From Candidatus Blautia faecipullorum (GTDB lineage Bacteria; Bacillota; Clostridia; Lachnospirales; Lachnospiraceae), in contig DXEG01000011.1 in NCBI GenBank assembly GCA_019115125.1, forward strand, positions 39,010 through 103,009: DNA of 64,000 nt, given 5' to 3'. Below, piece by piece: positions 1-64,000 of the stretch. The notes under the pieces are model-generated. The model did no database searches, was not told the DNA's origin, and was given only the letters and a program-made list of their open reading frames with translations. How positions within the stretch are numbered: the stretch's first letter is position 1; each line of letters opens with the position of its first letter. The position numbers were made by a program, and so were the translations under genes.

Positions 1-127
1 TTTTCTCTTTCTGGTGCAGGAGTTTGATAGATTCCATTTCGTGTTCCAGTGTCTTGATGTACTCGTCCACATCATCTTTATTAAACCCGCCAAAGAGAAC
101 CGTTCTAAACATACCATTTCCAGCCAT
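1..127 (-). CDS. DivIVA-like coiled-coil protein, N-terminal fragment cut by window edge
   Basis: Only the first 42 residues are inside the window. They start MAGNGMFRTVLFGGFNKDDV and continue into a charged helix. A phenylalanine/glycine-rich start followed by N-K-x-D-V-D-E-Y-I is typical of the lipid-binding N-terminus of DivIVA/GpsB-like proteins, which mark curved or septal membrane. The ATG at 127 has a GAGAGG ribosome binding site 8 bases upstream. The gene starts only about 20 bases after the DUF4832 stop with no terminator between, so it is probably the next gene of the Pel-like operon. Full length and C-terminal domains cannot be seen. Confidence 0.6.
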   Translation of the reverse strand, partial: MAGNGMFRTVLFGGFNKDDVDEYIKTLEHEMESIKLLHQKEK

Positions 128-146
128 AGTGCCATCCTCTCTTTCT

Positions 147-1529
147 CTAGTCTTTATAGGTATAGACTAATTGTATATTTTCTTTTTTTTCCGTGTCTAT
201 TGCAAGTGTAATATATTCATTCTCATCCGGACTGGTAATTCCGATACCGATCTGGTATCCCTGACGGAACTCGTCCGTAAACGGAATACTGCACACCGTC
301 TCCACGGAGATTCCCGGATAAAGCTCAGAGAGCCTGATATCCACCGTCTCCCAGTATTTCAGTCTTCCTTCCGCATTATACACATACATTGTTACCGGCC
401 AATCCCAGTACAGAGGCGCAAGCCCTTTATTCTCCCACACGATTTTCACGTCAAGCTGTCCTTCTGAAAAAGAATACTGAGTACTCAAGCTGGATATGAA
501 ATAACGATACCCCAGCTCCTCTCTAATCACCTGCGCGGAATTTTGATCCTTAAAGCTTCCCTCGGGACATTTGGGGCCTATGAAAGTCATGTGGCTGTCC
601 CGGATCATTTCCAGAGTTTCCGCCAATCTGTCCGAAAGCAGCTCTTCCATGGCAAACTCGCTGGTAAACTCTCCTCCGGATGGCGCTGTCTCCCAGAAGT
701 TCTCCATCGGTTTATACTCCAGAGCTTTTCCCGACGTCTCAAAGCTTCCGCCGCTCTCGATCCACCCCAGCCACTCATCCGTATCCGAAGAACTTCCCGT
801 CATATCGTTGTACAAGCCCATTCCGCCGTCAGCCGCCATTACATAATTTCTTCGCATCATAAGACGGGCATTATGAAAATTATCGGAATAGTCCAGCACA
901 TAATCCCAACAGATCTGGGCGTCCGGCATGGGAGAAATTCCCTCCTCCGTATTTGTGTGCCACTCTCCCCAGTGACCAAGACTGCCAAGCTCCACATAAG
1001 ATACAAAATCATCCTGGTTGCAGTATTCGGCCAGAGCCTCCACAGCCAGGCTGTGTCTCTCTCTGAAATATTCATTTTCATAATCCGGAGAGTATCCGGC
1101 TCCGTATCCGTTATCATAAAATTCTCCGTCTCTGGTCCGTTCATACAGCCATTCCGGTATGTCCATATGTCTTTCATCCTGAGGTATGTCACATATAAAC
1201 CTCAGTACAGCATGTTTATTCTCGCTTTTCCACCGCTCAATATGAAACATTTCCTCCAAAGCATCTGTATCATACTCTCCCTGCCTTGGTTCCCACATTT
1301 TCCATGTAAGTCCGATGTAAACCAGCTTAGAATCCCCGCACTCCTCCTCATCTTCCGCCGGAGGCGCATATCCGGTGAGCGGATTATCCAAAGGCTCCTT
1401 CGACTCGCTGAAGGTTACCGTATGATTCAGTTGGTACCGGTAAGGTACAATATAAAGCAGAAGTCCGGCGCAGGCCAGTGACAGCACGATCAGCATGATA
1501 TACGGAATCTTTGAACGTCGTCTCTCCAT
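147..1529 (-). CDS. DUF4832-family membrane-anchored protein of the exopolysaccharide operon
   Basis: A 460-residue protein with one N-terminal membrane helix (about residues 9-29) and a large outside domain. That domain resembles the DUF4832 family, whose folds are related to TIM-barrel glycoside hydrolases; acidic and aromatic stretches such as YVELGSLGHWGEWH (about residues 178-191) are typical. The enzyme activity is unknown. It follows the DUF4956 gene by 9 bases and is the last complete gene of the Pel-like operon. A role in trimming or anchoring the secreted polysaccharide is inference from position only. Confidence 0.7.
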   Translation of the reverse strand: MERRRSKIPYIMLIVLSLACAGLLLYIVPYRYQLNHTVTFSESKEPLDNPLTGYAPPAEDEEECGDSKLVYIGLTWKMWEPRQGEYDTDALEEMFHIERWKSENKHAVLRFICDIPQDERHMDIPEWLYERTRDGEFYDNGYGAGYSPDYENEYFRERHSLAVEALAEYCNQDDFVSYVELGSLGHWGEWHTNTEEGISPMPDAQICWDYVLDYSDNFHNARLMMRRNYVMAADGGMGLYNDMTGSSSDTDEWLGWIESGGSFETSGKALEYKPMENFWETAPSGGEFTSEFAMEELLSDRLAETLEMIRDSHMTFIGPKCPEGSFKDQNSAQVIREELGYRYFISSLSTQYSFSEGQLDVKIVWENKGLAPLYWDWPVTMYVYNAEGRLKYWETVDIRLSELYPGISVETVCSIPFTDEFRQGYQIGIGITSPDENEYITLAIDTEKKENIQLVYTYKD

Positions 1530-1538
1530 CTATTCCTC

Positions 1539-2222
1539 CTATCCGTGATACTCTCCATTGTACTGGATCAGCGACACATCCTTCACTCCCTCAATTGCTT
1601 GGATCTGCTCCATAAAAACCGTATTCTGGTTCTTGGTGATCAACTCCACCGTGAGCTCCGTCATCTCGCCTCTCATAGTTTTTGATTTCAACTGATGACG
1701 CATTTTATGCAGTATACGCATGATTTCGTCTCCCGTCGCCTGGGAATCATAATGGACGACCAGAATAAAAATTGTTCCCTTTTTTCTCCTGTTATAGAAA
1801 ATATGAACCACAAATACCATAATCAGCATCGTGCAGACCGCCAGTATATACAATCCTGCTCCCAGAGTGATTCCCACAGAGATAGACCAGAACAAATATA
1901 AAAGATCCATGGGGTCCTTAATAGCCGTACGGTAACGAACAATAGACAGCGCGCCGACCATACCGAGCGAGATTACAATATTGCTGCTGATCGCCAGGGT
2001 CAGCATACAGCTCAGCACCGTCATTCCCACCAGGGTAACGGCAAAGGAGCTGGAAAAAACCACGCCTCCGAAATAGTGTCCGTATATCTTATAAATGAAA
2101 ATTCCCAGCACAACCGCCAGCAGCATGGCTGTTACCGCCGTCGCCACAAAATCAGAAGTGATCCCCTGAGAACTCATAAATGAATCCCAGACCGAATTTT
2201 TAAAATAATCCCTTATATTCAT
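1539..2222 (-). CDS. DUF4956 integral membrane protein
   Basis: A 227-residue protein with about four membrane helices in its first 150 residues and a cytosolic C-terminal alpha/beta domain. The segment GALSIVRYRTAIKDPMDLLY is the family signature of DUF4956. Members are very often encoded beside VTC-domain and CotH proteins, as here. The ATG overlaps the stop of the VTC gene (ATGA-type overlap at 2219-2222), so the two are translationally coupled. Molecular function is not established. A transport or membrane-assembly role for the neighbouring polymerase is a guess. Confidence 0.8.
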   Translation of the reverse strand: MNIRDYFKNSVWDSFMSSQGITSDFVATAVTAMLLAVVLGIFIYKIYGHYFGGVVFSSSFAVTLVGMTVLSCMLTLAISSNIVISLGMVGALSIVRYRTAIKDPMDLLYLFWSISVGITLGAGLYILAVCTMLIMVFVVHIFYNRRKKGTIFILVVHYDSQATGDEIMRILHKMRHQLKSKTMRGEMTELTVELITKNQNTVFMEQIQAIEGVKDVSLIQYNGEYHG

Positions 2223-2974
2223 CTTCTGTTCCTCCTGTTTGTTTTTGAAATGCCGGACAGCACATCTGTCCTGTAAAACGCCTTTTCATAGCATAAGGTA
2301 TATTTTGAAATAGCAGAAAATTCCTGACCGTCCAGCGGAAGAAGTTCCTTGATGATCAGCGGCAGCATTTCCGTAAACTTCACCTCCAGCACCAGTCTGT
2401 CCGGCTCCAGGACATTTTCCACTGGAAGCTCCGGGTCAAATATATCATAAGTAAAAGCCCCTGCTCTGATATCGCTGTCAAAGGTGATCCTGACGTCTCC
2501 CTCCTGACGGATCAGAGGCGTTCTCTCGTAGTCCACTATAACCCTGGGCCTGTACAGCTTCACCGTACATTCATAATAAAATTCCCGGCAGAGAGGATAT
2601 TTACTGTAAAGCAGAAACTCATAATCTCCCTCCATGATCTTTTCATATTCTGCCCGGGTCAGCGGAGCGGAATCCTTATGTATGTAGCTTCCCCATTTCT
2701 TTTTCCGCTCCAGCTTTATACTGCGGCTGCTGTAATTATAAATCCTTATGCGCCATTTCTGGCGGTATTCCACGCCCATCATCTTTTCTTCATAACCGGA
2801 ATTCCAGTAGTCGTCAAAATAAAGACTCCTGATCATATACATTCCGTTTTCCGCGTTGGGGTCTGTCTCCATAAAGGGCAGAAGTCTCTTTTTCAGCATT
2901 TCTGCCTCCCACAGCGAAATATAATACTTCCACTCATTTCTATACTTTTCGGGCCTGCGCAAAAAAGCTGCCAT
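2219..2974 (-). CDS. VTC-domain polyphosphate polymerase family protein
   Basis: About 251 residues with the triphosphate-tunnel fold of the VTC family: RSLYFDD near the start, the basic strands KWRIRIYN and IKLERKKKW, then LEVKF and an SKY segment near the C-terminus. In yeast VTC4 this fold makes polyphosphate from ATP; in bacteria the product has rarely been tested. I start it at the ATG at 2974, 9 bases after a GGAGG and just after the CotH stop (2976-2978); an ATG at 2983 is the alternative. A longer in-frame extension up to 3130 lies entirely inside the CotH gene and is rejected. Confidence 0.8.
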   Translation of the reverse strand: MAAFLRRPEKYRNEWKYYISLWEAEMLKKRLLPFMETDPNAENGMYMIRSLYFDDYWNSGYEEKMMGVEYRQKWRIRIYNYSSRSIKLERKKKWGSYIHKDSAPLTRAEYEKIMEGDYEFLLYSKYPLCREFYYECTVKLYRPRVIVDYERTPLIRQEGDVRITFDSDIRAGAFTYDIFDPELPVENVLEPDRLVLEVKFTEMLPLIIKELLPLDGQEFSAISKYTLCYEKAFYRTDVLSGISKTNRRNRR

Positions 2975-2975
2975 T

Positions 2976-4742
2976 TCATTCATCCTCCCCGAATCTGGAA
3001 GCGGCTGCCGTACCGTCCTCCAATATGTAAAAGCATAGAGTACTGTAGCTGGCAGTTCCCTTCTCCGTGTTATAGTACTCGTACGCATCCTGGCTGATCC
3101 CATTTTCCCCGGAAGCCCGAATCCGCACAAAATACTGGCCTGCAGGAAGCTGTTCTGTCCTGTATTCTGTCTTGTCTGTCTGCTCGTTTACGATACAGTC
3201 TTCAAACGTATAATCTGCCGCCACCTCAACTGTATAGACAGCCGACGCGCCCTCGAATACATACGACTCTTCCCAGCTAAACACGGTGCTTCCGTTTTCG
3301 TTCACCGGATCCTTAATATGGAAAGGCCATGCCGAAGCCATGGTTTCTTTATACATATTATAATTGTCGGCAATCTCATCCGCCATACTGTCTGATAATA
3401 TATCATACTCCTCCTGAGAAACCGGCACATAGGTCTGATCCGGAAGGGAATAAAGATACTCCTCCGTAGCCGCTCTGTAAGTATTGATTTTTTCCTGTAC
3501 CGCCTCTTCGGTCAGGTAATTGACGTACAGATCTTCTACCGCGGCATCCAGCTCCTGCCGGCAGGAGGAATCCTGCAGAATCCTCCGGAACAGAATTTTA
3601 TCTATAAAAGTAAAAATCCCTTTGTTCCATGACCGGTCATAGGAAGCATCCTCCATAAGCTCATATTCTTCTTTCAGAATGCCATCGTTATCCCACGAAA
3701 TGAAATACCATTTGTCCGATCCTCTCGCACTGTAAAGATAATAGTTGCCGTTCAATACATCTTTATTTCCGGTCAATATATGAAATGCCATCCAGTAATA
3801 AAGATTCTCACGGTCGAAATACTGCTCTGCCACCTCACTGATCTGATTATCTGTATCATTCACAGCATCCAGAAGAGCTATGATCTTATCATGCTCCTCA
3901 GATCCTCCAATTTCCAGATATTGCTCGAATTTCTCCGGATCATAGTCAGCGTCCGTAGCCAGTAAGATGCTGTCCTCGTGACGTCCCCAGTCAAAATTTT
4001 TTCCCGCCTGATATAAAGCCCCGTCATTATCAAAGCCTCTGTTTTTGAGGTAAGTTTTATTAACCTGCTCCACCTGGGTGTAAAGTCCGTAATCGCGGAA
4101 CAGGCCGTCCTCACCCTGGGTTTTATCTTTTACATAAAGGTGTACAAAGGTCGTTCTGGCACTGAGCATCTGAGGGATCTCCTCCATCAGGGAATAGGCC
4201 AGCTTATTTTTATATCTCACAGGATCCGCGATGTGCTTATTCAGGGATATGGTTTTCTGATCCTGCCATTTTCCGCTTCCGTCTTTAATCCTGATCCGAT
4301 AGCTTTTTTGCTGCTGAGCGGACGCTGCTTTACCGCGGAGCTGGACTGTGGCGTTTGCCGTTCTGTCTCCATAGCCAAACTTTCCCTCTACCGGCCCGCT
4401 TTCATCCCCTACCTGCAGAACCGCCTCGCATTTATACGGTTCGATTCCCTGATCTTCATACCAGGACAGCGGATGGCTGTTTACCTCTGTCCAGGTATGC
4501 TTTGTGCCGTCCTCTTCATTTCCAAGCCCCACGGTCAGATACATGGTTACAATTTTATCATCCTCACTATCATACAGGGATTCCTTATCCCTGAGCTGAT
4601 AATCCCCGCTGCTGCTCCCCGTAGTCTCGTAGGTCTCGTCAGCGCTGACCAGCACGGCATTATCATCCTCCGCTGCGCTGCATCCGGTCAGAAGCGCCGG
4701 CAGAAGCAGCAGCGGCAGAAGCCAAACCGCTTTTCCCTTCAT
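2976..4742 (-). CDS. cotH: CotH-family kinase lipoprotein
   Basis: A 588-residue secreted protein with a lipoprotein signal (hydrophobic residues 7-19, lipobox LLTGC with Cys21). The CotH domain spans about residues 64-430. Kinase-like residues are present: FHILTGNKD near 320-328 and the metal-binding SWDND near 349-353. CotH of Bacillus is a spore-coat protein kinase with an atypical fold. The C-terminus carries a fibronectin-like beta segment (about 480-575). It is closely related to the C-terminal half of the upstream PelG fusion and sits 28 bases after it, suggesting tandem duplication. Its substrate is unknown. Confidence 0.85.
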   Translation of the reverse strand: MKGKAVWLLPLLLLPALLTGCSAAEDDNAVLVSADETYETTGSSSGDYQLRDKESLYDSEDDKIVTMYLTVGLGNEEDGTKHTWTEVNSHPLSWYEDQGIEPYKCEAVLQVGDESGPVEGKFGYGDRTANATVQLRGKAASAQQQKSYRIRIKDGSGKWQDQKTISLNKHIADPVRYKNKLAYSLMEEIPQMLSARTTFVHLYVKDKTQGEDGLFRDYGLYTQVEQVNKTYLKNRGFDNDGALYQAGKNFDWGRHEDSILLATDADYDPEKFEQYLEIGGSEEHDKIIALLDAVNDTDNQISEVAEQYFDRENLYYWMAFHILTGNKDVLNGNYYLYSARGSDKWYFISWDNDGILKEEYELMEDASYDRSWNKGIFTFIDKILFRRILQDSSCRQELDAAVEDLYVNYLTEEAVQEKINTYRAATEEYLYSLPDQTYVPVSQEEYDILSDSMADEIADNYNMYKETMASAWPFHIKDPVNENGSTVFSWEESYVFEGASAVYTVEVAADYTFEDCIVNEQTDKTEYRTEQLPAGQYFVRIRASGENGISQDAYEYYNTEKGTASYSTLCFYILEDGTAAASRFGEDE

Positions 4743-4770
4743 TCTAGTCCTCCTAACGTTCTTCTGTCAC

Positions 4771-7700
4771 TCATTCTTCATTTACCTCTTCTATGATTGT
4801 TCCATCCTCTTTTATTGTAAAAGCCTTTGCCCCATAAGCTTTTCCATCATCGGTGGACACATAATCATAACAATCCTGTACATAACCGGATTCATTCACC
4901 GCCTGTACCCGGATATAGTAGGTTCCCGGCTCCGGCATATTGAGGGTCACCTCCGGAAGACGTATATTGTCTTCAGAATATAGGACATCTGTAAAATTAT
5001 AATCCCTGGCAAGCATAAACCGGTATATAATATCTTCTCCGTCAAAATCAAAGGCCGCATCCCAAAGCACGTTCAATTTTCCCTCCTCCTCGGCAGGATT
5101 GCTGACAAAAAACGGCATCGGACGTTCCAGACTTTCTCTGTAATATCCATAATTTTCTTCCAGTTCATCGCCTAAAGAGGAGACAATCATCTCAAAGTCA
5201 TCCGGCTCCATTCGCGCATTCTCCTCGTCCGGCATTCTGTACAGATATAGCTTCACAACCGCCGCATACTGTTCCGCCATGGAAGCAACTTTATCCGGTG
5301 TCAGGTAATTCTCCCTCAGATCATTTACCGCGGCGGTGAGCATCTCCCTGTACTGCTCTTCACGAAAGATTCTGTTGAATAATATAATATGTGTAAATTG
5401 AGTCAATCCCTGCTCCCAGGACTGTCCTTCTGTGTAGCCTCGTATTTTGTGATATGTCCTCGCAAACGATGCGTCATTGTCCCAGGAAATGAAATACCAC
5501 TTTTCAGAATTCTGAGGGCTGTAAAGATAATAATTACGGGAACCCACGTCATAGTTGCCTGTCAGAATGTGAAAAGCCATCCAGTAGCAAATATTCTGCA
5601 TATCAAAATGCTCTTCCACAATTTCTTCTATAGGTATCGCATAATCATTTACCTCCTCAAGAAGATCCAGAAGCTTCCTGTGATCGTCACAGCCCTTAAT
5701 CTCAATATACTCTTCAAAGGCTTTCTCATCATACCCGGCGTCTGTTTTCAGCTTCAGCTCGTCATACAGATACCATTCAAAGAAGTTGATTTTGTAAAGA
5801 TAACCTTTATTATCCAGACCATGGGTGCTGAGATAAGTTTTATTAATCTGCTCTACCTGGGTGTACAGGCCGTAATCTGTAAATTCTCCGTTTCCTCCCT
5901 CCGTCTCATCCTTTACATAGAGATGCACGAACTGGGTTCTGGCGCTCATCATCTGGGGGATTTCCTTCATCAGGTCATAGCACAGCTTATTGCGGAAACG
6001 AGTGGGATCTCCCACATGCTTATTGAGAGCGATGGTACGCTGTCCACGCCATTCCCCTTTCCCATCCTTGATACGGATCTTATAATTTTTCTGCTCGCTT
6101 TTGGAGGAAGTCTGGCCTCTGATCTGCACCGCCGCATTAGGCGCGGTTTCACCGTAGCCCAACTCTCCTTCTACAGGACCATTCTCGTCTCCCACCTGAA
6201 GAATAGCCTCACAGTTATATCTGTCCAGGTCATTGTCCTCATAATAATAGGTATCATAGGTATTAATCTCCGTCCAGGTATGATCCGTAACGTCTGCCTC
6301 ATTTCCCGAACGCACTGTCAGATACATAGTAACAACCGAAGTTTCATTGTCCCCGGCGTAGACCGCCTTATTGTCTGACAGGGTCTCCTCCGTCTCCTTC
6401 AGTTCTTCCTTCTCCACCGGGGTTCCCGTTAAACGCGCTTCACTTTCTTCAGTTATATCCTGCGTCCGGCTGTTTCCGCCGACGCTTTCCGAAGACGCTC
6501 CGCACCCGCTGAGGAAACAGATCAGCACCAGCATGGCGGCTCCTGTCAGTCGTCTCTTTTTCTTCCATTTTTCTTTTGGATTTTCCTTTTTCCTACGGTC
6601 TCTTTCATCTAGATAATCGCATAGCCCGGCGAAAATCCCTTTTTCCGTATTAGGCAGCATTGACTTCCGGCAGAGCAGGAAATACGGCAGTCGTCTGGTA
6701 TACCATTCCAGGCGGAGCCAGACGATAAAATAAAAGACGACTCCTCCGATCAAAAATCCCAGTCCAAAAAACTCAACCGATCCATACAGGTTCTGGAGTA
6801 TCGTCAGCACAACACTGACCGTCGCAAATGCCGCTGTTCCCAAAAGCGCTCCAGTATAATCCTCAAAATACAGAAGGATCAGCATGATCGAATTACTGAT
6901 AGCATAAATTCCATATCCCGTACAGAGGAATCGAAAAATTCCAATAGAAGTATCGGTAAAGCCCACGGACATCCATTCCAGCACATAGCTGCCGAACACT
7001 ACGAACAATATAGTTGAGATCAACTGCTTATGCCCGCTAAAGGTCAGTTCCTGCTTCAGTACGGAAAGCATTTTCGTTTCCGCCTGTTCAATATCCCTAA
7101 TAGAGCCATTGTCGTTAAACAGGCTGTAATAATTTCTGTATTCCGGATAAAACCGTACTTCAACAGAAGTGACAAAATTCACTGTAGTGATCAATATAGA
7201 AAAAAACGCGATCAGAGCCGGCACATCATGAGCGGGAGCCCCGTAAAAAAGTCCCTCTACCTGTACCCTGAGAGGTCCGAAATACATAATTACCAGATGA
7301 GCGAACAGACCGATATTAATAAATCCCCCGGAAAAAGCAAGTGATTTGTATTTGTCAAACCACCGGAGAAACGCATATTTACTTCCATCATTCTTCGGAA
7401 AATAATCCAGGAGCAGCTTATAATACCATACCATCAATGTACCGTAGGCAATGATAATGCAGAGCATCAGGCTCACGATGCTCACCCATCCTAAAACCAC
7501 CAATACCAGGGCGCAGAAAAACCCCAGCAGCAGGGAAATCGCAAACGCCAACACGATCCCCTTGTAATCTTTTAGGGCGGTAAGATACACGATCTCCATC
7601 CACACAACGATCAGTATCAGGGAAAACCACAGGCACAAAACCTGGTAAGTAAACTTCACTCCCGAAAAATGGAGAAATACCGCGTACAGGATTCCGCCGA

Positions 7701-8040
7701 CCGCCAGCATGACCGAACAGCTTCCATATAAGGAAGGCATAATCTTTTCTGGCTTTTCTTCATAAAGCATGTCCGAGATATAACGCGTTGTAACCATGTT
7801 AAACCAGCTTGTAACGGAAAGAGAAACCAGAAGGCTGTATGTAAGCATGCAATTCATGAGCTCTCTGTCATGAGCCGACATTCCGGCCAACCTCGCCGTA
7901 AGACTCACTCCTGTCAACATGATAACACCCAGTATCATGGGACCTGCGCATATAATTCCCGCGTATCCATATGCCCTGCAAAGTGAAAACACACCTTTTT
8001 TGTTAAATAATCTCTTTAAGCTGAATCCGATTCCCGCCAT
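4771..8040 (-). CDS. pelG: PelG exopolysaccharide exporter fused to a CotH kinase domain
   Basis: A 1089-residue fusion. Residues 1 to about 460 are PelG, a roughly 12-helix MOP-superfamily polysaccharide transporter; the start MAGIGFSLKRLF is typical of the family. A basic linker (480-497) leads to an extra hydrophobic helix (498-511) ending in a lipobox-like LSGC (Cys513), then a CotH domain (about 566-930) with FHILTGNYDV (823-832) and SWDND (852-856). The internal lipobox suggests that a separate CotH lipoprotein gene was joined in frame to pelG. The extra helix would place CotH outside the cell beside the export pore. It overlaps pelF by 25 bases. Confidence 0.88.
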   Translation of the reverse strand: MAGIGFSLKRLFNKKGVFSLCRAYGYAGIICAGPMILGVIMLTGVSLTARLAGMSAHDRELMNCMLTYSLLVSLSVTSWFNMVTTRYISDMLYEEKPEKIMPSLYGSCSVMLAVGGILYAVFLHFSGVKFTYQVLCLWFSLILIVVWMEIVYLTALKDYKGIVLAFAISLLLGFFCALVLVVLGWVSIVSLMLCIIIAYGTLMVWYYKLLLDYFPKNDGSKYAFLRWFDKYKSLAFSGGFINIGLFAHLVIMYFGPLRVQVEGLFYGAPAHDVPALIAFFSILITTVNFVTSVEVRFYPEYRNYYSLFNDNGSIRDIEQAETKMLSVLKQELTFSGHKQLISTILFVVFGSYVLEWMSVGFTDTSIGIFRFLCTGYGIYAISNSIMLILLYFEDYTGALLGTAAFATVSVVLTILQNLYGSVEFFGLGFLIGGVVFYFIVWLRLEWYTRRLPYFLLCRKSMLPNTEKGIFAGLCDYLDERDRRKKENPKEKWKKKRRLTGAAMLVLICFLSGCGASSESVGGNSRTQDITEESEARLTGTPVEKEELKETEETLSDNKAVYAGDNETSVVTMYLTVRSGNEADVTDHTWTEINTYDTYYYEDNDLDRYNCEAILQVGDENGPVEGELGYGETAPNAAVQIRGQTSSKSEQKNYKIRIKDGKGEWRGQRTIALNKHVGDPTRFRNKLCYDLMKEIPQMMSARTQFVHLYVKDETEGGNGEFTDYGLYTQVEQINKTYLSTHGLDNKGYLYKINFFEWYLYDELKLKTDAGYDEKAFEEYIEIKGCDDHRKLLDLLEEVNDYAIPIEEIVEEHFDMQNICYWMAFHILTGNYDVGSRNYYLYSPQNSEKWYFISWDNDASFARTYHKIRGYTEGQSWEQGLTQFTHIILFNRIFREEQYREMLTAAVNDLRENYLTPDKVASMAEQYAAVVKLYLYRMPDEENARMEPDDFEMIVSSLGDELEENYGYYRESLERPMPFFVSNPAEEEGKLNVLWDAAFDFDGEDIIYRFMLARDYNFTDVLYSEDNIRLPEVTLNMPEPGTYYIRVQAVNESGYVQDCYDYVSTDDGKAYGAKAFTIKEDGTIIEEVNEE

Positions 8041-9440
8041 CGTCTAAACACCTCGTCATATTCATCCAGATAATTTTGTATCATATCTTCATGCCGGAAA
8101 TACAGCTCCACACGCTTCTTTCCCGTAATTCCCATCTGATATCTCTCTTCAGGATGTACGCACATCATTTCCAGAGCGTCGCTTAAAGCTTCTCTATACA
8201 TCGGCGGAACACAGTATCCTGCCGATCCCAGCTCATCATCCCCCATTCCGTTGATCAACTGCTTACAGCAGCCCACGTCCGTCACCACGCACGGTCTGCC
8301 CGCCGCAAAGGATTCCAGAACGGAAAGCGGCATTCCTTCAGATATGCTGCTCAACACTGTAAAATCAAATTTTTCCATGTATTCCAGGACATTGACTGTC
8401 CCAAGAAAGAATACGTCCCTAGTACCCAGATGTTCATTTAAAGCATAACACTCCTGAGCATATTCTTTATCGTCCTCAGGTCCGGCCACATAGAGCCTCG
8501 CATTGGGAACTCTTCTTTTAAGCTCCGCAAAAGCATACAAAAGAGTTTTTACGTCTTTTATGGGAGAAATTCTCAGTATGGCTCCGATATCAATAAACCC
8601 GTTCTCTTTTTTCAACGGCATCGAACAGAATCTTTCAAAATGGATCCCGTTCACAATATACCTGCATTTCTCTCTGTGGCAGCCCATATCGATCTGCATT
8701 TCCATAGCTTTATCAAAGAGACTTGTAATTCCTGAAGCCTTTTCATAGGCCGCCGCGGAAAGCATATAAAAAAATCTTACCCAGAATCTTTTAAACGCAG
8801 GAACCACCCATTTGGCTCTGATGATCTCTTCTTCTCTTTCACGGGTGTAGATTCCATGCTCTGTAATTTCATAGGGAGCATGGTTGACGTAGCTGCCCAG
8901 TCTTGCCAGAATCCCGCTGTACCCGGTGGCGATAGCATGATAAATATCCGCCTTTGGCACCTCCGTCTGCATAATATACAGCACAGGAAGCAGCATTGAA
9001 CGAACCGTATGGAACAGGTCGGAAAAGCTTACATACGGATACTCCTCATGACAGATTTTAGTGAGGATATTCAAAAAATCCTCGCTCATCAGAAACGCGA
9101 TGGGCGATATTCTTCTGTCATGATACATTTTGAACAACTTTTCCCAATTCGGCCTGCGGCAGTTTACAAATTCGCGCAGTTCCCGAACCTCTTCCTCCGT
9201 AAACTGATATTTCCCTTTGGTAAGCTGCATGCCAAAAGCGTCGTCCAGAAATATCTCCCGCACCTCCACAACATTTTCAGGAAGCTCGTATTTAAACTTT
9301 CCCCTGTCCTTCGCGTTGGCACCAACCGCCCATACTACGAATTCATGCTGAGGCATGCCTTTCATATACTGATGTATCCATGTGGAAACGCCGCCGGTCA
9401 CATAAGGATAGCAGCCTTCCAAAATCACACAAATCCTCAT
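8016..9440 (-). CDS. pelF: PelF-type GT4 glycosyltransferase
   Basis: A 474-residue cytosolic GT-B fold glycosyltransferase. The N-terminus ILEGCYPYVTGGVSTWIHQY is characteristic of PelF, and the C-terminal half has the E-x7-E motif in SEGMPLSVLESF with the preceding nucleotide-sugar pocket. PelF polymerises Pel from UDP-sugars in Pseudomonas (GalNAc/GlcNAc type). Length is close to the usual 500. The start is 3 bases after the stop of the second DUF2194 gene and the 3' end overlaps pelG, so the genes are tightly coupled. Donor sugar in this organism is not readable from sequence. Confidence 0.92.
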   Translation of the reverse strand: MRICVILEGCYPYVTGGVSTWIHQYMKGMPQHEFVVWAVGANAKDRGKFKYELPENVVEVREIFLDDAFGMQLTKGKYQFTEEEVRELREFVNCRRPNWEKLFKMYHDRRISPIAFLMSEDFLNILTKICHEEYPYVSFSDLFHTVRSMLLPVLYIMQTEVPKADIYHAIATGYSGILARLGSYVNHAPYEITEHGIYTREREEEIIRAKWVVPAFKRFWVRFFYMLSAAAYEKASGITSLFDKAMEMQIDMGCHREKCRYIVNGIHFERFCSMPLKKENGFIDIGAILRISPIKDVKTLLYAFAELKRRVPNARLYVAGPEDDKEYAQECYALNEHLGTRDVFFLGTVNVLEYMEKFDFTVLSSISEGMPLSVLESFAAGRPCVVTDVGCCKQLINGMGDDELGSAGYCVPPMYREALSDALEMMCVHPEERYQMGITGKKRVELYFRHEDMIQNYLDEYDEVFRRWRESDSA

Positions 9441-9443
9441 CTA

Positions 9444-11333
9444 TTATCCCTTCTTAACGACACTAATACTTTCCGCTTCTGCTTTCAGCAGATAAAGATT
9501 CCCTGTGAGATGAAACAGTTCTCCGCCCTCCGTTTTGTCCGCTTCAGGCTCCCACTTATTAAAGCGGATCAGGAACCACGCTTCATCCTGAAAGTTGTCA
9601 ATATAAAAATCTGTTCCGCTTTCCGCAGGCTTACCGTCGATAGCTGCATAATAAAACCTCTGAACCGCAGCAGCCGCTTCTGACCCGGTGTGTTTCCTGA
9701 TATTTCCGGCAGCTCCTTCCAGCCATTTCTCATAATTCTCAAGAGTCTCGTAAAGGGCCGGCCATCCAAGCTCCGCACCGGCATCCGGATTCAGCACATC
9801 CAGCGGGGACATTGCATGGGACGCTACATAGTGCATATTCAGTTCTGACAATGCACTCATTTTCATAGATTCGTCAAAATTACATCCCGAAGTAATCCGG
9901 GGCGTCAGAATCATTCCATTCTCATCTACCTCATATTCCTGCTCGGCGGCATAGCCTTGTCCAAAATAAGAGCCCGCAATGGATCTGATATCAGGAAGAG
10001 CTTCCTTTACAGCTCTTTTTCCCTCCTCGGACAAAATACCGGAAGGGGGTGTATAAACCTGCAGCGTAATATCTTCCGTGATTGTCTGGCAGAACCTTAC
10101 GGCTTCTCTCAGCCCGTCCGCCATATCCTGAACACTGTTCCAGTAATTCAGCTTCAAATCCTTTTCATAATCCGGAAGCTTCTCAAGCTCCGCCGGATCA
10201 AGGCTGCTGGTTTCCAGGCACAATGGCTGCTGGTTATAGCCGTACATACCCGCCTCACCACCTGCTTCGAGCATAGAAGAAATAAAATACTGATACCGGT
10301 TTGCCGAGTTTTTTTCCTCATAGGGAGGCTCCACCTCGTCGTCGTTGTTTTCCACAATCGTTCCCGTATAACGGATACCATATTTTCCGGCAAGAGAAAG
10401 CAAGTCGTTCCACCATTCTCTTACATAAAAGGAATAGGTATCCATCCCCTCTCCATAAGCATCTGTAATATAACCGTTTTTATCTGACGGAAGCGGGAAT
10501 GGAAAACCATCCAGATAAAAAGAAGCGCTGTTAACAACCGGCCATACGCAGTATTCCGAAAGAAGGCTGTAGGCCATGGCATATATTCCGCGATAGCTTT
10601 TTTCATAGTGTCCTAAATTCACTGCCACAACATGCCCCTTCTCTGCCTGTGTTTCCCACAACACAGGAATTTCCCTCTCGTCTGCCGTCACTATATACAC
10701 GCTGCAGTTTTCATTCAATTCCACCGGAAGAGCTGATTCAAACGGATACATGATCTTGTAATCGCTGGCGCCGCCGGTAAGCATAAAATCTTCTTCGATA
10801 CGGATACCGGAAACAGAGTAATAGGTCTTTCCCATATTCATCACGCCAATATGACTGCTCATCCAGTCATATACGCTTCCTCCCTCCGGTACCTGAGGAA
10901 GAAACAGACTGCCGCCTGCTTCCATCCAGTCTACTGCGGCAAGAAGCAGCTCACTATTTTCCTGATAATTTGTAAAACCAAGCACAATGATATCATATTG
11001 TTCCAGTTCAATAACGCTTCCATCTCTGAGATCGATCTCCCTGTAATCCACCTTCATATCCTGAAATATCTGCGTTATCTGTTCATGAAAAACATTGGAA
11101 TTTTCGTCCTCGCTGTCCCACACATACAGACAGCCGGCGCTTTCCGCCGTCTCCCGGTCTTTAACGCCGGACAGATCCGCATTATCAAAAACAGAATTAT
11201 CCAGAATATTGAGCTCTGATTTTACGGACAGATTTCTCATCCATCCATACTGTCCCAGCAATGCCACTGTCAGTAGAAGAAATACTGCCAGGATAAGAAT
11301 AACTGAAACATATTTTCCGCGTCTTTTTTCCAT
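9444..11333 (-). CDS. DUF2194 protein, probable inactive PelA-like deacetylase paralogue
   Basis: A 629-residue protein with an N-terminal membrane helix (9-28), a GATase-like alpha/beta domain (about 65-260) and a NodB-like deacetylase-type region. Where its paralogue (11380-13215) has FYIDDF and HGYNH, this copy has FYLDGF (D275-G276) and YGYNQ (364-368). It therefore lacks the second Asp and both His of the expected metal site. It probably acts as a binding or scaffold partner rather than an enzyme. It lies between the active-looking paralogue and pelF, corresponding to the PelA position of other Pel operons. Confidence 0.78.
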   Translation of the reverse strand: MEKRRGKYVSVILILAVFLLLTVALLGQYGWMRNLSVKSELNILDNSVFDNADLSGVKDRETAESAGCLYVWDSEDENSNVFHEQITQIFQDMKVDYREIDLRDGSVIELEQYDIIVLGFTNYQENSELLLAAVDWMEAGGSLFLPQVPEGGSVYDWMSSHIGVMNMGKTYYSVSGIRIEEDFMLTGGASDYKIMYPFESALPVELNENCSVYIVTADEREIPVLWETQAEKGHVVAVNLGHYEKSYRGIYAMAYSLLSEYCVWPVVNSASFYLDGFPFPLPSDKNGYITDAYGEGMDTYSFYVREWWNDLLSLAGKYGIRYTGTIVENNDDEVEPPYEEKNSANRYQYFISSMLEAGGEAGMYGYNQQPLCLETSSLDPAELEKLPDYEKDLKLNYWNSVQDMADGLREAVRFCQTITEDITLQVYTPPSGILSEEGKRAVKEALPDIRSIAGSYFGQGYAAEQEYEVDENGMILTPRITSGCNFDESMKMSALSELNMHYVASHAMSPLDVLNPDAGAELGWPALYETLENYEKWLEGAAGNIRKHTGSEAAAAVQRFYYAAIDGKPAESGTDFYIDNFQDEAWFLIRFNKWEPEADKTEGGELFHLTGNLYLLKAEAESISVVKKG

Positions 11334-11379
11334 AACCTTTCCCTTTTGCGTCCGATTTATCCTAAGTCTCCCGGGAGTT

Positions 11380-13215
11380 TTACCTTATCGGAATCTCCAC
11401 CGTATCGTCTGTTGCATGGACAAGATAAAGTCCCTCCAGCAATTCTTCTATGGTCCCGCCGCTTGCCTCACCCGGCGTGCCCTCATTTACTCTCAGAAAC
11501 AGCCAGGCTTCATCCTGAAAACCCTCAAAACTCAGCCTGAGAGAATCTCCGGAGTATTCTCTCCGGACCTGCAGTTCATCATAAATCTGTACCGCAGCCG
11601 CCAGCTCTGTTCCTGTAAGATTACGGATATCCGGAGCTGCCTGATAAAGCCAATCTGTATAATCTAAAAGTCTCCCGAACATTTCCTTCCAGCCCAATTC
11701 AGCTCCCCGATCCTTATCCAGGGTATCATCCGGATGTTGGAAATGAGAATTCACATAATGGAAATTCAGCTCAGAAAGAGCGGCAAGCCGCATATAGTCG
11801 TCCAATATATAACCAGAAATCACTCTTGGAGTTTCAATAATGCCATCCTCTCCCACCTCAAATTCCTGATCATAAGAAATCCCTTCTGAATCAGGAAGGT
11901 AAATGCTGGCTACAGCCCGTATATCCGCCGCCTCTTTCAGCGCCGCTCTTCCTTCCTCTGACAGAATATTCGAAGGCGGGACATAAACCTGAAACTTTTC
12001 CTCCGGATAAAGTTCCTGACAGAACCGCCTCAATTCAGTAAGAGACGCCTTCATATCGTCATAACTTTCCCACAGCCTGTATGCATCATATTCTCCCTTA
12101 TAGTCAAATCCTAGAAGACACAGAGGCATATGATTATAGCCATGAAAACCGAGCTCTCCGCCCAGAGACAGCAGCATATTTCCAAAATACCGGTACCGGT
12201 GTATGTCCGTATTTTCCTGAAAGGGAGCCTCCACCTGGTCCGAGTACTCCTCAATCACCAGTCCTGTATACCGTAGTCCGTATTTTTTTGCCAGATTATA
12301 GACGTCTCTCCACCAAATCTGCGTATAAAAATCAGAGATACTCATTCCATAATCCCGTTCTATATACTGGCTGTTTCCTCCAGGGACGGGCGATGGAAAA
12401 TCGTCTATATAAAAGGCCGATCCATTAATCACAGGATAAGCACAGACATCCTCCAATAATGTATAGGAGGCGGCATAAAATCCTCTGTAAGCTTTTTCCA
12501 GGAAACCAAGATTATCAAAAACAATCCTTCCTTCGCCCGCTTCCCTGCTCCAGATCAGCGGAATCCTGTATTCATCATCCGATTCCAGATACACCTGACA
12601 ATCGTCCGACAATTCCACAACCAATGATGATTCGTATGGATCTGTAACTTTATAATCTGTCAGATCCCCGCCAAGCATAAACTCTCTGCTGAAATGAAAG
12701 CCCTCCACCATATGGTAGTTCTTTCCCATAGTAGAAATTCCTAAACTGACACCCACGCTCTCCAGCATCCCGTTGTGTTCAGGAGGATAAAGCACCATCA
12801 AGCCTCCTCCTGCTTTTACCCACTCTATAATATCCAAAAGAGTTTCATCTAAAATGCTCAGGTCCGTAACAGAGAATACAATGGTTTTGTATTCCTGCAG
12901 ATCCACTTTTTCGGCTTCTCTGCCGCTGCAGGCGTCATAAGGAATCTTCATCTGCTCCAAAACCGCTTCCATCAACTGCAACCCGCTTTTTCCGTTCGCA
13001 TCGTCTTCCCAGAAGATCATACATTCCGACTGACTTTCTGCATTGTCCGCCGTGAAGGAAACTGCTTCCAAAGGTTCCAGAAGAAGCTCCTGCTTCTTAT
13101 ATGGAACGTTCTTCTGAACGATACATAAAACAATAACCAACAAAAGAAAAACAGCAATCACCGTCTGCATTCTACCAAATCGAAATCTTTTTTTTGATGT
13201 CTTATTTTTTTTCAC
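11380..13215 (-). CDS. DUF2194 protein, probable PelA-type polysaccharide deacetylase
   Basis: A 611-residue membrane-anchored protein (helix about 17-33) with a GATase-like domain (about 60-260) followed by a NodB-like region. Visible metal-site candidates are AFYIDDFPSP (Asp271-Asp272) and GFHGYNH (His358 and His362, an HxxxH motif). PelA of Pseudomonas has a similar reductase/GATase-like plus deacetylase arrangement, and Bacillus cereus has a deacetylase-only PelA at this operon position. I infer de-N-acetylation of the nascent polymer outside the membrane. No PelA-type glycoside hydrolase domain is evident. Its start overlaps the PelE-like stop by 4 bases. Confidence 0.8.
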   Translation of the reverse strand: MKKNKTSKKRFRFGRMQTVIAVFLLLVIVLCIVQKNVPYKKQELLLEPLEAVSFTADNAESQSECMIFWEDDANGKSGLQLMEAVLEQMKIPYDACSGREAEKVDLQEYKTIVFSVTDLSILDETLLDIIEWVKAGGGLMVLYPPEHNGMLESVGVSLGISTMGKNYHMVEGFHFSREFMLGGDLTDYKVTDPYESSLVVELSDDCQVYLESDDEYRIPLIWSREAGEGRIVFDNLGFLEKAYRGFYAASYTLLEDVCAYPVINGSAFYIDDFPSPVPGGNSQYIERDYGMSISDFYTQIWWRDVYNLAKKYGLRYTGLVIEEYSDQVEAPFQENTDIHRYRYFGNMLLSLGGELGFHGYNHMPLCLLGFDYKGEYDAYRLWESYDDMKASLTELRRFCQELYPEEKFQVYVPPSNILSEEGRAALKEAADIRAVASIYLPDSEGISYDQEFEVGEDGIIETPRVISGYILDDYMRLAALSELNFHYVNSHFQHPDDTLDKDRGAELGWKEMFGRLLDYTDWLYQAAPDIRNLTGTELAAAVQIYDELQVRREYSGDSLRLSFEGFQDEAWLFLRVNEGTPGEASGGTIEELLEGLYLVHATDDTVEIPIR

Positions 13216-14114
13216 GCTTCCTGCATATCCTCATCTTTCTTCCAGAAGGAAATTTCTCTTCGGCCTCGGGGCGTCAGATGAATTCTCCTTCTGCTGACCT
13301 GTTCTAATGTTCTGTCAATTCCCTGCCTGTCCTTCAACGCAGAATAATATTGGATCAGCAGAAGATAACCAGCCTCCTCCTTCTCCCAGTTCTCTACAAT
13401 ATACTGAATATCCTCCAGAGCAGTTTCATATTCCCTGATTTTCAGATCCGTTTTTATCTTTTCCTTCCAGAGGGCGAAGCTTTCCGGTGTATTTTTCAGC
13501 TTACGCTCCAGTATTCCGCTGTATGTACGCAACTTGATATCCATATCGTTTTCTTCCGCAATTCCGCTGTCCAGATATTGATTTAAAAGCTTTATGTATT
13601 TGTCTGTAACCTCATCGTCATCCGGATTTTTTTCCATTTCCCAGTCCAGCTCCTGAAAGCGGAAATCATATTCCTTCTGAAGCTCCGCCAGTGCAGTAAC
13701 CGCGTAATGGACAACCTCTGTATCGTCATTGGTACGGGCTTCCTTCAGTTGTTCCACATAATCGTCTGGGTTGGAATACATGACTTCCATCATCAGTTCC
13801 CTTCTTGTAGCAGGGTCATTGATCAGCAGAGCCTCCTCCAAGGGAACTACACGGTCCTCTATCGGATCCTCGTCCATCAGAATACTCCTGTAGATCTCGT
13901 CATTGATCTTCAGCTTTTCAATTCCGACATCTTCAAGGGTCTCCCGCTTTCCTCTGTTACGGATCTCCAGAAAAAACAAGGCAAGTATTCCCCATACCGG
14001 CACCAGGCAGACCAGAGGCATGATCATCCTTTCGGCTTTTAATATGGACAGTCTCATAAGTAAATAAATAATGATGCAAAGAATAATATGAATCAGCAAA
14101 AATATAACTATCAA
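13212..14114 (-). CDS. PelE-like membrane TPR protein
   Basis: A 300-residue protein with two membrane helices in residues 2-50 and a helical repeat domain after them. The stretch EALLINDPATRRELMMEVMY followed by NDDTEVVHYAVTALAELQ resembles the PelE/TPR proteins of Pel operons, which link PelD to the synthase complex. It follows the PelD-like gene by 15 bases and overlaps the next gene. No catalytic motif is seen. It most likely acts as a scaffold between the c-di-GMP receptor and the transferase/exporter; this is known for PelE and inferred here. Confidence 0.75.
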   Translation of the reverse strand: MIVIFLLIHIILCIIIYLLMRLSILKAERMIMPLVCLVPVWGILALFFLEIRNRGKRETLEDVGIEKLKINDEIYRSILMDEDPIEDRVVPLEEALLINDPATRRELMMEVMYSNPDDYVEQLKEARTNDDTEVVHYAVTALAELQKEYDFRFQELDWEMEKNPDDDEVTDKYIKLLNQYLDSGIAEENDMDIKLRTYSGILERKLKNTPESFALWKEKIKTDLKIREYETALEDIQYIVENWEKEEAGYLLLIQYYSALKDRQGIDRTLEQVSRRRIHLTPRGRREISFWKKDEDMQEA

Positions 14115-14129
14115 TTTTTTTCTCGCTTT

Positions 14130-16259
14130 CTAGGTAATATCCTCTACAATCTGGTATGCTATGCCCAAGCTCTTCAAACGATTTCCCACAATATGGAAGT
14201 TTTTCCGATTCATCTGTACAAGGAGAAGATAAATGTTTCCCTTCTCATCCATTCCCAGCATATCGTTGGCGCGAACCATTCCCGTGAGCCTTTCGTCAAG
14301 TCTTTTCAAATCGCCGTCCTCAAACCGGATAAGAACATAGTCGGCAATCCCTTCTTCCTTCATGGCCTTCTGTATATCAAGCGCCTGACGCAGACGCTGG
14401 GGATAAACCGTATGCGTATCCGGGTAATATCTCTGGGAAGCTGTCATTTCCTCATATTCCATGGCTCGAAGAAAAGAAGTCTGTACCAGCCCGCACATAA
14501 TCTGGAAAATATTCATATAGTGCATACCATACTGCTCCACCTCCGCCTCCCATATAGTAACCATCAGCACCATAGTCTCATCCCTAAAGATACCGCATGC
14601 ATACATCGGCTGTCCGGGGATCATTTCTGAATTTTTCCATACCCGCTTCTTAGTGGCAACATCATATACCTGCTGATAATCACTTATCCGGACAGACTTT
14701 GTCAGCGCAGTCAAAAGGCTGTTGGAGCATACCGCGAGCCGTCCGAACTGCTGACTCGCATCCATCGTGTAAATGGCGATAGCGTGATTCTCAAGAATAT
14801 CCTCCAAAACCTTCAGGCCTTCATAAAAAATACGTTCCGGAAGCTCGCTGTTCAGCTTCTGCACCGCGTCGAATATCTTCCCGAAGCTGTCCTTAAAGCC
14901 CAGGATCTGCTTCTTAAATTCTCCTTTATTCTCAATGGCTCCCTGATAAACCTCGTTCAAAAATAAATATTTATCTCTGAGAAGCGAATATTCCCTCTTC
15001 AAAAAGATAAGTGCATTGTCCTTTTTATCTGAGATATATCCTGTGATAGATCCAGCCATCAAATACACGATAAATGGAATCCAGTTTTCTATATTGTAGA
15101 AAAGAATGGTTCCGCTCATACCCATATGCATATATTCCCGGATCAGCACCAGACATTCCAAAACAGCCGCTACCAGTCCTGTTCTCATCCCATAGACTGT
15201 CCCCATGATCAAAATAAAAAACAGACGGATATCCACAAATTTGAAATAGATCGAATCAGAAGTATACTTACTGATAAATTCTGCGATTATAAACACAAGA
15301 ACCAGTTCGGCATACTTGAGCACGCCTTTTCCAGTTTTTGCAAGAAGGCCGGAGAGCTTTCCCGCCAGTCCTTTTCTCCGTTTTACGACTTCTCTTAGAA
15401 ACGTCCTGTAATATGCGCCGATATTCTCCATCACATTATCCATGGGAATAAATCCGTACTTTTTTCTTAATCCCGACGGATAGTCCGGAATCTCAGCGAG
15501 ATAAGGATATTTTTCGTAAAGGATCTCCGCGTCCGGCGCCGCCAGACGGATCATATCCTCCAGGTCTCCGTATGTATAATTGTATCCGCTTACCGCACTG
15601 TACACCCCGCCTTCATCCTCTGTTTCCTCCGTAATCTCCAGCATCAGCTCCGTCAAATCGCTGAGGGACAGAAAATCGACAGGAGTATCCCTGTGATAAG
15701 GAAACAGGATCTTTTGCTTTTCATACAGCTTTTGGTAGATACTTCCGAGAAAATTATGTTCATTGATCCTGTCCGCCAGATAAGGCATCTGAAGCACAAC
15801 TGTGCTTACTCCGAGCCTGTCTCCATAAAAAGAGCAAGCCTCCTCCAGTTGCCCCGCCCCAAAGGTACGGTTGCTGTAATAGCTTTTTCTGAGGATATCG
15901 CCTTTTTCCGCATGGTCAATAAAATAGTTACAGCTATCCGTGCTGGAAAGTACAGTCAGCTTATTTACCTGAAAATCCCGGCATACGGTCATCACTCTTT
16001 CCAACTGCTGCAGCTCTCCGAAAGAACCTTCGCCCCCATCCGCGTAGCCGCTGACATAAAAAACCGTTTGAAAACTGTACACGTCAAAAAGCTGCCGGAA
16101 CTGCTCTTCCATAACTGAGATTTTGTATATAATGATATTTTTCTGTTTCTTTCTCTGGACCGCTTTTCCCGCAACAACTACCCGGCAGCCTTCCGCAAGC
16201 TTCAGCAGCGCTTCTTCCGTAAATATTTCTGTTTTTCCGCAAATTAATATCTCTGTCAT
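14130..16259 (-). CDS. SDR domain fused to PelD-like c-di-GMP receptor
   Basis: A 709-residue protein. Residues 1-290 are an NAD-epimerase-like SDR domain, 316-405 hold four membrane helices, about 470-605 a GAF domain and 606-709 a degenerate GGDEF domain. The helices-GAF-GGDEF order is that of PelD. An RxxD motif (Arg663-Asp666) matches the inhibitory-site motif through which PelD binds c-di-GMP; the GGDEF signature itself is replaced by DEKGN. In the SDR part the catalytic Tyr/Lys pair is replaced (Phe133, Gln137) and the glycine-rich loop is poor, so epimerase activity is doubtful. I choose the ATG at 16259, with AGGAG 6-7 bases upstream; extension to 16367 would run through the terminator and riboswitch. 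Confidence 0.85.
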   Translation of the reverse strand: MTEILICGKTEIFTEEALLKLAEGCRVVVAGKAVQRKKQKNIIIYKISVMEEQFRQLFDVYSFQTVFYVSGYADGGEGSFGELQQLERVMTVCRDFQVNKLTVLSSTDSCNYFIDHAEKGDILRKSYYSNRTFGAGQLEEACSFYGDRLGVSTVVLQMPYLADRINEHNFLGSIYQKLYEKQKILFPYHRDTPVDFLSLSDLTELMLEITEETEDEGGVYSAVSGYNYTYGDLEDMIRLAAPDAEILYEKYPYLAEIPDYPSGLRKKYGFIPMDNVMENIGAYYRTFLREVVKRRKGLAGKLSGLLAKTGKGVLKYAELVLVFIIAEFISKYTSDSIYFKFVDIRLFFILIMGTVYGMRTGLVAAVLECLVLIREYMHMGMSGTILFYNIENWIPFIVYLMAGSITGYISDKKDNALIFLKREYSLLRDKYLFLNEVYQGAIENKGEFKKQILGFKDSFGKIFDAVQKLNSELPERIFYEGLKVLEDILENHAIAIYTMDASQQFGRLAVCSNSLLTALTKSVRISDYQQVYDVATKKRVWKNSEMIPGQPMYACGIFRDETMVLMVTIWEAEVEQYGMHYMNIFQIMCGLVQTSFLRAMEYEEMTASQRYYPDTHTVYPQRLRQALDIQKAMKEEGIADYVLIRFEDGDLKRLDERLTGMVRANDMLGMDEKGNIYLLLVQMNRKNFHIVGNRLKSLGIAYQIVEDIT

Positions 16260-16284
16260 TGTTTCTCCTATACTCAGATGATAT

Positions 16285-16330
16285 AAAAAAAAGCTGCAAT
16301 CTTCTCTGCCTCCGCAGAGTAAATTGCAGC
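16285..16330 (-). terminator. Intrinsic terminator forming the riboswitch expression platform
   Basis: On the minus strand an 8-bp arm GCTGCAAT (16323-16330) pairs with ATTGCAGC (16293-16300), with an inner CTCTGC/GCAGAG stem, followed by eight T (16285-16292). It sits between the aptamer and the first gene. The 5' arm shares bases 16326-16330 with the last hairpin of the aptamer, so the two structures exclude each other. Confidence 0.85.
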
Positions 16331-16423
16331 CGAACTGCCTTGCTTCTGTCCCTCCTGCGGACTCCACCTAAGGCTTCTAACTTTGCGTCCCTATATTTCT
16401 ATAGGTTTGCCCTACCTGATCCC
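16326..16423 (-). promoter_or_regulatory. c-di-GMP-I (GEMM-I) riboswitch aptamer
   Basis: The minus strand reads GTAGGGCAAACC, a stem CCTATA-GAAA-TATAGG with the GAAA tetraloop, then GGGACGCAAAG, a second helix closed by GCCT/AGGC, and a final hairpin GCAG-TTCGG-CTGC (16326-16338). These are the conserved blocks of the GEMM-I aptamer. The base equivalent to G20 of the Vibrio Vc2 aptamer is G, which favours c-di-GMP over cGAMP. Because the last hairpin uses bases needed by the terminator, ligand binding should prevent termination, giving an ON switch for the Pel-like operon. Confidence 0.93.
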
Positions 16424-16486
16424 ATAATATAAAAAATTTGATTCAAGTAAATATTGCAACATAATCAGCAATATGCTATACACTTT

Positions 16487-16515
16487 ATATTACAATATAT
16501 TGCTGTTTCTGTCAA
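16487..16515 (-). promoter_or_regulatory. Sigma-70 promoter of the Pel-like operon
   Basis: TTGACA (16510-16515) and TAATAT (16487-16492) are separated by 17 bases, placing transcription start about 55 bases before the aptamer core. The stop codon TGA of the upstream diguanylate cyclase gene (16512-16514) lies inside the -35 box. An inverted repeat AGCAATAT (16497-16504) / ATATTGCT (16467-16474) brackets the -10 box and may be an operator. Confidence 0.8.
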
Positions 16516-18059
16516 CTTAAAACACTATTGGATGTATTCCGGGATTTCTCTGCTTCCCCGTACATCCATACCATGTTTTTTCCTTTTTTCTTCGCCGTAT
16601 AGAGAGCCTCGTCCGCGCATTGATACAATCTTTCGTAGCTCCATCCGATCCCATCCGTCACCGCAAAACCGATGCTGCATCTTGCGCCGATCGTCTCTCC
16701 CTCCCACTGAATCTCCGCTATCCTGCGGCTCACTTCTTTCGCATAATCGTAAATATGCGCTATTTCGCAACCAAATTCGAAGAGTACAATAAATTCATCT
16801 CCTCCCAGCCGTCCGATCTTTGCTCCGCGGGATGCTGATTCCGTAAGAATATCCGCTACCTGCTTCAGCACATGATCCCCGCAGGGATGCCCATATGTAT
16901 CATTGATGTATTTAAAATCATCCATATCCAGGATCATCATTGCCATTCGCTTATTCTTCCGGGCGGCAATTCTCGTCCACCTGCGTCCGTATCCATTGAT
17001 TGAGGCCTTATCCAGAAGACCTGTAAACACGTCCATGGTAGCTCTTTTCTCTAGATCAAAAAGTCTCTTCTTCTCTTCTGTGATATCATTCATAAAACCT
17101 ACCACGCAGAAATTATTCTCGCCGGGAAGCTCCTGACGCACCACCTGCACCTTAAACCATCTGGATATTCCGCTTTTCTCCGGCAGGTTAAGCTCAAAAT
17201 CCAGATATTTGACGCCCGCCGTCATTTCCTGATTACACAGTGCAAGCCAGGTCTTCTGCGCGTCAGTAAGAAGCTCTGTCTGTTCGATAAACTGCTGAAA
17301 GCCGCTGATCTCATAGGGGCGTCCGAATATTTCCTGCCAGTTTTTGGAAAAAACGACCCTGTCATCCTCAGGCGTCCACTGAAAGGTAATAAATCCGGCG
17401 TTCTGCCCGATCAGCTCATACTGCTCCTGCGTGAGCCAGAACCTGCTTTCCCTGAGCTTCCGGGTGTATTCCTTAATCTGTTCTCCCTGCTCCAGCTCAA
17501 TACATAAATGGCGGAAACGGACGATACAGATCATGCTTCCCATCAGCAAGCTGACCGTGTAATTAAATCCATTTCCCGAAAACAGAGGAACAGAAGCCGC
17601 CAGCATAAAAATGAAATAATTCGCCCATATATTAAGCAGACCGTAAAGAGGTTCCAGGACAATCAGCGCCGAATAGCTTATAAGCATGGAAACCGCCATG
17701 ATGGTATGTACCTCTTTGGAGCTGAGGATATCGTATATGTTCAGGCAGGTGTTCCAGAGAAGCACGATGCTGGCATAAGTAAGACAGACAGCATTGCCCT
17801 TCCTGAAATCCAGCTTCGCTTTTTTACTCAGGGCCAGATATAAAACGGAACAGCAAAAAAGAAATAGATAAAATCCAAAATAGATCCGGTTATTCAGCGT
17901 ACCCAGGCCGCTTCTGGAAAAGAACAGCACCCGCATAATATTAAAGCCTTCAATAAACAGACAGAACACTGCGGCTGCGGTACATAGCATCCGGTTTGTG
18001 CGAAAAGCCTCCTCCAGATATTTTTCCCTGCAGGCTCCGGATAATTTCAATTTATTCAA
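16512..18059 (-). CDS. Membrane diguanylate cyclase (6 TM - PAS - GGDEF)
   Basis: A 515-residue protein with about six membrane helices (28-200), a PAS domain (about 215-330) and a GGDEF domain with an intact RLGGDEF (419-423). It should make c-di-GMP from two GTP. The usual RxxD inhibitory site just before GGDEF is absent (SRGAKIG), so product inhibition is unlikely. It directly precedes the riboswitch-controlled Pel-like operon, suggesting a local signal source. Translation starts at a TTG (18059) preceded by an 11-G tract that serves as the only evident ribosome binding site. The start is thus sensitive to tract length. Confidence 0.9.
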   Translation of the reverse strand: MNKLKLSGACREKYLEEAFRTNRMLCTAAAVFCLFIEGFNIMRVLFFSRSGLGTLNNRIYFGFYLFLFCCSVLYLALSKKAKLDFRKGNAVCLTYASIVLLWNTCLNIYDILSSKEVHTIMAVSMLISYSALIVLEPLYGLLNIWANYFIFMLAASVPLFSGNGFNYTVSLLMGSMICIVRFRHLCIELEQGEQIKEYTRKLRESRFWLTQEQYELIGQNAGFITFQWTPEDDRVVFSKNWQEIFGRPYEISGFQQFIEQTELLTDAQKTWLALCNQEMTAGVKYLDFELNLPEKSGISRWFKVQVVRQELPGENNFCVVGFMNDITEEKKRLFDLEKRATMDVFTGLLDKASINGYGRRWTRIAARKNKRMAMMILDMDDFKYINDTYGHPCGDHVLKQVADILTESASRGAKIGRLGGDEFIVLFEFGCEIAHIYDYAKEVSRRIAEIQWEGETIGARCSIGFAVTDGIGWSYERLYQCADEALYTAKKKGKNMVWMYGEAEKSRNTSNSVLS

Positions 18060-18066
18060 GCCCGTA

Positions 18067-18077
18067 CCCCCCCCCCC
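18067..18077 (-). repeat. Homopolymeric G11 tract in front of the diguanylate cyclase start
   Basis: Eleven consecutive C on the plus strand (G on the transcript), 7 bases before the TTG start codon and some 20 bases after the -10 box. No other Shine-Dalgarno sequence is present. Slipped-strand changes in length would alter the leader; alternatively the exact length may be a sequencing error. Confidence 0.85.
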
Positions 18078-18094
18078 GAATTTTTGCAGTTTTT

Positions 18095-18123
18095 ATTGTA
18101 CCATATGTTCTGTCTGTTTACAA
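18095..18123 (-). promoter_or_regulatory. Promoter of the diguanylate cyclase gene
   Basis: TTGTAA (18118-18123) and TACAAT (18095-18100) with a 17-base spacer on the minus strand. Predicted start of transcription is about 10 bases before the G tract, giving a leader of roughly 30 bases. Confidence 0.65.
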
Positions 18124-18181
18124 TAATTTCGAACTATTACAGTAGAGATTTCATAATTTAGATTTTCAGGCTTCCTGCGCC

Positions 18182-18694
18182 CTATTTAACGCTTCCGCTC
18201 TTAATTCTCTCACCTATATAACCGTCTACCTGGCTTTTGGGAATACCCAGAAGCATAGAAAGCTCTGTGTAAAGATTTTCCTCCGCGGCCTTCAGATATT
18301 TCTCATCTGTGGACGTGGCCTTTTTTCCTCTGGCAAGCCGGTCACGTTTCCGAAAACGGATGGTTTTGATCATCCGCAAAAGCTCCCTGCACTGACAGCT
18401 TCTGATACACTCCTTATAGGCTTCCTCCCGAAGCTTCTCATTCTCAATCCCCAGAACATCCATATCAGGGATTTCATCTATCAGCTCCTCCGCCTCCTCC
18501 TTGGTCAGCAGACGGCGCATCACCATTTTTTTATTATCCACCGGAGTAAAAATCGTCCCCTCCGTCTCACCGTTAGGGCGCAGAATATAGTACAGCCGGT
18601 CCTTAGGGATCCCCTCCATATCCATGGTGGTCACGCCCATCACCTGACAGATGCCGGTTTTTCCATATACAATATACTCTCCTGTTTCAAACAT
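18182..18694 (-). CDS. CarD/CdnL-type transcription regulator
   Basis: A 170-residue protein. The first 65 residues match the CarD/TRCF RNA-polymerase interaction domain (start MFETGEYIVYGKTGICQV), followed by a helical DNA-binding domain with a basic stretch RFRKRDRLARGKK. Proteins of this family bind the RNAP beta lobe and stabilise open complexes at many promoters. The ribosome binding site AGGA lies 9 bases before the ATG. Length is usual for the family. It stands alone between the cyclase gene and the RHH gene; no link to either is evident. Confidence 0.88.
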   Translation of the reverse strand: MFETGEYIVYGKTGICQVMGVTTMDMEGIPKDRLYYILRPNGETEGTIFTPVDNKKMVMRRLLTKEEAEELIDEIPDMDVLGIENEKLREEAYKECIRSCQCRELLRMIKTIRFRKRDRLARGKKATSTDEKYLKAAEENLYTELSMLLGIPKSQVDGYIGERIKSGSVK

Positions 18695-18828
18695 GCTTTC
18701 ACATCCTTTCCAAGCATTTCTCCCGCAGTCACAGGCCAGATTACCGGGGCGTACATTCCCCCTTCTCTACTGATGCTGCTCTCTTTCCATGTTGTTGATT
18801 AACATAATACTTTTTCCATCAAAGGAAA

Positions 18829-18862
18829 ACTCCCTGCCGGAGGATGATCCGAAACAGGGAGT
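18829..18862 (-). terminator. Possible terminator after the RHH gene
   Basis: Inverted repeat ACTCCCTG (18829-18836) / CAGGGAGT (18855-18862) with an 18-base loop. On the minus strand it is followed by a TTTTCC run; on the plus strand by CTTTCTCTT. The U tract is imperfect. The rest of the 18695-18958 spacer shows nothing recognisable. Confidence 0.5.
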
Positions 18863-18958
18863 CTTTCTCTTAACTATATTTTACCATTTTTTCAAAATTT
18901 TATCAAACAGATTCTTTTTATTCGCTCATTTTTGTGCAAAAACATAATATAGGCGCTC

Positions 18959-19150
18959 TTATATATTGTGCATTTTGTCCATGCCGGATTTTTTACGGTA
19001 TCTGACACACTCTGTCAGAAGATATTCAATCTGTCCGTTGATCGAACGGAAATCATCCTCCGCCCACTGGGCCAGTTCATTATACAGAGAGGCAGAAACT
19101 CTCAGGGGAATCTGCTTTTTCGCTTTTTCTTTTGCCTTCGGATCCGCCAT
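18959..19150 (-). CDS. Arc-like ribbon-helix-helix protein
   Basis: A 63-residue basic protein: a lysine-rich N-terminus, then QIPLRVSASLYNELAQWAED, the beta strand and first helix of an Arc/MetJ-type RHH fold, and a second helix with RSINGQIEYLLTE. RHH proteins bind DNA as dimers through the strand. AGAAGGAGG precedes the ATG. It lies 51 bases after the SPFH gene and was probably cotranscribed with it. It is a good candidate to bind the palindrome in the SPFH promoter, though that is inference. An antitoxin role is possible, but no toxin-like gene is adjacent. Confidence 0.75.
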   Translation of the reverse strand: MADPKAKEKAKKQIPLRVSASLYNELAQWAEDDFRSINGQIEYLLTECVRYRKKSGMDKMHNI

Positions 19151-19201
19151 TGCCCCGCCTCCTTCTATAATAAAATATTATGATACGCCCGATTTTCGGA
19201 T

Positions 19202-20221
19202 TTAATAGATGGAACCGCTGTTGACAACAGGCTGGGCGTCCTTACTGCCGCAAAGCACTACCAGCAGATTGCTTACCATAGATGCCTTCCGCTCCTCGTC
19301 CAGCTCCACGATCTGATTGTCGCCAAGCTGCTTCAGTGCCATCTCTACCATACCTACCGCGCCTTCCACGATCTTCTGCCGCGCGTCGATGACTGCCGCC
19401 GCCTGCTGCCTCTGAAGCATTGCGGAAGCGATCTCCGGTGCATAGGCAAGGTGGGTGATCCGCACGTCAAGAATCTCCAGTCCCGCGTCGAGAACCTTTT
19501 CCTGAAGCTCTGTCTGCATGATATCCGCGATCTCCTGACTGCTGCCGCGAAGGGTTTTTTCGTCGGATTCCTCATTCATGTCATAGGGATAATTCCGGGC
19601 GGCGTTTCTTGTGATCGCGTCGCACTGAATCGAGAGGAATTCTGTATAATCCTCTATGTTGAGAACCGCCTTGGTGGCGTTCTTCACCTTCCAGATCACA
19701 ATGGTTCCGATCTCCACCGGATTTCCCTGGGCGTCGTTGACCTTCTGTTTCTTATTATCCAGTGTGGCGGTTTTCAGAGAAACCTTTTTGGATGATCCGC
19801 TCTGTCCCATGTTCATATTGATGTTAATTGAACTGCTTTTTGAAGAGGCGGCGCTCTTCTCCGCCGGTTCCTGTTTCCTGACCGTGGGATTGATGGCCGT
19901 ACAGAAAGGATTCACCCAGTAAAAGCCCGCGTCATAAAGCGTTCCATAATAATTTCCGAACAAAGTAAGGACAAGAGCCTCATTGGGATGCAGAACCTTC
20001 AGACCGCAGAACATGATGATCCCTATACAGTTTAACGCGACTCCCACGATGATGGCAAGAGCCAGAACCAGGCCCGCCGCAGGGCCGTCCCAGCTCATAT
20101 AAAGGCTGCCCAGCACATAGACTGGTATTCCCAACAGGGTGATAATCAGAGATACGAACAGCATCGCCATGCCGGAAGCAGCTTTCAGGCGTTTCTCCTC
20201 CGTTATACTCACTTTTTCCAT
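19202..20221 (-). CDS. SPFH/band-7 domain membrane protein
   Basis: A 339-residue protein with two membrane helices near the N-terminus (about 14-37 and 48-74) and an SPFH/PHB domain (about 80-290) of the flotillin/HflC type, including VIWKVKNATKAVLNIEDYTEFLS and RITHLAYAPEIASAMLQRQQAAA. Such proteins form membrane microdomain scaffolds. The ATG at 20221 has AAGGAGGAG 7 bases upstream; the in-frame extension to 20305 covers the promoter and is rejected. It is followed by the RHH gene. The charged insert of about 50 residues before SPFH core strands (KSAASSKSSSINI) looks like a flexible loop. Confidence 0.88.
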   Translation of the reverse strand: MEKVSITEEKRLKAASGMAMLFVSLIITLLGIPVYVLGSLYMSWDGPAAGLVLALAIIVGVALNCIGIIMFCGLKVLHPNEALVLTLFGNYYGTLYDAGFYWVNPFCTAINPTVRKQEPAEKSAASSKSSSININMNMGQSGSSKKVSLKTATLDNKKQKVNDAQGNPVEIGTIVIWKVKNATKAVLNIEDYTEFLSIQCDAITRNAARNYPYDMNEESDEKTLRGSSQEIADIMQTELQEKVLDAGLEILDVRITHLAYAPEIASAMLQRQQAAAVIDARQKIVEGAVGMVEMALKQLGDNQIVELDEERKASMVSNLLVVLCGSKDAQPVVNSGSIY

Positions 20222-20255
20222 AGTCTTCTCCTCCTTGATATTCGTTGTTATGATT

Positions 20256-20305
20256 TGATATCGTTTTGATATCATTATAATACAACACAATATCATCCCT
20301 GTCAA
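20256..20305 (-). promoter_or_regulatory. SPFH-RHH promoter with palindromic operator
   Basis: TTGACA (20300-20305) and TATTAT (20277-20282) with a 17-base spacer. Immediately downstream lies TGATATC-N5-GATATCA (20256-20274), a perfect 7-bp inverted repeat placed over the expected transcription start. A repressor bound here would block initiation. The RHH protein encoded in the same unit is the nearest candidate. Confidence 0.7.
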
Positions 20306-20310
20306 GAGGT

Positions 20311-23139
20311 CTATGAAAACCTCTTTTTTCCAAGACGGATCTGCTCCATATATTCCGCCACCTCCGGGCCGGCCCCGTCAAAAAGATAGCTGCGGCTGCT
20401 CTGGCGGCGCTGCTCCCACTCCTGCTTTCCTGCTTTTTCCGCGTCCTGGATTTCTTTTTTTAACCCCGGGGCGGACAGCCTGTGAGCTCCCTGGCCCAGA
20501 ATGATCACCTGCTCCAGACCGTCGGAGGTAGCCACTGTCACCTGATACTGCCTTCCAAGCCTGTGAACGGTTTTCTCAATATACTGATCCGCCGTCTCCG
20601 CCTCCTTCGTATATACCACATAGATATTATGATAGGGAACCACCTCCTCCGCATGGCCCTCCACCTTATAGGCGTCGAACACAAGGATCAGGGTACACTT
20701 CCGGTAGCCCTGGTAATTGCTCAGAATATCCTTGAGCTTGTCGCAGGCCGCGTGGATGTTTTCCTCCGCCAGCTCCCGGAGCTCCTCCCAGGCAAAAATA
20801 ATATTGTATCCGTCCACCAGAAGATATTCCTCCTTTGAGGGTCTGCCCGGTCTGTAACGGCGGGTTTCTGAGGAGGCCTGCACCACCTTTTTCTGATAAG
20901 CGCCCCGGTCACGCTTCACCGGACCGAAGGTTCTCTCAAAGATTGCCTGCAGCTCCTGCTCGTCCTCATAGCTTCCGCTGTAGGAGAACCCGGAGCCGCT
21001 CTTTTTTCCTCTGTTCCGGGAGGGATTCCCGCTTTCTGTTTTTCCGTTTCCGGCTTCTTCGGACGGCTCAGGCAGCTCCTCATACCAGCTCTCCCCGCCG
21101 TCCCCGGACGGAACCGGCCCGCTGATCTCCATATGCATATAATCTTCCACCTGATCCCAGGGCACCACAAATCCGGCGCCATGAGCGCAGAACACAGAGC
21201 CCGTGGGATTTTCCAGATCCCGCTCGGAATCATAGCCGATGCTTTCTACGATCTCTTCCTGACTGCGGCAGGGGGCATAGCCCTTGAGACTGCAGAAAAG
21301 CCGACCCAGACCCCGGGTGTAGGAGACGACCTCCTTCTGATAATCCCGCATTTCCGCCACGGAGGCCGTTCCGCAGAGCACCGCCGTATCTCCGTCCATT
21401 TCCGGCGGCTGGAAGCTTCCCTGCATTTTCTGGATATCCGACATCGCCCTTCCAAGCATTTCCGCCGGGAGCTCCAGACGGAATTCATAATATGGCTCCA
21501 GAAGGATGCTTTTCGCCTTTTTTAACCCCTGACGCACGGCCCGGTAGGTAGCCTGACGGAAGTCGCCGCCCTCTGTATGCTTGGTATGGGCTCTCCCCGT
21601 CAGAAGGGTGATCTGGACGTCTGTCAGCGCGGACCCCGTCAGAACACCTCTGTGTTCCTTTTCCTCCAGGTGAGTGAGGATCAACCGCTGCCAGTTTCTG
21701 GCCAGAACATCCTCGCTGCAGGCTGTAAAATACTGGCAGCCTGTTCCCGGCTCCCCGGGCTCCAGCAATAGATAAACCTCCGCGTAATGACGAAGGGGTT
21801 CGAAATGACCCGCGCCGATCACCGGAGCGGCAATGGTTTCTTTATAGACGATACTGCCCGCTCCAAATTCCACCGCCACATGAAACCTTTCCCATATCTG
21901 CCGTTTCAGGATTTCGATCTGTACCTCTCCCATGAGCTGCGCATGGATCTCCCCAAGAGCGTCGTCCCAGCAGATATGCAGCTCCGGATCCTCCTCCTCA
22001 AGCTGCTTCAACTTCCGAAGCATCTGATGCGCGTCGCAGTCCGCCGGAAGCTGTATCTGGTAATTCAGCACAGTCTCCAGCACAGGCATTTCGGAATCCC
22101 TTTCTATTCCCAGCCCCTGTCCGGGATAAGTCCTGGTAAGTCCGGTCACAGCGCAGACAGTCCCAGCCTTTGCTTCCGGAAGGAGCTCGAAGCTTCCCCC
22201 GGAATACAGCCGGATCTGATCCGCCTTCTCCTCCCAGTCCTCCTCCTGCTTTTTCCGCCCCGGAAGATACTGTTCCTGTTTGCCGGAGCTATTCGAAAGC
22301 AGGGTTTTTACTTTCAGACTCCCGCCTGTGATCTTCATGTAAGTCAGACGGTTTCCCTGGGCGTCCCTGGCGATCTTAAAAACCTTCGCCCCGAATTCCG
22401 CGGGATAGCTTTTTTCCCGGGTATAATCCTCAAAGCCCCTGAGAAATTCCTCCACTCCCTGCATTTTCAGAGCCGACCCAAAATAACAGGGGAAAACTCT
22501 CCGTTCTCTGACGAGCTCCGTTACGGCCTCCTGATCCAGCTCCCCTGTTTCCAGATAAGCTTCCATAAGCTTCTCATCGCAGAGAGCAATGTTTTCCTTC
22601 CACTCCTCCTGGCTGGTATCCACACTGAAGTCCACGCAGTTTTCGTCCAGTCTCTTTTTCAGCTCCTCCAGAAGCTTCTCCCGGTCGGTTCCCTGCTGAT
22701 CCATTTTGTTGACAAAAAGAAACACCGGGATCTGGTATCTCTCCAGCAGCTTCCACAAGGTCATGGTATGGCTCTGCACGCCGTCCATACCGCTGATCAC
22801 CAGAACCGCGTAATCCAATACCTGCAGCGTACGCTCCATTTCCGCTGAAAAATCCACATGCCCCGGCGTATCCAGAAGGGTGATCTCCATACCCTCTGTC
22901 CGCAGCACCGCCTGCTTGGAAAAAATGGTGATCCCCCGCTCCTTTTCCAGTTCATAGGTGTCCAGAAAGGCGTTGCCGTGATCCACCCGTCCCAGCTTAC
23001 GTATCTCTCCGCATAAATACAAGAGCCCTTCGGAAAGCGTCGTCTTTCCCGCGTCCACATGGGCCAGAATACCCGCGCATATATGCTTCTTATTTGTTTT
23101 TTCTGATTTTATCTCTCTTTTTTCAGACGTATTTCCCAT
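20311..23139 (-). CDS. Ribosome-protection/EF-G-like GTPase fused to YacP/Rae1-like NYN nuclease domain
   Basis: A 942-residue protein. Residues 1 to about 680 follow TetM/EF-G: AHVDAGKTTLSE (G1), DTPGHVDFSAEMER (G3), NKMD (G4), then domains II-V. A low-complexity linker (about 690-765) joins a C-terminal NYN domain (770-942) of the YacP/Rae1 type with acidic residues Asp776 (VDGYN), Asp822 (VFD), Asp851 (TADQ) and Asp873 (TSD), and the GAHRLSAPGL motif. Rae1 of Bacillus cuts mRNA in the ribosomal A site, where TetM-like GTPases also bind. The ATG at 23139 has AGGGG 7 bases upstream; the extension to 23181 is rejected. Tetracycline resistance should not be assumed. Confidence 0.88.
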   Translation of the reverse strand: MGNTSEKREIKSEKTNKKHICAGILAHVDAGKTTLSEGLLYLCGEIRKLGRVDHGNAFLDTYELEKERGITIFSKQAVLRTEGMEITLLDTPGHVDFSAEMERTLQVLDYAVLVISGMDGVQSHTMTLWKLLERYQIPVFLFVNKMDQQGTDREKLLEELKKRLDENCVDFSVDTSQEEWKENIALCDEKLMEAYLETGELDQEAVTELVRERRVFPCYFGSALKMQGVEEFLRGFEDYTREKSYPAEFGAKVFKIARDAQGNRLTYMKITGGSLKVKTLLSNSSGKQEQYLPGRKKQEEDWEEKADQIRLYSGGSFELLPEAKAGTVCAVTGLTRTYPGQGLGIERDSEMPVLETVLNYQIQLPADCDAHQMLRKLKQLEEEDPELHICWDDALGEIHAQLMGEVQIEILKRQIWERFHVAVEFGAGSIVYKETIAAPVIGAGHFEPLRHYAEVYLLLEPGEPGTGCQYFTACSEDVLARNWQRLILTHLEEKEHRGVLTGSALTDVQITLLTGRAHTKHTEGGDFRQATYRAVRQGLKKAKSILLEPYYEFRLELPAEMLGRAMSDIQKMQGSFQPPEMDGDTAVLCGTASVAEMRDYQKEVVSYTRGLGRLFCSLKGYAPCRSQEEIVESIGYDSERDLENPTGSVFCAHGAGFVVPWDQVEDYMHMEISGPVPSGDGGESWYEELPEPSEEAGNGKTESGNPSRNRGKKSGSGFSYSGSYEDEQELQAIFERTFGPVKRDRGAYQKKVVQASSETRRYRPGRPSKEEYLLVDGYNIIFAWEELRELAEENIHAACDKLKDILSNYQGYRKCTLILVFDAYKVEGHAEEVVPYHNIYVVYTKEAETADQYIEKTVHRLGRQYQVTVATSDGLEQVIILGQGAHRLSAPGLKKEIQDAEKAGKQEWEQRRQSSRSYLFDGAGPEVAEYMEQIRLGKKRFS

Positions 23140-23212
23140 GAAAATACCCCTTTCTGTGCTTTGTGATCTGATGATTATCATAGCACAGAAAGGGGTGGAA
23201 GTCGATAAAAGA

Positions 23213-23242
23213 AAAGGATCCTCACTCCCGCGGGGATCCTTT
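23213..23242 (-). terminator. Terminator overlapping the end of the response regulator gene
   Basis: Arms AAAGGATCC (23234-23242) and GGATCCTTT (23213-23221) on the minus strand, then TTCTTTT. The stem includes the last codons and the TGA of the response regulator gene, so the hairpin is part coding. Confidence 0.8.
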
Positions 23243-23983
23243 CATATGGTTCCGGTATTCATTTGCGGACATGCCTGTCTGTTTTTTGAAGACACGGGAA
23301 AAATGCGCAATATCCTGAAAGCCCACTGCTTCCGCAATGTCGCTGATACGCAGGGCGGGGTCTTTCAGCTTTTCTTTCGCCTGCTGGATCCGCACGGAAC
23401 CCAGGATCTCCGAGAAATTCTGTCCGGTATGCTTGTTTAAAAGCTTGCTCAGATGCCACTGGCTGACATAAATTTTTTCCGCCAGCTCTCCCAATGTGAT
23501 CTTTTCCGCGTAATGCTCCTGTATATAAGCCAGAGCGTTGTTTACGATAAAGCTGCCGGCCGCCGCTTCCTTTTCATCGGGTACTCCTGCAATCTTTTTC
23601 TTTTTCAGGTTCGCCACCATGGTCTCTACCGCTTCGATCAGCTCCTCCTCCCGGGAGGGCTTCAGCATAAACCGCGTCACGCCCAGATTCAGCGCTTCCC
23701 TTGCGTAATCAAAATTCCGATACCCGGTGAGGATCGAAATCTCCATATCCTCAAACTCTGATTTTAACCCGGCCACCATCTTCAGACCGTCTCTTCCCGG
23801 CATGGCAATGTCGGAAATTACAATATTGGGCCGCTCCTGCCGGATGATCCTGGCTCCCTCTATTCCGTCCAGGGCTGTGGCGACTACCCGGCAGTCCCAT
23901 TTTTCCCACGGAAGAATCTTCGTCAGGCCCTCCACAATAATCGGCTCATCATCGATAATCACCACTTTATACACTGTTTTCAC
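23222..23983 (-). CDS. AraC-type response regulator (YesN-like)
   Basis: About 253 residues: a receiver domain (1-120) with the phosphoacceptor Asp in VISDIAMPG, and two AraC helix-turn-helix motifs at the C-terminus (about 150-250; VSQWHLSKLLNKHTGQNF and ISDIAEAVGFQDIAHFSRVF). It is the partner of the histidine kinase at 27686-29452 and probably activates the sugar ABC operon between them. I start it at GTG 23983 (VKTVYKVVIIDDEP); the in-frame extension up to 24136 enters the inverted repeat and has no receiver-domain homology. The ribosome binding site is weak. Confidence 0.85.
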   Translation of the reverse strand: MKTVYKVVIIDDEPIIVEGLTKILPWEKWDCRVVATALDGIEGARIIRQERPNIVISDIAMPGRDGLKMVAGLKSEFEDMEISILTGYRNFDYAREALNLGVTRFMLKPSREEELIEAVETMVANLKKKKIAGVPDEKEAAAGSFIVNNALAYIQEHYAEKITLGELAEKIYVSQWHLSKLLNKHTGQNFSEILGSVRIQQAKEKLKDPALRISDIAEAVGFQDIAHFSRVFKKQTGMSANEYRNHMKGSPRE

Positions 23984-24088
23984 ACTCTTTTCGTTTTCAT
24001 TTTTCCCGCGCGGCTTTATCAGCGCGAAGCTTTTCCCTATCTTATATACACTATAGTCAAACCCATTTTCATTTTCAAGATGATTTTC

Positions 24089-24175
24089 GTAACAGTTCAG
24101 CCATACAGATGTCCGCTCGCAAAAACATGCAAGCATGTTTTATGCTTCCCGACCACTGTATGGCTGAACTGTTAC
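24089..24175. repeat. Perfect 20-bp inverted repeat element, copy 1
   Basis: Arms at 24089-24108 and 24156-24175 are exact reverse complements (core GTTCAGCCATACAG / CTGTATGGCTGAAC). Inside lies a second stem AAACATGC/GCATGTTT (about 24123-24140). The whole can fold into a cruciform. A related, more degenerate copy is at 45307-45375. It fills most of the spacer between the permease and response regulator genes and may be a mobile intergenic repeat or terminator. Confidence 0.85.
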
Positions 24176-24190
24176 TGATTTTCCGGTACG

Positions 24191-25054
24191 CTATCCCTTC
24201 AGCGCGCCCGCCGTCATTCCCTTAATGATATATTTCTGCAGGAAAATGTAGACAATAATGACCGGGATCACCACCAGCGCCACCGACGCAGCCATCAGCC
24301 CGTAGTTGGTGCCCTCCATGGCCGTCAGTTCCTTCAGCAGACGGGTGATCGCCCAGTGGGGCTGCAGACGCAGCGTAAACATCTGCGTAAACAGATCGTT
24401 ATAGCTCCACAGGAACGAAAAGACAGCTACCGTGGCAAAGGAAGGCTTTGTCAGCGGAACCACCACTTTTATAAAAATCTGGTATGCGTTGCAGCCCTCC
24501 AGAAAAGCCGCTTCCTCCAGTTCCAGAGGCAGGCTTTTGATGTACCCGGTCAGCACTACAATGGCAAAGGAAAGATTTCCCGCCACCTGGGGCAGAATAG
24601 TCGCCAGCATGGATTTCCACAGCTCTCTCTGATTTAATATGCCCCAGCTCTGCAGCATCCGCAGCACCGGAATGATCGTGGAAAACACTGGAAACATCAT
24701 TCCGGCAATGATCATAGACATCAAAACTCCCCGCAGCTTAAATTGATACCGCACCAGCGCAAAAGCCGCCATACCCGCCAGCAGAACCACGACCGCCGCC
24801 ACCGAGGCAGAAATGATCAGACTGTTTCGATAAGCTCCGAAAATATTGACCCGCTTAAAGGCCGTGCGGAAATTCGCCGTGGTAAACAGATCGCCCAGCG
24901 GCAGGGCAAAGGAATTGGAAAGGATCTCGCCCTTATTTTTAAAAGCGTTGATAATGATCCAGAAGATCGGATAAATAGTCGTGGCAGCCCATAAGATCAG
25001 GCAGGCGTAAATGACGCACATACCTGGGGAAAACTTATGCAATTTCTTTTTCAT
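24191..25054 (-). CDS. Sugar ABC transporter permease, MalG type
   Basis: A 287-residue inner membrane protein with six predicted helices and the EAA loop LEEAAFLEGCNAYQIFIKVV, which contacts the ATPase. It belongs to the carbohydrate uptake transporter-1 (MalG/UgpE-like) family. It follows the MalF-type gene by 13 bases and, with the binding protein at 26154-27467, completes the membrane part of an oligosaccharide importer. No ATPase gene is in the locus, so a shared MsmK/UgpC-type ATPase encoded elsewhere must energise it. Confidence 0.92.
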   Translation of the reverse strand: MKKKLHKFSPGMCVIYACLILWAATTIYPIFWIIINAFKNKGEILSNSFALPLGDLFTTANFRTAFKRVNIFGAYRNSLIISASVAAVVVLLAGMAAFALVRYQFKLRGVLMSMIIAGMMFPVFSTIIPVLRMLQSWGILNQRELWKSMLATILPQVAGNLSFAIVVLTGYIKSLPLELEEAAFLEGCNAYQIFIKVVVPLTKPSFATVAVFSFLWSYNDLFTQMFTLRLQPHWAITRLLKELTAMEGTNYGLMAASVALVVIPVIIVYIFLQKYIIKGMTAGALKG

Positions 25055-25067
25055 AGGCTCCCTCCCT

Positions 25068-25955
25068 CTAATACTCTTTTTCCCTGAAGATCCGGTTCAC
25101 CGTCTTTGACATCACAACGCCCAGCACTACGATAAATACGGCGATCGTCGCCCCGTAATCCACGTTTCGTGTTTCCATGGTCTGATAATACATATAGGTT
25201 CCGGTAAGGAACGTCTTATCGAGAGGCATCCCCTTCGGAAACATAACCCACGGAAGGTCGAATACCTTCAGCGCACCAGTTACCGCCAGCACCACACAGG
25301 TGCAGATCACATTGCGCAGAAGCGGAAGGGTGATATAGCGTACTCTCTGCCAGCGGGTAGCCCCGTCGATGGCCGCCACCTCGTACAGCTCCTGTGAAAT
25401 ATTGTTCAGCCCCGTCACCAGGATCACAAAATAGAAGCCCACATACTGCCAGACAACCGGCAGCATCATGGTAAACAGCGCGTGACCTGTATCCTTCCAG
25501 TCTGTCAGTGTTTCCTTTCCCAGCATCTCCAGAAGCTGATTGATCATCCCCTTGTCATACAGAAAGATCAGATTAAACATCAGACCTAGCGCCGTAGCGG
25601 AGATCACGATGGGAAAAAAGTATACCGTTCTAAAAAACTTAGCCCCATGACTGATGTTATCCACCATTACCGCTAATATTACCGCGATTCCCACCTGAAA
25701 GACGATGGTTACAAGCGTCATGATCAGAGTGTTTTTCAGGGAAGTCCAGATTGTTTTATCTGTAAGCAGCGTCTGATAATTCAGATACCACGGTTCATTC
25801 CACCCTTTTGCCGCCTGTCCCATGCCCGCGATCTTCTGGAAGCTGTTCAGGACATTCATGAAAAACGGATACCAGAGAAATACGATCATAAAGGCAAAGG
25901 CAGGGATCAGGAAGAAAAACAGCGGTTTTTTGTTCTTATATATATTCGCTCCCAT
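25068..25955 (-). CDS. Sugar ABC transporter permease, MalF type
   Basis: A 295-residue protein with six predicted membrane helices and the EAA loop YEVAAIDGATRWQRVRYITL. MalF/UgpA/LacF-like family. It forms the heterodimeric channel with the MalG-type protein encoded next. A 32-base stem-loop (26082-26113) lies between the binding-protein gene and this one. The ribosome binding site AGGAGG is 4 bases before ATG 25955. Confidence 0.92.
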   Translation of the reverse strand: MGANIYKNKKPLFFFLIPAFAFMIVFLWYPFFMNVLNSFQKIAGMGQAAKGWNEPWYLNYQTLLTDKTIWTSLKNTLIMTLVTIVFQVGIAVILAVMVDNISHGAKFFRTVYFFPIVISATALGLMFNLIFLYDKGMINQLLEMLGKETLTDWKDTGHALFTMMLPVVWQYVGFYFVILVTGLNNISQELYEVAAIDGATRWQRVRYITLPLLRNVICTCVVLAVTGALKVFDLPWVMFPKGMPLDKTFLTGTYMYYQTMETRNVDYGATIAVFIVVLGVVMSKTVNRIFREKEY

Positions 25956-26081
25956 ATCTGCCTCCTGTTTCTATATCATGTGTTCTTCCGCCGCAGCGCG
26001 ATTCCTGGCGGAACGTTTATGATCATAGCAAACTCTTTTGCTCATTGATTCAGCAAAGCACTTCCTATGATACTAGAAGAA

Positions 26082-26113
26082 CGCCGGAGACGGCATGTGC
26101 TCCGCCTCCGGCG
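26082..26113 (-). promoter_or_regulatory. Intercistronic stem-loop after the binding-protein gene
   Basis: CGCCGGAG (26106-26113) pairs with CTCCGGCG (26082-26089), followed by TTCTTCTAG on the minus strand. Its place between a binding protein and the permeases suits partial termination or 3'-end protection that raises binding-protein levels above the permeases. Confidence 0.55.
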
Positions 26114-26153
26114 CGATGATCAGAATACCGCCTGTATTCTCAGATGTTCTTAT

Positions 26154-27467
26154 TTACTGCTCCGCGTATAACGCCAGTCCCTCTGCAACCGCGTCCGCCG
26201 CGCTTACTTCGCCTGTTACGATCTTCGGCATTCCGTCAAAAGTGGGCACGCGGCACTCGCCGTTAAAGATATCCTGTACCGCTCCGGTGATGGAGGTACT
26301 TTCCGCGACCATCGCCATCGCTTTGATCTGCAGGGAGTTAAACTCGTTTTCATCTACTTCCGGCGTTACCTTCAGAGCGGAAGCAGTGTGCTGCGCGAAT
26401 TTCGCGACCATTTCGTCTGAGGTCATGTAGCTTACGAAATCAACTGCCGCCGCCTGTCTGTCCGGATCTTCCCAGGCCGCGCGGCTGATGTAGTAACCCA
26501 TAGACAGACCGCCGATCAGATCCGTTGCTTTTCTGGCGTCTGTTCCAGGTACATAGGAAACGGTGAATTTATCCAGTTTTTCCTGATCAAGGGTAGACGC
26601 GTCTTCCGGATCGGACTGGCAGGCTCCGACAATCCCGCCTACTTTCCAGGAACCGTCGATGAGGAACGCCGCCTTGCCGTCCATAAACATCGCGAAGGTC
26701 TCGTCGTCTGTGGCGGACAGTGTATTCTCCGGGAAATACCCCGCCTCATACAGCTCCTTGATATCTTCCATACCCGATACCCATGCCTGGCCGATCTCAT
26801 CATCTACAGATTCCGGCACTGTCAGATGCTTCTCCGGGCCGGTATGATTGAAGATCGCGAATTCCCACCAGTAATGGGGAATATTTCCAAGGGCTGCCGC
26901 AATAGGCGTATAGCCCGCGGCTTTGATCTTTTCACAGTCCGCCTTAAACTGATCCACGGTATAGTCTGTGCCCGGCACCTCTACGCCTGCCGCTTCCAGA
27001 ACCTCTGAGTTTACGAACAGTCCCTCCCAGAAGCCGTTTACCGGCACTGCATATTTCTTACCGTCCACCAGGGAACCTGCGATCCTGTTATCATCCATGT
27101 TGGAAGCGTAATCTGGATATACTTCTCTGATCTCATCGATAGAAACTACCTTCCCCGCTTCAATAAAGGGATTCGCATCCGCTCCGTTGAAGAAGAATAA
27201 AACGTCCGGATCTGCCCCGGTCTCAAAGTCAGTGACAACCCGCGTTTTAAAGGTCTCGTCTGATGTGGCCGACGCATCGTTTACTGTATTGCCGGTTTCC
27301 TCTTCCCAGGCTGCCACCGCGTCTTTAAAATTCTGCGCGTTTCCGTCCTCGCCCGCGAAGGTTGTGGTTACGTTTAAGTCCACCGGATTCCCCTCCGCAA
27401 AAGCCGTTGCGGAAAAAGCGGACACCGCCATTGCTCCCGTCAAAGCCATTGCCAATATTTTTTTCAT
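26154..27467 (-). CDS. Sugar ABC transporter solute-binding protein (family 1)
   Basis: A 437-residue secreted protein of the extracellular solute-binding family 1 (MalE/UgpB-like). The signal peptide MKKILAMALTGAMAVSAF ends in AFA-EG and contains no cysteine lipobox, unlike most Gram-positive binding proteins. The mature part has the usual two-lobe features (VDLNVTTTFAGEDGN start; DGSWKVGG). The ATG at 27467 has AGGAGG 8 bases upstream; an in-frame extension to 27518 is rejected. It precedes two permeases. Substrate is probably a beta-linked disaccharide or oligosaccharide, judging by the GH94 phosphorylase upstream. Confidence 0.9.
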   Translation of the reverse strand: MKKILAMALTGAMAVSAFSATAFAEGNPVDLNVTTTFAGEDGNAQNFKDAVAAWEEETGNTVNDASATSDETFKTRVVTDFETGADPDVLFFFNGADANPFIEAGKVVSIDEIREVYPDYASNMDDNRIAGSLVDGKKYAVPVNGFWEGLFVNSEVLEAAGVEVPGTDYTVDQFKADCEKIKAAGYTPIAAALGNIPHYWWEFAIFNHTGPEKHLTVPESVDDEIGQAWVSGMEDIKELYEAGYFPENTLSATDDETFAMFMDGKAAFLIDGSWKVGGIVGACQSDPEDASTLDQEKLDKFTVSYVPGTDARKATDLIGGLSMGYYISRAAWEDPDRQAAAVDFVSYMTSDEMVAKFAQHTASALKVTPEVDENEFNSLQIKAMAMVAESTSITGAVQDIFNGECRVPTFDGMPKIVTGEVSAADAVAEGLALYAEQ

Positions 27468-27685
27468 ACTCGTCGCCTCCTGTTTCTCCTCTATCGGGTT
27501 TGTTTGTAGCTTTATCATACTCTGTCCGCCGGAAAAAATGAATAACCAGGGCTGTCATTTATTGCCTATTCTTGTGCATCTGTTCCAATATTGTTTTTTA
27601 TTCCCCTGTGTTTTTCGTCATTGCGACGAACCAGCCCCTGCTGCGGAGCGCACTGGCAGCGCAGAATAAATATGCAGGCGGAAAA

Positions 27686-29452
27686 TCACGCTTCCTCCTC
27701 TTCGGGAAGCCGGATCAGGATCCGGGAGATCACCGCGCCCTCTTCTGTCTCCAATACCGTCAGGCCGCAGGGCGGCCCGTAAAGGATCCGCAGACGCTGG
27801 TTGACGTTGGCGATGCCAAGGTTCCCCGACGGTTCCCGGCTTGTATCATAATTACCGTCCAGCAGCCGCCGGATCCGTTCCTCGTCCTCACGGCTCAGTG
27901 TCCCGTCGTTTTCAATTTCCATGATCAAAAATCCTTCTTCCTTTCTTCCGCGGATCGTTACCCGTCCGCTGCTTCTGGGAGCCACGCCGTGCTCCACGGC
28001 ATTCTCGATCAAAGGCTGCAGGATCAGACGGGGGACAAGACAGTCCGACAGTTCCTCCGGAATATCCATCTCAATGGTCAGACGTTTCCCCAGACGCTCC
28101 TTTGTGATATAAAGATACGAATTTACATACATCATTTCCTCCGCCAGACGGACCTGCGGTTTCTTTTTCCGGTCCATTGCCGCGTCCATCAGCGTTGACA
28201 AAGCCTGTATCATTTTGCTGACCTTTTCATTTCCTCCAAGTCTCGCCTCCCAGTTAATGATTTCCAGGGTATTGTTCATAAAATGCGGGTTGATGTGCGA
28301 CTGCAGCGCCATGATCCGCGCATCCTTTAAAGCAATTTCTTCTTCATAGATCCGGTTAAAATACTGCTTCATCTGAAGCGACATCTGATTAAAGGAATCC
28401 TTCAGATACTGAAATTCCAGGCTCAGGCTTTCTTCAGTGATCTGATAACCGAGTTTTTCCTGCTCAAGCCGCGCAAAGCCCTGCATCAGCTCATTTACCG
28501 GATCCGCCACTCTTCGCTGGAACTGATGCATCATCAGAAACAGCAGCGGAATGAAACATACCGCCATGCCGGCAAAGACATACTGCCATCCGTAAAACGG
28601 CACAAGAAGCGATTTATTGTCAATTTCCAGAATCGTGCGCAGAGAATAACCGTTTCCAGTATTTTTTTTATAAATATACAGCCTGCCCTTTTCCCACTCA
28701 TATCCTTTTGTTTCCTCTTTCGCCTTCTCAAAGACCGATTCCAAAATCTGCGGATTATCCGCCTCAGTTTCCAAAAAAGGAAGCCCGTTGAGCTCCACTG
28801 TCATTCCCTGCGCCATCGGGATATTTTCCAGATTTCCAAAACAGTAAAAACGGCTCAGTCTCATGACCAGGGCAGCCACCGGCTCATAGCTGCTGTTCAT
28901 TAGATTCCGCACCAGATACAGCCGGTTCTGACGCCTCACAAATCCCACCCGTGTATCGAGAACTGCCGCCTCCTGCAGAACCGCCTCATGATCCTGCTCC
29001 CAGTAGGTGCGGACGTCCTGATACCGCCCGTTTGCCGTCTCATTGTAAACGCTGCGGTTCCATTTTTCCGGATCCTCCCAGCCCCAGAGGATCGTCGCCG
29101 CGAAGGCGGAATTCCGCTGATATTTCTGGACCATGTATTTATCCCAATCGCGGAACACCTCGTATTCGCCGTGCTCGCCTTTCTGGTACGCGCTCCAGGT
29201 CTCGCCGATCGTTCCGTCATAGGAAGCGTCCCGGGAATCCGCCACCGCCGAATTCAGCCGTTCCACACAGAGCTGGTTGTTGTATTCAAGCTGCTCCACA
29301 AAAGAATCCACCGACTGGCTGAAATGATTGCCAAAAAGATAACGGATCGTCACGCCCATCATCAGAAGCATTGGCAGAAGCCAGCACAGAATCAAAAATT
29401 TCAGGATTGTCGATTTGACAGATTCTTTCTTTTTCTCTGCCCGCTTTTTCAT
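27686..29452 (-). CDS. Sensor histidine kinase (YesM-like)
   Basis: A 588-residue membrane kinase: first helix about 16-36, outside sensing domain to about 290, second helix about 297-318, HAMP, a His_kinase domain with SHINPHFMNNTLEII (the phosphorylated His in the HxNPHF-type motif) and an ATPase domain with LIENAVEHG. The ATG at 29452 has AGAGGAAC upstream; extension to 29614 passes through the preceding terminator and is rejected. Its partner is the AraC-type regulator at 23222. The four transport and regulatory genes between them form one unit. Confidence 0.9.
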   Translation of the reverse strand: MKKRAEKKKESVKSTILKFLILCWLLPMLLMMGVTIRYLFGNHFSQSVDSFVEQLEYNNQLCVERLNSAVADSRDASYDGTIGETWSAYQKGEHGEYEVFRDWDKYMVQKYQRNSAFAATILWGWEDPEKWNRSVYNETANGRYQDVRTYWEQDHEAVLQEAAVLDTRVGFVRRQNRLYLVRNLMNSSYEPVAALVMRLSRFYCFGNLENIPMAQGMTVELNGLPFLETEADNPQILESVFEKAKEETKGYEWEKGRLYIYKKNTGNGYSLRTILEIDNKSLLVPFYGWQYVFAGMAVCFIPLLFLMMHQFQRRVADPVNELMQGFARLEQEKLGYQITEESLSLEFQYLKDSFNQMSLQMKQYFNRIYEEEIALKDARIMALQSHINPHFMNNTLEIINWEARLGGNEKVSKMIQALSTLMDAAMDRKKKPQVRLAEEMMYVNSYLYITKERLGKRLTIEMDIPEELSDCLVPRLILQPLIENAVEHGVAPRSSGRVTIRGRKEEGFLIMEIENDGTLSREDEERIRRLLDGNYDTSREPSGNLGIANVNQRLRILYGPPCGLTVLETEEGAVISRILIRLPEEEEA

Positions 29453-29530
29453 TGCTGTTCCTCTTCTCCCCATTGTAAATTTGCTGTTTTTTCTATTGTA
29501 CCAGTCCGCCGGCCCGGCCGCCAGCCCTAC

Positions 29531-29565
29531 AAAAACATGGAGCCATATTCGTGAAAGGCTCCATG
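29531..29565 (-). terminator. Terminator of the GH94-phosphohexomutase operon
   Basis: CATGGAGCC (29557-29565) pairs with GGCTCCATG (29536-29544) followed by TTTTTG on the minus strand. The 70 bases between it and the mutase stop carry imperfect repeats of TTCATCTGTTT. Confidence 0.85.
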
Positions 29566-29642
29566 CTGTCCGCTGTTTTATTTTATCTGTTTTATTTCGT
29601 CTGATTTCGTTCATCTGTTTTCATTCATCTGTTTCATCCGGT

Positions 29643-31058
29643 TCAGCCCACCTGAAGAAATGTCTGGAAAATGTCGGAAAGCTTCCGCGCCTCTTCTTTT
29701 GTATCCATCTCACAGAAAATACGCAGCACCGGTTCTGTTCCTGAAAATCTGGCGATGATCCATCCTCCGTTCTGGAAATAAACCTTACAGCCGTCCAGAT
29801 AGGATACGTGGTCGATGGGAAGCCCGAAATCCGGAAGGAGCTTGTCCTCCATCAGTATCCGGAAAATCTCCTGTCTGCGCTCCCGGGGAAAGGAGCAGGA
29901 CCGCTCCGTCATGCAGCACCGGCCGAATTTTTCATGGATCTCCTTCACCAGATCCGAAAGACTGCTGCCTGTTACGGCGATCATCTCCACCAGCAGCGCC
30001 GCCGCGTAAATGCCGTCTTTTCCGTGGATATGGCCTTTTACCGTCAGCCCGCCGGAGGATTCTCCGCCGATCACCGCTCCGGTTTCCTGCATTTTTGCGG
30101 AAATATACTTAAAGCCCACCGGCACCTCATAGCAGCTCTCCCCAAAGGCCGCCGCCAGCTTATCAAGGATATGTGTCGTCGCCACATTCCGCACCGCCGG
30201 CCCCCGCCAGCCTTTATACTTCAGAAGATAATAATACAAAAGCATCAATATCTCGTTTGCCGTCAGGTAACGGCCCTGGTCGTCGATCACGCCGATGCGG
30301 TCCGCGTCGCCGTCTGTAGCGATCCCGATGTCACATTCCATATCCAGCACATAATTCTGCAGCGCTTTTAACGTATCCTCCGTGGGCGCCGGAAGCTTCC
30401 GGCCAAAAAGGGTATCGTGGCGCTCATGGATCAGGTCCACTTCGCACCGGGCTGTGGACAGAATCGTCTTCAGTGATGTCTGACTGACGCCGTACATCGG
30501 ATCCAGCACCACATGCAGTCCCCGGCCGCGGATCGCCTTCATATCAATATGATCAATGATATTGTCCAGATACTCGTTCAGAGGGTTAAATTCTATGACT
30601 TTTCCCTGTTCTCTCGCTTTCTCATAGTCGATGGTGACAATTTCGTCCTCCGCCGCCAGCTCCAGATAGCGTTCAATCTGCGCCGTCTGTTCTTCACTGG
30701 CGTCTCTGCCGCCCTCAGTAAAGACCTTAATACCATTGTAAATCGCCGGATTGTGGCTGGCCGTCACCATCATGCCATAAGAAAACCCGTGCTTCTGCAC
30801 ATAAAACATGATCAGCGGCGTCGGACAAGAGCGGTTCACGAACCAGGTTTTGATCCCCTCCGCCGCCATGACCTCGCAGGCCCATTTGACGGCCTCCTTT
30901 GAGAGGAACCGCCTGTCGTAGCCGATCACCATCCGCAGATTCCGCGGACATTCCGCTTTCATTTTCATGCACAGCGCTTTCGTCAGAAGCTGGATGTTCG
31001 CTTTCGTGAATTCATCTCCGATCACCGCGCGCCATCCGCCTGTTCCAAACTGTATCAT
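29643..31058 (-). CDS. Phosphoglucomutase/phosphomannomutase family protein
   Basis: A 471-residue alpha-D-phosphohexomutase. Motifs: active-site serine loop TASHNPAIYNG, metal loop DGDADR, sugar loop GGESSGG and phosphate loop RFSGTEPVLR. It converts hexose-1-phosphate to hexose-6-phosphate. It starts at ATG 31058 (MIQFGTGGWR) with GGAGGG upstream, 14 bases after the GH94 gene stop; extension to 31265 overlaps that gene and is rejected. In this context it would feed the sugar-1-phosphate made by the phosphorylase into glycolysis. Glucose versus GlcNAc specificity cannot be decided. Confidence 0.92.
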   Translation of the reverse strand: MIQFGTGGWRAVIGDEFTKANIQLLTKALCMKMKAECPRNLRMVIGYDRRFLSKEAVKWACEVMAAEGIKTWFVNRSCPTPLIMFYVQKHGFSYGMMVTASHNPAIYNGIKVFTEGGRDASEEQTAQIERYLELAAEDEIVTIDYEKAREQGKVIEFNPLNEYLDNIIDHIDMKAIRGRGLHVVLDPMYGVSQTSLKTILSTARCEVDLIHERHDTLFGRKLPAPTEDTLKALQNYVLDMECDIGIATDGDADRIGVIDDQGRYLTANEILMLLYYYLLKYKGWRGPAVRNVATTHILDKLAAAFGESCYEVPVGFKYISAKMQETGAVIGGESSGGLTVKGHIHGKDGIYAAALLVEMIAVTGSSLSDLVKEIHEKFGRCCMTERSCSFPRERRQEIFRILMEDKLLPDFGLPIDHVSYLDGCKVYFQNGGWIIARFSGTEPVLRIFCEMDTKEEARKLSDIFQTFLQVG

Positions 31059-31072
31059 CGGCCGCCCTCCTT

Positions 31073-33463
31073 TCATCCCATGACGATCCTTACCTGATGT
31101 CTGGTTCCTCTTTCGCATACTGGAATACGGTCTGTCCGTTTTCCGTCCAGATATTGTTCTTTTACGCCCTTCATTACGCCGGAGGGATTTTCCACTGTGA
31201 TCTCGTACTCCGCGCCACGCCACTGACGCAGGACGGAAAACTGCTTCCAATCGCCGGGAATACACGGATCCACCGTCAGGCTCTCAAACTGCGGACGGAT
31301 CCCCAGCATATATCTGGTAGCGGAGAAATACGCCCAGCCGCCGCTGCCCGTCATGAAGGGATGTCTGGCGCGCCCGTAAGCCGTATGATCCTTTCCCATA
31401 ATAAACTGGCAGTAGGAATAGGGCTCCGCCTGACGGATCTCAATCTTGTCATTCTGATAATACGGGCAGAGGGCGTCGTAAAACTTCATGGCGCGGTCGC
31501 CGCGGCCAAGCACACATTCCGCCGCCCAGGCCCAGGGATTCGGATGACTGAACACCGCGCCGTTTTCCTTGACGCCCGGATACACTCTGGTGACAAAGCC
31601 GATCTCCTCATCCGGAGTCGTGTAGGACGGCCCGTTCAGCATAATACCGTAGGGTGTGTACAGCATCTGATCGACATGATCCATGGCCTGTCTGCCCTGT
31701 TCCTCCGTCGCCGCGCCGGAAAGTACCGCCCAGGCGTTTGATTCCAGATGGATACGCCCCTCTTTGTCCGCGTGGGTGCCGATCTTCCGCCCGCTTTTGG
31801 TGATGCCCCGGATAAACCAGCCGTCGTCCCACAGCTCCCGCTGACAGACCTCCGTCACTTTTTGCCGGAGCTTCCCATAAGTGTCCGCGTCCTCTTTCCG
31901 GCCCAGATATTCCGCCAGCTCCACGAAGGCCCCCAGGGCCCATACATGCAGAAACGAAACCAGCGCGCTCTCGCCGCCTCCCAGATTCAGGCAGTCGTTC
32001 CAATCTGCACGCAGTCCCTTGCAGACGCCATGTTCGCCTACCTGCCGGGCGGAAAAATCGAGAATTTTTTTCATATGCTCATATACAGTGCCCTCGCCAC
32101 CGTCTGCATAGGTGTACACCTCATCCGCAAACGCCAGATCTCCCGTCTCTTTGATATATTCCACCACCGATGGAACCAGCCAGAGGGCGTCGTCCGAGCA
32201 GGTGTCCTTCAGCCCGTGGATCCGGTCTTTCGGATCCGGCGTGGGAATCACCGTCGGAGAAGCAAAGGGCCGCGCCTCTTCTTCCGGTTCAAACCATCTC
32301 GGCTCAAACAGATGCAGTCCGTAACCCTCCGATACAAGGCCGCGCAGCAGTTCTACAATACGCTGGCGGCATTTCTGCGGATTGGAATGGGGAACCGTCA
32401 TGGAATCCTGGGCCGTATCCCGGTAGCCAAGCCCGGTACGCCCGCCCACCTCTATGAAGGAAGCAAACCGGGAAAACATAATATTGATCTCCGCCTGATA
32501 AAGCGTCCAGATATTGAGCATGGTATTCATGCCCTTGCTGGGCGTCTGAACCTGCAGCTTTCCGCATTTTTCTTCCCAGAAGGCGGCCAGATCGCGGTAA
32601 ACCTGATCCACGTTTTTAAAGTCTCTGTACTTTTCCCGGTACGGGAAAGCCTCCGCCCGTCTGCCCTCTCCCAGCAGAAAAATAAGACGCTTCTCTTCCC
32701 CCGGCGCCAGCGTGATGCTTTTGTGCAGCGCGCCGCAGTGATTGTTTCCCTTTTCAGAGGAGCCGCCGCAGACGCCCCGCCGCACGGCCTGGGGATTAGT
32801 TTCCGTATTGTAGACGCCGATAAAGCTGTCTCTCACGCAGTCGAAGCTGTCCGGTTCAAAGGACGCGGCAAAAAACTGATAGCCAAATTCTTCATAAAAC
32901 AGATCGTACTCGATCACGCCGTCCGCATAGGACGAGCCCGACGCGTACATGCTCATCTGAAAATTCTGGTTATCCATGTCGATATGGTGGAAAGAGAACT
33001 CGCAGTAGGAAAATACGTCCAGTTCTCTTTGTTCTGTATCTGTGTTTTTGATCCTCACATCCCACAGCTCTACCGGCTCGTTTAATGGAATCACCAGAGT
33101 CTGCGAGGCCTCTATTCCCTTATATTTACATTCGTACACGCTGTAGGACAGCCCGTGCCGGCAGGTATAGGACGCCTCTTCAAGGCTCTTTCCTACCGGC
33201 TGCCAGGAAACGCTCCAGAAATCCCCGTCTTTTTTATCCCGCAGATACACATAATGCCCCGGCCGGTCCATCGGCACACCGTTGGGACGGAATCTGGTGA
33301 TCCGGTGATACTGCGGACTTTTATAAAACAGATATCCTCCCGCCGTGTGATTGACCACCGCGCACATATCGTTTACGCCGATATAATTGGTCCAGGAAAC
33401 CGGAAGATCCACCCGGTCGATCACATATTCTCTTTTTTCATTGTCAAAATGCCCGTACTGCAT
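31073..33463 (-). CDS. GH94 disaccharide phosphorylase, N,N'-diacetylchitobiose/cellobiose type
   Basis: A 796-residue cytosolic enzyme with the layout of GH94: N-terminal beta-sandwich (MQYGHFDNEKREYVI start), linker helices and an (alpha/alpha)6 barrel. EVGGRTGLGYRDTAQD and GLRADWNDCLNLGGGES contain the sugar-binding residues and the catalytic Asp. It cleaves a beta-1,4 disaccharide with phosphate to a sugar-1-phosphate and free sugar. Segments such as NNHCGALHKSITL and HTAGGYLFYKSPQYHR remind me more of diacetylchitobiose phosphorylase than of cellobiose phosphorylase, but this is from memory. It is first in an operon with the phosphohexomutase. Confidence 0.88.
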   Translation of the reverse strand: MQYGHFDNEKREYVIDRVDLPVSWTNYIGVNDMCAVVNHTAGGYLFYKSPQYHRITRFRPNGVPMDRPGHYVYLRDKKDGDFWSVSWQPVGKSLEEASYTCRHGLSYSVYECKYKGIEASQTLVIPLNEPVELWDVRIKNTDTEQRELDVFSYCEFSFHHIDMDNQNFQMSMYASGSSYADGVIEYDLFYEEFGYQFFAASFEPDSFDCVRDSFIGVYNTETNPQAVRRGVCGGSSEKGNNHCGALHKSITLAPGEEKRLIFLLGEGRRAEAFPYREKYRDFKNVDQVYRDLAAFWEEKCGKLQVQTPSKGMNTMLNIWTLYQAEINIMFSRFASFIEVGGRTGLGYRDTAQDSMTVPHSNPQKCRQRIVELLRGLVSEGYGLHLFEPRWFEPEEEARPFASPTVIPTPDPKDRIHGLKDTCSDDALWLVPSVVEYIKETGDLAFADEVYTYADGGEGTVYEHMKKILDFSARQVGEHGVCKGLRADWNDCLNLGGGESALVSFLHVWALGAFVELAEYLGRKEDADTYGKLRQKVTEVCQRELWDDGWFIRGITKSGRKIGTHADKEGRIHLESNAWAVLSGAATEEQGRQAMDHVDQMLYTPYGIMLNGPSYTTPDEEIGFVTRVYPGVKENGAVFSHPNPWAWAAECVLGRGDRAMKFYDALCPYYQNDKIEIRQAEPYSYCQFIMGKDHTAYGRARHPFMTGSGGWAYFSATRYMLGIRPQFESLTVDPCIPGDWKQFSVLRQWRGAEYEITVENPSGVMKGVKEQYLDGKRTDRIPVCERGTRHQVRIVMG

Positions 33464-33601
33464 CCTATCCCTCCCGCCGCATAATAGTTTTTCCTATTAT
33501 CAGTATAGCGCAGGGAATATGTCTGAGCCATTGCTGCTTGTGTCAATATTTGGATAGTTTTGCGGAAGTCCGATGATTTCCTGTATAGTATCAGACAGAA
33601 G

Positions 33602-33635
33602 AAGCAAGCGGCCATTACGCGTCAGCCGCTTGCTT
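33602..33635 (-). terminator. Hairpin after the decayed winged-helix fragment
   Basis: AAGCAAGCGGC / GCCGCTTGCTT arms (33602-33612, 33625-33635) form an 11-bp perfect stem, followed on the minus strand by CTTCTG. The U tract is poor but the stem is strong and lies just after the TGA at 33645. It probably closes the TetR transcript. The spacer 33464-33601 otherwise holds the 5' region of the GH94 gene. Confidence 0.6.
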
Positions 33636-33644
33636 GAGAATCGA

Positions 33645-33863
33645 TCACAGAATCGTATATTTTCGTCCTTTATTTTTCCCGATTGCCCTTATCTTTCCTT
33701 CTTCCGCAAGTCCATTCATCAACAGTCTTGCTCTTGATTCTTTAACCCCCAGGACTGCGGCAATCTCGCTGGTTTTGTATTCTTTTCCAGAGTCCATATG
33801 GTCTAAAATTGTTTTTATCTGCTGTTCTGTCTTTTTTGACGCTTTCTTTTTATCGCCGCTTTT
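33645..33863 (-). pseudogene. Remnant of an AlbA_2/RecG-like ATP-binding protein C-terminus (winged helix)
   Basis: An open frame without a start codon until 33797 encodes a winged-helix sequence: TEQQIKTILDHMDSGKEYKT, SEIAAVLGVKESRARLLMNG and LAEEGKIRAIGKNKGRKYTI. This is the kind of wHTH found at the C-terminus of AlbA_2-domain ATP-binding proteins. Upstream lie three degenerate AGCGGCGATAAAAA units (33847-33888), which would code for SGDKK repeats but are out of frame through changes in the A runs. I read it as the tail of a lost gene. A 50-residue product from ATG 33797 is possible but has no ribosome binding site. Confidence 0.5.
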
Positions 33864-33919
33864 TTATCGCCACTTTTTATCGCCGCTGTCGGATCTGCTC
33901 TGTTTTCTGTATGACCCGC

Positions 33920-34474
33920 TTATTTTCCATCTATGCTTTCCCCGTACAGCGGGATCAGCCGCCTCACGATCTTCTCGCTGACCCCGACCAGGGTATCCAG
34001 CTCCACATCCTGATTGTTTTTATAGGCGTGAAAGGTTCCCTGTATCATATAGGACAGCAGAATATTCCGCTCAATGTCGTTCTTGTATTCCGGATATTTC
34101 GACCAGATCAGCTTTTTAATTTCCTCCTCCAGACAGTCTCCCAGTCGGCTTTTATCCTTACCGGAAAACACAATGTCGATCAGAGAGCTGTTGGCGACAA
34201 AAGCCATATAGAGGTCTCTCGTGAATACATCAGAATTTTCCAGAGTATATTCCCGTCCCCCTGTGATGCTTTTAAATACGGAATGGACGACCTCCTTCTC
34301 CAGCGCGTCCGAAAGCGCGTATATATCCTCATAATGCGCGTAAAAAGTAGATTTATTGATACAGGCCAGAGCGCAGAGCTCCTTTACCGTTATTTTTTCC
34401 AGAGCTTTTCTGCCCCGCAGACTGAGAAAAGCGTTTTTGATCGCCCGCTCCGTCTTTTCCACCCGCAGATCCAT
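33920..34474 (-). CDS. TetR/AcrR-family transcription regulator
   Basis: A 184-residue regulator. The N-terminal helix-turn-helix (about 8-55) reads TERAIKNAFLSLRGRKALEK then ITVKELCALACINKSTFYAH; the tyrosine/histidine ending is typical. The C-terminal domain is all helical and not informative about ligand. The ATG has AAGGGGG 8 bases upstream. It is divergent from glgB with 183 bases between, so it could control glgB, itself, or a lost neighbour. Confidence 0.9.
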   Translation of the reverse strand: MDLRVEKTERAIKNAFLSLRGRKALEKITVKELCALACINKSTFYAHYEDIYALSDALEKEVVHSVFKSITGGREYTLENSDVFTRDLYMAFVANSSLIDIVFSGKDKSRLGDCLEEEIKKLIWSKYPEYKNDIERNILLSYMIQGTFHAYKNNQDVELDTLVGVSEKIVRRLIPLYGESIDGK

Positions 34475-34565
34475 GATGCCGCCCCCTTGTCATAATAATT
34501 TCCGCCGGATTTACCGACACTTTTTCTGAAAAGTTGCATATCCGTCCATCAGACGGCATTGTCTG

Positions 34566-34594
34566 TGGACATTCAGTTCTTACTTTTATATTAT
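34566..34594 (+). promoter_or_regulatory. Possible glgB promoter
   Basis: TGGACA (34566-34571) and TATTAT (34589-34594) with a 17-base spacer, 63 bases before the glgB start. The same spacer contains CCGTC-N5-GACGG (about 34542-34556), a possible operator for the divergent TetR protein. Confidence 0.45.
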
Positions 34595-34657
34595 AATCAA
34601 AAACCGACGGATGTCTATTAAAACAGAACGGCGTCTGTCTGAAAAGGAGCCGCATTT

Positions 34658-36448
34658 ATGGATTTTTATGGATTTTATACAGGAAAAATTTTTGACGCCC
34701 ATGAATATCTGGGCGCCCACAGTCTGGATGAGGGTACCGTCTTCCGCACCTTCGCTCCCGGGGCCTCCAGGGTTGCCCTGATCGGCGAGTTTAATAATTG
34801 GAAGGAACAGGAAATGCAGAAAGTTTCCGACGGAAATTTCTGGGAGTGCCGCGTGCCCGGCGCAAAGGAAGGCATGATGTACAAGTACCGGATTTATGAC
34901 AGAGCCGGAAACCCGGCGGATCACTGCGATCCCTACGGCTTCGGAATGGAGCTGCGGCCGGGCAGCGCTTCCATCATCCGCAGACCGGGCGCCTGGAAAT
35001 TTCATGACGAAAAATGGATGAAGGAGCGCACCGACTGCCGGAACAGGCCTCTGAATATTTACGAGATCCACTTCGGATCCTTCAAAAAACCTTCCGATGA
35101 ACCGGATGCCTGGTACTCCTACGAAGAAATGACGGACATCCTCATTCCCTATTTAAAGGAAAACGGCTATAATTATCTGGAGATCATGCCTCTGAACGAA
35201 TACCCCTGCGACCAGTCCTGGGGCTACCAGTCCACGGGCTTTTTCAGCCCTACCTCCAGATACGGCACCATGGATCAGCTCAAATATTTCGTCGACGCCT
35301 GTCATCAGAATGAGATCGGCGTGATCATGGATTTTGTCCCCGTGCATTTTGCTGTGGATGTCTACAGCCTGGCAAACTATGACGGAACGCCCCTCTACGA
35401 ATATCCCAACTCCGCGGTGGGAGTCAGCGAATGGGGAAGCTGCAATTTCATGCATTCCCGGGGCGAGGTCAGAAGCTTCCTGCAGTCCTGCGCCAACTAC
35501 TGGCTCACAGAATTTCATATGGACGGTCTGAGGATGGACGCCGTCAGCAGAGCCATCTACTGGCAGGGGGACCCGGCCAGAGGAGTCAATTCCAATGCTG
35601 TGAATTTTCTGCAGTTTATGAACAGCGGGCTGAAAGCCCTCCATCCCTCCGCGATCCTGGCGGCGGAGGATTCCACCTCCTTCCCCAAGGTGACGGAGCC
35701 CGTTTCCTCGGGCGGCCTGGGCTTTGACTATAAATGGGATATGGGATGGATGAACGATACACTGGATTACTTCCGCACAGCTCCGGAGTACAGATCCCGG
35801 GACTATCATAAGCTTACCTTTTCCATGATGTACTATTACGACGCCCGTTTTCTGCTTCCCCTGTCCCATGACGAGGTGGTTCACGGAAAAGCTACCATCC
35901 TGCAGAAAATGAACGGGGACTACAACCGGAAATTCCCCCAGGGACGGGCTTTCTATATGTATATGTACGCCCATCCGGGCAAAAAGCTGAATTTTATGGG
36001 AAACGAGATCGGACAGCTCCGGGAATGGGATGAAAAAAGAGAGCAGGACTGGATGCTGCTGGATTATCCCATCCACAGCGGCTTCGCGAGATTTATGAAG
36101 GATCTGAACCGTCTGTACCTCGCGCATCCCGCCCTCTGGGAAAAAGACTATGACGGCGACGGCTTCCGCTGGATCGACTGCCGCCAGGAAAGCTCCTGCG
36201 TTTATGTTTTGGAACGGACGGGCAAAAAGGAGCGTCTGCTCGCGGCCTTCAATTTCTCCGACCAGGAACAGAGCTATGAGCTGACTCCCGACAGGGACTG
36301 CCGCCTGAAGGAGCTCTTAAACAGCGATCTTTCTATCTACGGCGGAAAGACGAAGCGTAAAAAAGCTTCCGCCCTGGCTGTAAAAAAAGGAGAAAGCACC
36401 GCTCTGGCGCTTCCCCCGTTTTCAGGCGTGTATTATCTTGTAGAATAG
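34658..36448 (+). CDS. glgB: 1,4-alpha-glucan branching enzyme
   Basis: A 596-residue GH13 enzyme: N-terminal CBM48-like domain (EYLGAH through AFPG-type GEFNNW), a TIM barrel with the nucleophile in GLRMDAVS, the acid in ILAAEDS and the transition-state Asp in LSHDEVVHGK, and a C-terminal beta domain. It makes alpha-1,6 branches in glycogen. It is the only plus-strand gene here and no other glycogen gene is in the window. Length is at the short end for GlgB. AAAGGAGCC precedes the ATG. Confidence 0.93.
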   Translation: MDFYGFYTGKIFDAHEYLGAHSLDEGTVFRTFAPGASRVALIGEFNNWKEQEMQKVSDGNFWECRVPGAKEGMMYKYRIYDRAGNPADHCDPYGFGMELRPGSASIIRRPGAWKFHDEKWMKERTDCRNRPLNIYEIHFGSFKKPSDEPDAWYSYEEMTDILIPYLKENGYNYLEIMPLNEYPCDQSWGYQSTGFFSPTSRYGTMDQLKYFVDACHQNEIGVIMDFVPVHFAVDVYSLANYDGTPLYEYPNSAVGVSEWGSCNFMHSRGEVRSFLQSCANYWLTEFHMDGLRMDAVSRAIYWQGDPARGVNSNAVNFLQFMNSGLKALHPSAILAAEDSTSFPKVTEPVSSGGLGFDYKWDMGWMNDTLDYFRTAPEYRSRDYHKLTFSMMYYYDARFLLPLSHDEVVHGKATILQKMNGDYNRKFPQGRAFYMYMYAHPGKKLNFMGNEIGQLREWDEKREQDWMLLDYPIHSGFARFMKDLNRLYLAHPALWEKDYDGDGFRWIDCRQESSCVYVLERTGKKERLLAAFNFSDQEQSYELTPDRDCRLKELLNSDLSIYGGKTKRKKASALAVKKGESTALALPPFSGVYYLVE

Positions 36449-36472
36449 GCGGCAGTGAAAGCCTGGCAGGGC

Positions 36473-37360
36473 TTACAGGCAATGGTTTTGTTCCAGCACC
36501 TCCTGAAGAAATTTTTCCTGCTCCTTCTCAAGAGGCGCGAAGGGCCGGCGGCAGTCGCCGCAATCGATCCCCTGGAGCTTTAACGCCGCTTTCACTCCTT
36601 TGAATACGCCCACCTTGGCGAGAGCCTCGATGACCGCGTTGGCCTCCTTCTGGATCACGGAGGCCTCCTGCCAGCGGTTTTCAGAGATCAGCTTCTGGAT
36701 CCTCACAAATTTTTCCGCCATAAAATTAAAGGTGGAACCGATCCCCGCTTCAACGCCCAGCACAGAAGCGCTGAGAAAAAGCTCGTCATGTCCGCAGAAA
36801 ATACTTTTCTCGGGATACTCTCCAAGCACTCTCTCAAGCTGGAACAGATCGTAGCTGGTGTGCTTCATTCCGATGATCTTTTCATTTGAGAAGAACCTGC
36901 GGATGTCCTCTGTCTGAAAGGTGATTCCCGACATGGCGGGAATGTTGTAGATGATGACCGGAATATCTACGCTGTCCGCCAGGTCGTTGTAATACTGTAC
37001 ATATTCGTCTAAGGTAAAGGGAAAATAAAAGGGGGGAACGGAGGAAACGGCGGATACTCCCAGTGATTCCGCATGTTTCGCCAGCTCAACGCCCTGCTCT
37101 GTGGAGAACAGGCCGATATTGGCGATCACGTCCGCTCTTCCGTCAACGGCCTTCATCACCTGCTCCAGCATAAAACGTCTTTCCTCCACGGAGAGGAGAT
37201 AGGACTCCCCGGTGCTCCCCCCTACATAAAAGCCGCTCGCGCCTTTCTCCAGACAGCTTTCTATCAGCTTTTCCACCGCGCCCGGGTGAATCTTCCCATT
37301 CTCGTCAAAAGGAGTCACCAGGGCCGGAAAAATGCCTCTGAACTTTTTCATGATCATCAT
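36473..37360 (-). CDS. DapA/NanA-family lyase (2-keto acid aldolase)
   Basis: About 295 residues of the class I pyruvate aldolase family. Seen: GGSTGESY near residue 48 (GxxGE motif), the catalytic Tyr in VIIYNIP and the Schiff-base Lys in IIGMKHTSYD. IGSTFN is closer to N-acetylneuraminate lyases and keto-deoxy-sugar-acid aldolases than to DapA proper. As last gene of a sugar-acid operon it most likely splits a 2-keto-3-deoxy acid into pyruvate and an aldehyde. The start is ambiguous among ATGs at 37360, 37357 and 37351 after AAGGAG. Confidence 0.85.
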   Translation of the reverse strand: MMIMKKFRGIFPALVTPFDENGKIHPGAVEKLIESCLEKGASGFYVGGSTGESYLLSVEERRFMLEQVMKAVDGRADVIANIGLFSTEQGVELAKHAESLGVSAVSSVPPFYFPFTLDEYVQYYNDLADSVDIPVIIYNIPAMSGITFQTEDIRRFFSNEKIIGMKHTSYDLFQLERVLGEYPEKSIFCGHDELFLSASVLGVEAGIGSTFNFMAEKFVRIQKLISENRWQEASVIQKEANAVIEALAKVGVFKGVKAALKLQGIDCGDCRRPFAPLEKEQEKFLQEVLEQNHCL

Positions 37361-37392
37361 TCTCCTTATACTGTGATTTTTCTCACCGTGTC

Positions 37393-38850
37393 TTACTGCT
37401 CTTCATTGTATTTTTTCATAGCGTAGCGGAAGATAATGGACTTTTCCTGAGTGACCTCCTCCAGAACTGAAGACATACACTCCCGGCTGTTGCCGCTCAT
37501 CTTTTTGCCGCCCCCAAAGGGAAGCTCCTGAGCCCGGAAGCCTCCCGAGCCGTTTACTGCCACCATCCCCGTTCGCAGGCTTGCGGCCACCTTCATCGCG
37601 TCCTGAAGATTGTTGGTGATCACACCGGAACTGAGCCCATAATCTGAAGTCTCCGCGATCTCAATAGCCTCGTCCAGCGTGCGGAAGGTAAAAATAGGGA
37701 ACACCGGCCCGAATATCTCCATATTTCTACAGATGTCCATATCCCTTGTACTGTTATCCAGGACAGTGGGCATATAATAGGCTCCCCGGCGCACGCCGCC
37801 GTACACCAGGCTGGCTCCCTGATCTATAGTGTGCTGTACCTGCCGCTCCACCTCTTTGGCCGCTTTTTCACTGATCAGTACGCCGTAGTCTGTATGAATA
37901 TCCAGAAGATCTCCCTCCCGGACTGTTTTCAGCCGTTCCTCGATCAGCCTTTTTACAAATTCATCCTTGATGGATTCATGGACGATAAACCTTTTTGCTC
38001 CTGAACAGCACTGTCCCGCGTTCCTGGTTTTGTCTCCGGCCTCGTTCACTGCCAAATCCATATCGCAGTCCGCGCAGATGATCAGCGGGTCGTTTCCTCC
38101 CAGCTCAAATTTGTAGGCGGTCAGATTTTCCGCCGCGTGTCTGGCGATCTCCTTTCCCGCCTCCACGCCTCCGGTAAGATTCACCTGGGCGATAGATGGA
38201 TTGTCGGAGATCCAGTTTCCCACAGTGGCGCCTCTTCCGGTAATGCACTGTACCGCCCCGGGAGTCACTCCGGCTTCCACCAGAAGTCCCATCAGCATCA
38301 GAACCGTCAGGGGATTGGAGGTGGCCGGCTTTACCACAATGGCGTTTCCCGCCATCAACGCCGGGCCTGCCTTAAAGGCCCATAGAGCCGCCGGAAAATT
38401 AAAGGGAACGATGCAGGCGATCACGCCCAGGGGCTCATGCACCGTTACCTGGAGGTCGTTGTCGTAACCGCCCTCGATCCCCATGGGCATGGTCTTTCCG
38501 TAATGATGCTTCACGATCTCAATGGCGCTCTCAAAGGTCATGTAGACAGAATCGATCTCCCCATAAGAATCAAAGATGGGTTTTCCTGTTTCCAGAGTCA
38601 GAGTTCTTGCCAGCTCCTCCCTGTTCTCCGTCAAAAGCTCCAAATATCTTTTTAATATTTTCGCTCTCTCCCGGATGATCACCCGGTTCCATTTTTTCTG
38701 GGCGGATACCGCCTCCTCAATGGCTCTGTCCACGTCCTCCCTGGCGGCGTCCGGCACAGTATCCAGAAAACTGCCGTCATAGGGATTGGTAACGTCGATG
38801 GTCTTTTTATCCGCGGAGTCTGTCCAGCTTCCGCTTATCAGCATTTTCAT
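37393..38850 (-). CDS. Aldehyde dehydrogenase, copy 2
   Basis: A 485-residue NAD(P)-dependent aldehyde dehydrogenase. Catalytic Glu in FELGGNDP and Cys in NAGQCCSGAKRF are in place, as is the Asn in VPFNFP. It is clearly paralogous to the protein at 39738-41186; the two flank the aldolase gene. Family specificity (lactaldehyde, glyceraldehyde or semialdehyde) cannot be called. In the operon it probably oxidises the aldehyde released by an aldolase. Its stop is 32 bases before the lyase gene start. Confidence 0.9.
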   Translation of the reverse strand: MKMLISGSWTDSADKKTIDVTNPYDGSFLDTVPDAAREDVDRAIEEAVSAQKKWNRVIIRERAKILKRYLELLTENREELARTLTLETGKPIFDSYGEIDSVYMTFESAIEIVKHHYGKTMPMGIEGGYDNDLQVTVHEPLGVIACIVPFNFPAALWAFKAGPALMAGNAIVVKPATSNPLTVLMLMGLLVEAGVTPGAVQCITGRGATVGNWISDNPSIAQVNLTGGVEAGKEIARHAAENLTAYKFELGGNDPLIICADCDMDLAVNEAGDKTRNAGQCCSGAKRFIVHESIKDEFVKRLIEERLKTVREGDLLDIHTDYGVLISEKAAKEVERQVQHTIDQGASLVYGGVRRGAYYMPTVLDNSTRDMDICRNMEIFGPVFPIFTFRTLDEAIEIAETSDYGLSSGVITNNLQDAMKVAASLRTGMVAVNGSGGFRAQELPFGGGKKMSGNSRECMSSVLEEVTQEKSIIFRYAMKKYNEEQ

Positions 38851-39725
38851 GAATGATTCCCCCTTCCGTACAAAGCTGCCTTGCCTTCCGTCTGAAACAG
38901 GCGCAGCTTGTGTTCCACTACCTTCTGCATGGCCTCGATACAGGGCGGCTGGATGATATTGGGCTCCCGCAGGCTCTCGTCCTCCAGGACTTCTCTCATC
39001 TTCTCATAATAAGCCGCCTTGATATCGCTTGAGATATTGATCTTGTTGATCCCAAGCTTTACCGCTTCCCCGATCTCCTCATCCGGGTTGTTGGAGCCCC
39101 CGTGGAGTACAAGGGGAACGTGGACTGTTTTTTTGATCTCCTCCAGGATGTCGAGACGGAGCCTGGGTGTCACTCCCTTGGGGTAAAGGCCGTGGGAGGT
39201 TCCGATCGCCACAGCCAGGGTGTCCACGCCGGTTCTCCCTACAAATTCCGCCGCGTCCCTGGGATCCGTGTAGATGATCTGCTCCGCTCCTGCCTCCGCC
39301 TGACTGTCCGTAGAACCGATGGTTCCCAGTTCCGCCTCCACGGACACCTCCGCCGGATGCGCGAGTTCCACGATCCTCCGGGCCCCTTCTATATTTTCCT
39401 CAAAGGGAAGGCTGGAGCCGTCAAACATCACGGAAGTAAAGCCCGCCCGGATGGCGTAAATGATTTTTTTATAATCGCCGCAGTGATCCAGATGCAGACA
39501 CACAGGAACCGGGGATTTGTCCGCCCGCCTGAGGATCGCCTCCACCAGGTCGGTTCCGGTAAAATCCAGCTCCAGAGGATGTATCTCGATGATCACCGGA
39601 GAATCTGTTTTTTCACACGTCTCCATGATCCCCTGGAACATGGAATAATCGCTTACATTAAAGGCCGGAACAGCAAAATGATTTTCGTCGGCAGTTTTTA
39701 AAAGGTCTCTCATATTTAAAAGCAT
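38847..39725 (-). CDS. Class II fructose/tagatose-bisphosphate aldolase family protein
   Basis: A 292-residue TIM barrel of the class II (zinc) aldolase family. Zinc ligands and active site are visible: HLDHCGDY, EAELGTIG, AIGTSHG and LVLHGGSN. Related proteins (GatY/KbaY) split ketose-1,6-bisphosphates or ketose-1-phosphates to DHAP and an aldehyde. GAGGG precedes the ATG by 7 bases, and the stop overlaps the next aldehyde dehydrogenase gene by 4 bases. With the PfkB kinase upstream it suggests a phosphorylated branch of the pathway. Confidence 0.9.
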   Translation of the reverse strand: MLLNMRDLLKTADENHFAVPAFNVSDYSMFQGIMETCEKTDSPVIIEIHPLELDFTGTDLVEAILRRADKSPVPVCLHLDHCGDYKKIIYAIRAGFTSVMFDGSSLPFEENIEGARRIVELAHPAEVSVEAELGTIGSTDSQAEAGAEQIIYTDPRDAAEFVGRTGVDTLAVAIGTSHGLYPKGVTPRLRLDILEEIKKTVHVPLVLHGGSNNPDEEIGEAVKLGINKINISSDIKAAYYEKMREVLEDESLREPNIIQPPCIEAMQKVVEHKLRLFQTEGKAALYGRGNHS

Positions 39726-39737
39726 AGTATTTCCCTC

Positions 39738-41186
39738 TTACTTTCTTTCCTGAAACGCATACCGGAACACAATGGATTTGATCTGAGTCACTTCGTCCAT
39801 TACCTTGGACAGAGATTCCCGGCTGTTGCCGCTCATCTTCTTTCCGCCGCCGAAGGGAAGCTCCGCCGCCCGGAAGTTGCCGGATCCGTTGATGGCGATA
39901 TGGCCTGTTTTTAACTTTTTCGCGGTCTGCAGACAGGTATAAATATTTCTGGAGAAAAGCCCTCCGCCCAGACCGTAGTGGGAATTGTTGGCGATGGCTA
40001 CCGCCTCCTCCTCTGTATCAAAGCCGATCACCGGCCATACGGGGCCGAAAACCTCCATATCCTTCGCAATATCCATTTCCGGCGTCACATCCACAAGGAT
40101 CGTGGGATCATAAAAAGCGCCGTTCCGCTTTCCGCCTCTGGCGACCTTCGCTCCCTGGGAAACTGTAAGGTTCACCTGCTCCTCCACCTTTTTGGCCGCC
40201 CGCTCCGCGATCATGGGACCCATATTTACTTTGGGATCCATAGGATCGCCGATCACCAGCTTGTCCAGCTCCGCGCTGAGACGTTTTACAAATTCTTCCT
40301 TCAGGGAATTGTGGACGATAAATCTTTTGGAGCCGGTACAGCACTGACGGTTATTTCTGGCCTGATCCTCCGCTTCCTTGATCACCAGATCCATGTCCGC
40401 GTCCTCAAATACAATAAAGGCGTCGTTTCCTCCCAGCTCGAATTTATAGTCTGTCAGATGCTTTGCCGCCGTCTGCGCGATACTGATCCCCGCCTCTGTG
40501 CTTCCTGTAAAATTCACACAGGCGATCCTGGGATCGTCCACCAGGAGATCTCCCACCAGGGAACCTTTTCCGGTAAGGCACTGGGCCACACCCGCAGGAA
40601 CTCCGGCTTCGTGAAGCATCTCATGGAGCACCAGAAGGGTCATCGGATCAAAGGAAGGAGCTTTTACCACGATGGTATTTCCCGCCGCCAGAGCAGCCGC
40701 CGTCTTAAAAGTCCAGATGGCAGGCGGAAAATTATAGGGAATAATGCAGGCCAGGGTTCCCAGCGGCTCATGGATCGTGACTTGAAGGTCATCGTCATAG
40801 CCCGGCTCCGTTCCCACCGGCATGGTGGCTCCGTAATAATGAAGGGCCACGTCGCAGGCTCCGCGGTAAACATAAGCTACCGAATCCAGCTCCCACACTG
40901 CCTCCTTCATATAAGGCTTTCCCGCTTCCTTTGCCAGGATCTCTCCCAGCTCCAGTCTTCTCTCCATTACCATATCCGCGAATCTCCGGAGGATCACGCA
41001 GCGTTCTCTCACCGGAAGCGCCGCCCATGCCTCCTGGGCCTCCACCGCGCCGTCCACTGCTTTTTTTACATCCTCCGCGGTGGCGGAGGGAACTGTATCG
41101 ATTACCTGAAGCGTAGCCGGATTCACCACATTCTGGGTTTTTCTGTCAGAAGCGTCCACTTTCCGGCCATTTATAATCATTTTCAT
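39738..41186 (-). CDS. Aldehyde dehydrogenase, copy 1
   Basis: A 482-residue aldehyde dehydrogenase with Glu in FELGGNDA, Cys in NRQCCTGSKRF and the Asn in IPYNFP. It differs from copy 2 across the protein, so duplication is not recent. It lies 30 bases after the PfkB gene and 12 bases before the aldolase gene. The two enzymes may act on the aldehydes from the two different aldolases of the operon. Confidence 0.9.
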   Translation of the reverse strand: MKMIINGRKVDASDRKTQNVVNPATLQVIDTVPSATAEDVKKAVDGAVEAQEAWAALPVRERCVILRRFADMVMERRLELGEILAKEAGKPYMKEAVWELDSVAYVYRGACDVALHYYGATMPVGTEPGYDDDLQVTIHEPLGTLACIIPYNFPPAIWTFKTAAALAAGNTIVVKAPSFDPMTLLVLHEMLHEAGVPAGVAQCLTGKGSLVGDLLVDDPRIACVNFTGSTEAGISIAQTAAKHLTDYKFELGGNDAFIVFEDADMDLVIKEAEDQARNNRQCCTGSKRFIVHNSLKEEFVKRLSAELDKLVIGDPMDPKVNMGPMIAERAAKKVEEQVNLTVSQGAKVARGGKRNGAFYDPTILVDVTPEMDIAKDMEVFGPVWPVIGFDTEEEAVAIANNSHYGLGGGLFSRNIYTCLQTAKKLKTGHIAINGSGNFRAAELPFGGGKKMSGNSRESLSKVMDEVTQIKSIVFRYAFQERK

Positions 41187-41216
41187 AGTCTTATTCTCCC
41201 TTCTGTTTTTCTGATT

Positions 41217-42158
41217 TTATTTTCTATGGGTATCCAGATAGCTCTGCACCTGTTCCTTACTTTTTACCGCGCCGTTGGCGCCATACTGGCTGACGGCGAT
41301 GGCGGAGGCCGCCGACCCAAAATACAGCGCCTCCTCAAGTGCCAGCCCGTCCGCGATACCTGTAAGAAAGCCCGCCGCAAAATTATCTCCCGCTCCCAAA
41401 GTGTCTACCACCTGATCCGCTATGGTCCCCACCCGGAAGGTTTTTCCGTTTTCACTGGCAAAGACACCCTTTGCTCCCATTTTCAGGACAACGGTATGTA
41501 CTCCTCTTTTGTGAAACTCCTCCGCGATCTCTTCCGGGGCGTCCTTCCCTGTAAAATAAGAGGCTTCATGATAACTGGGGAGCAGATAGTCGATATAGGG
41601 CAGCGCGCCCTTGATATCCTCCAGTGTCATCTGTGACTGATCCAGGACCATATCCGCCGCCGTCAGCGCCCCCGCCTTTTTCGCCGAAGAGAAAAGCTCC
41701 GTCAGATCCTCGTCGCTCTGCCCTCTGCTCCAGAATAGACTGGCTGCGGACAACAGCTTCACCCCGGTAAAATCAATATCAAACTGCCCGGGAGCGTAGC
41801 GCATATTTCCGGCGGCTCCATTTTTCAGTGTCATACACCCGTGTTCGCCGTCCGCTTCCACCGTAACCACAGTGGTCGTAGTGCCGTGTTCCTTATCCCG
41901 GATGATACCGTTCGTCTCTATTCCCGCCGCTTCAGTCATTCCCAGAAAAGCGTCTCCAAGAGTATCGTCTCCGATCACCGTATAAAGCTTCACATCGTTT
42001 CCCATGGCCTTCATTCCCACAGCCTGATTGACAGCGTCCCCGCCAAGGTACATGTTGATGGACTCGGAAAACCGTGTCATACCGTCAGGCGTTCTCTCCG
42101 GCCCGTTTTTTACGATAATGTCAACCACCGCGTTGCCCACACATATGATTTTGTTCAT
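41217..42158 (-). CDS. PfkB-family carbohydrate kinase
   Basis: A 313-residue ribokinase-fold kinase with the N-terminal GGDAVNQAVGM sugar motif and the C-terminal TLGAGDNFAAGFLTG motif carrying the catalytic Asp. Substrates in this family include ribose, fructose, 2-keto-3-deoxygluconate and fructose-1-phosphate. Beside a class II aldolase it may phosphorylate a ketose or a keto-deoxy acid. The start is 19 bases after the upstream dehydrogenase gene. Confidence 0.9.
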   Translation of the reverse strand: MNKIICVGNAVVDIIVKNGPERTPDGMTRFSESINMYLGGDAVNQAVGMKAMGNDVKLYTVIGDDTLGDAFLGMTEAAGIETNGIIRDKEHGTTTTVVTVEADGEHGCMTLKNGAAGNMRYAPGQFDIDFTGVKLLSAASLFWSRGQSDEDLTELFSSAKKAGALTAADMVLDQSQMTLEDIKGALPYIDYLLPSYHEASYFTGKDAPEEIAEEFHKRGVHTVVLKMGAKGVFASENGKTFRVGTIADQVVDTLGAGDNFAAGFLTGIADGLALEEALYFGSAASAIAVSQYGANGAVKSKEQVQSYLDTHRK

Positions 42159-42177
42159 GGGATTTCGCTCCTTTCCC

Positions 42178-43233
42178 TCAGTCGCCGCAGATTTTGACCA
42201 CAGCCTTCACCATGGACTGTCTGTTATTGATGCAATCCTCAAAAGCCTCCCCGATCTTCTCAAAGGGATAAATTTTTGAGATGATATCCTTCACCTGGAT
42301 CCTGCCCGCCGAGATAGCCTCAATGCAGACCGGATACACATTCCGATAGCGGAAGTTCGTCATCAGTGTCAGTTCCTTGTCGCACATCCTCTGAAGATTA
42401 ATGGAAGTCTCTCCGATTACATTTCCCACCTGCATGATGACTCCGCCCTTTTTGCAGATATACACAGAAGCTTCCGCCGTATACCGGCTTCCTGCCGTCT
42501 CGAACACATAATCGGGGCCGATATTGTCATAATATTTCAAAACCTCTGAAACCGTATCTTTATCCTTCGTATTGATCACTCTGGTTACCCCTACCTCCAG
42601 CGCCTTCTCCAGACGGATATCAAAGAGATCCACCGCCGTGATGTCCGTGATTCCCGCCGCTTTCAGAGCCATGATCGTCACAAGGCCGATGCATCCGGTT
42701 CCAAGAACCACCGCAGAATCCCCCACATGGATACCGGAGCGTACCACGGAGCTCATCCCCACAGCCAGAGGCTCCACCAGCGCCGCTTCCAGTGTGGACA
42801 CATTGTCCGGAAGCTTAAAGCAAAGCTCCGCCGGATGAGTGATATATTCTCTCATGGCTCCCAGAGTTCTTGGAGCGGATAAAAATTCCATATTTTTGCA
42901 GAGATTGTATTTTCCTTTTTTGCACCATTCACATTTGCCGCAGAAGGTTCCCGGCTCTACACACACCCGGTCTCCCACCTTGAGCTCCGTCACATCCTCC
43001 GCCGTCTCCACAACCGTTCCCGCGAATTCGTGGCCAAGAATAAAAGGATACACATCCGGGAATTCCGGCTCTCCGAAGGAATAAAAATGTACATCAGAGC
43101 CGCATACTCCGCAGTACTCCACCTTCACCTTCACATAACCGGGGCGCATCCCGGGCATCGGTGAATCGCCAATCTCTATTTTTCTGTTTTCCATCAATAA
43201 TGCCGCTTTATTTACCATTTGTACATTTGCCAT
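42178..43233 (-). CDS. Zinc alcohol dehydrogenase, sorbitol/xylitol dehydrogenase-like
   Basis: A 351-residue MDR enzyme. Catalytic zinc ligands Cys in CGVCGSD and His-Glu in GHEFAG, structural zinc cysteines CGKCEWCKKGKYNLC and a Rossmann GTGCIG are present. Best likeness is to polyol dehydrogenases that oxidise a C2 hydroxyl to a ketose with NAD. A second, more distant MDR protein is encoded at 44171-45244. Confidence 0.9.
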   Translation of the reverse strand: MANVQMVNKAALLMENRKIEIGDSPMPGMRPGYVKVKVEYCGVCGSDVHFYSFGEPEFPDVYPFILGHEFAGTVVETAEDVTELKVGDRVCVEPGTFCGKCEWCKKGKYNLCKNMEFLSAPRTLGAMREYITHPAELCFKLPDNVSTLEAALVEPLAVGMSSVVRSGIHVGDSAVVLGTGCIGLVTIMALKAAGITDITAVDLFDIRLEKALEVGVTRVINTKDKDTVSEVLKYYDNIGPDYVFETAGSRYTAEASVYICKKGGVIMQVGNVIGETSINLQRMCDKELTLMTNFRYRNVYPVCIEAISAGRIQVKDIISKIYPFEKIGEAFEDCINNRQSMVKAVVKICGD

Positions 43234-43319
43234 AGCCCTGTACCTGCCTTCTTATCTATTCTTTGTCATCTTTTTACAGCCCGTATTCCTGCCGGAAAAT
43301 CCGGCTGTCTGTACCTCTC

Positions 43320-44150
43320 CTATTTTTCGTCTTCGTCAAAGATGTGGTGCAGCTTCGCCGCGTCTCTTCCCAAAAGCTCCGACTCATTTCCCAAAACGCT
43401 GACCGCAGGTTTGTGATAAACACTTTCTATGATCAGACTTCCTGAGTAGCCGCTTTCCAGAATCGCCCGGGCCGTCTTATAAAATCCGGAGGTTCCCTCG
43501 CCCAGCAGGGAGCCGGAAAGCATGGTTCCCTTTCCGTCCTTTAAATGCACCCCGCCAATCACATCCTCAAGCTCCCTGAAATAAGCCGCCATGGCCGTTC
43601 CCCGCTCCGCGTACAGATTCTGCGAATCAAAAAACACCTTTACCATGGGATTCTCTACCGCGTCCAGAAGATCCCGCACCTGCTCCGCGCTCAGGTTCAG
43701 CTCCAGATGGGTCTCGATCCCATTTTCCGCGGCTTTGTGGCTGAACCTTTTGATGTACTCCACCGCCCGGTGAAAGGAGGGGGCGTCGCAGATCCCGTTT
43801 CTCAGCAGCACCGGAAGAAGATAGGAGCCGCATCCGAAAATCCCGCTGAGTTCTATGGTACGCTCCACCAGCTTTACCGCCGTTTCCTCCTCCTGGACTC
43901 CCCGGGGCATGGTAAAGCTGTACTCATCTACAAACTGGGGCGATAATGAATGGATATAAATTCCATATTCCCCGCAGGCCTTCTGGTATTCTCCGATCAG
44001 AGCCGAGGTTCCCAGGCCGCCGCCCTGAAAAATCTCTGTCCCTACTCCAAGCTGGAGGCAGTCCAAATTTTTCTCTGCGGCAAGCCTGCACAGAGCGTTT
44101 CCTCTTGCTCTTACCGACCATTCACACACCCCGTACTGAAATCTTTTCAT
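43320..44150 (-). CDS. Sugar phosphate isomerase/epimerase (AP-endonuclease-2 TIM barrel)
   Basis: A 276-residue TIM-barrel protein of the xylose-isomerase-like family. Metal-binding positions appear as ETHLELN, VFFDSQNLY, GGVHLKDG and SLIIESVY. Members interconvert ketoses by 3-epimerisation or aldose-ketose isomerisation. It lies between two dehydrogenase genes of the same operon. Substrate unknown. Confidence 0.85.
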   Translation of the reverse strand: MKRFQYGVCEWSVRARGNALCRLAAEKNLDCLQLGVGTEIFQGGGLGTSALIGEYQKACGEYGIYIHSLSPQFVDEYSFTMPRGVQEEETAVKLVERTIELSGIFGCGSYLLPVLLRNGICDAPSFHRAVEYIKRFSHKAAENGIETHLELNLSAEQVRDLLDAVENPMVKVFFDSQNLYAERGTAMAAYFRELEDVIGGVHLKDGKGTMLSGSLLGEGTSGFYKTARAILESGYSGSLIIESVYHKPAVSVLGNESELLGRDAAKLHHIFDEDEK

Positions 44151-44170
44151 GACCTTCTCCTTCCGTCCGC

Positions 44171-45244
44171 TTATCTGTCCTCCTCAGGAAGCAGGATCAC
44201 CTTCGTCGCCTGACGGTTTTTCACCAGCTCCAGGCCTTCCTCCCATTTCGACAGCGGCATCCTGTGGGAAATAAAAGCTTCCATATCCACCTCTTCCTTT
44301 TCCAGAAGGGTCAGGCAGTTTTTCCAGGAGGTGCTGTCATATCCCATATGTCCGATCAGAACAACCCCTTTCAGGGCCAGGGTGTCCAGGGAAAAGCCCA
44401 CCGGATTTTTGCTGTATCCCACCTTCACGATCTTTCCGCCGTTTCTTACAATGTCAATGGACTGCTTCAGGACCACAGGGGCGCCCGCCGCGTCCACGAT
44501 CACCGCCACACCTTCGGGGCCCGCGATCTCCTTTACTCTGGAAACCACGTCCTCCTCGTCAGCCACGACAAAATCCGTGGCGCCCAGCTTCTTCGCCAGC
44601 GGGAACCGTACCTCTTTGTCCTCCGCCATTCCTACGGCGATGATCTTCCCGGCGCTTCCAAGACGGGCTGCGTTCATGGCGAAAAGTCCCATAGCTCCGC
44701 ATCCGAATACTACGATATTCTGTCCCGGAAGAAGGCCGCCCTCCTGGATCACCGCTTTGTATCCGTTGCAGAGAGGATCCATCATGGAGGCCGCCTCATA
44801 GGATACATTGTCCGGTATTTTGTACAGACAGTTGGGGAAGGTCAGCAGGACATCCCCGGGGATCTTCACATACTCCGCAAAGCCGCCGTCCATATCGTTT
44901 CCCATTCCCTTGCGGTCCGCGCAAAAAAGATATTCCCCGCTGCTGCAGGCGTGGCATACGCCGCAGACATGTCCTGTATTATCTGAGACAACCCTGTCTC
45001 CCACCTTCCAGCGGGTAACCTTATCTCCCACCTCACAGATTTCTCCTGCAAACTCATGCCCAATGACGATGGGATATGGAACCGTCTTTCCCTCCACCGT
45101 TCCATACATAAGCCCCAGATCTGAGCCGCAGATAGCCGCGGCTTTTACCTTGATCAGGACGTCATAATCCTTTACCTCCGGTTTGGGAATGTCTGTATAT
45201 TCAATCTGAAAGGGACCATAGTCCTTTTTGATAACCGCCTTCAT
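44171..45244 (-). CDS. Zinc-binding MDR dehydrogenase
   Basis: A 357-residue MDR dehydrogenase with AAAICGSDLG, GHEFAGE and structural cysteines CGVCHACSSGEYLFC; Rossmann motif GCGAMG. I choose ATG 45244, with AGGAGG 8 bases upstream; an in-frame extension to 45283 has no such site. It is preceded by the second copy of the inverted-repeat element, the only large spacer within the enzyme operon. Likely oxidises a sugar or sugar acid with NAD(P); substrate unknown. Confidence 0.9.
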   Translation of the reverse strand: MKAVIKKDYGPFQIEYTDIPKPEVKDYDVLIKVKAAAICGSDLGLMYGTVEGKTVPYPIVIGHEFAGEICEVGDKVTRWKVGDRVVSDNTGHVCGVCHACSSGEYLFCADRKGMGNDMDGGFAEYVKIPGDVLLTFPNCLYKIPDNVSYEAASMMDPLCNGYKAVIQEGGLLPGQNIVVFGCGAMGLFAMNAARLGSAGKIIAVGMAEDKEVRFPLAKKLGATDFVVADEEDVVSRVKEIAGPEGVAVIVDAAGAPVVLKQSIDIVRNGGKIVKVGYSKNPVGFSLDTLALKGVVLIGHMGYDSTSWKNCLTLLEKEEVDMEAFISHRMPLSKWEEGLELVKNRQATKVILLPEEDR

Positions 45245-45306
45245 ATTTTCGTCCTCCTTTTCGATATTTTTTCTATATGTCATAATTCTGTTTCAGTTCC
45301 AGTTGT

Positions 45307-45375
45307 AATAGTTCAGCCGCGCCATTCGTAAAACCGCACTGCGTGCTTACTGTGGCTAACGCCACTGTATGGCCG
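45307..45375. repeat. Inverted repeat element, copy 2 (degenerate)
   Basis: Outer arms AATAGTTCAGCC (45307-45318) and GGCCGAATTATT (about 45371-45382) pair imperfectly; an inner stem GTGGC-TAAC-GCCAC (45352-45365) is perfect. It shares GTTCAGCC and CTGTATGGC-GAA blocks with the element at 24089-24175. The 5' part of one arm enters the dehydratase 3' end. Confidence 0.7.
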
Positions 45376-45381
45376 AATTAT

Positions 45382-46497
45382 TTAAAACTTCTCATCGTAT
45401 TCATTGATGAAATCCATGTTCAGCTTCAGTCCAAGTCCGGGAAGCTCAGGGATCGTCATGCATCCGTTCACCGGTTTGGGCGCATCCAGGAAGGTGTTTG
45501 CCGTAATGCCTTCAAACAGCTTCAGTCTTTCCAGGAAGGGCGCGTTTCCAAAAGCGCTGACAAGATGGATGTGGATATTTTCCATGGCGTGGGGCGCGAA
45601 TTTCACATTAAACGCCTGGGTCAGAGCGCCGATCTTGAGCATTTCCGTAAAGCCTCCCGCTCTGGCTCCGTCGCACTGGATATAATCCGCGTCTGAATGG
45701 AGCAGAAGATCCCTGGCCCCATATTTGGTATATTCATGCTCTCCTGTGGCCAGCGGAAGATCCGTGGTATTCTTATATTTCTTCAGACCGGGGATATCGT
45801 CCGCGAATACAGGCTCCTCCAGGAACATGATGTCGTAGTCCTTCACACGGTTGGCAAACCTGGCTCCTGTGGCGGCGTCCCAACAGTTGTTAGCGTCCAG
45901 CATGATGCCTACGTCCGGGCCTACCGCTTCCCGCACTTTGCGGACACGGACCAGATCCCTTCCGGGATTCTCACCGCCCTCTACGCCTACCTTGAATTTG
46001 ATGTTCCTGTAGCCGTCTTTCTCCACCATATTTACCATTTCCTCTACCAGCTCCTCGTCGGAGTAGGAGGTCCAGCCGCCGCTTCCGTATACCGGAACCT
46101 TCCGTTCGCTTCCCCCGAACAGCTTATAGAGAGGCATATCCAGAAGCTTTCCCTTCAGATCCCACAGGGCGATATCCACAGCGGAAAGAGCGCAGAACAT
46201 CAGTCCCTTCCGGCCTACGCCCCGCAGGTAGCCGAACATTTCGTACCATATTTTTTCTGTCTCAAAGGGATCCCGGCCGATCAGCTTCGGCGCGATATTT
46301 TTCTCAATCAGTATTTTTGTAGCCTCGCCGCCCACCTCATGGTAGGTGACGCCAAAGCCCTCCGTTCCGTCCTCCAGCGTGATCCGCACGATGGTGAAAC
46401 CGATACATTCCACCTGTCGTGTGGCGTCCGCAAAGCCGCCTGCAACGGGCTGGGATACAAGATGTACTTTAATTTCTCTGATCTTATTACTTTTCAT
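45382..46497 (-). CDS. Enolase-superfamily acid-sugar dehydratase (mandelate racemase subgroup)
   Basis: A 371-residue protein with an N-terminal capping domain and a TIM barrel. Catalytic and metal residues can be read: KFKVG (Lys), LDANNCW (Asp), FLEEPV (Glu), GEHEYTKYG (Glu), IQCDGARAGG (Asp) and FAPHAMENIH (His). This set fits sugar-acid dehydratases that make 2-keto-3-deoxy acids. ATG 46497 follows TGGAG by 7 bases and is preferred to ATG 46509. Within the operon it would supply the DapA/NanA-type lyase. Exact sugar acid unknown. Confidence 0.88.
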   Translation of the reverse strand: MKSNKIREIKVHLVSQPVAGGFADATRQVECIGFTIVRITLEDGTEGFGVTYHEVGGEATKILIEKNIAPKLIGRDPFETEKIWYEMFGYLRGVGRKGLMFCALSAVDIALWDLKGKLLDMPLYKLFGGSERKVPVYGSGGWTSYSDEELVEEMVNMVEKDGYRNIKFKVGVEGGENPGRDLVRVRKVREAVGPDVGIMLDANNCWDAATGARFANRVKDYDIMFLEEPVFADDIPGLKKYKNTTDLPLATGEHEYTKYGARDLLLHSDADYIQCDGARAGGFTEMLKIGALTQAFNVKFAPHAMENIHIHLVSAFGNAPFLERLKLFEGITANTFLDAPKPVNGCMTIPELPGLGLKLNMDFINEYDEKF

Positions 46498-46595
46498 ATA
46501 GGTCTCCATTCCGACGCCGTCTCTGGCGGCTGTCTGCTTTCTTTCTTTTTAACATTCTGATTGTCTTTTATCTGTCTGCTGCTCTCCAGAGCGGA

Positions 46596-47780
46596 TCAGG
46601 CCGCCTGTACTGTTTTTGCTTTTCTGTTGTTTGCGTATGCGTCCAGCATGATCGCGAACAGAAGTACAATACCGCGGACAATATACTGCATAGAAGCGTC
46701 CACATTCATAAGGCTCATGCCGTTATCCAGGGCCGCCATGAAGATGGTTCCCACAACAGCTCCCACAACTGTTCCCCGGCCGCCGATGATGGAGGTTCCT
46801 CCAACCACGCAGCCTGTGATAGCAGTAAATTCATAACCGTCGCCTCCGGCCGTTGTGGCGGAGCCAAGACGTCCCAGGTATACAAGCGCCGCCGTCGCCA
46901 CCATAAGAGCGTGAAGAACATAGAGCTTCATGGTTTCTTTTGATACATTGATCCCGGAAAGGGCCGCCGCGCTTGAATTTCCGCCGATAGCGTAAACATA
47001 TCTGCCGAACTTTGTATTATTGCTCACATAGGATACGATCAGGGTCAGTACGAACAGGATCAGCATCGCATAGGAGAATCCCTTGTGCATATAGAGAATA
47101 AAGGTTACTGCCGCCGCGAGAACTGAAATCGCCGCTGTTTTCGGAACTACCTTCCCCCATCTTGGCTCGATCAGTCCCTGGGCGATATTCTTTTTCTCCT
47201 TGGTAATAGTCAGAGCCGCATAGGCCACGATCACCGCCGCTCCGATGATCAAAGTCGTATCATTGTATGTCCCGCTGATGGTTGGGATATATCCGTTTCC
47301 CATCTGATCAATGATGCCGGATACCGGACCCACAATACGTCCTCCGCTGATAAGCTGGTTGATCCCCAGGAATACAAGCTGAGTAGTCAGAGTGATGATG
47401 AATGCCGGAAGCTTCATATAGCCGATCAGGAAGCCATGAGACAGCCCCGCGATCAAAGCGATCATATAGACCAGAAGGACTACCACAATGGACGGAAGGC
47501 TGGTATTCACCTGAAGGATCGCCGCGACCATGCCCAACATTCCTAGGAAACGTCCTGCGGAAAGATCCGCGTTGCAGGTAACGATCACCAGACACATGGT
47601 AATGGCGATGATCGAACAGGTTGCTCCCTGCATCAGCAGGTTTGAAAGATTACGGAAGGACATAAAGGTTCCGCCCGTAAGGATCTGAAAGATCAGAAAT
47701 ACAAGAATTGTTTCCACTGCGAGACTGTTTTTATAAAACAGACCGAATATATCTACTTTGTTTTTTACTTTATTCGTCAT
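46596..47780 (-). CDS. Sugar ABC transporter permease, XylH/RbsC type
   Basis: A 394-residue permease with about ten membrane helices, close in length to XylH. YAIGGNSSAAALSGI is the conserved coupling segment of this family (CUT2). It overlaps the ATPase gene by 4 bases. With the products of 47777-49303 and 49408-50517 it makes a complete monosaccharide importer. Confidence 0.93.
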   Translation of the reverse strand: MTNKVKNKVDIFGLFYKNSLAVETILVFLIFQILTGGTFMSFRNLSNLLMQGATCSIIAITMCLVIVTCNADLSAGRFLGMLGMVAAILQVNTSLPSIVVVLLVYMIALIAGLSHGFLIGYMKLPAFIITLTTQLVFLGINQLISGGRIVGPVSGIIDQMGNGYIPTISGTYNDTTLIIGAAVIVAYAALTITKEKKNIAQGLIEPRWGKVVPKTAAISVLAAAVTFILYMHKGFSYAMLILFVLTLIVSYVSNNTKFGRYVYAIGGNSSAAALSGINVSKETMKLYVLHALMVATAALVYLGRLGSATTAGGDGYEFTAITGCVVGGTSIIGGRGTVVGAVVGTIFMAALDNGMSLMNVDASMQYIVRGIVLLFAIMLDAYANNRKAKTVQAA

Positions 47781-49303
47781 ACCGTGACACCTCCTGTTGC
47801 GGCCAGCGCGATATCCTCCTGAGTGAGAGTTCTTTCTCTGTTGTCAAACTCTCCGCTGATCCCGCCTTCTCTCATAACGTACACTCTGTCGCTCATTCCC
47901 AGAACCTCCGGCAGCTCCGAGGAGATCATGATCACCGCGATTCCTTCCGCTGCCATGGAATTGATAAGCTGATAAATCTCCGTCTTGGCTCCGATGTCGA
48001 TCCCCCGGGTAGGTTCGTCCAGAATAAGAACCTTTGGCTCCGTCATGATCGCCTTCGCCAGACATACCTTCTGCTGATTGCCGCCGGAAAGATTTCCTAC
48101 CTTCTGCAGAATCGACGGAGTTTTTACCGTCAGTTTCTTCACCATTTCCTTTACCTCTTCCAGTTCTTTGTCTCTGTTGATAAAGATCCCGTTGTCGATA
48201 AATTTGCCCAGACTGGAAAGGGAAGCGTTGTAGGCGATATCCGAGGAGAGGATCAGACCGTATTTTTTTCTGTCCTCCGAGGAATAAAACACCCCGGCCT
48301 CTATGGCTTCCGCGGAATTTTTGAAATGCGGCCGCTCCCTGCCCTGGTATTCCAGTTTTCCGCTGACCGCTCCTCCCAGAGATCCGAAAATACTCATTGC
48401 CAGCTCCGTGCGGCCAGCGCCGATCATTCCCGCGATCCCCACTACTTCTCCTTTATGCACCTCAAAATTCACGTTTTTCACGATCCATTTGTTATTAATG
48501 CCGTCGTAGACCGACCAGTCGGACACCTTCAGCGCCACGTCCCCGATGGGACAATTCCTGGGCTCAAAACGGGTGTCAAGCTGCCTTCCTACCATACCGT
48601 TGATCAGTGTTTCCTGGGTGTATTCCTTCGCCGATCTGGTACTGATGGTATGCCCGTCCCGGAGAATGGTGATAGAATCCGCGATACTCAAAACCTCGTT
48701 CAGCTTGTGAGAGATAAAAACAATGCTCATGCCCTTCTCCTTCAGCTCTCTCACAAGCTGCAGGAGGTTTTCGGAATCATCCTCAGGAAGGGGAGCCGTA
48801 GGCTCATCCAGGATCAGTATCCGGCAGTCTTTATTTAATGCCTTGGCGATCTCGATCAACTGCTGCTGCCCGATCCCCAGATTTCCCACTCTTGTTCCCG
48901 GATTCACCTTGAGATTCAGTTCTTTCAAAAGCTCTCTCGATTTCCTGTATTCTTCCTCCCAGTTGATGGATCCGTTCTGGCAGATCTCATTTCCAAGGAA
49001 AATATTTTCGCAGACGTTCAGGGTCTCGATCAGTCCCAGCTCCTGATGGATGATCGCGATCCCCCTGGCCTCGCTTTCTTTCACTCCCTTAAAATTTACA
49101 ATCTCTCCATCCAGTATCAGATCTCCTGTATAATCTGTATGTTCCCCGCTCAGCACTTTCATCAGGGTGGATTTACCCGCGCCGTTTTCTCCTACCAGCG
49201 CGTGAACCTCGCCTTTTCGGAGATTCAGCGTGACGTCATCCAAAGCCTTGACTCCCGGGAACTCCTTCGTAATGTGGCTCATCTGTAAAATATAATCTTC
49301 CAT
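47777..49303 (-). CDS. Sugar ABC transporter ATPase, XylG/MglA type
   Basis: A 508-residue tandem ATPase. The first half has a full Walker A (GENGAGKST) and Walker B (LILDEPT); the second half has the degenerate GMIGAGRTEL loop usual for CUT2 ATPases, with signature LSGGNQQK. AAAGGAGG precedes the ATG. Both halves and their length are normal for the family. Confidence 0.95.
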   Translation of the reverse strand: MEDYILQMSHITKEFPGVKALDDVTLNLRKGEVHALVGENGAGKSTLMKVLSGEHTDYTGDLILDGEIVNFKGVKESEARGIAIIHQELGLIETLNVCENIFLGNEICQNGSINWEEEYRKSRELLKELNLKVNPGTRVGNLGIGQQQLIEIAKALNKDCRILILDEPTAPLPEDDSENLLQLVRELKEKGMSIVFISHKLNEVLSIADSITILRDGHTISTRSAKEYTQETLINGMVGRQLDTRFEPRNCPIGDVALKVSDWSVYDGINNKWIVKNVNFEVHKGEVVGIAGMIGAGRTELAMSIFGSLGGAVSGKLEYQGRERPHFKNSAEAIEAGVFYSSEDRKKYGLILSSDIAYNASLSSLGKFIDNGIFINRDKELEEVKEMVKKLTVKTPSILQKVGNLSGGNQQKVCLAKAIMTEPKVLILDEPTRGIDIGAKTEIYQLINSMAAEGIAVIMISSELPEVLGMSDRVYVMREGGISGEFDNRERTLTQEDIALAATGGVTV

Positions 49304-49407
49304 ATACAGGGTTCCTCCTTTCTTAATCCCGAAGGAGACCTCTTTGATCTCCTCCGGTCTCCTGCGGCCGCTCCTCTTGCGGCTGTCGCAGATGGTTCTG
49401 GTCTTTT

Positions 49408-50517
49408 TTATTCCTCCGCTTCCTCAGCAGCGTTTTCCTCATCTGACGTATCTGTCTCCTGATCCTCCGGCTCCGTCTCGCCGTATACCTCTTCGTATGT
49501 ATAAACACCAGCATCGATTACAGTCTCGTCAATATTATCCTTGGTGACGATCACTGCCGGATAGGACATGAACGGTTTTTCCTCTCCCAGACTGTTTGTA
49601 TCGGTCATGTCAAAATCATCCTCTGTCATCTCGCCCAGATAATAGCTGATGGCTGTCTCGACAAACTGTCTCGCGTAGTCCTTGCCTCCCTTGCGGACAG
49701 TGGATACCTGAGTCCCTTCTACGATTCTCTGGCATGCAGTCAGATCGCAGTCCTGTCCGCATACAAGCACATCCCCTGCCAGACCTTCATTTTCCAGCGC
49801 CTGGATCGCGCCTCCCGCCAGTCCGTCGTTCATACAGAGTACTGCGGAAAGTGTATCGGCATAATCAGACAGCCAGTTTTCTACATATCCCATTCCTGTA
49901 GCCGGATCCCAGTTTGTTACGAACTGCTCTCCCACAACATTTACGTCGCAGTCCTTCATGCTGTCCTGCATTCCGTCCTTAAAATTCATAAGCCCGGTTC
50001 CGCCTGCGGAATCGCCGTACAGATAACCGATATCTCCTGTGATATCCATGTCCGCGATTGTCTGCGTGATTGCCTGTCCCACCTCGTAATAGTCATTTCC
50101 GCCGGACATATCAAAATAGGTTTCTCCCATTACCTGCTCGTAATAGCAGACGAAAATTCCCGCGTCGTGAGCTTCCTTCAGCACATTATTCATGGCTCCT
50201 TTTTCCGCCGCTATTACAATGAGGATATCCACTCCCTGAGAGATCAGGTTTTCAATCTGGCCTACCTGCTTCTGGTTGTCATTCTCCGAGCACTGATAAA
50301 CCATTTCCACGCCCTGCTCCTCGCAGACCTTCTCGATCTCCTCCAGCTCTGTGGCGTAACGCTCCTCCTGGAGAGTTTTCCAGGATACTCCTATTTTCAG
50401 ATCCTCCCGGCTTTTTTCTGTTTTTTCCTCCTTTGCCTGTACAGTGGCCACATCCGCTATTACCGGAGTGAAAGCCATTACCGCCGCCAGCATACCCAAT
50501 ACAACTTTTTTGAACAT
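49408..50517 (-). CDS. Monosaccharide-binding protein, XylF/ChvE type
   Basis: A 369-residue periplasmic-binding-protein type 1 domain (KIGVSWKTLQEERYATEL; QVGQIENLISQGVDILIVI). The signal peptide (1-28) ends VQA-KE and has no lipobox cysteine, so retention at the membrane is unclear. The last 23 residues are almost all acidic (EPEDQETDTSDEENAAEEAE), an unusual tail. It is first in the transporter and catabolic operon. GGGAGG lies 7 bases before the ATG. Confidence 0.92.
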   Translation of the reverse strand: MFKKVVLGMLAAVMAFTPVIADVATVQAKEEKTEKSREDLKIGVSWKTLQEERYATELEEIEKVCEEQGVEMVYQCSENDNQKQVGQIENLISQGVDILIVIAAEKGAMNNVLKEAHDAGIFVCYYEQVMGETYFDMSGGNDYYEVGQAITQTIADMDITGDIGYLYGDSAGGTGLMNFKDGMQDSMKDCDVNVVGEQFVTNWDPATGMGYVENWLSDYADTLSAVLCMNDGLAGGAIQALENEGLAGDVLVCGQDCDLTACQRIVEGTQVSTVRKGGKDYARQFVETAISYYLGEMTEDDFDMTDTNSLGEEKPFMSYPAVIVTKDNIDETVIDAGVYTYEEVYGETEPEDQETDTSDEENAAEEAEE

Positions 50518-50562
50518 TTTGTTACCTCCCTGGTTTTTTGTTTTTGTTTTGTTCGTGCTTCA

Positions 50563-50576
50563 TTTGATGTATCAAA
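50563..50576. promoter_or_regulatory. Palindrome upstream of the binding-protein gene
   Basis: TTTGAT-GT-ATCAAA, a 14-base palindrome 46 bases before the XylF-like start. It may be an operator for the YesN-type regulator or another protein; no clear -10/-35 pair was found near it. Confidence 0.4.
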
Positions 50577-50640
50577 GATATCATGATTCCGCGTCCGGAT
50601 ACATGGAGCCAGATAACGGAAAGGTATAAATTAATAACCG

Positions 50641-50702
50641 CAAAAAAAGAAAGGCCATCGGGAGAAAACCGTGTTTCTTTTCTCCCAATGGTCTTTTTTT
50701 AC
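50641..50702 (-). terminator. Strong terminator after the response regulator gene
   Basis: A 16-base stem with one or two mismatches (50653-50668 with 50678-50693, GGGAGAAAA / TTTTCTCCC core) and runs of seven A/T on both sides. It ends the kinase-regulator transcript and separates it from the transporter operon; it could act in both directions. Confidence 0.88.
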
Positions 50703-50734
50703 CTTATGGTATAAAATTTTTACTTTGCCTCCGG

Positions 50735-52336
50735 TCAGGTTTCAATTTTTTTACCCTGCCTCTTATAATCGCTTACCGACATTCCCGTATACTTTTTGAA
50801 ACAGGAGCTGAAATAATGAGGATCGGATATCCCTACCTTCTCGGCGATCTCGTAGGCCTTCAGCTCTGTCCTCAAAACCAGCTTTTCCGCCTCCCGCATA
50901 CGGATCTCAAAAAGCATCCCGCTGAAGGTAGAGCCTGTCTTTTCTTTGAATACTCTGCTTAAATAGCTGGAATTCACATAAAATCTGGCGGCCAGAGAAT
51001 TCAGAGAAAGCTCCTCCTCCGCAAAATGTTCTTCCATATAGTATCTCACCTTATGCACAAGATCCTTCTGCTTGTCTGAAATCTCATTTTCTACGGCAGC
51101 GCAGGATTCCTGTACGATATCACTCAGATATTCCCGGATCTCTTCAAAGGAATTCAGGGTAAATACCTGGCCGATCATGGCGGAATAATCCGGAATCTCT
51201 GTTTTCCCCTCCAGCTTCAGTTCCGAGAGGGCTTTCATGATCACAGATAGTATCTGTACAGAAAAAATCATTGCCTGCTCCCATTCTCCCCGGGTCTTTT
51301 TCAGATGTCCCATCAGCTCCTCCAGACTTTCCGACGCCTTACGTCCATCGCTGACGCGTATTGCATTCCCCAGCTCATGAAGCACATCCTCATCCATGGC
51401 CAGAGCGCTCTCTGTGTCATAAAATGGATAAATATCCCGAAAACAGATCACCGCGTCCTCATCCGAGACAAACCGGTATTTCAGAGCGTCCTTTGCCTCT
51501 TGGTAGGATTCTCTGAGCATCTCCAGCTCCGTGTACACATTGCCCGCTCCTATATATACCCTCGTTTCCGTATTGTTCTCTAAATAACGTCTCAGCTCTT
51601 CTCCCCGGCTGTAAACAGCTTCCTCAGAAGAATTATTCAAAAGTATCAGCCAGTCCGATCCGCTGTCAATGACAAATACCCCGGGATCATCCCCGTAATA
51701 GTCCTCCGCGATCTTTCTGATGTGCATTTTCATCAGAAGCTTTTCTTCTTCTCCCATTCCGTCTGCACCGGATCCTGTTTCAATCAGGGCCGCCTGAAAA
51801 ACCGGGCCCTCCAGCTTCACTCCGAAGTATGACAGCGACTCCAGATACTGCCCCGGCGTCCGGCTTCTCACCAGGGCGCCGAGCTGCCTGTCCCGGATGT
51901 AGCTGGAATGTTTCTCAAGCTCTTCCTTGAACCGTTCGAACTCTTTCTGATGATCCCGCTCCTCCAAAATCGCGTCTCTGGCCTTCACCGCGGCTTTTTC
52001 CAGCTCCCGGGCATTGACCGGCTTCAGCAGATAATCAAACACTCCGATATGGATCGCCTCGCTGGCGTACTCAAACTCATCATGGCCGGATAATATGATA
52101 ATCTTTATCTGCGGATACTTCTTCAGTATCATACGGCTGCAGGTAAGGCCGTCCATACTTGGCATCCGCACATCCATAAAAACCAGATCCGGGTGAAGCT
52201 CGTCTATCATTTCCAGTCCCATTCTGGCAGAGCTTGCCTCCCCGACGATCCGCAGTCCCGCCGCCTCCCAGTCGATACATCTTATCACCATCTGTCTTAC
52301 AAGTTTTTCATCATCGATCACTAATACGCTGAGCAT
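50735..52336 (-). CDS. AraC-type response regulator (YesN-like)
   Basis: A 533-residue regulator: receiver domain (1-120) with Asp in DLVFMDVRMPS, a middle alpha/beta region and a C-terminal AraC helix-turn-helix pair (about 430-530; LNSLAARFYVNSSYLSRVFK and AYEIAEKVGISDPHYFSSCF). I prefer ATG 52336, with AAGGG 8 bases upstream, to the in-frame GTG at 52345. The gene start overlaps the kinase gene. It probably activates the transporter and enzyme operon just downstream. Confidence 0.9.
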   Translation of the reverse strand: MLSVLVIDDEKLVRQMVIRCIDWEAAGLRIVGEASSARMGLEMIDELHPDLVFMDVRMPSMDGLTCSRMILKKYPQIKIIILSGHDEFEYASEAIHIGVFDYLLKPVNARELEKAAVKARDAILEERDHQKEFERFKEELEKHSSYIRDRQLGALVRSRTPGQYLESLSYFGVKLEGPVFQAALIETGSGADGMGEEEKLLMKMHIRKIAEDYYGDDPGVFVIDSGSDWLILLNNSSEEAVYSRGEELRRYLENNTETRVYIGAGNVYTELEMLRESYQEAKDALKYRFVSDEDAVICFRDIYPFYDTESALAMDEDVLHELGNAIRVSDGRKASESLEELMGHLKKTRGEWEQAMIFSVQILSVIMKALSELKLEGKTEIPDYSAMIGQVFTLNSFEEIREYLSDIVQESCAAVENEISDKQKDLVHKVRYYMEEHFAEEELSLNSLAARFYVNSSYLSRVFKEKTGSTFSGMLFEIRMREAEKLVLRTELKAYEIAEKVGISDPHYFSSCFKKYTGMSVSDYKRQGKKIET

Positions 52337-54092
52337 TCTCTTCACCCTTTTCCTTTGGTATTCTCACAGTAATAACCGTGCCTTTTCCTTTCTCACTTTG
52401 AATTTCCACAAGCTTTTTCTGTTCTTCCTGATAATAGAGATGGATTCTCTGTATCGTTCCGAAAAGACCGAAACGTTTTCCCTGGTTATCCTCCGTCCGG
52501 TTCAAAACCTGGTCCAACTTTTCCTGATCCATTCCAATCCCGTCGTCCTCCACCTGCAGCTTTATATAATCCCCGTCGTCCTTGGCCCGGATAGTGATGG
52601 TCCCCTGAAGCTCATGCTCCCGGAAGCCATGATATATGGCGTTTTCCACAAGGGGCTGCAGGATCAGCTTGATCATGGGATACGGCTCCACCTCCTTATC
52701 CACATCATATACCGCCTCAAACACATCGTCATAACGGAAGGACTGAATGATCAGATAATTTTTCACAATGTTCAGTTCTTCCTTTACCGTGATGATCTCC
52801 TGTCCTTTGTGGAGACTGTTCCTGTAATACTGTCCCAACGCCTGCATCATCGTATAGACATCGTCCGTCCTTCCCATCATGGCAAGAGCGCAGACCGAGT
52901 CAAAGGTATTATATAGAAAATGAGGCTTGATCTGGGCCTGCAGAAGAGACAGCTCATATTTACGCCTCATTCTCTGTTCCTCCACCTTCTGGGACATCAG
53001 CTCCTCCGTTTCATTCAGCATCTGATTATAGTGCTGCTGAAGATAGTCGATCTCCTCATTTGTCTCAATTACTGAGATCCGCTCCAGTTTCCCTTCTTTT
53101 ATTTTTTTCATGGAGCTCAATATATTACGGATGGGACGGATAATCTTCGTCGTCTGAAAGGAGGCTCCTACCACGCACAAGATCATACCGATTCCCACGA
53201 TCAAAACATTCAGAAGCGTGTACTGGCGCATGACGGACATGGCTTCATTCTTTGGTATAGCTCCGATCACTGTCCACGTGCCCTGGTCTCCGCTCACCAT
53301 TCCCAGCTTATATTTATTCCCATAATGTTCCCGTACATCATAGACGCCCTCTTCCATTTCCAAAGCTTCTTCCGCCAGCCAGGCTCCCTCCCCGGAGGAA
53401 ACCAGCGCCTCCCCATTTCTCCCTAGAACAGCTACTTCCATACCGTTCTGTCCGGTAACAGCGCTGAAGGTCGCCATAAAACTGTCATATGGCACGTTTA
53501 CCGCCAGAATCCCCATGTTCTCCATAGTATCCAGATTCCGTACCGGCCGGATAAAGGAAATAATATTTTGCTCCGGCTCTCTCCCCGTCTGATAGGTAAA
53601 TACTGCATAGTTAAAATTCTCTACCTCCTGCTCTTTCAAAGCCGCTTCATATCCGGAGGTATCTTTTATCCACGAACGGATTTCCTCTACCTCATAAATA
53701 TTTCCGGCCAGGTACGATTCTCCTTCCTCGTCAAAAAGATAAATAGACGAAATACCGTCGCAGCAGGCCGCAGTCTGGATTACCGTATCCTGAAGCTCCA
53801 TACGTTCTTCATAGCTAAGAGGCTCTTTTTTATTCAGCATCTTCTGCACCGTATCCTGAAAGGCTACAATCTTCGAGCTGTCATTGACACTCTGTATCAA
53901 TGACTGTACATTATTTTCCACCATCTGAAGGCTGTACTGCAAAGTATTGTTTTCAGAATCACTCAGCATCCGGTAAGCGGTAACCGCGTATAAAATTCCG
54001 CACATAAGAAAAACCGCCAGAAAAAGCAGGATATAATAATACCGTATCTGTCCGGAGAAGGTTCTCTGCTTAAATTTTTTTCTCATTTTCAT
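52311..54092 (-). CDS. Sensor histidine kinase (YesM/LytS-type, Cache-HAMP)
   Basis: A 593-residue kinase: helix 1 (about 16-38), Cache-like outside domain, helix 2 (about 290-312), HAMP, His_kinase domain with LQAQIKPHFLYNTFDSV and ATPase motifs LVENAIYHGF and DDGIGM. It overlaps the regulator gene. It is encoded just after an orphan solute-binding protein (54099-55370), 6 bases away, so the binding protein may present ligand to the sensor domain, as described for binding-protein-coupled LytS/YesN systems for xylose in clostridia. Confidence 0.92.
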   Translation of the reverse strand: MKMRKKFKQRTFSGQIRYYYILLFLAVFLMCGILYAVTAYRMLSDSENNTLQYSLQMVENNVQSLIQSVNDSSKIVAFQDTVQKMLNKKEPLSYEERMELQDTVIQTAACCDGISSIYLFDEEGESYLAGNIYEVEEIRSWIKDTSGYEAALKEQEVENFNYAVFTYQTGREPEQNIISFIRPVRNLDTMENMGILAVNVPYDSFMATFSAVTGQNGMEVAVLGRNGEALVSSGEGAWLAEEALEMEEGVYDVREHYGNKYKLGMVSGDQGTWTVIGAIPKNEAMSVMRQYTLLNVLIVGIGMILCVVGASFQTTKIIRPIRNILSSMKKIKEGKLERISVIETNEEIDYLQQHYNQMLNETEELMSQKVEEQRMRRKYELSLLQAQIKPHFLYNTFDSVCALAMMGRTDDVYTMMQALGQYYRNSLHKGQEIITVKEELNIVKNYLIIQSFRYDDVFEAVYDVDKEVEPYPMIKLILQPLVENAIYHGFREHELQGTITIRAKDDGDYIKLQVEDDGIGMDQEKLDQVLNRTEDNQGKRFGLFGTIQRIHLYYQEEQKKLVEIQSEKGKGTVITVRIPKEKGEENAQRISDR

Positions 54093-54098
54093 CTCCCT

Positions 54099-55370
54099 CT
54101 ATCCAATGGCTCGTGACAGTTCCTCTATAAACGCTCTTCCGTCCATTCTCTTCTCGAACAGACCTGCGCAGGAATCCAGCCAGATTCCCGCCCTGTCTGA
54201 ATTCATCAGGGAATCCCAGGCGATCCCCCCAGCTTCCTTTTCACTGTACATCTCCAGTATTTCCCTGCTCAGTCCGCCGACCTCGTTTTTTTCGGCTCCC
54301 TCCTCCAAAACAAAGGTCGAGTTCTCCGGCTGATAACAGCTCAGCTCATAGCTGAGCCACTCAATAATATCCACCGCAGTCTCCGGGTAACGGGTATCCG
54401 CGGATACGATCCAGCCGTTGCTTCCTCCCCCGTGATAATCCTGGGGATATTTCGCGCCAGGAACCAACGGCATTTTCACTGCCGTCACCCTGTTCCCCAG
54501 GCTTTCCTCCGCGGACTGGGTAAACCAGCTTCCAATGTAAATCATAGCCGCCTCCCCGTCCAGAAACATCTCCTCCGCTTCCCCGGAAACAAGCTGATAC
54601 ATATCCGCGCAGAAGGCGTCCGCTTCAATGAGCCCCACGGTCAGCTCCGCCGCCGTAAGAAGCACATCGTTGTCCAGGCTCTCCTCGCCTGCGGCCATAG
54701 CCTTGTAGTAATCCGCTCCTCCAAGCTGTATGGTAAAATTATTGATCCACTGCTGTCCCTGCCATTTATTCAGAATTCCCAGCGCGATGGGCTCCACATC
54801 CGCTGCTCTAAGCTTTTCACAGGCCTCAAGAAGCTCTCCGTAGGTTTCCGGAAGCTCCGCGCCCGCCTTTTCAAATAATTCCGTATTGCAGTAAAGAACG
54901 CCTTTCCAGTTGGCGTAGCAAATCCCATATACTTTTTCATCAAAGATGAAATTTTGCTGATACTCCATATCCATACGTTCTTTATAAAAATCGTCCAGAT
55001 AGCCGTCCAGAGGGAGCACCTTCCCGGCCTTTACAAAATTTTCCGAAAAACCGCCTCCGTAGCTGATCATGATATCCGGGATCTCGTCGGAGGCCATCAG
55101 GATTTTCAGCTTTTTCTTATAGGTCTCGTTATCACAGGTTTCCTGGATCAGCTCCACATCCGGAAATGCCTGTGGAAAATCATTTTCCAGGATTTCCTTC
55201 AGATACCTGGCGGATATGTCGCTGTCCGTATCACCCCAGTAATACATCATGCGCAGGGTGATTTTTTCCTCCTTGGTGTCCGCGCATACTTCAGCCGCAG
55301 GAACCCATTTTTCCAGAAAAAAGATCCCAGTAAGAAGACAGATTCCCAATAAACACTTCAATCCTTTCAT
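54099..55370 (-). CDS. Orphan extracellular solute-binding protein (family 1) linked to a sensor kinase
   Basis: A 423-residue family 1 binding protein. The first 30 residues are a signal or anchor (hydrophobic 7-19, then PAAEVCADT); no standard lipobox is seen. The mature part has the family pattern (RMMYYWGDTDSD; GEAAMIYIGSWF). No CUT1 permease gene is nearby; instead a histidine kinase and response regulator follow at once. It is thus probably a sensory co-receptor. GGAGG lies 9 bases before the ATG. Confidence 0.88.
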   Translation of the reverse strand: MKGLKCLLGICLLTGIFFLEKWVPAAEVCADTKEEKITLRMMYYWGDTDSDISARYLKEILENDFPQAFPDVELIQETCDNETYKKKLKILMASDEIPDIMISYGGGFSENFVKAGKVLPLDGYLDDFYKERMDMEYQQNFIFDEKVYGICYANWKGVLYCNTELFEKAGAELPETYGELLEACEKLRAADVEPIALGILNKWQGQQWINNFTIQLGGADYYKAMAAGEESLDNDVLLTAAELTVGLIEADAFCADMYQLVSGEAEEMFLDGEAAMIYIGSWFTQSAEESLGNRVTAVKMPLVPGAKYPQDYHGGGSNGWIVSADTRYPETAVDIIEWLSYELSCYQPENSTFVLEEGAEKNEVGGLSREILEMYSEKEAGGIAWDSLMNSDRAGIWLDSCAGLFEKRMDGRAFIEELSRAIG

Positions 55371-55532
55371 TTTTCCGTTCCTCCCGTCTGCAGATGATTT
55401 TATTTATCAAAATATTCCAATTTTATCTGTTATGTACTGATATTACTTTTTATATTATAACATTTTTCTCATAATAGTCCAGGTTTGTATATTACTGCAT
55501 AGGATAATTTACAGGCTTCTTTTTTATCATAC

Positions 55533-55564
55533 AAAAAAACAGTCCTATGATACATAGAACTGTT
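55533..55564 (-). terminator. Terminator after a 37-codon gene
   Basis: AACAGTTCTATG (55553-55564) pairs with CATAGGACTGTT (55538-55549, one mismatch) followed by a T7 run on the minus strand. It begins 22 bases after the stop of the small gene at 55586-55699. Confidence 0.88.
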
Positions 55565-55585
55565 TTACTGAAAAGTTTAAATTTA

Positions 55586-55699
55586 TTACCTGCCAAAACG
55601 CCGGAAGCCTTCCATAAACTCCTCCACCGCTCTGATCAGGCACATGGAGGGATTGGCTGGCCCTCCTCTTTTCCGCTCCATGTTGGCTTCTTTTCTCAT
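55586..55699 (-). CDS. Small protein of 37 residues, unknown function
   Basis: An open frame beginning MRKEANMERKRGGPANPSMC and ending in EEFMEGFRRFGR. The N-terminal half is very basic; the second half could form an amphipathic helix; there is one cysteine. A strong GGAGG lies 5 bases before the ATG, an extended -10 (TGCTATAGT, about 55725) is upstream and a clear terminator is downstream, so the gene has a full set of expression signals. I do not recognise the family. It may be a signalling or regulatory peptide, but nothing in the sequence proves it. Confidence 0.6.
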   Translation of the reverse strand: MRKEANMERKRGGPANPSMCLIRAVEEFMEGFRRFGR

Positions 55700-55768
55700 A
55701 AGTACCTCCGCCAGTCTTTTTATAAAACTATAGCACACCTACGCCGCCAAAGTATAAGAAAAATACTC

Positions 55769-57864
55769 CTATACTGTATGTTTTTTTCTTTTTCTTTTTT
55801 CCTGATACATTCTTTCATCGGCAAGACTCATCAGCTTCTGATAGTCCTGTCCCCCTGACAGGCAGAAAGCGTATCCCATGGAAAACTCCACCCGCTCTTC
55901 TGCTTCCAGCGAAGCAGGCAAAAAACGGGTGCCCCGTTTTTGCCCTAATTCCTGGATGATACGGCTCGTCTGTGCCTGAGAATCAAAGCCGTACAGGATA
56001 ACCGCAAATTCATCTCCGCCCAGCCGCGCGCTGACAGAATGTTCCCGGGGAATATCCGCAAGAAAAGCGGCGATTGTTTTCAAGTATTCATCTCCAATGA
56101 GATGTCCATACAAATCGTTCATCCGCTTTAATCCGTCCGCATCCAGCATGACTATCGCCGCTTTTTTCAGGATTTCGGGATGACTGAACAAATATTTCGC
56201 CTGATTCTGTAAACCGCGCCGGTTATAAAGTCCTGTCAGAATATCCGTGCTGCTTTCATTTTTGGCCACATTGATCTCCCTCCACCAGGGGACACGTCGG
56301 TAAGATAATAGATCATGCTCTGCTCATCGGAGCTTTTCTGCATTTTGACATAAATTGTCTTTTCGTCCTTGTCATAGCGATATATTTTTTGCACGGGATC
56401 TACACAATTTTGCTCGATCTCTTTCAGCTTTTCCAGAACGATCTGCTTTTCCTCAGCGGGAGATCTGGGCTGGCCGTCGTCTATGCCGAAAAGCTTTCTC
56501 ATCCATTGATTCAAAAATATTTTTTTATAGAACTGATTGTACTCAAAAACCCCCATCGATAGCTTCCCGCTGTCAATAATATCCGAGAGTCTTCCACTGT
56601 TGAACCGTATGCTTTTCAAAAGCTGATTAATATAATAGGTCAGCGTATCGAACTCCAAAATATGAGTCTCCATATGGAGCTCCTCTAAATTTCCCTGCTC
56701 GATTTTTTCCAGCTCCTCATTGAGGGCAAGCAGATTCTTCAGAATATGCCGTTTTACATACCGGACAAGCACCCAGATCACGCAAAGAGTTGTCAGCAAA
56801 ACATATCCCAGCACCATAGCTGTGGAGGATATGGTTTCCTTCAGCAAATGTTCGGAGGAATAGGTGCGCATCAGCAAAAAATTCTCGTACTGTTCCATAA
56901 GTCCTTTCTGCTTCAGATGTCTTCTGGAAAGATTCACCGAAATTTCTATAAAAGTCCCGGAATTTAGACTCCATCTCTCCGCGATCTCACAGACAGCCTC
57001 AAACATATACAGATCGAGCTGCGAAATTTTATTATGAAGTTCGAATAACGGAATAAACTGATTAGGGAAGAGAAGCCCCTTCTGCGGATGCTTCCAGCGG
57101 ACCAGAGCCTCCGCGTTCAGGCAGCGGTTCAGGCTGGGGGAAACAACCGGCTGAAGGAAGATCAGGAAGTCTTTATCCTTGATACTCTGCTCAAAAGAAT
57201 ACAGCAGCTCCTGTTCTTCCTTCTGCTGCTTCTGGATTTCCACATCATAAAATACACAGCGGTTCAGGCTTTGGCTCGAGGTCATCATGCAGCCTGCCTT
57301 GTGGATCGTATCCTGCAGTTTTTCCCCTTCTGACAGCCGGCACGCTCCCACTGTAAAATTAAGCAGTATATCCGGATTCATCTTCTGTACTTTCTCAACT
57401 ATCTGCTTTATTGTTGAACAAACCGACTCATCCGAAGCTTTATGCAGGAATAATAAAAACCGGTCCATCTCGCTGCGGCAGGCTAACTCCTCTTTTTGTA
57501 TACATTCCTTCATCTCCTGGTAAATTATTACCAAAAGCTGATTGGCCTTCTTTTCGCCAAGCTGGTAATTGATACTTTTAAAATCATGGATATTCATATT
57601 TACGATCACGTATTCCCGGCAATCCTCAAGAGCCAGCCATTTAGCCGCCGCCTGAATAAAGCCATTGCGGTTGTATCCTCTGGTCAGAGTATCTGTAAAA
57701 TATAATTTTCTTGTGCTCTGCCGCTCCCGCCTCAGCATAAGAAGTAAAATAATCCATATATCTGCCTGCAGGATAAGCCATACCGCCCGGGTAAGACCGT
57801 CCACTTTAAAGGATATCCAGCCGGACTTTACAATAAACAGGATCAGAATATCCAAAGCGGCCAT
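55769..57864 (-). pseudogene. Chimeric, frameshifted GGDEF/EAL signalling gene
   Basis: The first frame (57864 to 56236) encodes a membrane helix, a degenerate GGDEF (SEMDRF in place of the signature) and the first ~100 residues of an EAL domain with EALVRW and ISVNLSR. Near 56874-56884 it changes abruptly to the end of a Cache domain, a membrane helix, HAMP and PAS, parts of a different protein. Near 56285 one base is missing from a C run (GTGTCCCC-TGG), after which the reading frame continues in the next ORF (55769-56269) with an intact RLGGDEF domain. That last domain could be translated alone from GTG 56269 behind GGAGGG. Confidence 0.75.
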
Positions 57865-57905
57865 TCTTTACTGTTTTCACATAATTTTGTTTATAATACA
57901 TTTCA

Positions 57906-57927
57906 ATTATACTATAAGAAGCTTCTT
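57906..57927 (-). promoter_or_regulatory. -10 box with palindromic spacer before the chimeric GGDEF gene
   Basis: TATAAT at 57906-57911 with a 12-base perfect palindrome AAGAAGCTTCTT (57916-57927) directly upstream of it. The -35 (TGTACG, 17 bases away) is poor, so activator or repressor control is possible. Confidence 0.4.
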
Positions 57928-57986
57928 TCGTACACTACCTTTATCTTTATTTTGGCAAATCTGTATCTGTGATTTTCTTTCATATA

Positions 57987-58023
57987 AACAGGCAGGAGTC
58001 CGGTTTTTCGGATTCCTGCCTGT
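57987..58023 (-). terminator. Terminator after the MBL-fold gene
   Basis: ACAGGCAGGA-TCCG pairs with CCGGACTCCTGCCTGT around an AAAAA loop (57987-58023), followed by TTATAT on the minus strand. Long, nearly perfect stem. Confidence 0.8.
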
Positions 58024-58061
58024 TATATAGAAAAAACCTTTATAATTGTCAAAAAGAAAAA

Positions 58062-58949
58062 CTATCTGAGCCTGATCTGATTCGGAGCTGTATCGTATGC
58101 ATAAATTCTTGCCCCCTGGCTTTCCATAATCTCTCTGTTCTGAGGCGTGGTATATGTACTGCCGTCCTTCGGATTCATCAGCCAGTCCGGAGCGTCAAAG
58201 AATGCTGCCTTCGGCGACGTCATCCGGTAAAATTTTTCTGACAATCCCCCGTTTCCGTGATGTCCCATCTGGATGTAATCACATTTGAGCTTGTCACCGT
58301 ACTCTTCTATGATCGTGTCGCTCATGGTCACGCCTACATCCGCGCAGAACAGCATGCTCTCTTTTGATTTCGTAATCTTGAACATCAGCGAACCGTCATT
58401 ATAGATGTCTTCTGTAACAGCATTTGTTATTTCTTTGTCGTAGGCATTAAAAACTTCTACCTTCAATCCGAAAAGCTCCATCGAATCACCGTTATGAAGA
58501 TATTCCACATTATTTAGTCCTGATATGATTTCATAAAAATCCTCAAACACATCTTCCCTGTCCCATGCGTGAGCCCGATCTCTATAGCTCTCAAAATCCA
58601 TCTCCTGTGTATAAATCCTGTCTACAGTAATGCCGTCCGGATCAGTCATAACCGCATTAAAGGCTCCGATATGATCCAAATGTGGATGCGTCAAAATCCA
58701 GGCATCCACGTGGCCGCCCCGCTCCCGGATCACTGCCTTTACATATTCCGCCTCCTCTGCCCAGCCACCGTCAACCACAATCAGCTTGCCGCGGGTTTCA
58801 ATCGTGTAAAACATCGCCTGATTATTTGTCGTGGACGGAAACTGCGCAATATAACACCAATCCTTTTTATAAAACCAGGCTCCCGCAGCCGCACAGGAAA
58901 GCAAAAGCAGCAATATTAAAATGAGTATAATCCTTCGTTTGTTTTTCAT
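58062..58949 (-). CDS. MBL-fold metallo-hydrolase, membrane anchored
   Basis: A 295-residue protein with an N-terminal signal/anchor (7-24) and a metallo-beta-lactamase fold. The zinc motif THPHLDHIG and the later CADVG and MGHHGNGG are intact. The likeness is to the C-terminal domain of ComEC-type proteins and to phosphodiesterase-like secreted hydrolases. I start it at ATG 58949 after GGAGG; in-frame starts farther up (58961, 58982) are weaker. Substrate unknown. Confidence 0.85.
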   Translation of the reverse strand: MKNKRRIILILILLLLLSCAAAGAWFYKKDWCYIAQFPSTTNNQAMFYTIETRGKLIVVDGGWAEEAEYVKAVIRERGGHVDAWILTHPHLDHIGAFNAVMTDPDGITVDRIYTQEMDFESYRDRAHAWDREDVFEDFYEIISGLNNVEYLHNGDSMELFGLKVEVFNAYDKEITNAVTEDIYNDGSLMFKITKSKESMLFCADVGVTMSDTIIEEYGDKLKCDYIQMGHHGNGGLSEKFYRMTSPKAAFFDAPDWLMNPKDGSTYTTPQNREIMESQGARIYAYDTAPNQIRLR

Positions 58950-59070
58950 CCTCTCCTCCATATGCCTTAATCTTATCGTCAATAATTCGCTGCCATAGTC
59001 GTCACAGCTATGAGCAGGCTTTCTTCGTTATTAACTTTTCACCCATTGATCCCCTCCTGCCTTCTGAAAT

Positions 59071-59220
59071 GTGTACGTTTCTGTAAAATCATTCTTTGTC
59101 AAAATCCTCTACAATATTACCATATCCGCAGCACCTTTTCAATTCTGGACTTGTGAAAACAGCTAAAAAATGTAAGGGCTTTGATTGAAAAAAAGTTGTT
59201 ACAGAAACGTACACGTTTCT
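59071..59220. repeat. Cluster of palindromic sites beside the serine recombinase
   Basis: GTGTACGTTTCTGTAA (59071-59086) is the exact reverse complement of TTACAGAAACGTACAC (59199-59214). The latter overlaps an 18-base palindrome AGAAACGT-AC-ACGTTTCT (59203-59220). A further variant CTTACAGAAATGTAGAC lies at about 59234-59250, inside the recombinase 3' end. This looks like recombinase binding or crossover sites. Confidence 0.7.
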
Positions 59221-59234
59221 ATAAATTACCTTCC

Positions 59235-59846
59235 TTACAGAAATGTAGACTTTTGGTAAATCTCTGCCCGGTAGCGGAAAGTGGAAAGCGGCATCCCGCA
59301 CTCTTTCGCTGCCTGCGTGCAGGTAATTTCCCCTGATTTCCACTTCTGATACATATCATGATAATTTTCAGGCAGCGGTGCAGGCGGACGGCCGAACCTC
59401 ACCCCTCTGGCCTTTGCCGCCGCAATTCCTTCTGCCTGCCGCTGCTTGATATTGCTGCGCTCGTTCTCCGCAACAAAGCTGAGAAGCTGCAGTACAATGT
59501 CGCTTAAGAATGTCCCCATCAGGTCCTTCCCGCGGCGGGTGTCCAGAAGCGGCATGTCGATCACCACAATATCTGATTTCTTTTCCTGTGAAATGATCCG
59601 CCACTGCTCCTGTATCTCAGCATAGCTGCGTCCCAAACGGTCAATGGATTTCACATAGAGAATCGTGTTCTTATTCAGCTTCCGCAGGAGTTTTTTGTAC
59701 TGCGGACGGTTGAAATCCTTTCCGCTCTGCTTATCCACATAGATGTTTTTCTCCGGCACGTTCATCTCCGCCATTGCGATCAACTGTCGGTCTTCATTCT
59801 GGCTGGCAGTGCTTACTCTGCAGTAACCATACGCTTTTTGTTCCAT
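59235..59846 (-). CDS. Serine recombinase (resolvase/invertase family)
   Basis: A 203-residue small serine recombinase: catalytic domain with the nucleophile Ser in GYCRVSTASQNEDRQ (about residue 12), conserved YVKSIDRLGRSYAEI and an arginine pair near FVAENERSNIKQRQ, then a C-terminal helix-turn-helix (TCTQAAKECGMPLSTFRYRA). It resembles resolvases and Hin/Pin invertases. Full length for the family. No transposase gene is adjacent. Palindromic sites lie directly downstream. Confidence 0.92.
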   Translation of the reverse strand: MEQKAYGYCRVSTASQNEDRQLIAMAEMNVPEKNIYVDKQSGKDFNRPQYKKLLRKLNKNTILYVKSIDRLGRSYAEIQEQWRIISQEKKSDIVVIDMPLLDTRRGKDLMGTFLSDIVLQLLSFVAENERSNIKQRQAEGIAAAKARGVRFGRPPAPLPENYHDMYQKWKSGEITCTQAAKECGMPLSTFRYRAEIYQKSTFL

Positions 59847-59957
59847 CTGCTCATCCTTTCTCTAAGTGCTGGTTTTCTGTATTTTTCGGTGCTTTTCAGA
59901 TACACAGGATATTTTCTCACAAAAACCAGGAAAGGCATATAAAGGCTATGGCAGCCC

Positions 59958-60086
59958 TTATATGCCCTTCCATTGATTAAAATACCTCCATTTCTGTGAG
60001 GCAGCCGGCCAGGATAACAGATAGATTATACAAAGTATTTGAGAAATAATAAATTCCGCTTTAGATTCAGAAATTGTGGTTGCCAT
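59958..60086 (-). CDS. Small hypothetical protein, 42 residues
   Basis: An open frame starting MATTISESKAEFIISQILCI with a central hydrophobic stretch (IISQILCIIYLLSW, about 13-26) and a basic tail ending QWKGI. AAAGGAGG lies 8 bases before the ATG. It could be a single-span membrane peptide. Lying upstream of the recombinase gene it may be cotranscribed with it. The 3' end overlaps an imperfect hairpin (GGCATATAAGGG / CCTTTATATGCC). Family not recognised. Confidence 0.45.
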   Translation of the reverse strand: MATTISESKAEFIISQILCIIYLLSWPAASQKWRYFNQWKGI

Positions 60087-60112
60087 ATAGGGAACCTCCT
60101 TTCCAACAAGTG

Positions 60113-60137
60113 AAGGGCAGCCGTGTGAGCTGCCCTT
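60113..60137 (-). terminator. Hairpin after rtcB, possible terminator
   Basis: AAGGGCAGC-N7-GCTGCCCTT (60113-60137) is a perfect 9-bp stem. No U tract follows on the minus strand, so it may instead stabilise the leader of the small gene downstream. Confidence 0.4.
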
Positions 60138-60196
60138 TGGTCAATGGGAATTTCCAATATACTGTTGTGTTTTTAAGACTGCCATCCGCTTGCTGT

Positions 60197-61492
60197 CTAC
60201 AAAGTGGGTTGCGCACCATCTTTTAATTTCCGGATCGCCGCTTTTGCTGAACTCTCCTCCTTCTTCTTTTTCCAGGGAACATCCTCCTCAGATGCCTTAA
60301 AGTTATAGACCGGCTTCATAACATCCACGATATCTACAGAATCCCGGATTACATCAATGATTGCCTCCAGAGACTTGTATGCCATCGGTGCCTCATCAAT
60401 AGTACTCTCGTTCACCGAAGTCGTATAGATTCCCTCCATAGCCTTCTTATATGCCTCCATATCCAGCGACTCCTTTGCCTTGCCTCTGGACATAACTCTT
60501 CCTGCGCCATGAGGCGCGGAATCATTCCACTCCGGATTGCCCTTTCCTATAGCCAATACAGACCCGTCTCTCATGTTGATTGGAATCAGAACCATCTCAC
60601 CCTTATGTGCAGCAATGGCACCCTTGCGAAGGATCATCTCATCCACATCGATATAATTGTGAATTGTATGGAAGGACTCTGCTGCGGTCATTCCGGTTCT
60701 CTCCAGCAGGATCTCCGCCATCCGCTCTCTGCTTCGCTTGGCGAACTTCTGACAGATCTCTACATCGTGGAGATAATCCTCCAGATACTGACCGTAAAGC
60801 CAGCACAGATCCTCCGGTGCATCCAGATCCTGTGTCTCGAAGTTCTTCTTCAACTGCGTTAAGGCATCCTGGATCTCAGCCCGTCTTCCCGACTCCTTAT
60901 AGGTGCGGATGATCTCATCTCTTTGTCTGAAATACTCTTCCTTCCCCATATGAAGGTCTATTGCAAGCTGCTGGTAGAGCTCTGCCACCTGCTTTCCCAG
61001 GTTTCGACTGCCGGAATGAATCACCAGATAGAAGGTTCCATCCGATGCACGATCGATCTCGATGAAATGATTTCCTCCGCCCAATGTTCCAAGAGATCTC
61101 TCAAGGCGCTTGGCATCGCGAAGAGATCTATAGCACCGCAAGCCGGTCAGATCAAATCTCTCCATTCTTCCGGGCCAGACATTCATGCCTGAAGGAATAT
61201 AATGACAGGCCTCATCGATCAGCGGAAAGTCCATTACCGTCTCATTCAGCTTTACCGTGTACATTCCACAACCGATATCCACACCCACAATATTCGGACA
61301 TACCTTATCCTTAACTGTCATGGTAGTTCCTATGGTGCAGCCCTTTCCGGCATGTACATCCGGCATGATCCTTACTTTGGAGCCTGCAGTCAGCTCATAA
61401 TCACACATTCTTCGGATCTGCTCAATTGCGCCATCCTCTACCACAGTCGCATAGCAGATTGCTGTATTTACTTTTCCTTTTATCTCAAACAT
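60197..61492 (-). CDS. rtcB: RNA ligase RtcB
   Basis: A 431-residue RtcB family RNA ligase, which joins 2',3'-cyclic phosphate or 3'-phosphate ends to 5'-OH ends using GTP and Mn. Seen: PDVHAGKGCTIG, NIVGVDIGCGM (metal Cys), GTLGGGNHFIE, IHSGSRNLG, and APHGAGRVMSRGKA with the guanylylated-His region. Length is near normal for the shorter bacterial type. The start overlaps the stop of a vWA/TROVE-like fragment (61485), pointing to a former coupled RNA-repair operon. Confidence 0.94.
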   Translation of the reverse strand: MFEIKGKVNTAICYATVVEDGAIEQIRRMCDYELTAGSKVRIMPDVHAGKGCTIGTTMTVKDKVCPNIVGVDIGCGMYTVKLNETVMDFPLIDEACHYIPSGMNVWPGRMERFDLTGLRCYRSLRDAKRLERSLGTLGGGNHFIEIDRASDGTFYLVIHSGSRNLGKQVAELYQQLAIDLHMGKEEYFRQRDEIIRTYKESGRRAEIQDALTQLKKNFETQDLDAPEDLCWLYGQYLEDYLHDVEICQKFAKRSRERMAEILLERTGMTAAESFHTIHNYIDVDEMILRKGAIAAHKGEMVLIPINMRDGSVLAIGKGNPEWNDSAPHGAGRVMSRGKAKESLDMEAYKKAMEGIYTTSVNESTIDEAPMAYKSLEAIIDVIRDSVDIVDVMKPVYNFKASEEDVPWKKKKEESSAKAAIRKLKDGAQPTL

Positions 61493-61658
61493 AGTATTTC
61501 CTTTCCGGAGCGCTATGCCACGATTCGGGAAAAACGCTCACTTTATATCCAGCTTCCTCAAATCTTCTCTTTGCATTTTCAAAATTGGTCTTATCTGCAC
61601 CACTTACACAGGCATTGAATTCCATATCGGAGATCAGGATCAGCTTCTGTTTATGCTG
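61485..61658 (-). pseudogene. C-terminal fragment of a vWA/TROVE-like (DUF2828-type) protein
   Basis: An open frame without an upstream start encodes KQKLILISDMEFNACVSGAD and TNFENAKRRFEEAGYKV, the late vWA segment of TROVE/DUF2828-type proteins. After this the match ends and 17 unrelated-looking residues lead to a TGA overlapping the rtcB ATG. Both ends of the original gene are missing. Such proteins (Ro60 type) accompany RtcB in many bacteria, so the family call fits the context, but it rests on about 40 residues. Confidence 0.55.
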
Positions 61659-61691
61659 TTATTCTATCCTTCAAAGAAATCTTTATCACGG

Positions 61692-61726
61692 AAAAAAAGT
61701 TGCGAACACTTTACTGCCCGCAACTT
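61692..61726 (-). terminator. Terminator upstream of the vWA fragment
   Basis: AAGTTGCG (61719-61726) pairs with CGCAACTT (61697-61704) and is followed by a T7 run on the minus strand. It includes the stop of the WYL-like fragment. Confidence 0.8.
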
Positions 61727-61839
61727 TTCTGCATCTGAAGTCGTTCTTTCATTAAATCTACGAAATGCACAGGAGCCGCTACACGGATCATGGGACCGAA
61801 GGAAAGGATTCGGATCACCAGCTCCATTTTCTTTTTCAC
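61711..61839 (-). pseudogene. C-terminal fragment of a WYL-domain regulator
   Basis: A 42-codon frame from GTG 61839 encodes IRILSFGPMIRVAAPVHFVD and MKERLQMQKSCG. ILSFGP followed by a SP/AP-x-FV segment is the usual end of WYL-domain transcription factors (about 300 residues). The DNA-binding and most of the WYL domain are missing. AAGGAG lies 9 bases before the GTG, so it may still be translated. It probably once regulated the RNA-repair genes that follow. Confidence 0.55.
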
Positions 61840-61868
61840 TTTACATCGCTCCTTATTTGATCGTTTGA

Positions 61869-62630
61869 TCAGGTCAGATAAAAATGTCCTGCATTTGTAT
61901 CCATTTCTGAGCCAGTTCTACTATATACATTGGTGATCTGAATAACATCATTCGGATCATCCGACGCCACATATTCCGCACCGTAACCCAAATTTTGCCG
62001 GAGATAATATGTAGTTCCATCCGCAGAGTGAATACTGCTTGGCATACCATAAGAGGAACTGCCCGCAGCTTCTCCGGCGGTTTCACCGAGACCGCCCCGA
62101 ACGCGTGCGCCATTGTAATCCTTAAATGGCATAACAAAAGTGAATACGCCAAAAATCGAAATATAGGCCATCAATCCCAAGTATATCTCCAGGATCATCT
62201 TGAGGAAAATCGCCGGTATGGCAACCAGAAAATAGTCGGAAGTCAGAATCACTCCCACGATAAACGAAAGCAAATCATATTCCAGCATGACGATTCCCAA
62301 AAGAATCAGCAGATAACTGGGCCATCTGCAATAGATGCTCAAGAGAAACAGAGCCAAAAAATATACGCCCAGTCCAACCATATAGAGCCATTGCGGACCA
62401 TTCCATGTGGTATAGTCAAAAAAGTTAAACGGAGTCAAACCAGGTGACACATCATATTGAACTTTCAGCATCTCATATAGGACACCTGCCACCTGGACGG
62501 ACAGCCAGAGAAACGACAGAACGATCATAGCGGCATATCCCTTACTGCGTTTTTCAAGAATACGGCTCCGGGTCTTTCTCCCTATAAAAATCAGGAGAGG
62601 ACCTAAAATCAAAAATACCAAGTATTTCAA
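61869..62630 (-). CDS. Hypothetical membrane protein, 253 residues
   Basis: About five or six hydrophobic helices in the first 170 residues (1-17, 32-54, 80-100, 105-128, 130-165) and a soluble C-terminal tail (about 175-253) rich in Gly, Ser and Tyr. No family recognised. The start codon is TTG 62630, whose last bases overlap the TGA of the preceding 49-residue gene, so the two are translationally coupled; AAGGAGG is 12 bases upstream. Confidence 0.7.
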   Translation of the reverse strand: MKYLVFLILGPLLIFIGRKTRSRILEKRSKGYAAMIVLSFLWLSVQVAGVLYEMLKVQYDVSPGLTPFNFFDYTTWNGPQWLYMVGLGVYFLALFLLSIYCRWPSYLLILLGIVMLEYDLLSFIVGVILTSDYFLVAIPAIFLKMILEIYLGLMAYISIFGVFTFVMPFKDYNGARVRGGLGETAGEAAGSSSYGMPSSIHSADGTTYYLRQNLGYGAEYVASDDPNDVIQITNVYSRTGSEMDTNAGHFYLT

Positions 62631-62776
62631 TCTATCTCACTCCTCCTTATATTCCCGCATCGAAAAACCGATTCTGCGGATTTGTACAGAACAACAGCCT
62701 GCTTCCTTTTTTCCATTGCAAGTCGAAACAGCATAATCGCGGCAGCCAATCCCAGCAGTATGATCAATCCTGCCAT
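62627..62776 (-). CDS. Small single-span membrane protein, 49 residues
   Basis: A frame starting MAGLIILLGLAAAIMLFRLA has one clear membrane helix (2-20) and a basic cytosolic tail (KRKQAVVLYKSAESVF). GGGGGT lies 6 bases before the ATG. Its stop overlaps the TTG start of the next membrane protein, and it follows the 276-residue gene by 78 bases. It is likely a partner subunit of its neighbour; family unknown. Confidence 0.6.
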   Translation of the reverse strand: MAGLIILLGLAAAIMLFRLAMEKRKQAVVLYKSAESVFRCGNIRRSEID

Positions 62777-62854
62777 AGGCACCCCCGTTGAATTTTCCAA
62801 CTATTTTATTTCATCGAGACCAACATTTCAAAACTGTGATCCCGCAGACATAAC

Positions 62855-63685
62855 TCAATCATCCGCTTCCACATAGGTGTCATCCTCTTTCATCCGGTAC
62901 TTTTTGCCGGTTGTCGGATCGAAAAACCTGGCATCCAGCTCATCCCTGGCAAAACGGGCCAGTTCGAGGTAATACTGTTGATCTTCCCTGTTCTTATCCT
63001 GCCGTTCCTGAGCTTTCTGCTTTACAAAGCGGGAAACTATATCCCGTTCAGCCTTGTTTCTGCTTTTCAGTAGCTTTTCAATTTCTTCCTTTCCTTGGCG
63101 ACGACGCGTCTTATAAAACACACCTCCCAGCATTTCCTCATACTTCCAACGGTCAACGCCATAATTATTATCATCGCCGCGATCCGCAGGCTGCGGAGGA
63201 TTGTTTACAATCAGATCATATAGCGTCAGCTTATCTTCCAGCGTCTTGCAGTACCGGTCTACCCAGCCCATCCGATAAACATAATAAGCTACGGTATAAT
63301 TATTGTGCCATTTACTGCGTATTAATTGTTCCCGCTCTGGTCCGTCAGGCAGTAACCCTACCAGATACAATCGGAGTTCCTCCCCAGGATCACGCCACAC
63401 CTTGCCCATACGCGACCGTGTCTTTTTTATATTTTTAGGGTCCGCCCCGGCACGGCAAAGGGCAATGGCCTTTTCATGGTCAATCAGCTCTGGAAAATGG
63501 TACAAATGCCATCTGCTATCTCCCTGCTCTGCGTAATAATAGTTAAACTCTCCCGTAAGATAAACATCCAAAACTTTTGAATAGAATCGGCTAGGCCATT
63601 TGGCCGCATTCGCTTCTTCTTTTTGGAACTGTTTCCAGGCAGCCTTTTCCGTATCTTTGGGAAACAAACTATCCAACAATCCCAT
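62855..63685 (-). CDS. Hypothetical soluble protein, 276 residues
   Basis: Starts MGLLDSLFPKDTEKAAWKQF. Mostly helical and charged, with Trp/Tyr-rich stretches (WHLYHFPELI, WKYEEMLGGVFYKTRRR) and a C-terminal acidic end (MKEDDTYVEADD). No catalytic motif or membrane segment is visible and I do not recognise the family. ATG 63685 has GGAGG 8 bases upstream; an in-frame extension to 63751 is rejected. It heads the three-gene unit with the 49- and 253-residue membrane proteins. Confidence 0.75.
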   Translation of the reverse strand: MGLLDSLFPKDTEKAAWKQFQKEEANAAKWPSRFYSKVLDVYLTGEFNYYYAEQGDSRWHLYHFPELIDHEKAIALCRAGADPKNIKKTRSRMGKVWRDPGEELRLYLVGLLPDGPEREQLIRSKWHNNYTVAYYVYRMGWVDRYCKTLEDKLTLYDLIVNNPPQPADRGDDNNYGVDRWKYEEMLGGVFYKTRRRQGKEEIEKLLKSRNKAERDIVSRFVKQKAQERQDKNREDQQYYLELARFARDELDARFFDPTTGKKYRMKEDDTYVEADD

Positions 63686-63810
63686 GATAAATCCTCCCAT
63701 TCCTCGTTTCATAAATTTCAGTGTCGATACTCGGACAACAAAACTTTTCATTTCGAAAACCGTTCGTCAAAACTATATCGTAGCCATTTCCTCTCGCCCA
63801 AAATCGTATT

Positions 63811-63839
63811 AATAATTAGAATAATTATACATCTGTCAA
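63811..63839 (-). promoter_or_regulatory. Possible promoter for the three-gene unit
   Basis: TTGACA (63834-63839) and ATTATT (63811-63816) with a 17-base spacer, 126 bases before the 63685 start. The -10 is poor but the region is AT-rich with several alternatives one or two bases away. Confidence 0.4.
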
Positions 63840-63908
63840 TGCGTTCCGGTCAAGTCTACCATTACTTAAACAGCGGTAAAGAATAAAATATTAAAATCAA
63901 TTGTTTCT

Positions 63909-63963
63909 CATCCTGATTTTGTATTTGTGTGATATAAAACACATATACAACAAAATCCAGATG
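63909..63963. repeat. Imperfect inverted repeat at the window end
   Basis: CATCCTGATTTTGT...TTTGTGT (63909-63930) pairs imperfectly with ACACATAT...ACAAAATCCAGATG (63939-63963). No gene is seen between 63686 and 64000. The element might be a terminator for a gene beyond the window or an operator. Confidence 0.45.
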
Positions 63964-64000
63964 AGTTATCCACATTCCATGAGTATGGTTCACCCATCCT

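Follow-up and report, generated by a model that had tools for sequence, protein, structure and literature searches.

Why do the genes for making and exporting the Pel polysaccharide run on, almost without a gap, into genes for CotH, VTC, DUF4956 and DUF4832 proteins, and what would phosphate chemistry do at a polysaccharide exporter? The question is raised by a 64,000-nucleotide stretch of DNA from Candidatus Blautia faecipullorum (the window). The genes pelD-E-A(DA)-A(DA)'-F-G, followed by CotH, VTC, DUF4956 and DUF4832, are tightly packed on the minus strand from 16259 to 147, in the place and order given by the original prediction. By open reading frame coordinates, the intergenic distances from PelD to DUF4832 range from overlaps up to 46 bases (Table 1). 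This arrangement is not due to chance, since the identical order has been found again at other pel loci. A promoter and terminator scan gave consensus matches only (46 against a shuffle mean of 32.9, sd 5.7, and 20 against 13.9, sd 3.8). The locus is a Gram-positive Pel operon plus four extra genes of an already described kind. This accessory set beside pel has been reported in streptococci and clostridia (PMC7112168, 2020), and each of the four genes has been deleted in S. intermedius (PMC12345266, 2025), so the belief that no experimental description of the combination existed was mistaken. These papers and the others cited below are drawn on from the portions of their text available to us.

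Table 1. Features of the pel locus and its upstream neighbour in the window.
Feature	Coordinates	Strand	Remarks
PelD-like protein	14130..16259	-	709 aa from ATG; upstream GTG frame start listed at 16367
PelE-like protein	13212..14114	-	position and profile seeded from window
PelA(DA) copy 1	11380..13215	-	DUF2194 (PelADA family) 528 bits
PelA(DA) copy 2	9444..11333	-	DUF2194 417 bits
PelF, GT4 polymerase	8016..9440	-	DUF3492 (PelF N-terminus) 269 bits and Glycos_transf_1
PelG::CotH1 fusion, 1089 aa	4771..8040	-	Pfam PelG 417 bits (cut-off 29), CotH 239 bits (cut-off 23.8)
CotH2, separate protein	2976..4742	-	CotH 198 bits (cut-off 23.8)
VTC-domain protein, polyphosphate-polymerase family	2219..2983	-	VTC 119 bits (cut-off 23)
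DUF4956, predicted multi-pass membrane protein	1539..2222	-	DUF4956 45 bits
DUF4832 protein, likely glycoside hydrolase by analogy	147..1529	-	DUF4832 68 bits (cut-off 29.2)
Diguanylate cyclase-type protein, GGDEF motif present	16512..18059	-	GGDEF 112.6 bits

Curated families have been assigned with Pfam and NCBIfam at the family cut-offs. PelF belongs to the NCBIfam PelF equivalog (338 bits, cut-off 100). PelE and PelD match no curated Pfam or NCBIfam family above cut-off, the sole Pfam match of PelD being DUF4118, under its cut-off; both are named by position and by homologues that occupy the equivalent position in other pel loci, identified with profiles seeded from the window. At the PelD N-terminus, where a protein of the clostridial type would have a degenerate SDR/epimerase domain, there is no Pfam or NCBIfam match over cut-off, and a search of the single PelD sequence against solved structures returned nothing relevant. 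PelD has an apparent degenerate GGDEF domain with an RxxD motif of the c-di-GMP-binding type (RAND in the window), which is kept in all 34 scored VTC-bearing loci, window included, and in 36 of the 39 scored loci lacking VTC. A diguanylate cyclase-type gene lies directly upstream on the same strand, 144 bases from the listed PelD frame. It is outside the conserved gene set, and its product is a possible source of c-di-GMP for PelD.

The original prediction had placed one CotH lipoprotein beside pel. CotH is indeed present, but as two domains, CotH1 within the PelG frame and CotH2 as a separate protein. PelG and CotH1 form one open frame with no internal stop, made up of the exporter (residues 1-453), a charged linker, a hydrophobic segment carrying a lipobox-like LSGC (Cys 513), the CotH kinase-fold domain (638-964) and a C-terminal tail. 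The fusion occurs in nine distinct loci (the window, L051-L056, L102 and L104; L110, a near-copy of L053, is not counted), one of them on a complete chromosome, that of Claveliimonas bilis (NZ_AP024845.1), which rules out assembly error as its source. The internal lipobox-like cysteine is kept in all nine, and a second CotH follows the fusion in 8/8 fused loci where the contig reaches far enough. The long frame is found in 6 of the 70 PelG-bearing genomes of the family survey, and the majority of module-bearing pel loci are unfused, so function does not depend on the fusion. Nor does every CotH require the cysteine, since 16 of 44 unfused CotH proteins lack the lipobox-like 4-mer as a simple pattern, some of them having a variant.

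Past the presumed cytoplasmic end of PelG, the hydrophobic lipobox segment would carry the chain across the membrane and place CotH1 on the outer face, beside the polymer exit. CotH1 may stay there as a permanent tether, or lipidation followed by cleavage by signal peptidase II may free it as a lipoprotein. We infer this topology and cleavage from sequence alone, as the AlphaFold2 models of the fusion (pLDDT 41.1) and of DUF4956 (pLDDT 58.5) are both too poor. An internal translation start has also been considered. A codon that might serve as a CotH1 start is found in five of the nine fused loci (L051, L053, L054, L102, L104). In the window, L052, L055 and L056, none of the 25 codons before the lipobox is a start from which a charged signal peptide would follow, making a separately started CotH1 unlikely at these four and contradicting internal initiation as a general explanation. 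A natural fusion of neighbouring functions is good evidence of action at one place. This one suggests the mouth of the Pel exporter as the site where the CotH kinase-fold domain acts, a conclusion that gene order by itself would not allow.

CotH2 has a lipobox-like LTGC and matches 5jd9 (E 3.5e-11). Both window copies keep the N-x-D...N and WDxD motifs, which we take to be catalytic, and the CotH1 motifs are kept in 12/12 rows of the CotH1 clade, the scoring covering CotH domains matched over more than 280 residues. Judged by domain and motifs, CotH1 and CotH2 are both members of the CotH kinase family. We know of no substrate for the kinase and of no phosphate on Pel, and the available text shows neither. 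Since ATP is not expected outside the cell, CotH would need another, putative donor.

The two PelA(DA) copies differ in their active sites. Copy 1 matches 9zau (E 2.1e-67) and keeps IDDF, HGYNH and HPDD; all five scored catalytic or zinc residues are present, and its motifs are the intact ones of a CE26-type polysaccharide de-N-acetylase, so that it would deacetylate the polymer. Copy 2, on the PelF side, matches the same structure (E 4.9e-38) but has LDGF, YGYNQ and SPLD at these sites, with four of the five residues lost and one kept, and is likely a pseudo-deacetylase. Loss in the second copy is seen in four of the five fused-group loci having it at full length. The pair of active and inactive enzymes hints that Pel modification in the group with the fusion uses a pseudoenzyme partner. 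The PelA(DA) tree has 27 rows from some 20 chosen loci, and the deacetylase scoring covers pieces of at least 500 aa, leaving out those of the broken locus L107; copies and near-copies (L095, L100, L106, L108, L110) are left out of this scoring, the CotH motif scoring and the PelF tree. A single event that duplicated PelA(DA) together with CotH is contradicted by six loci with one PelA(DA) and two CotH (L051, L054, L057, L102, L114, L118) and by L059, which has two PelA(DA) and one CotH. On the basis of AlphaFold models, the abstract of a 2026 JBC paper puts forward a docking of PelADA on PelG for action on the emerging polymer, the same logic as a CotH fused to PelG.

The VTC protein was matched through the A1 profile to Vtc4 (3g3q, E 7.6e-17), its conserved residues aligning with those of Vtc4 and 24 columns being invariant in 21 rows; a single-sequence search against solved structures returned nothing relevant. 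By this alignment, the window protein keeps the conserved basic and acidic residues of VTC polyphosphate polymerase. A DUF4956 profile matched no solved structure, and by score the protein is not in the MgtC family (18.4 bits against 31.4 in Pfam, 25.6 against 214 in NCBIfam); its model depicts, with low confidence, a multi-pass membrane protein with a C-terminal alpha/beta domain. Of the two membrane proteins of unknown function in the original prediction, DUF4956 is one. The DUF4832 protein does not fit that description, since a protein of its kind has been shown in S. intermedius to be an active glycoside hydrolase (PMC12345266), and the window protein, which has an N-terminal hydrophobic segment as read by eye, is by analogy with SIR_1591 likely one too.

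The module is not confined to this strain. VTC is present beside pel at 35 of 83 PelF-tree rows, 29/32 in one clade and 6/51 outside it. Among 60 DUF4956 neighbourhoods across the phylum (12 of 74 DUF4956 places having been left out), VTC is adjacent in 59, a sign of a fixed functional pair, CotH is near in 28, a Cthe_2159-like carbohydrate-binding protein in 23, and pel in one. VTC–DUF4956 is therefore not pel-specific. In the places examined, VTC–DUF4956, with or without CotH, mostly occurs without pel, which marks it as a portable module and not as an integral part of Pel synthesis. VTC–DUF4956 is a widespread pair in the phylum, with exchangeable partners (CotH or the Cthe_2159-like protein), not just a Pel accessory, and this changes where its function should be looked for.

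The role first proposed for phosphate chemistry, in the synthesis, modification or anchoring of the polysaccharide, is plausible; conserved active-site-like residues are kept in VTC and in both CotH domains. The whole account, whose chances we put at about even, is that a portable VTC–DUF4956–CotH module has been added to a Pel operon. PelF would make the polymer and PelG would export it, with PelD exerting c-di-GMP control. CotH, with one of its domains carried by PelG, would most likely phosphorylate a target at the exit, be it the polymer, PelA(DA) or some other protein of the surface, and would so set the amount and stickiness of Pel. VTC and DUF4956 would most likely make polyphosphate at the membrane and send it to the outside, to serve as phosphate donor or as a partner polymer. 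We infer the phosphorylation, its substrate, and the synthesis and export of polyphosphate by combining our observations on gene content, the conserved fusion, catalytic residues and the module outside pel with published deletion effects. In S. intermedius, loss of CotH lowers both Pel and aggregation, and loss of DUF4956 raises Pel and lowers aggregation (PMC12345266), which counts for this account. So does the strong constraint on PelF, PelG, CotH1 and VTC (pN 0.06-0.20 against pS 0.67-0.86, the window being compared with as many as six loci). The VTC mutant, for which the available text names no defect, still aggregates, which counts against it. A further step, and something of a long shot, is that VTC–DUF4956 makes and exports polyphosphate by itself and feeds it to an ATP-less extracytoplasmic CotH. 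Polyphosphate would then be spent on phosphorylating polysaccharides or surface proteins outside the cell and, in this clade, where the kinase is bolted to the Pel exporter, the polymer as it emerges.

The fusion could instead have no function of its own: a stop codon between two closely spaced genes would have been lost neutrally, and the internal lipobox would split the product again. The lipobox is kept, pelG and cotH lie within tens of bases or overlap in many unfused relatives, so that one change could join them, and the unfused L107 falls inside the fused group on the PelF tree. On the other hand, the fusion has been kept in nine loci while synonymous sites have come near saturation (six loci compared with the window). 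The fused rows also cluster on the PelF tree, with 2 changes against a shuffled mean of 7.8, although a single change is recovered in only 34% of bootstrap trees. We regard neutrality as rather unlikely.

Another unlikely explanation is that CotH controls how Pel is made through phosphorylation of a protein in the Pel complex, with VTC and DUF4956 serving only phosphate homeostasis. Such a role is proposed in PMC7112168, which calls CotH a spore-coat protein kinase, and agrees with the drop in Pel on CotH deletion (PMC12345266). It has been proposed above all for streptococci, where c-di-GMP control is missing, whereas the window PelD keeps RxxD, as do all VTC-bearing loci scored; the partners found near DUF4956 point to surface chemistry, phosphate-uptake genes lying outside the scored set. 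Improbable, too, is export of polyphosphate made by VTC–DUF4956 as a polyanion cross-linking positive, deacetylated Pel, with CotH anchoring or capping it. Among 77 loci, 31 have VTC together with intact deacetylase motifs, 40 have neither, 2 have VTC only and 4 the deacetylase only; without five VTC-less loci that end less than 4.5 kb after PelG (L052, L111, L127, L130, L139), the counts are 31, 37, 2 and 2. This association tracks deep clades of the PelF tree and so reflects few independent events. Moreover, no intact deacetylase accompanies the module at L076 and L128, L126 and L136 show the reverse, and PMC12345266 suggests that the Pel of S. intermedius consists mainly of GalNAc and is neutral.

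Among known systems, Bacillus cereus PelADA (CE26; PMC13254593, 2026; PDB 9zau) shares its checked catalytic and zinc residues with copy 1; copy 2 no longer has the counterparts of D263, of the two HxxxH histidines and of H488. In C. perfringens, NELoc-2 (PMC2879425, 2010) is laid out as VTC–'tubulin'–resolvase–VTC–'tubulin'–CotH–hypothetical–HEAT–glycosyltransferase. Like the window, it has VTC beside CotH and a polysaccharide synthase, and its 'tubulin' membrane proteins (226 and 222 aa) are candidate DUF4956 proteins by size and place. Unlike the window, as far as the available text goes, it has no pel genes, and its glycosyltransferase is chitin-synthase-like. The plasmid locus L172 has a layout similar to that of NELoc-2. 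S. intermedius SIR_1591–1594 (PMC12345266) likewise encode a CotH, a polyphosphate-polymerase-like protein, an MgtC/ACT-like membrane protein and a DUF4832 hydrolase beside pel. There CotH is a gene of its own (SIR_1594) and PelD lacks GGDEF, whereas the window has CotH1 fused to PelG and a PelD with RxxD. The available text of that paper reports no such synteny outside pel, where the accessory genes are found together here, and neither it nor that of PMC7112168 describes VTC–DUF4956 outside pel, the second CotH, the second PelA(DA) with lost motifs or, figure S4 of PMC7112168 apart, the fusion. The closest relative is the pelDEADAFG plus cotH–PPP–DUF4956–DUF4832 set of PMC7112168, with the same genes contiguous with pel in the order named; the window differs from it in carrying PelG–CotH as a single protein, a second CotH and a second PelA(DA) whose motifs have been lost.

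The pel and accessory genes of the window are densely packed, and Pfam and NCBIfam identify PelF, PelG, two DUF2194 proteins (the PelA(DA) copies), two CotH domains, VTC, DUF4956 and DUF4832; PelD and PelE have been assigned from position and from homologues at other pel loci. This bears out the gene set of the original prediction. A search of the window's own genome found two CotH domains, both in the pel set. The gene spacing suggests that the pel and module genes may be co-transcribed.

Coordinates of the features (window, unless another locus is named)
Feature	Coordinates	Strand	Remark
pel and CotH/VTC/DUF4956/DUF4832 gene set	16259-147	minus	
Separate CotH (copy 2)	2976-4742		
PelG–CotH fusion (CotH copy 1)	4771-8040		1089 aa; PelG residues 1-453, CotH residues 638-964
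PelA(DA) copy 2	9444-11333		PelF side
PelA(DA) copy 1	11380-13215		
Diguanylate-cyclase-type gene	16512-18059	minus	just upstream of pel set
CarD-type protein	18182-18694	minus	upstream of diguanylate cyclase gene and pel operon
L061, frame between PelE and DUF2194 gene	3830-6175		second pel layout
L215, CotH-containing protein	1513-4557		1014 aa

The original prediction also held that this combination had no experimental description. That claim fails, because the available text of PMC7112168 describes streptococcal and clostridial pelDEADAFG as contiguous with a CotH-like kinase, a poly-phosphate polymerase, DUF4956 and DUF4832, and that of PMC12345266 reports deletion of each of the four accessory genes in S. 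intermedius. According to the latter, aggregation persists in all four mutants, Pel increases in the DUF4956 mutant and decreases in the CotH mutant, and aggregation in artificial sputum is cut by more than half in both. The same text describes the DUF4832 protein as an active hydrolase, with no described change in its mutant and no named change in the VTC mutant. The gene combination is already described in outline; as far as could be seen, novelty lies in the joining of exporter and kinase in one protein, in the putative pseudo-deacetylase and in the survey evidence that VTC–DUF4956 is a general pair.

In the fusion, a single frame runs without a stop after PelG through a charged linker and a hydrophobic stretch with a lipobox into CotH. 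If the PelG end is cytoplasmic, the hydrophobic stretch would carry CotH outside the cell. Possible start codons for a CotH signal peptide occur within the 25 codons before the lipobox in five fused loci, and none is found there in the window, L052, L055 or L056 (L051–L139 denote pel loci of other genomes). The lipobox-like cysteine is kept in 9/9 fused loci and, by a simple pattern, in 28/44 unfused CotH proteins.

In a family survey, PelG exceeds the cut-off in 70 of 397 genomes, six with an open frame of ~1090–1110 aa; in a class sample it does so in 15 of 391, with the long frame in the window's own genome only. The surveys and named contigs give nine distinct fused loci: the window, L051, L052, L053 (the complete chromosome of Claveliimonas bilis), L054, L055, L056 (PelG start missing from the fetched frame), L102 and L104, leaving out L110, a near-copy of L053, and the copies L100 and L106. 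A separate second CotH follows the fusion in all eight loci with sufficient contig; the L052 contig ends. Eight of the fused loci have a PelF gene and are rows of the 83-row PelF tree, where they share a group of nine with a single unfused row, L107, in which several frames are broken. The fusion requires two changes on this tree; in 34% of bootstrap trees one is enough. Split frames affect PelA(DA) in L107, CotH in L110 and L116, and PelD and DUF4956 in L116, and reflect either decay or assembly errors.

The motifs scored in CotH, taken from alignments with the reference structure 5jd9, are presumably catalytic. Copy 1 keeps both in 12/12 rows of its own clade. Copy 2 keeps them in 5/11 rows (window, L051, L053, L056, L104); L102 has aspartate replaced by glutamate, and motif residues are lost in L054, L055, L057, L107 and L114.

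In the literature searched, PelG and CotH are named in the same paper only in PMC7112168 and PMC12345266. DUF4956 is mentioned in three of the papers searched. The wording of PMC7112168 contains neither "fusion" nor "duplicat", and "fused" once, for a cloning method; in the available text of PMC7112194 CotH is absent, and the gene-fusion passages naming genes concern bcs. These checks covered the wording of the papers, so the fusion can be called new only tentatively.

Against B. cereus PelADA (9zau), the two deacetylase copies match with E 2.1e-67 (copy 1) and 4.9e-38 (copy 2). Copy 1 retains the residues named in the available text of the PelADA paper. Of five scored residues (two aspartates, HxxxH and the histidine of HPDD), copy 2 of the window keeps one, along with the proline and arginine motifs. 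Seven loci have two full-length copies of this type, and their copies 2 retain 1/5 in the window, L052, L053 and L104, 4/5 in L055 and 5/5 in L059 and L060. In a tree built from 27 selected rows, all seven copies 2 group together (98/95), and a long stem precedes the four broken ones. The copies 1 of L059 and L060 branch next to these copies 2 and apart from the remaining copies 1, so that a single duplication may be too simple a history. The broken copy 2 still changes mainly synonymously between the window and L052, L053 and L104 (pN 0.24–0.29 vs pS 0.70–0.74, synonymous sites being near saturation), and we read it as a putative maintained pseudoenzyme.

Among 77 pel loci scored, VTC and an intact deacetylase occur together in 31 and neither in 40; VTC alone is found in L076 and L128, and the deacetylase alone in L052, L111, L126 and L136. 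Setting aside five VTC-less loci ending < 4.5 kb after PelG (L052, L111, L127, L130, L139) gives 31, 37, two and two. This pattern is mostly that of two deep PelF-tree clades, and it is therefore weak evidence for a causal link between module and deacetylase. L076 carries the module within a clade that mostly does not, which resembles an independent acquisition, but the intact deacetylase is missing from this locus.

A second pel layout, without the module, occurs in Lachnospiraceae-family genomes (L061–L075 and further members of the second PelF clade). In the three loci examined (L061, L066, L119), PelE and the DUF2194 gene are separated by a frame of 739–903 aa; the one scanned, from L061, had no Pfam match. 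The DUF2194 protein of this layout has no deacetylase motifs in the aligned columns. L075 carries two DUF2194 genes of another, motif-poor type, outside the seven-locus count.

The VTC profile matches Vtc4 structures (yeast polyphosphate polymerase) with E 7.6e-17, and 24 columns are invariant among 21 proteins; the aligned yeast positions, we assume, line the catalytic tunnel. The DUF4956 profile matched no solved structure.

DUF4956 occurs in 64 of 398 genomes of the phylum, at 74 places. Among the 60 better-scoring of these, 59 have VTC ≤200 bases away, and the remaining one, L216, sits at the edge of its contig. CotH is ≤4 kb away in 28 of the 60 and a Cthe_2159-like protein (one representative of the group Pfam-confirmed) ≤5 kb away in 23; one place has both and ten have neither. 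Pel genes are near in one (L213), or in three of 62 of the 74 places with the window and L122 added. The survey shows that the VTC–DUF4956 pair is general. Across the DUF4956 neighbourhoods L171–L233, the pair is often followed by the Cthe_2159-like protein, and a cluster with a response-regulator representative lies nearby in 31/63 loci, most often as the second or third gene upstream. The L215 protein, with LRR, lamin-tail, Fn3-like and CotH domains, adjoins DUF4956–VTC, and its similarity cluster spans nine loci.

Non-pel cases are mostly ordered VTC–DUF4956–CotH, unlike the pel order. The Pseudobutyrivibrio xylanivorans plasmid pNP95 has the pel order, CotH–VTC–DUF4956, with other glycosyltransferases nearby; its GT4 neighbours reach only 47 and 23 bits against the PelF profile made here. 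A Planococcus maritimus plasmid carries VTC–DUF4956–CotH–hypothetical–HEAT–GT2, and the available text of PMC2879425 describes a C. perfringens cluster of similar make-up. The available text of PMC12345266 states that the synteny was not encountered outside pel, whereas VTC, DUF4956 and CotH have been found together outside pel here, though mostly in the other gene order.
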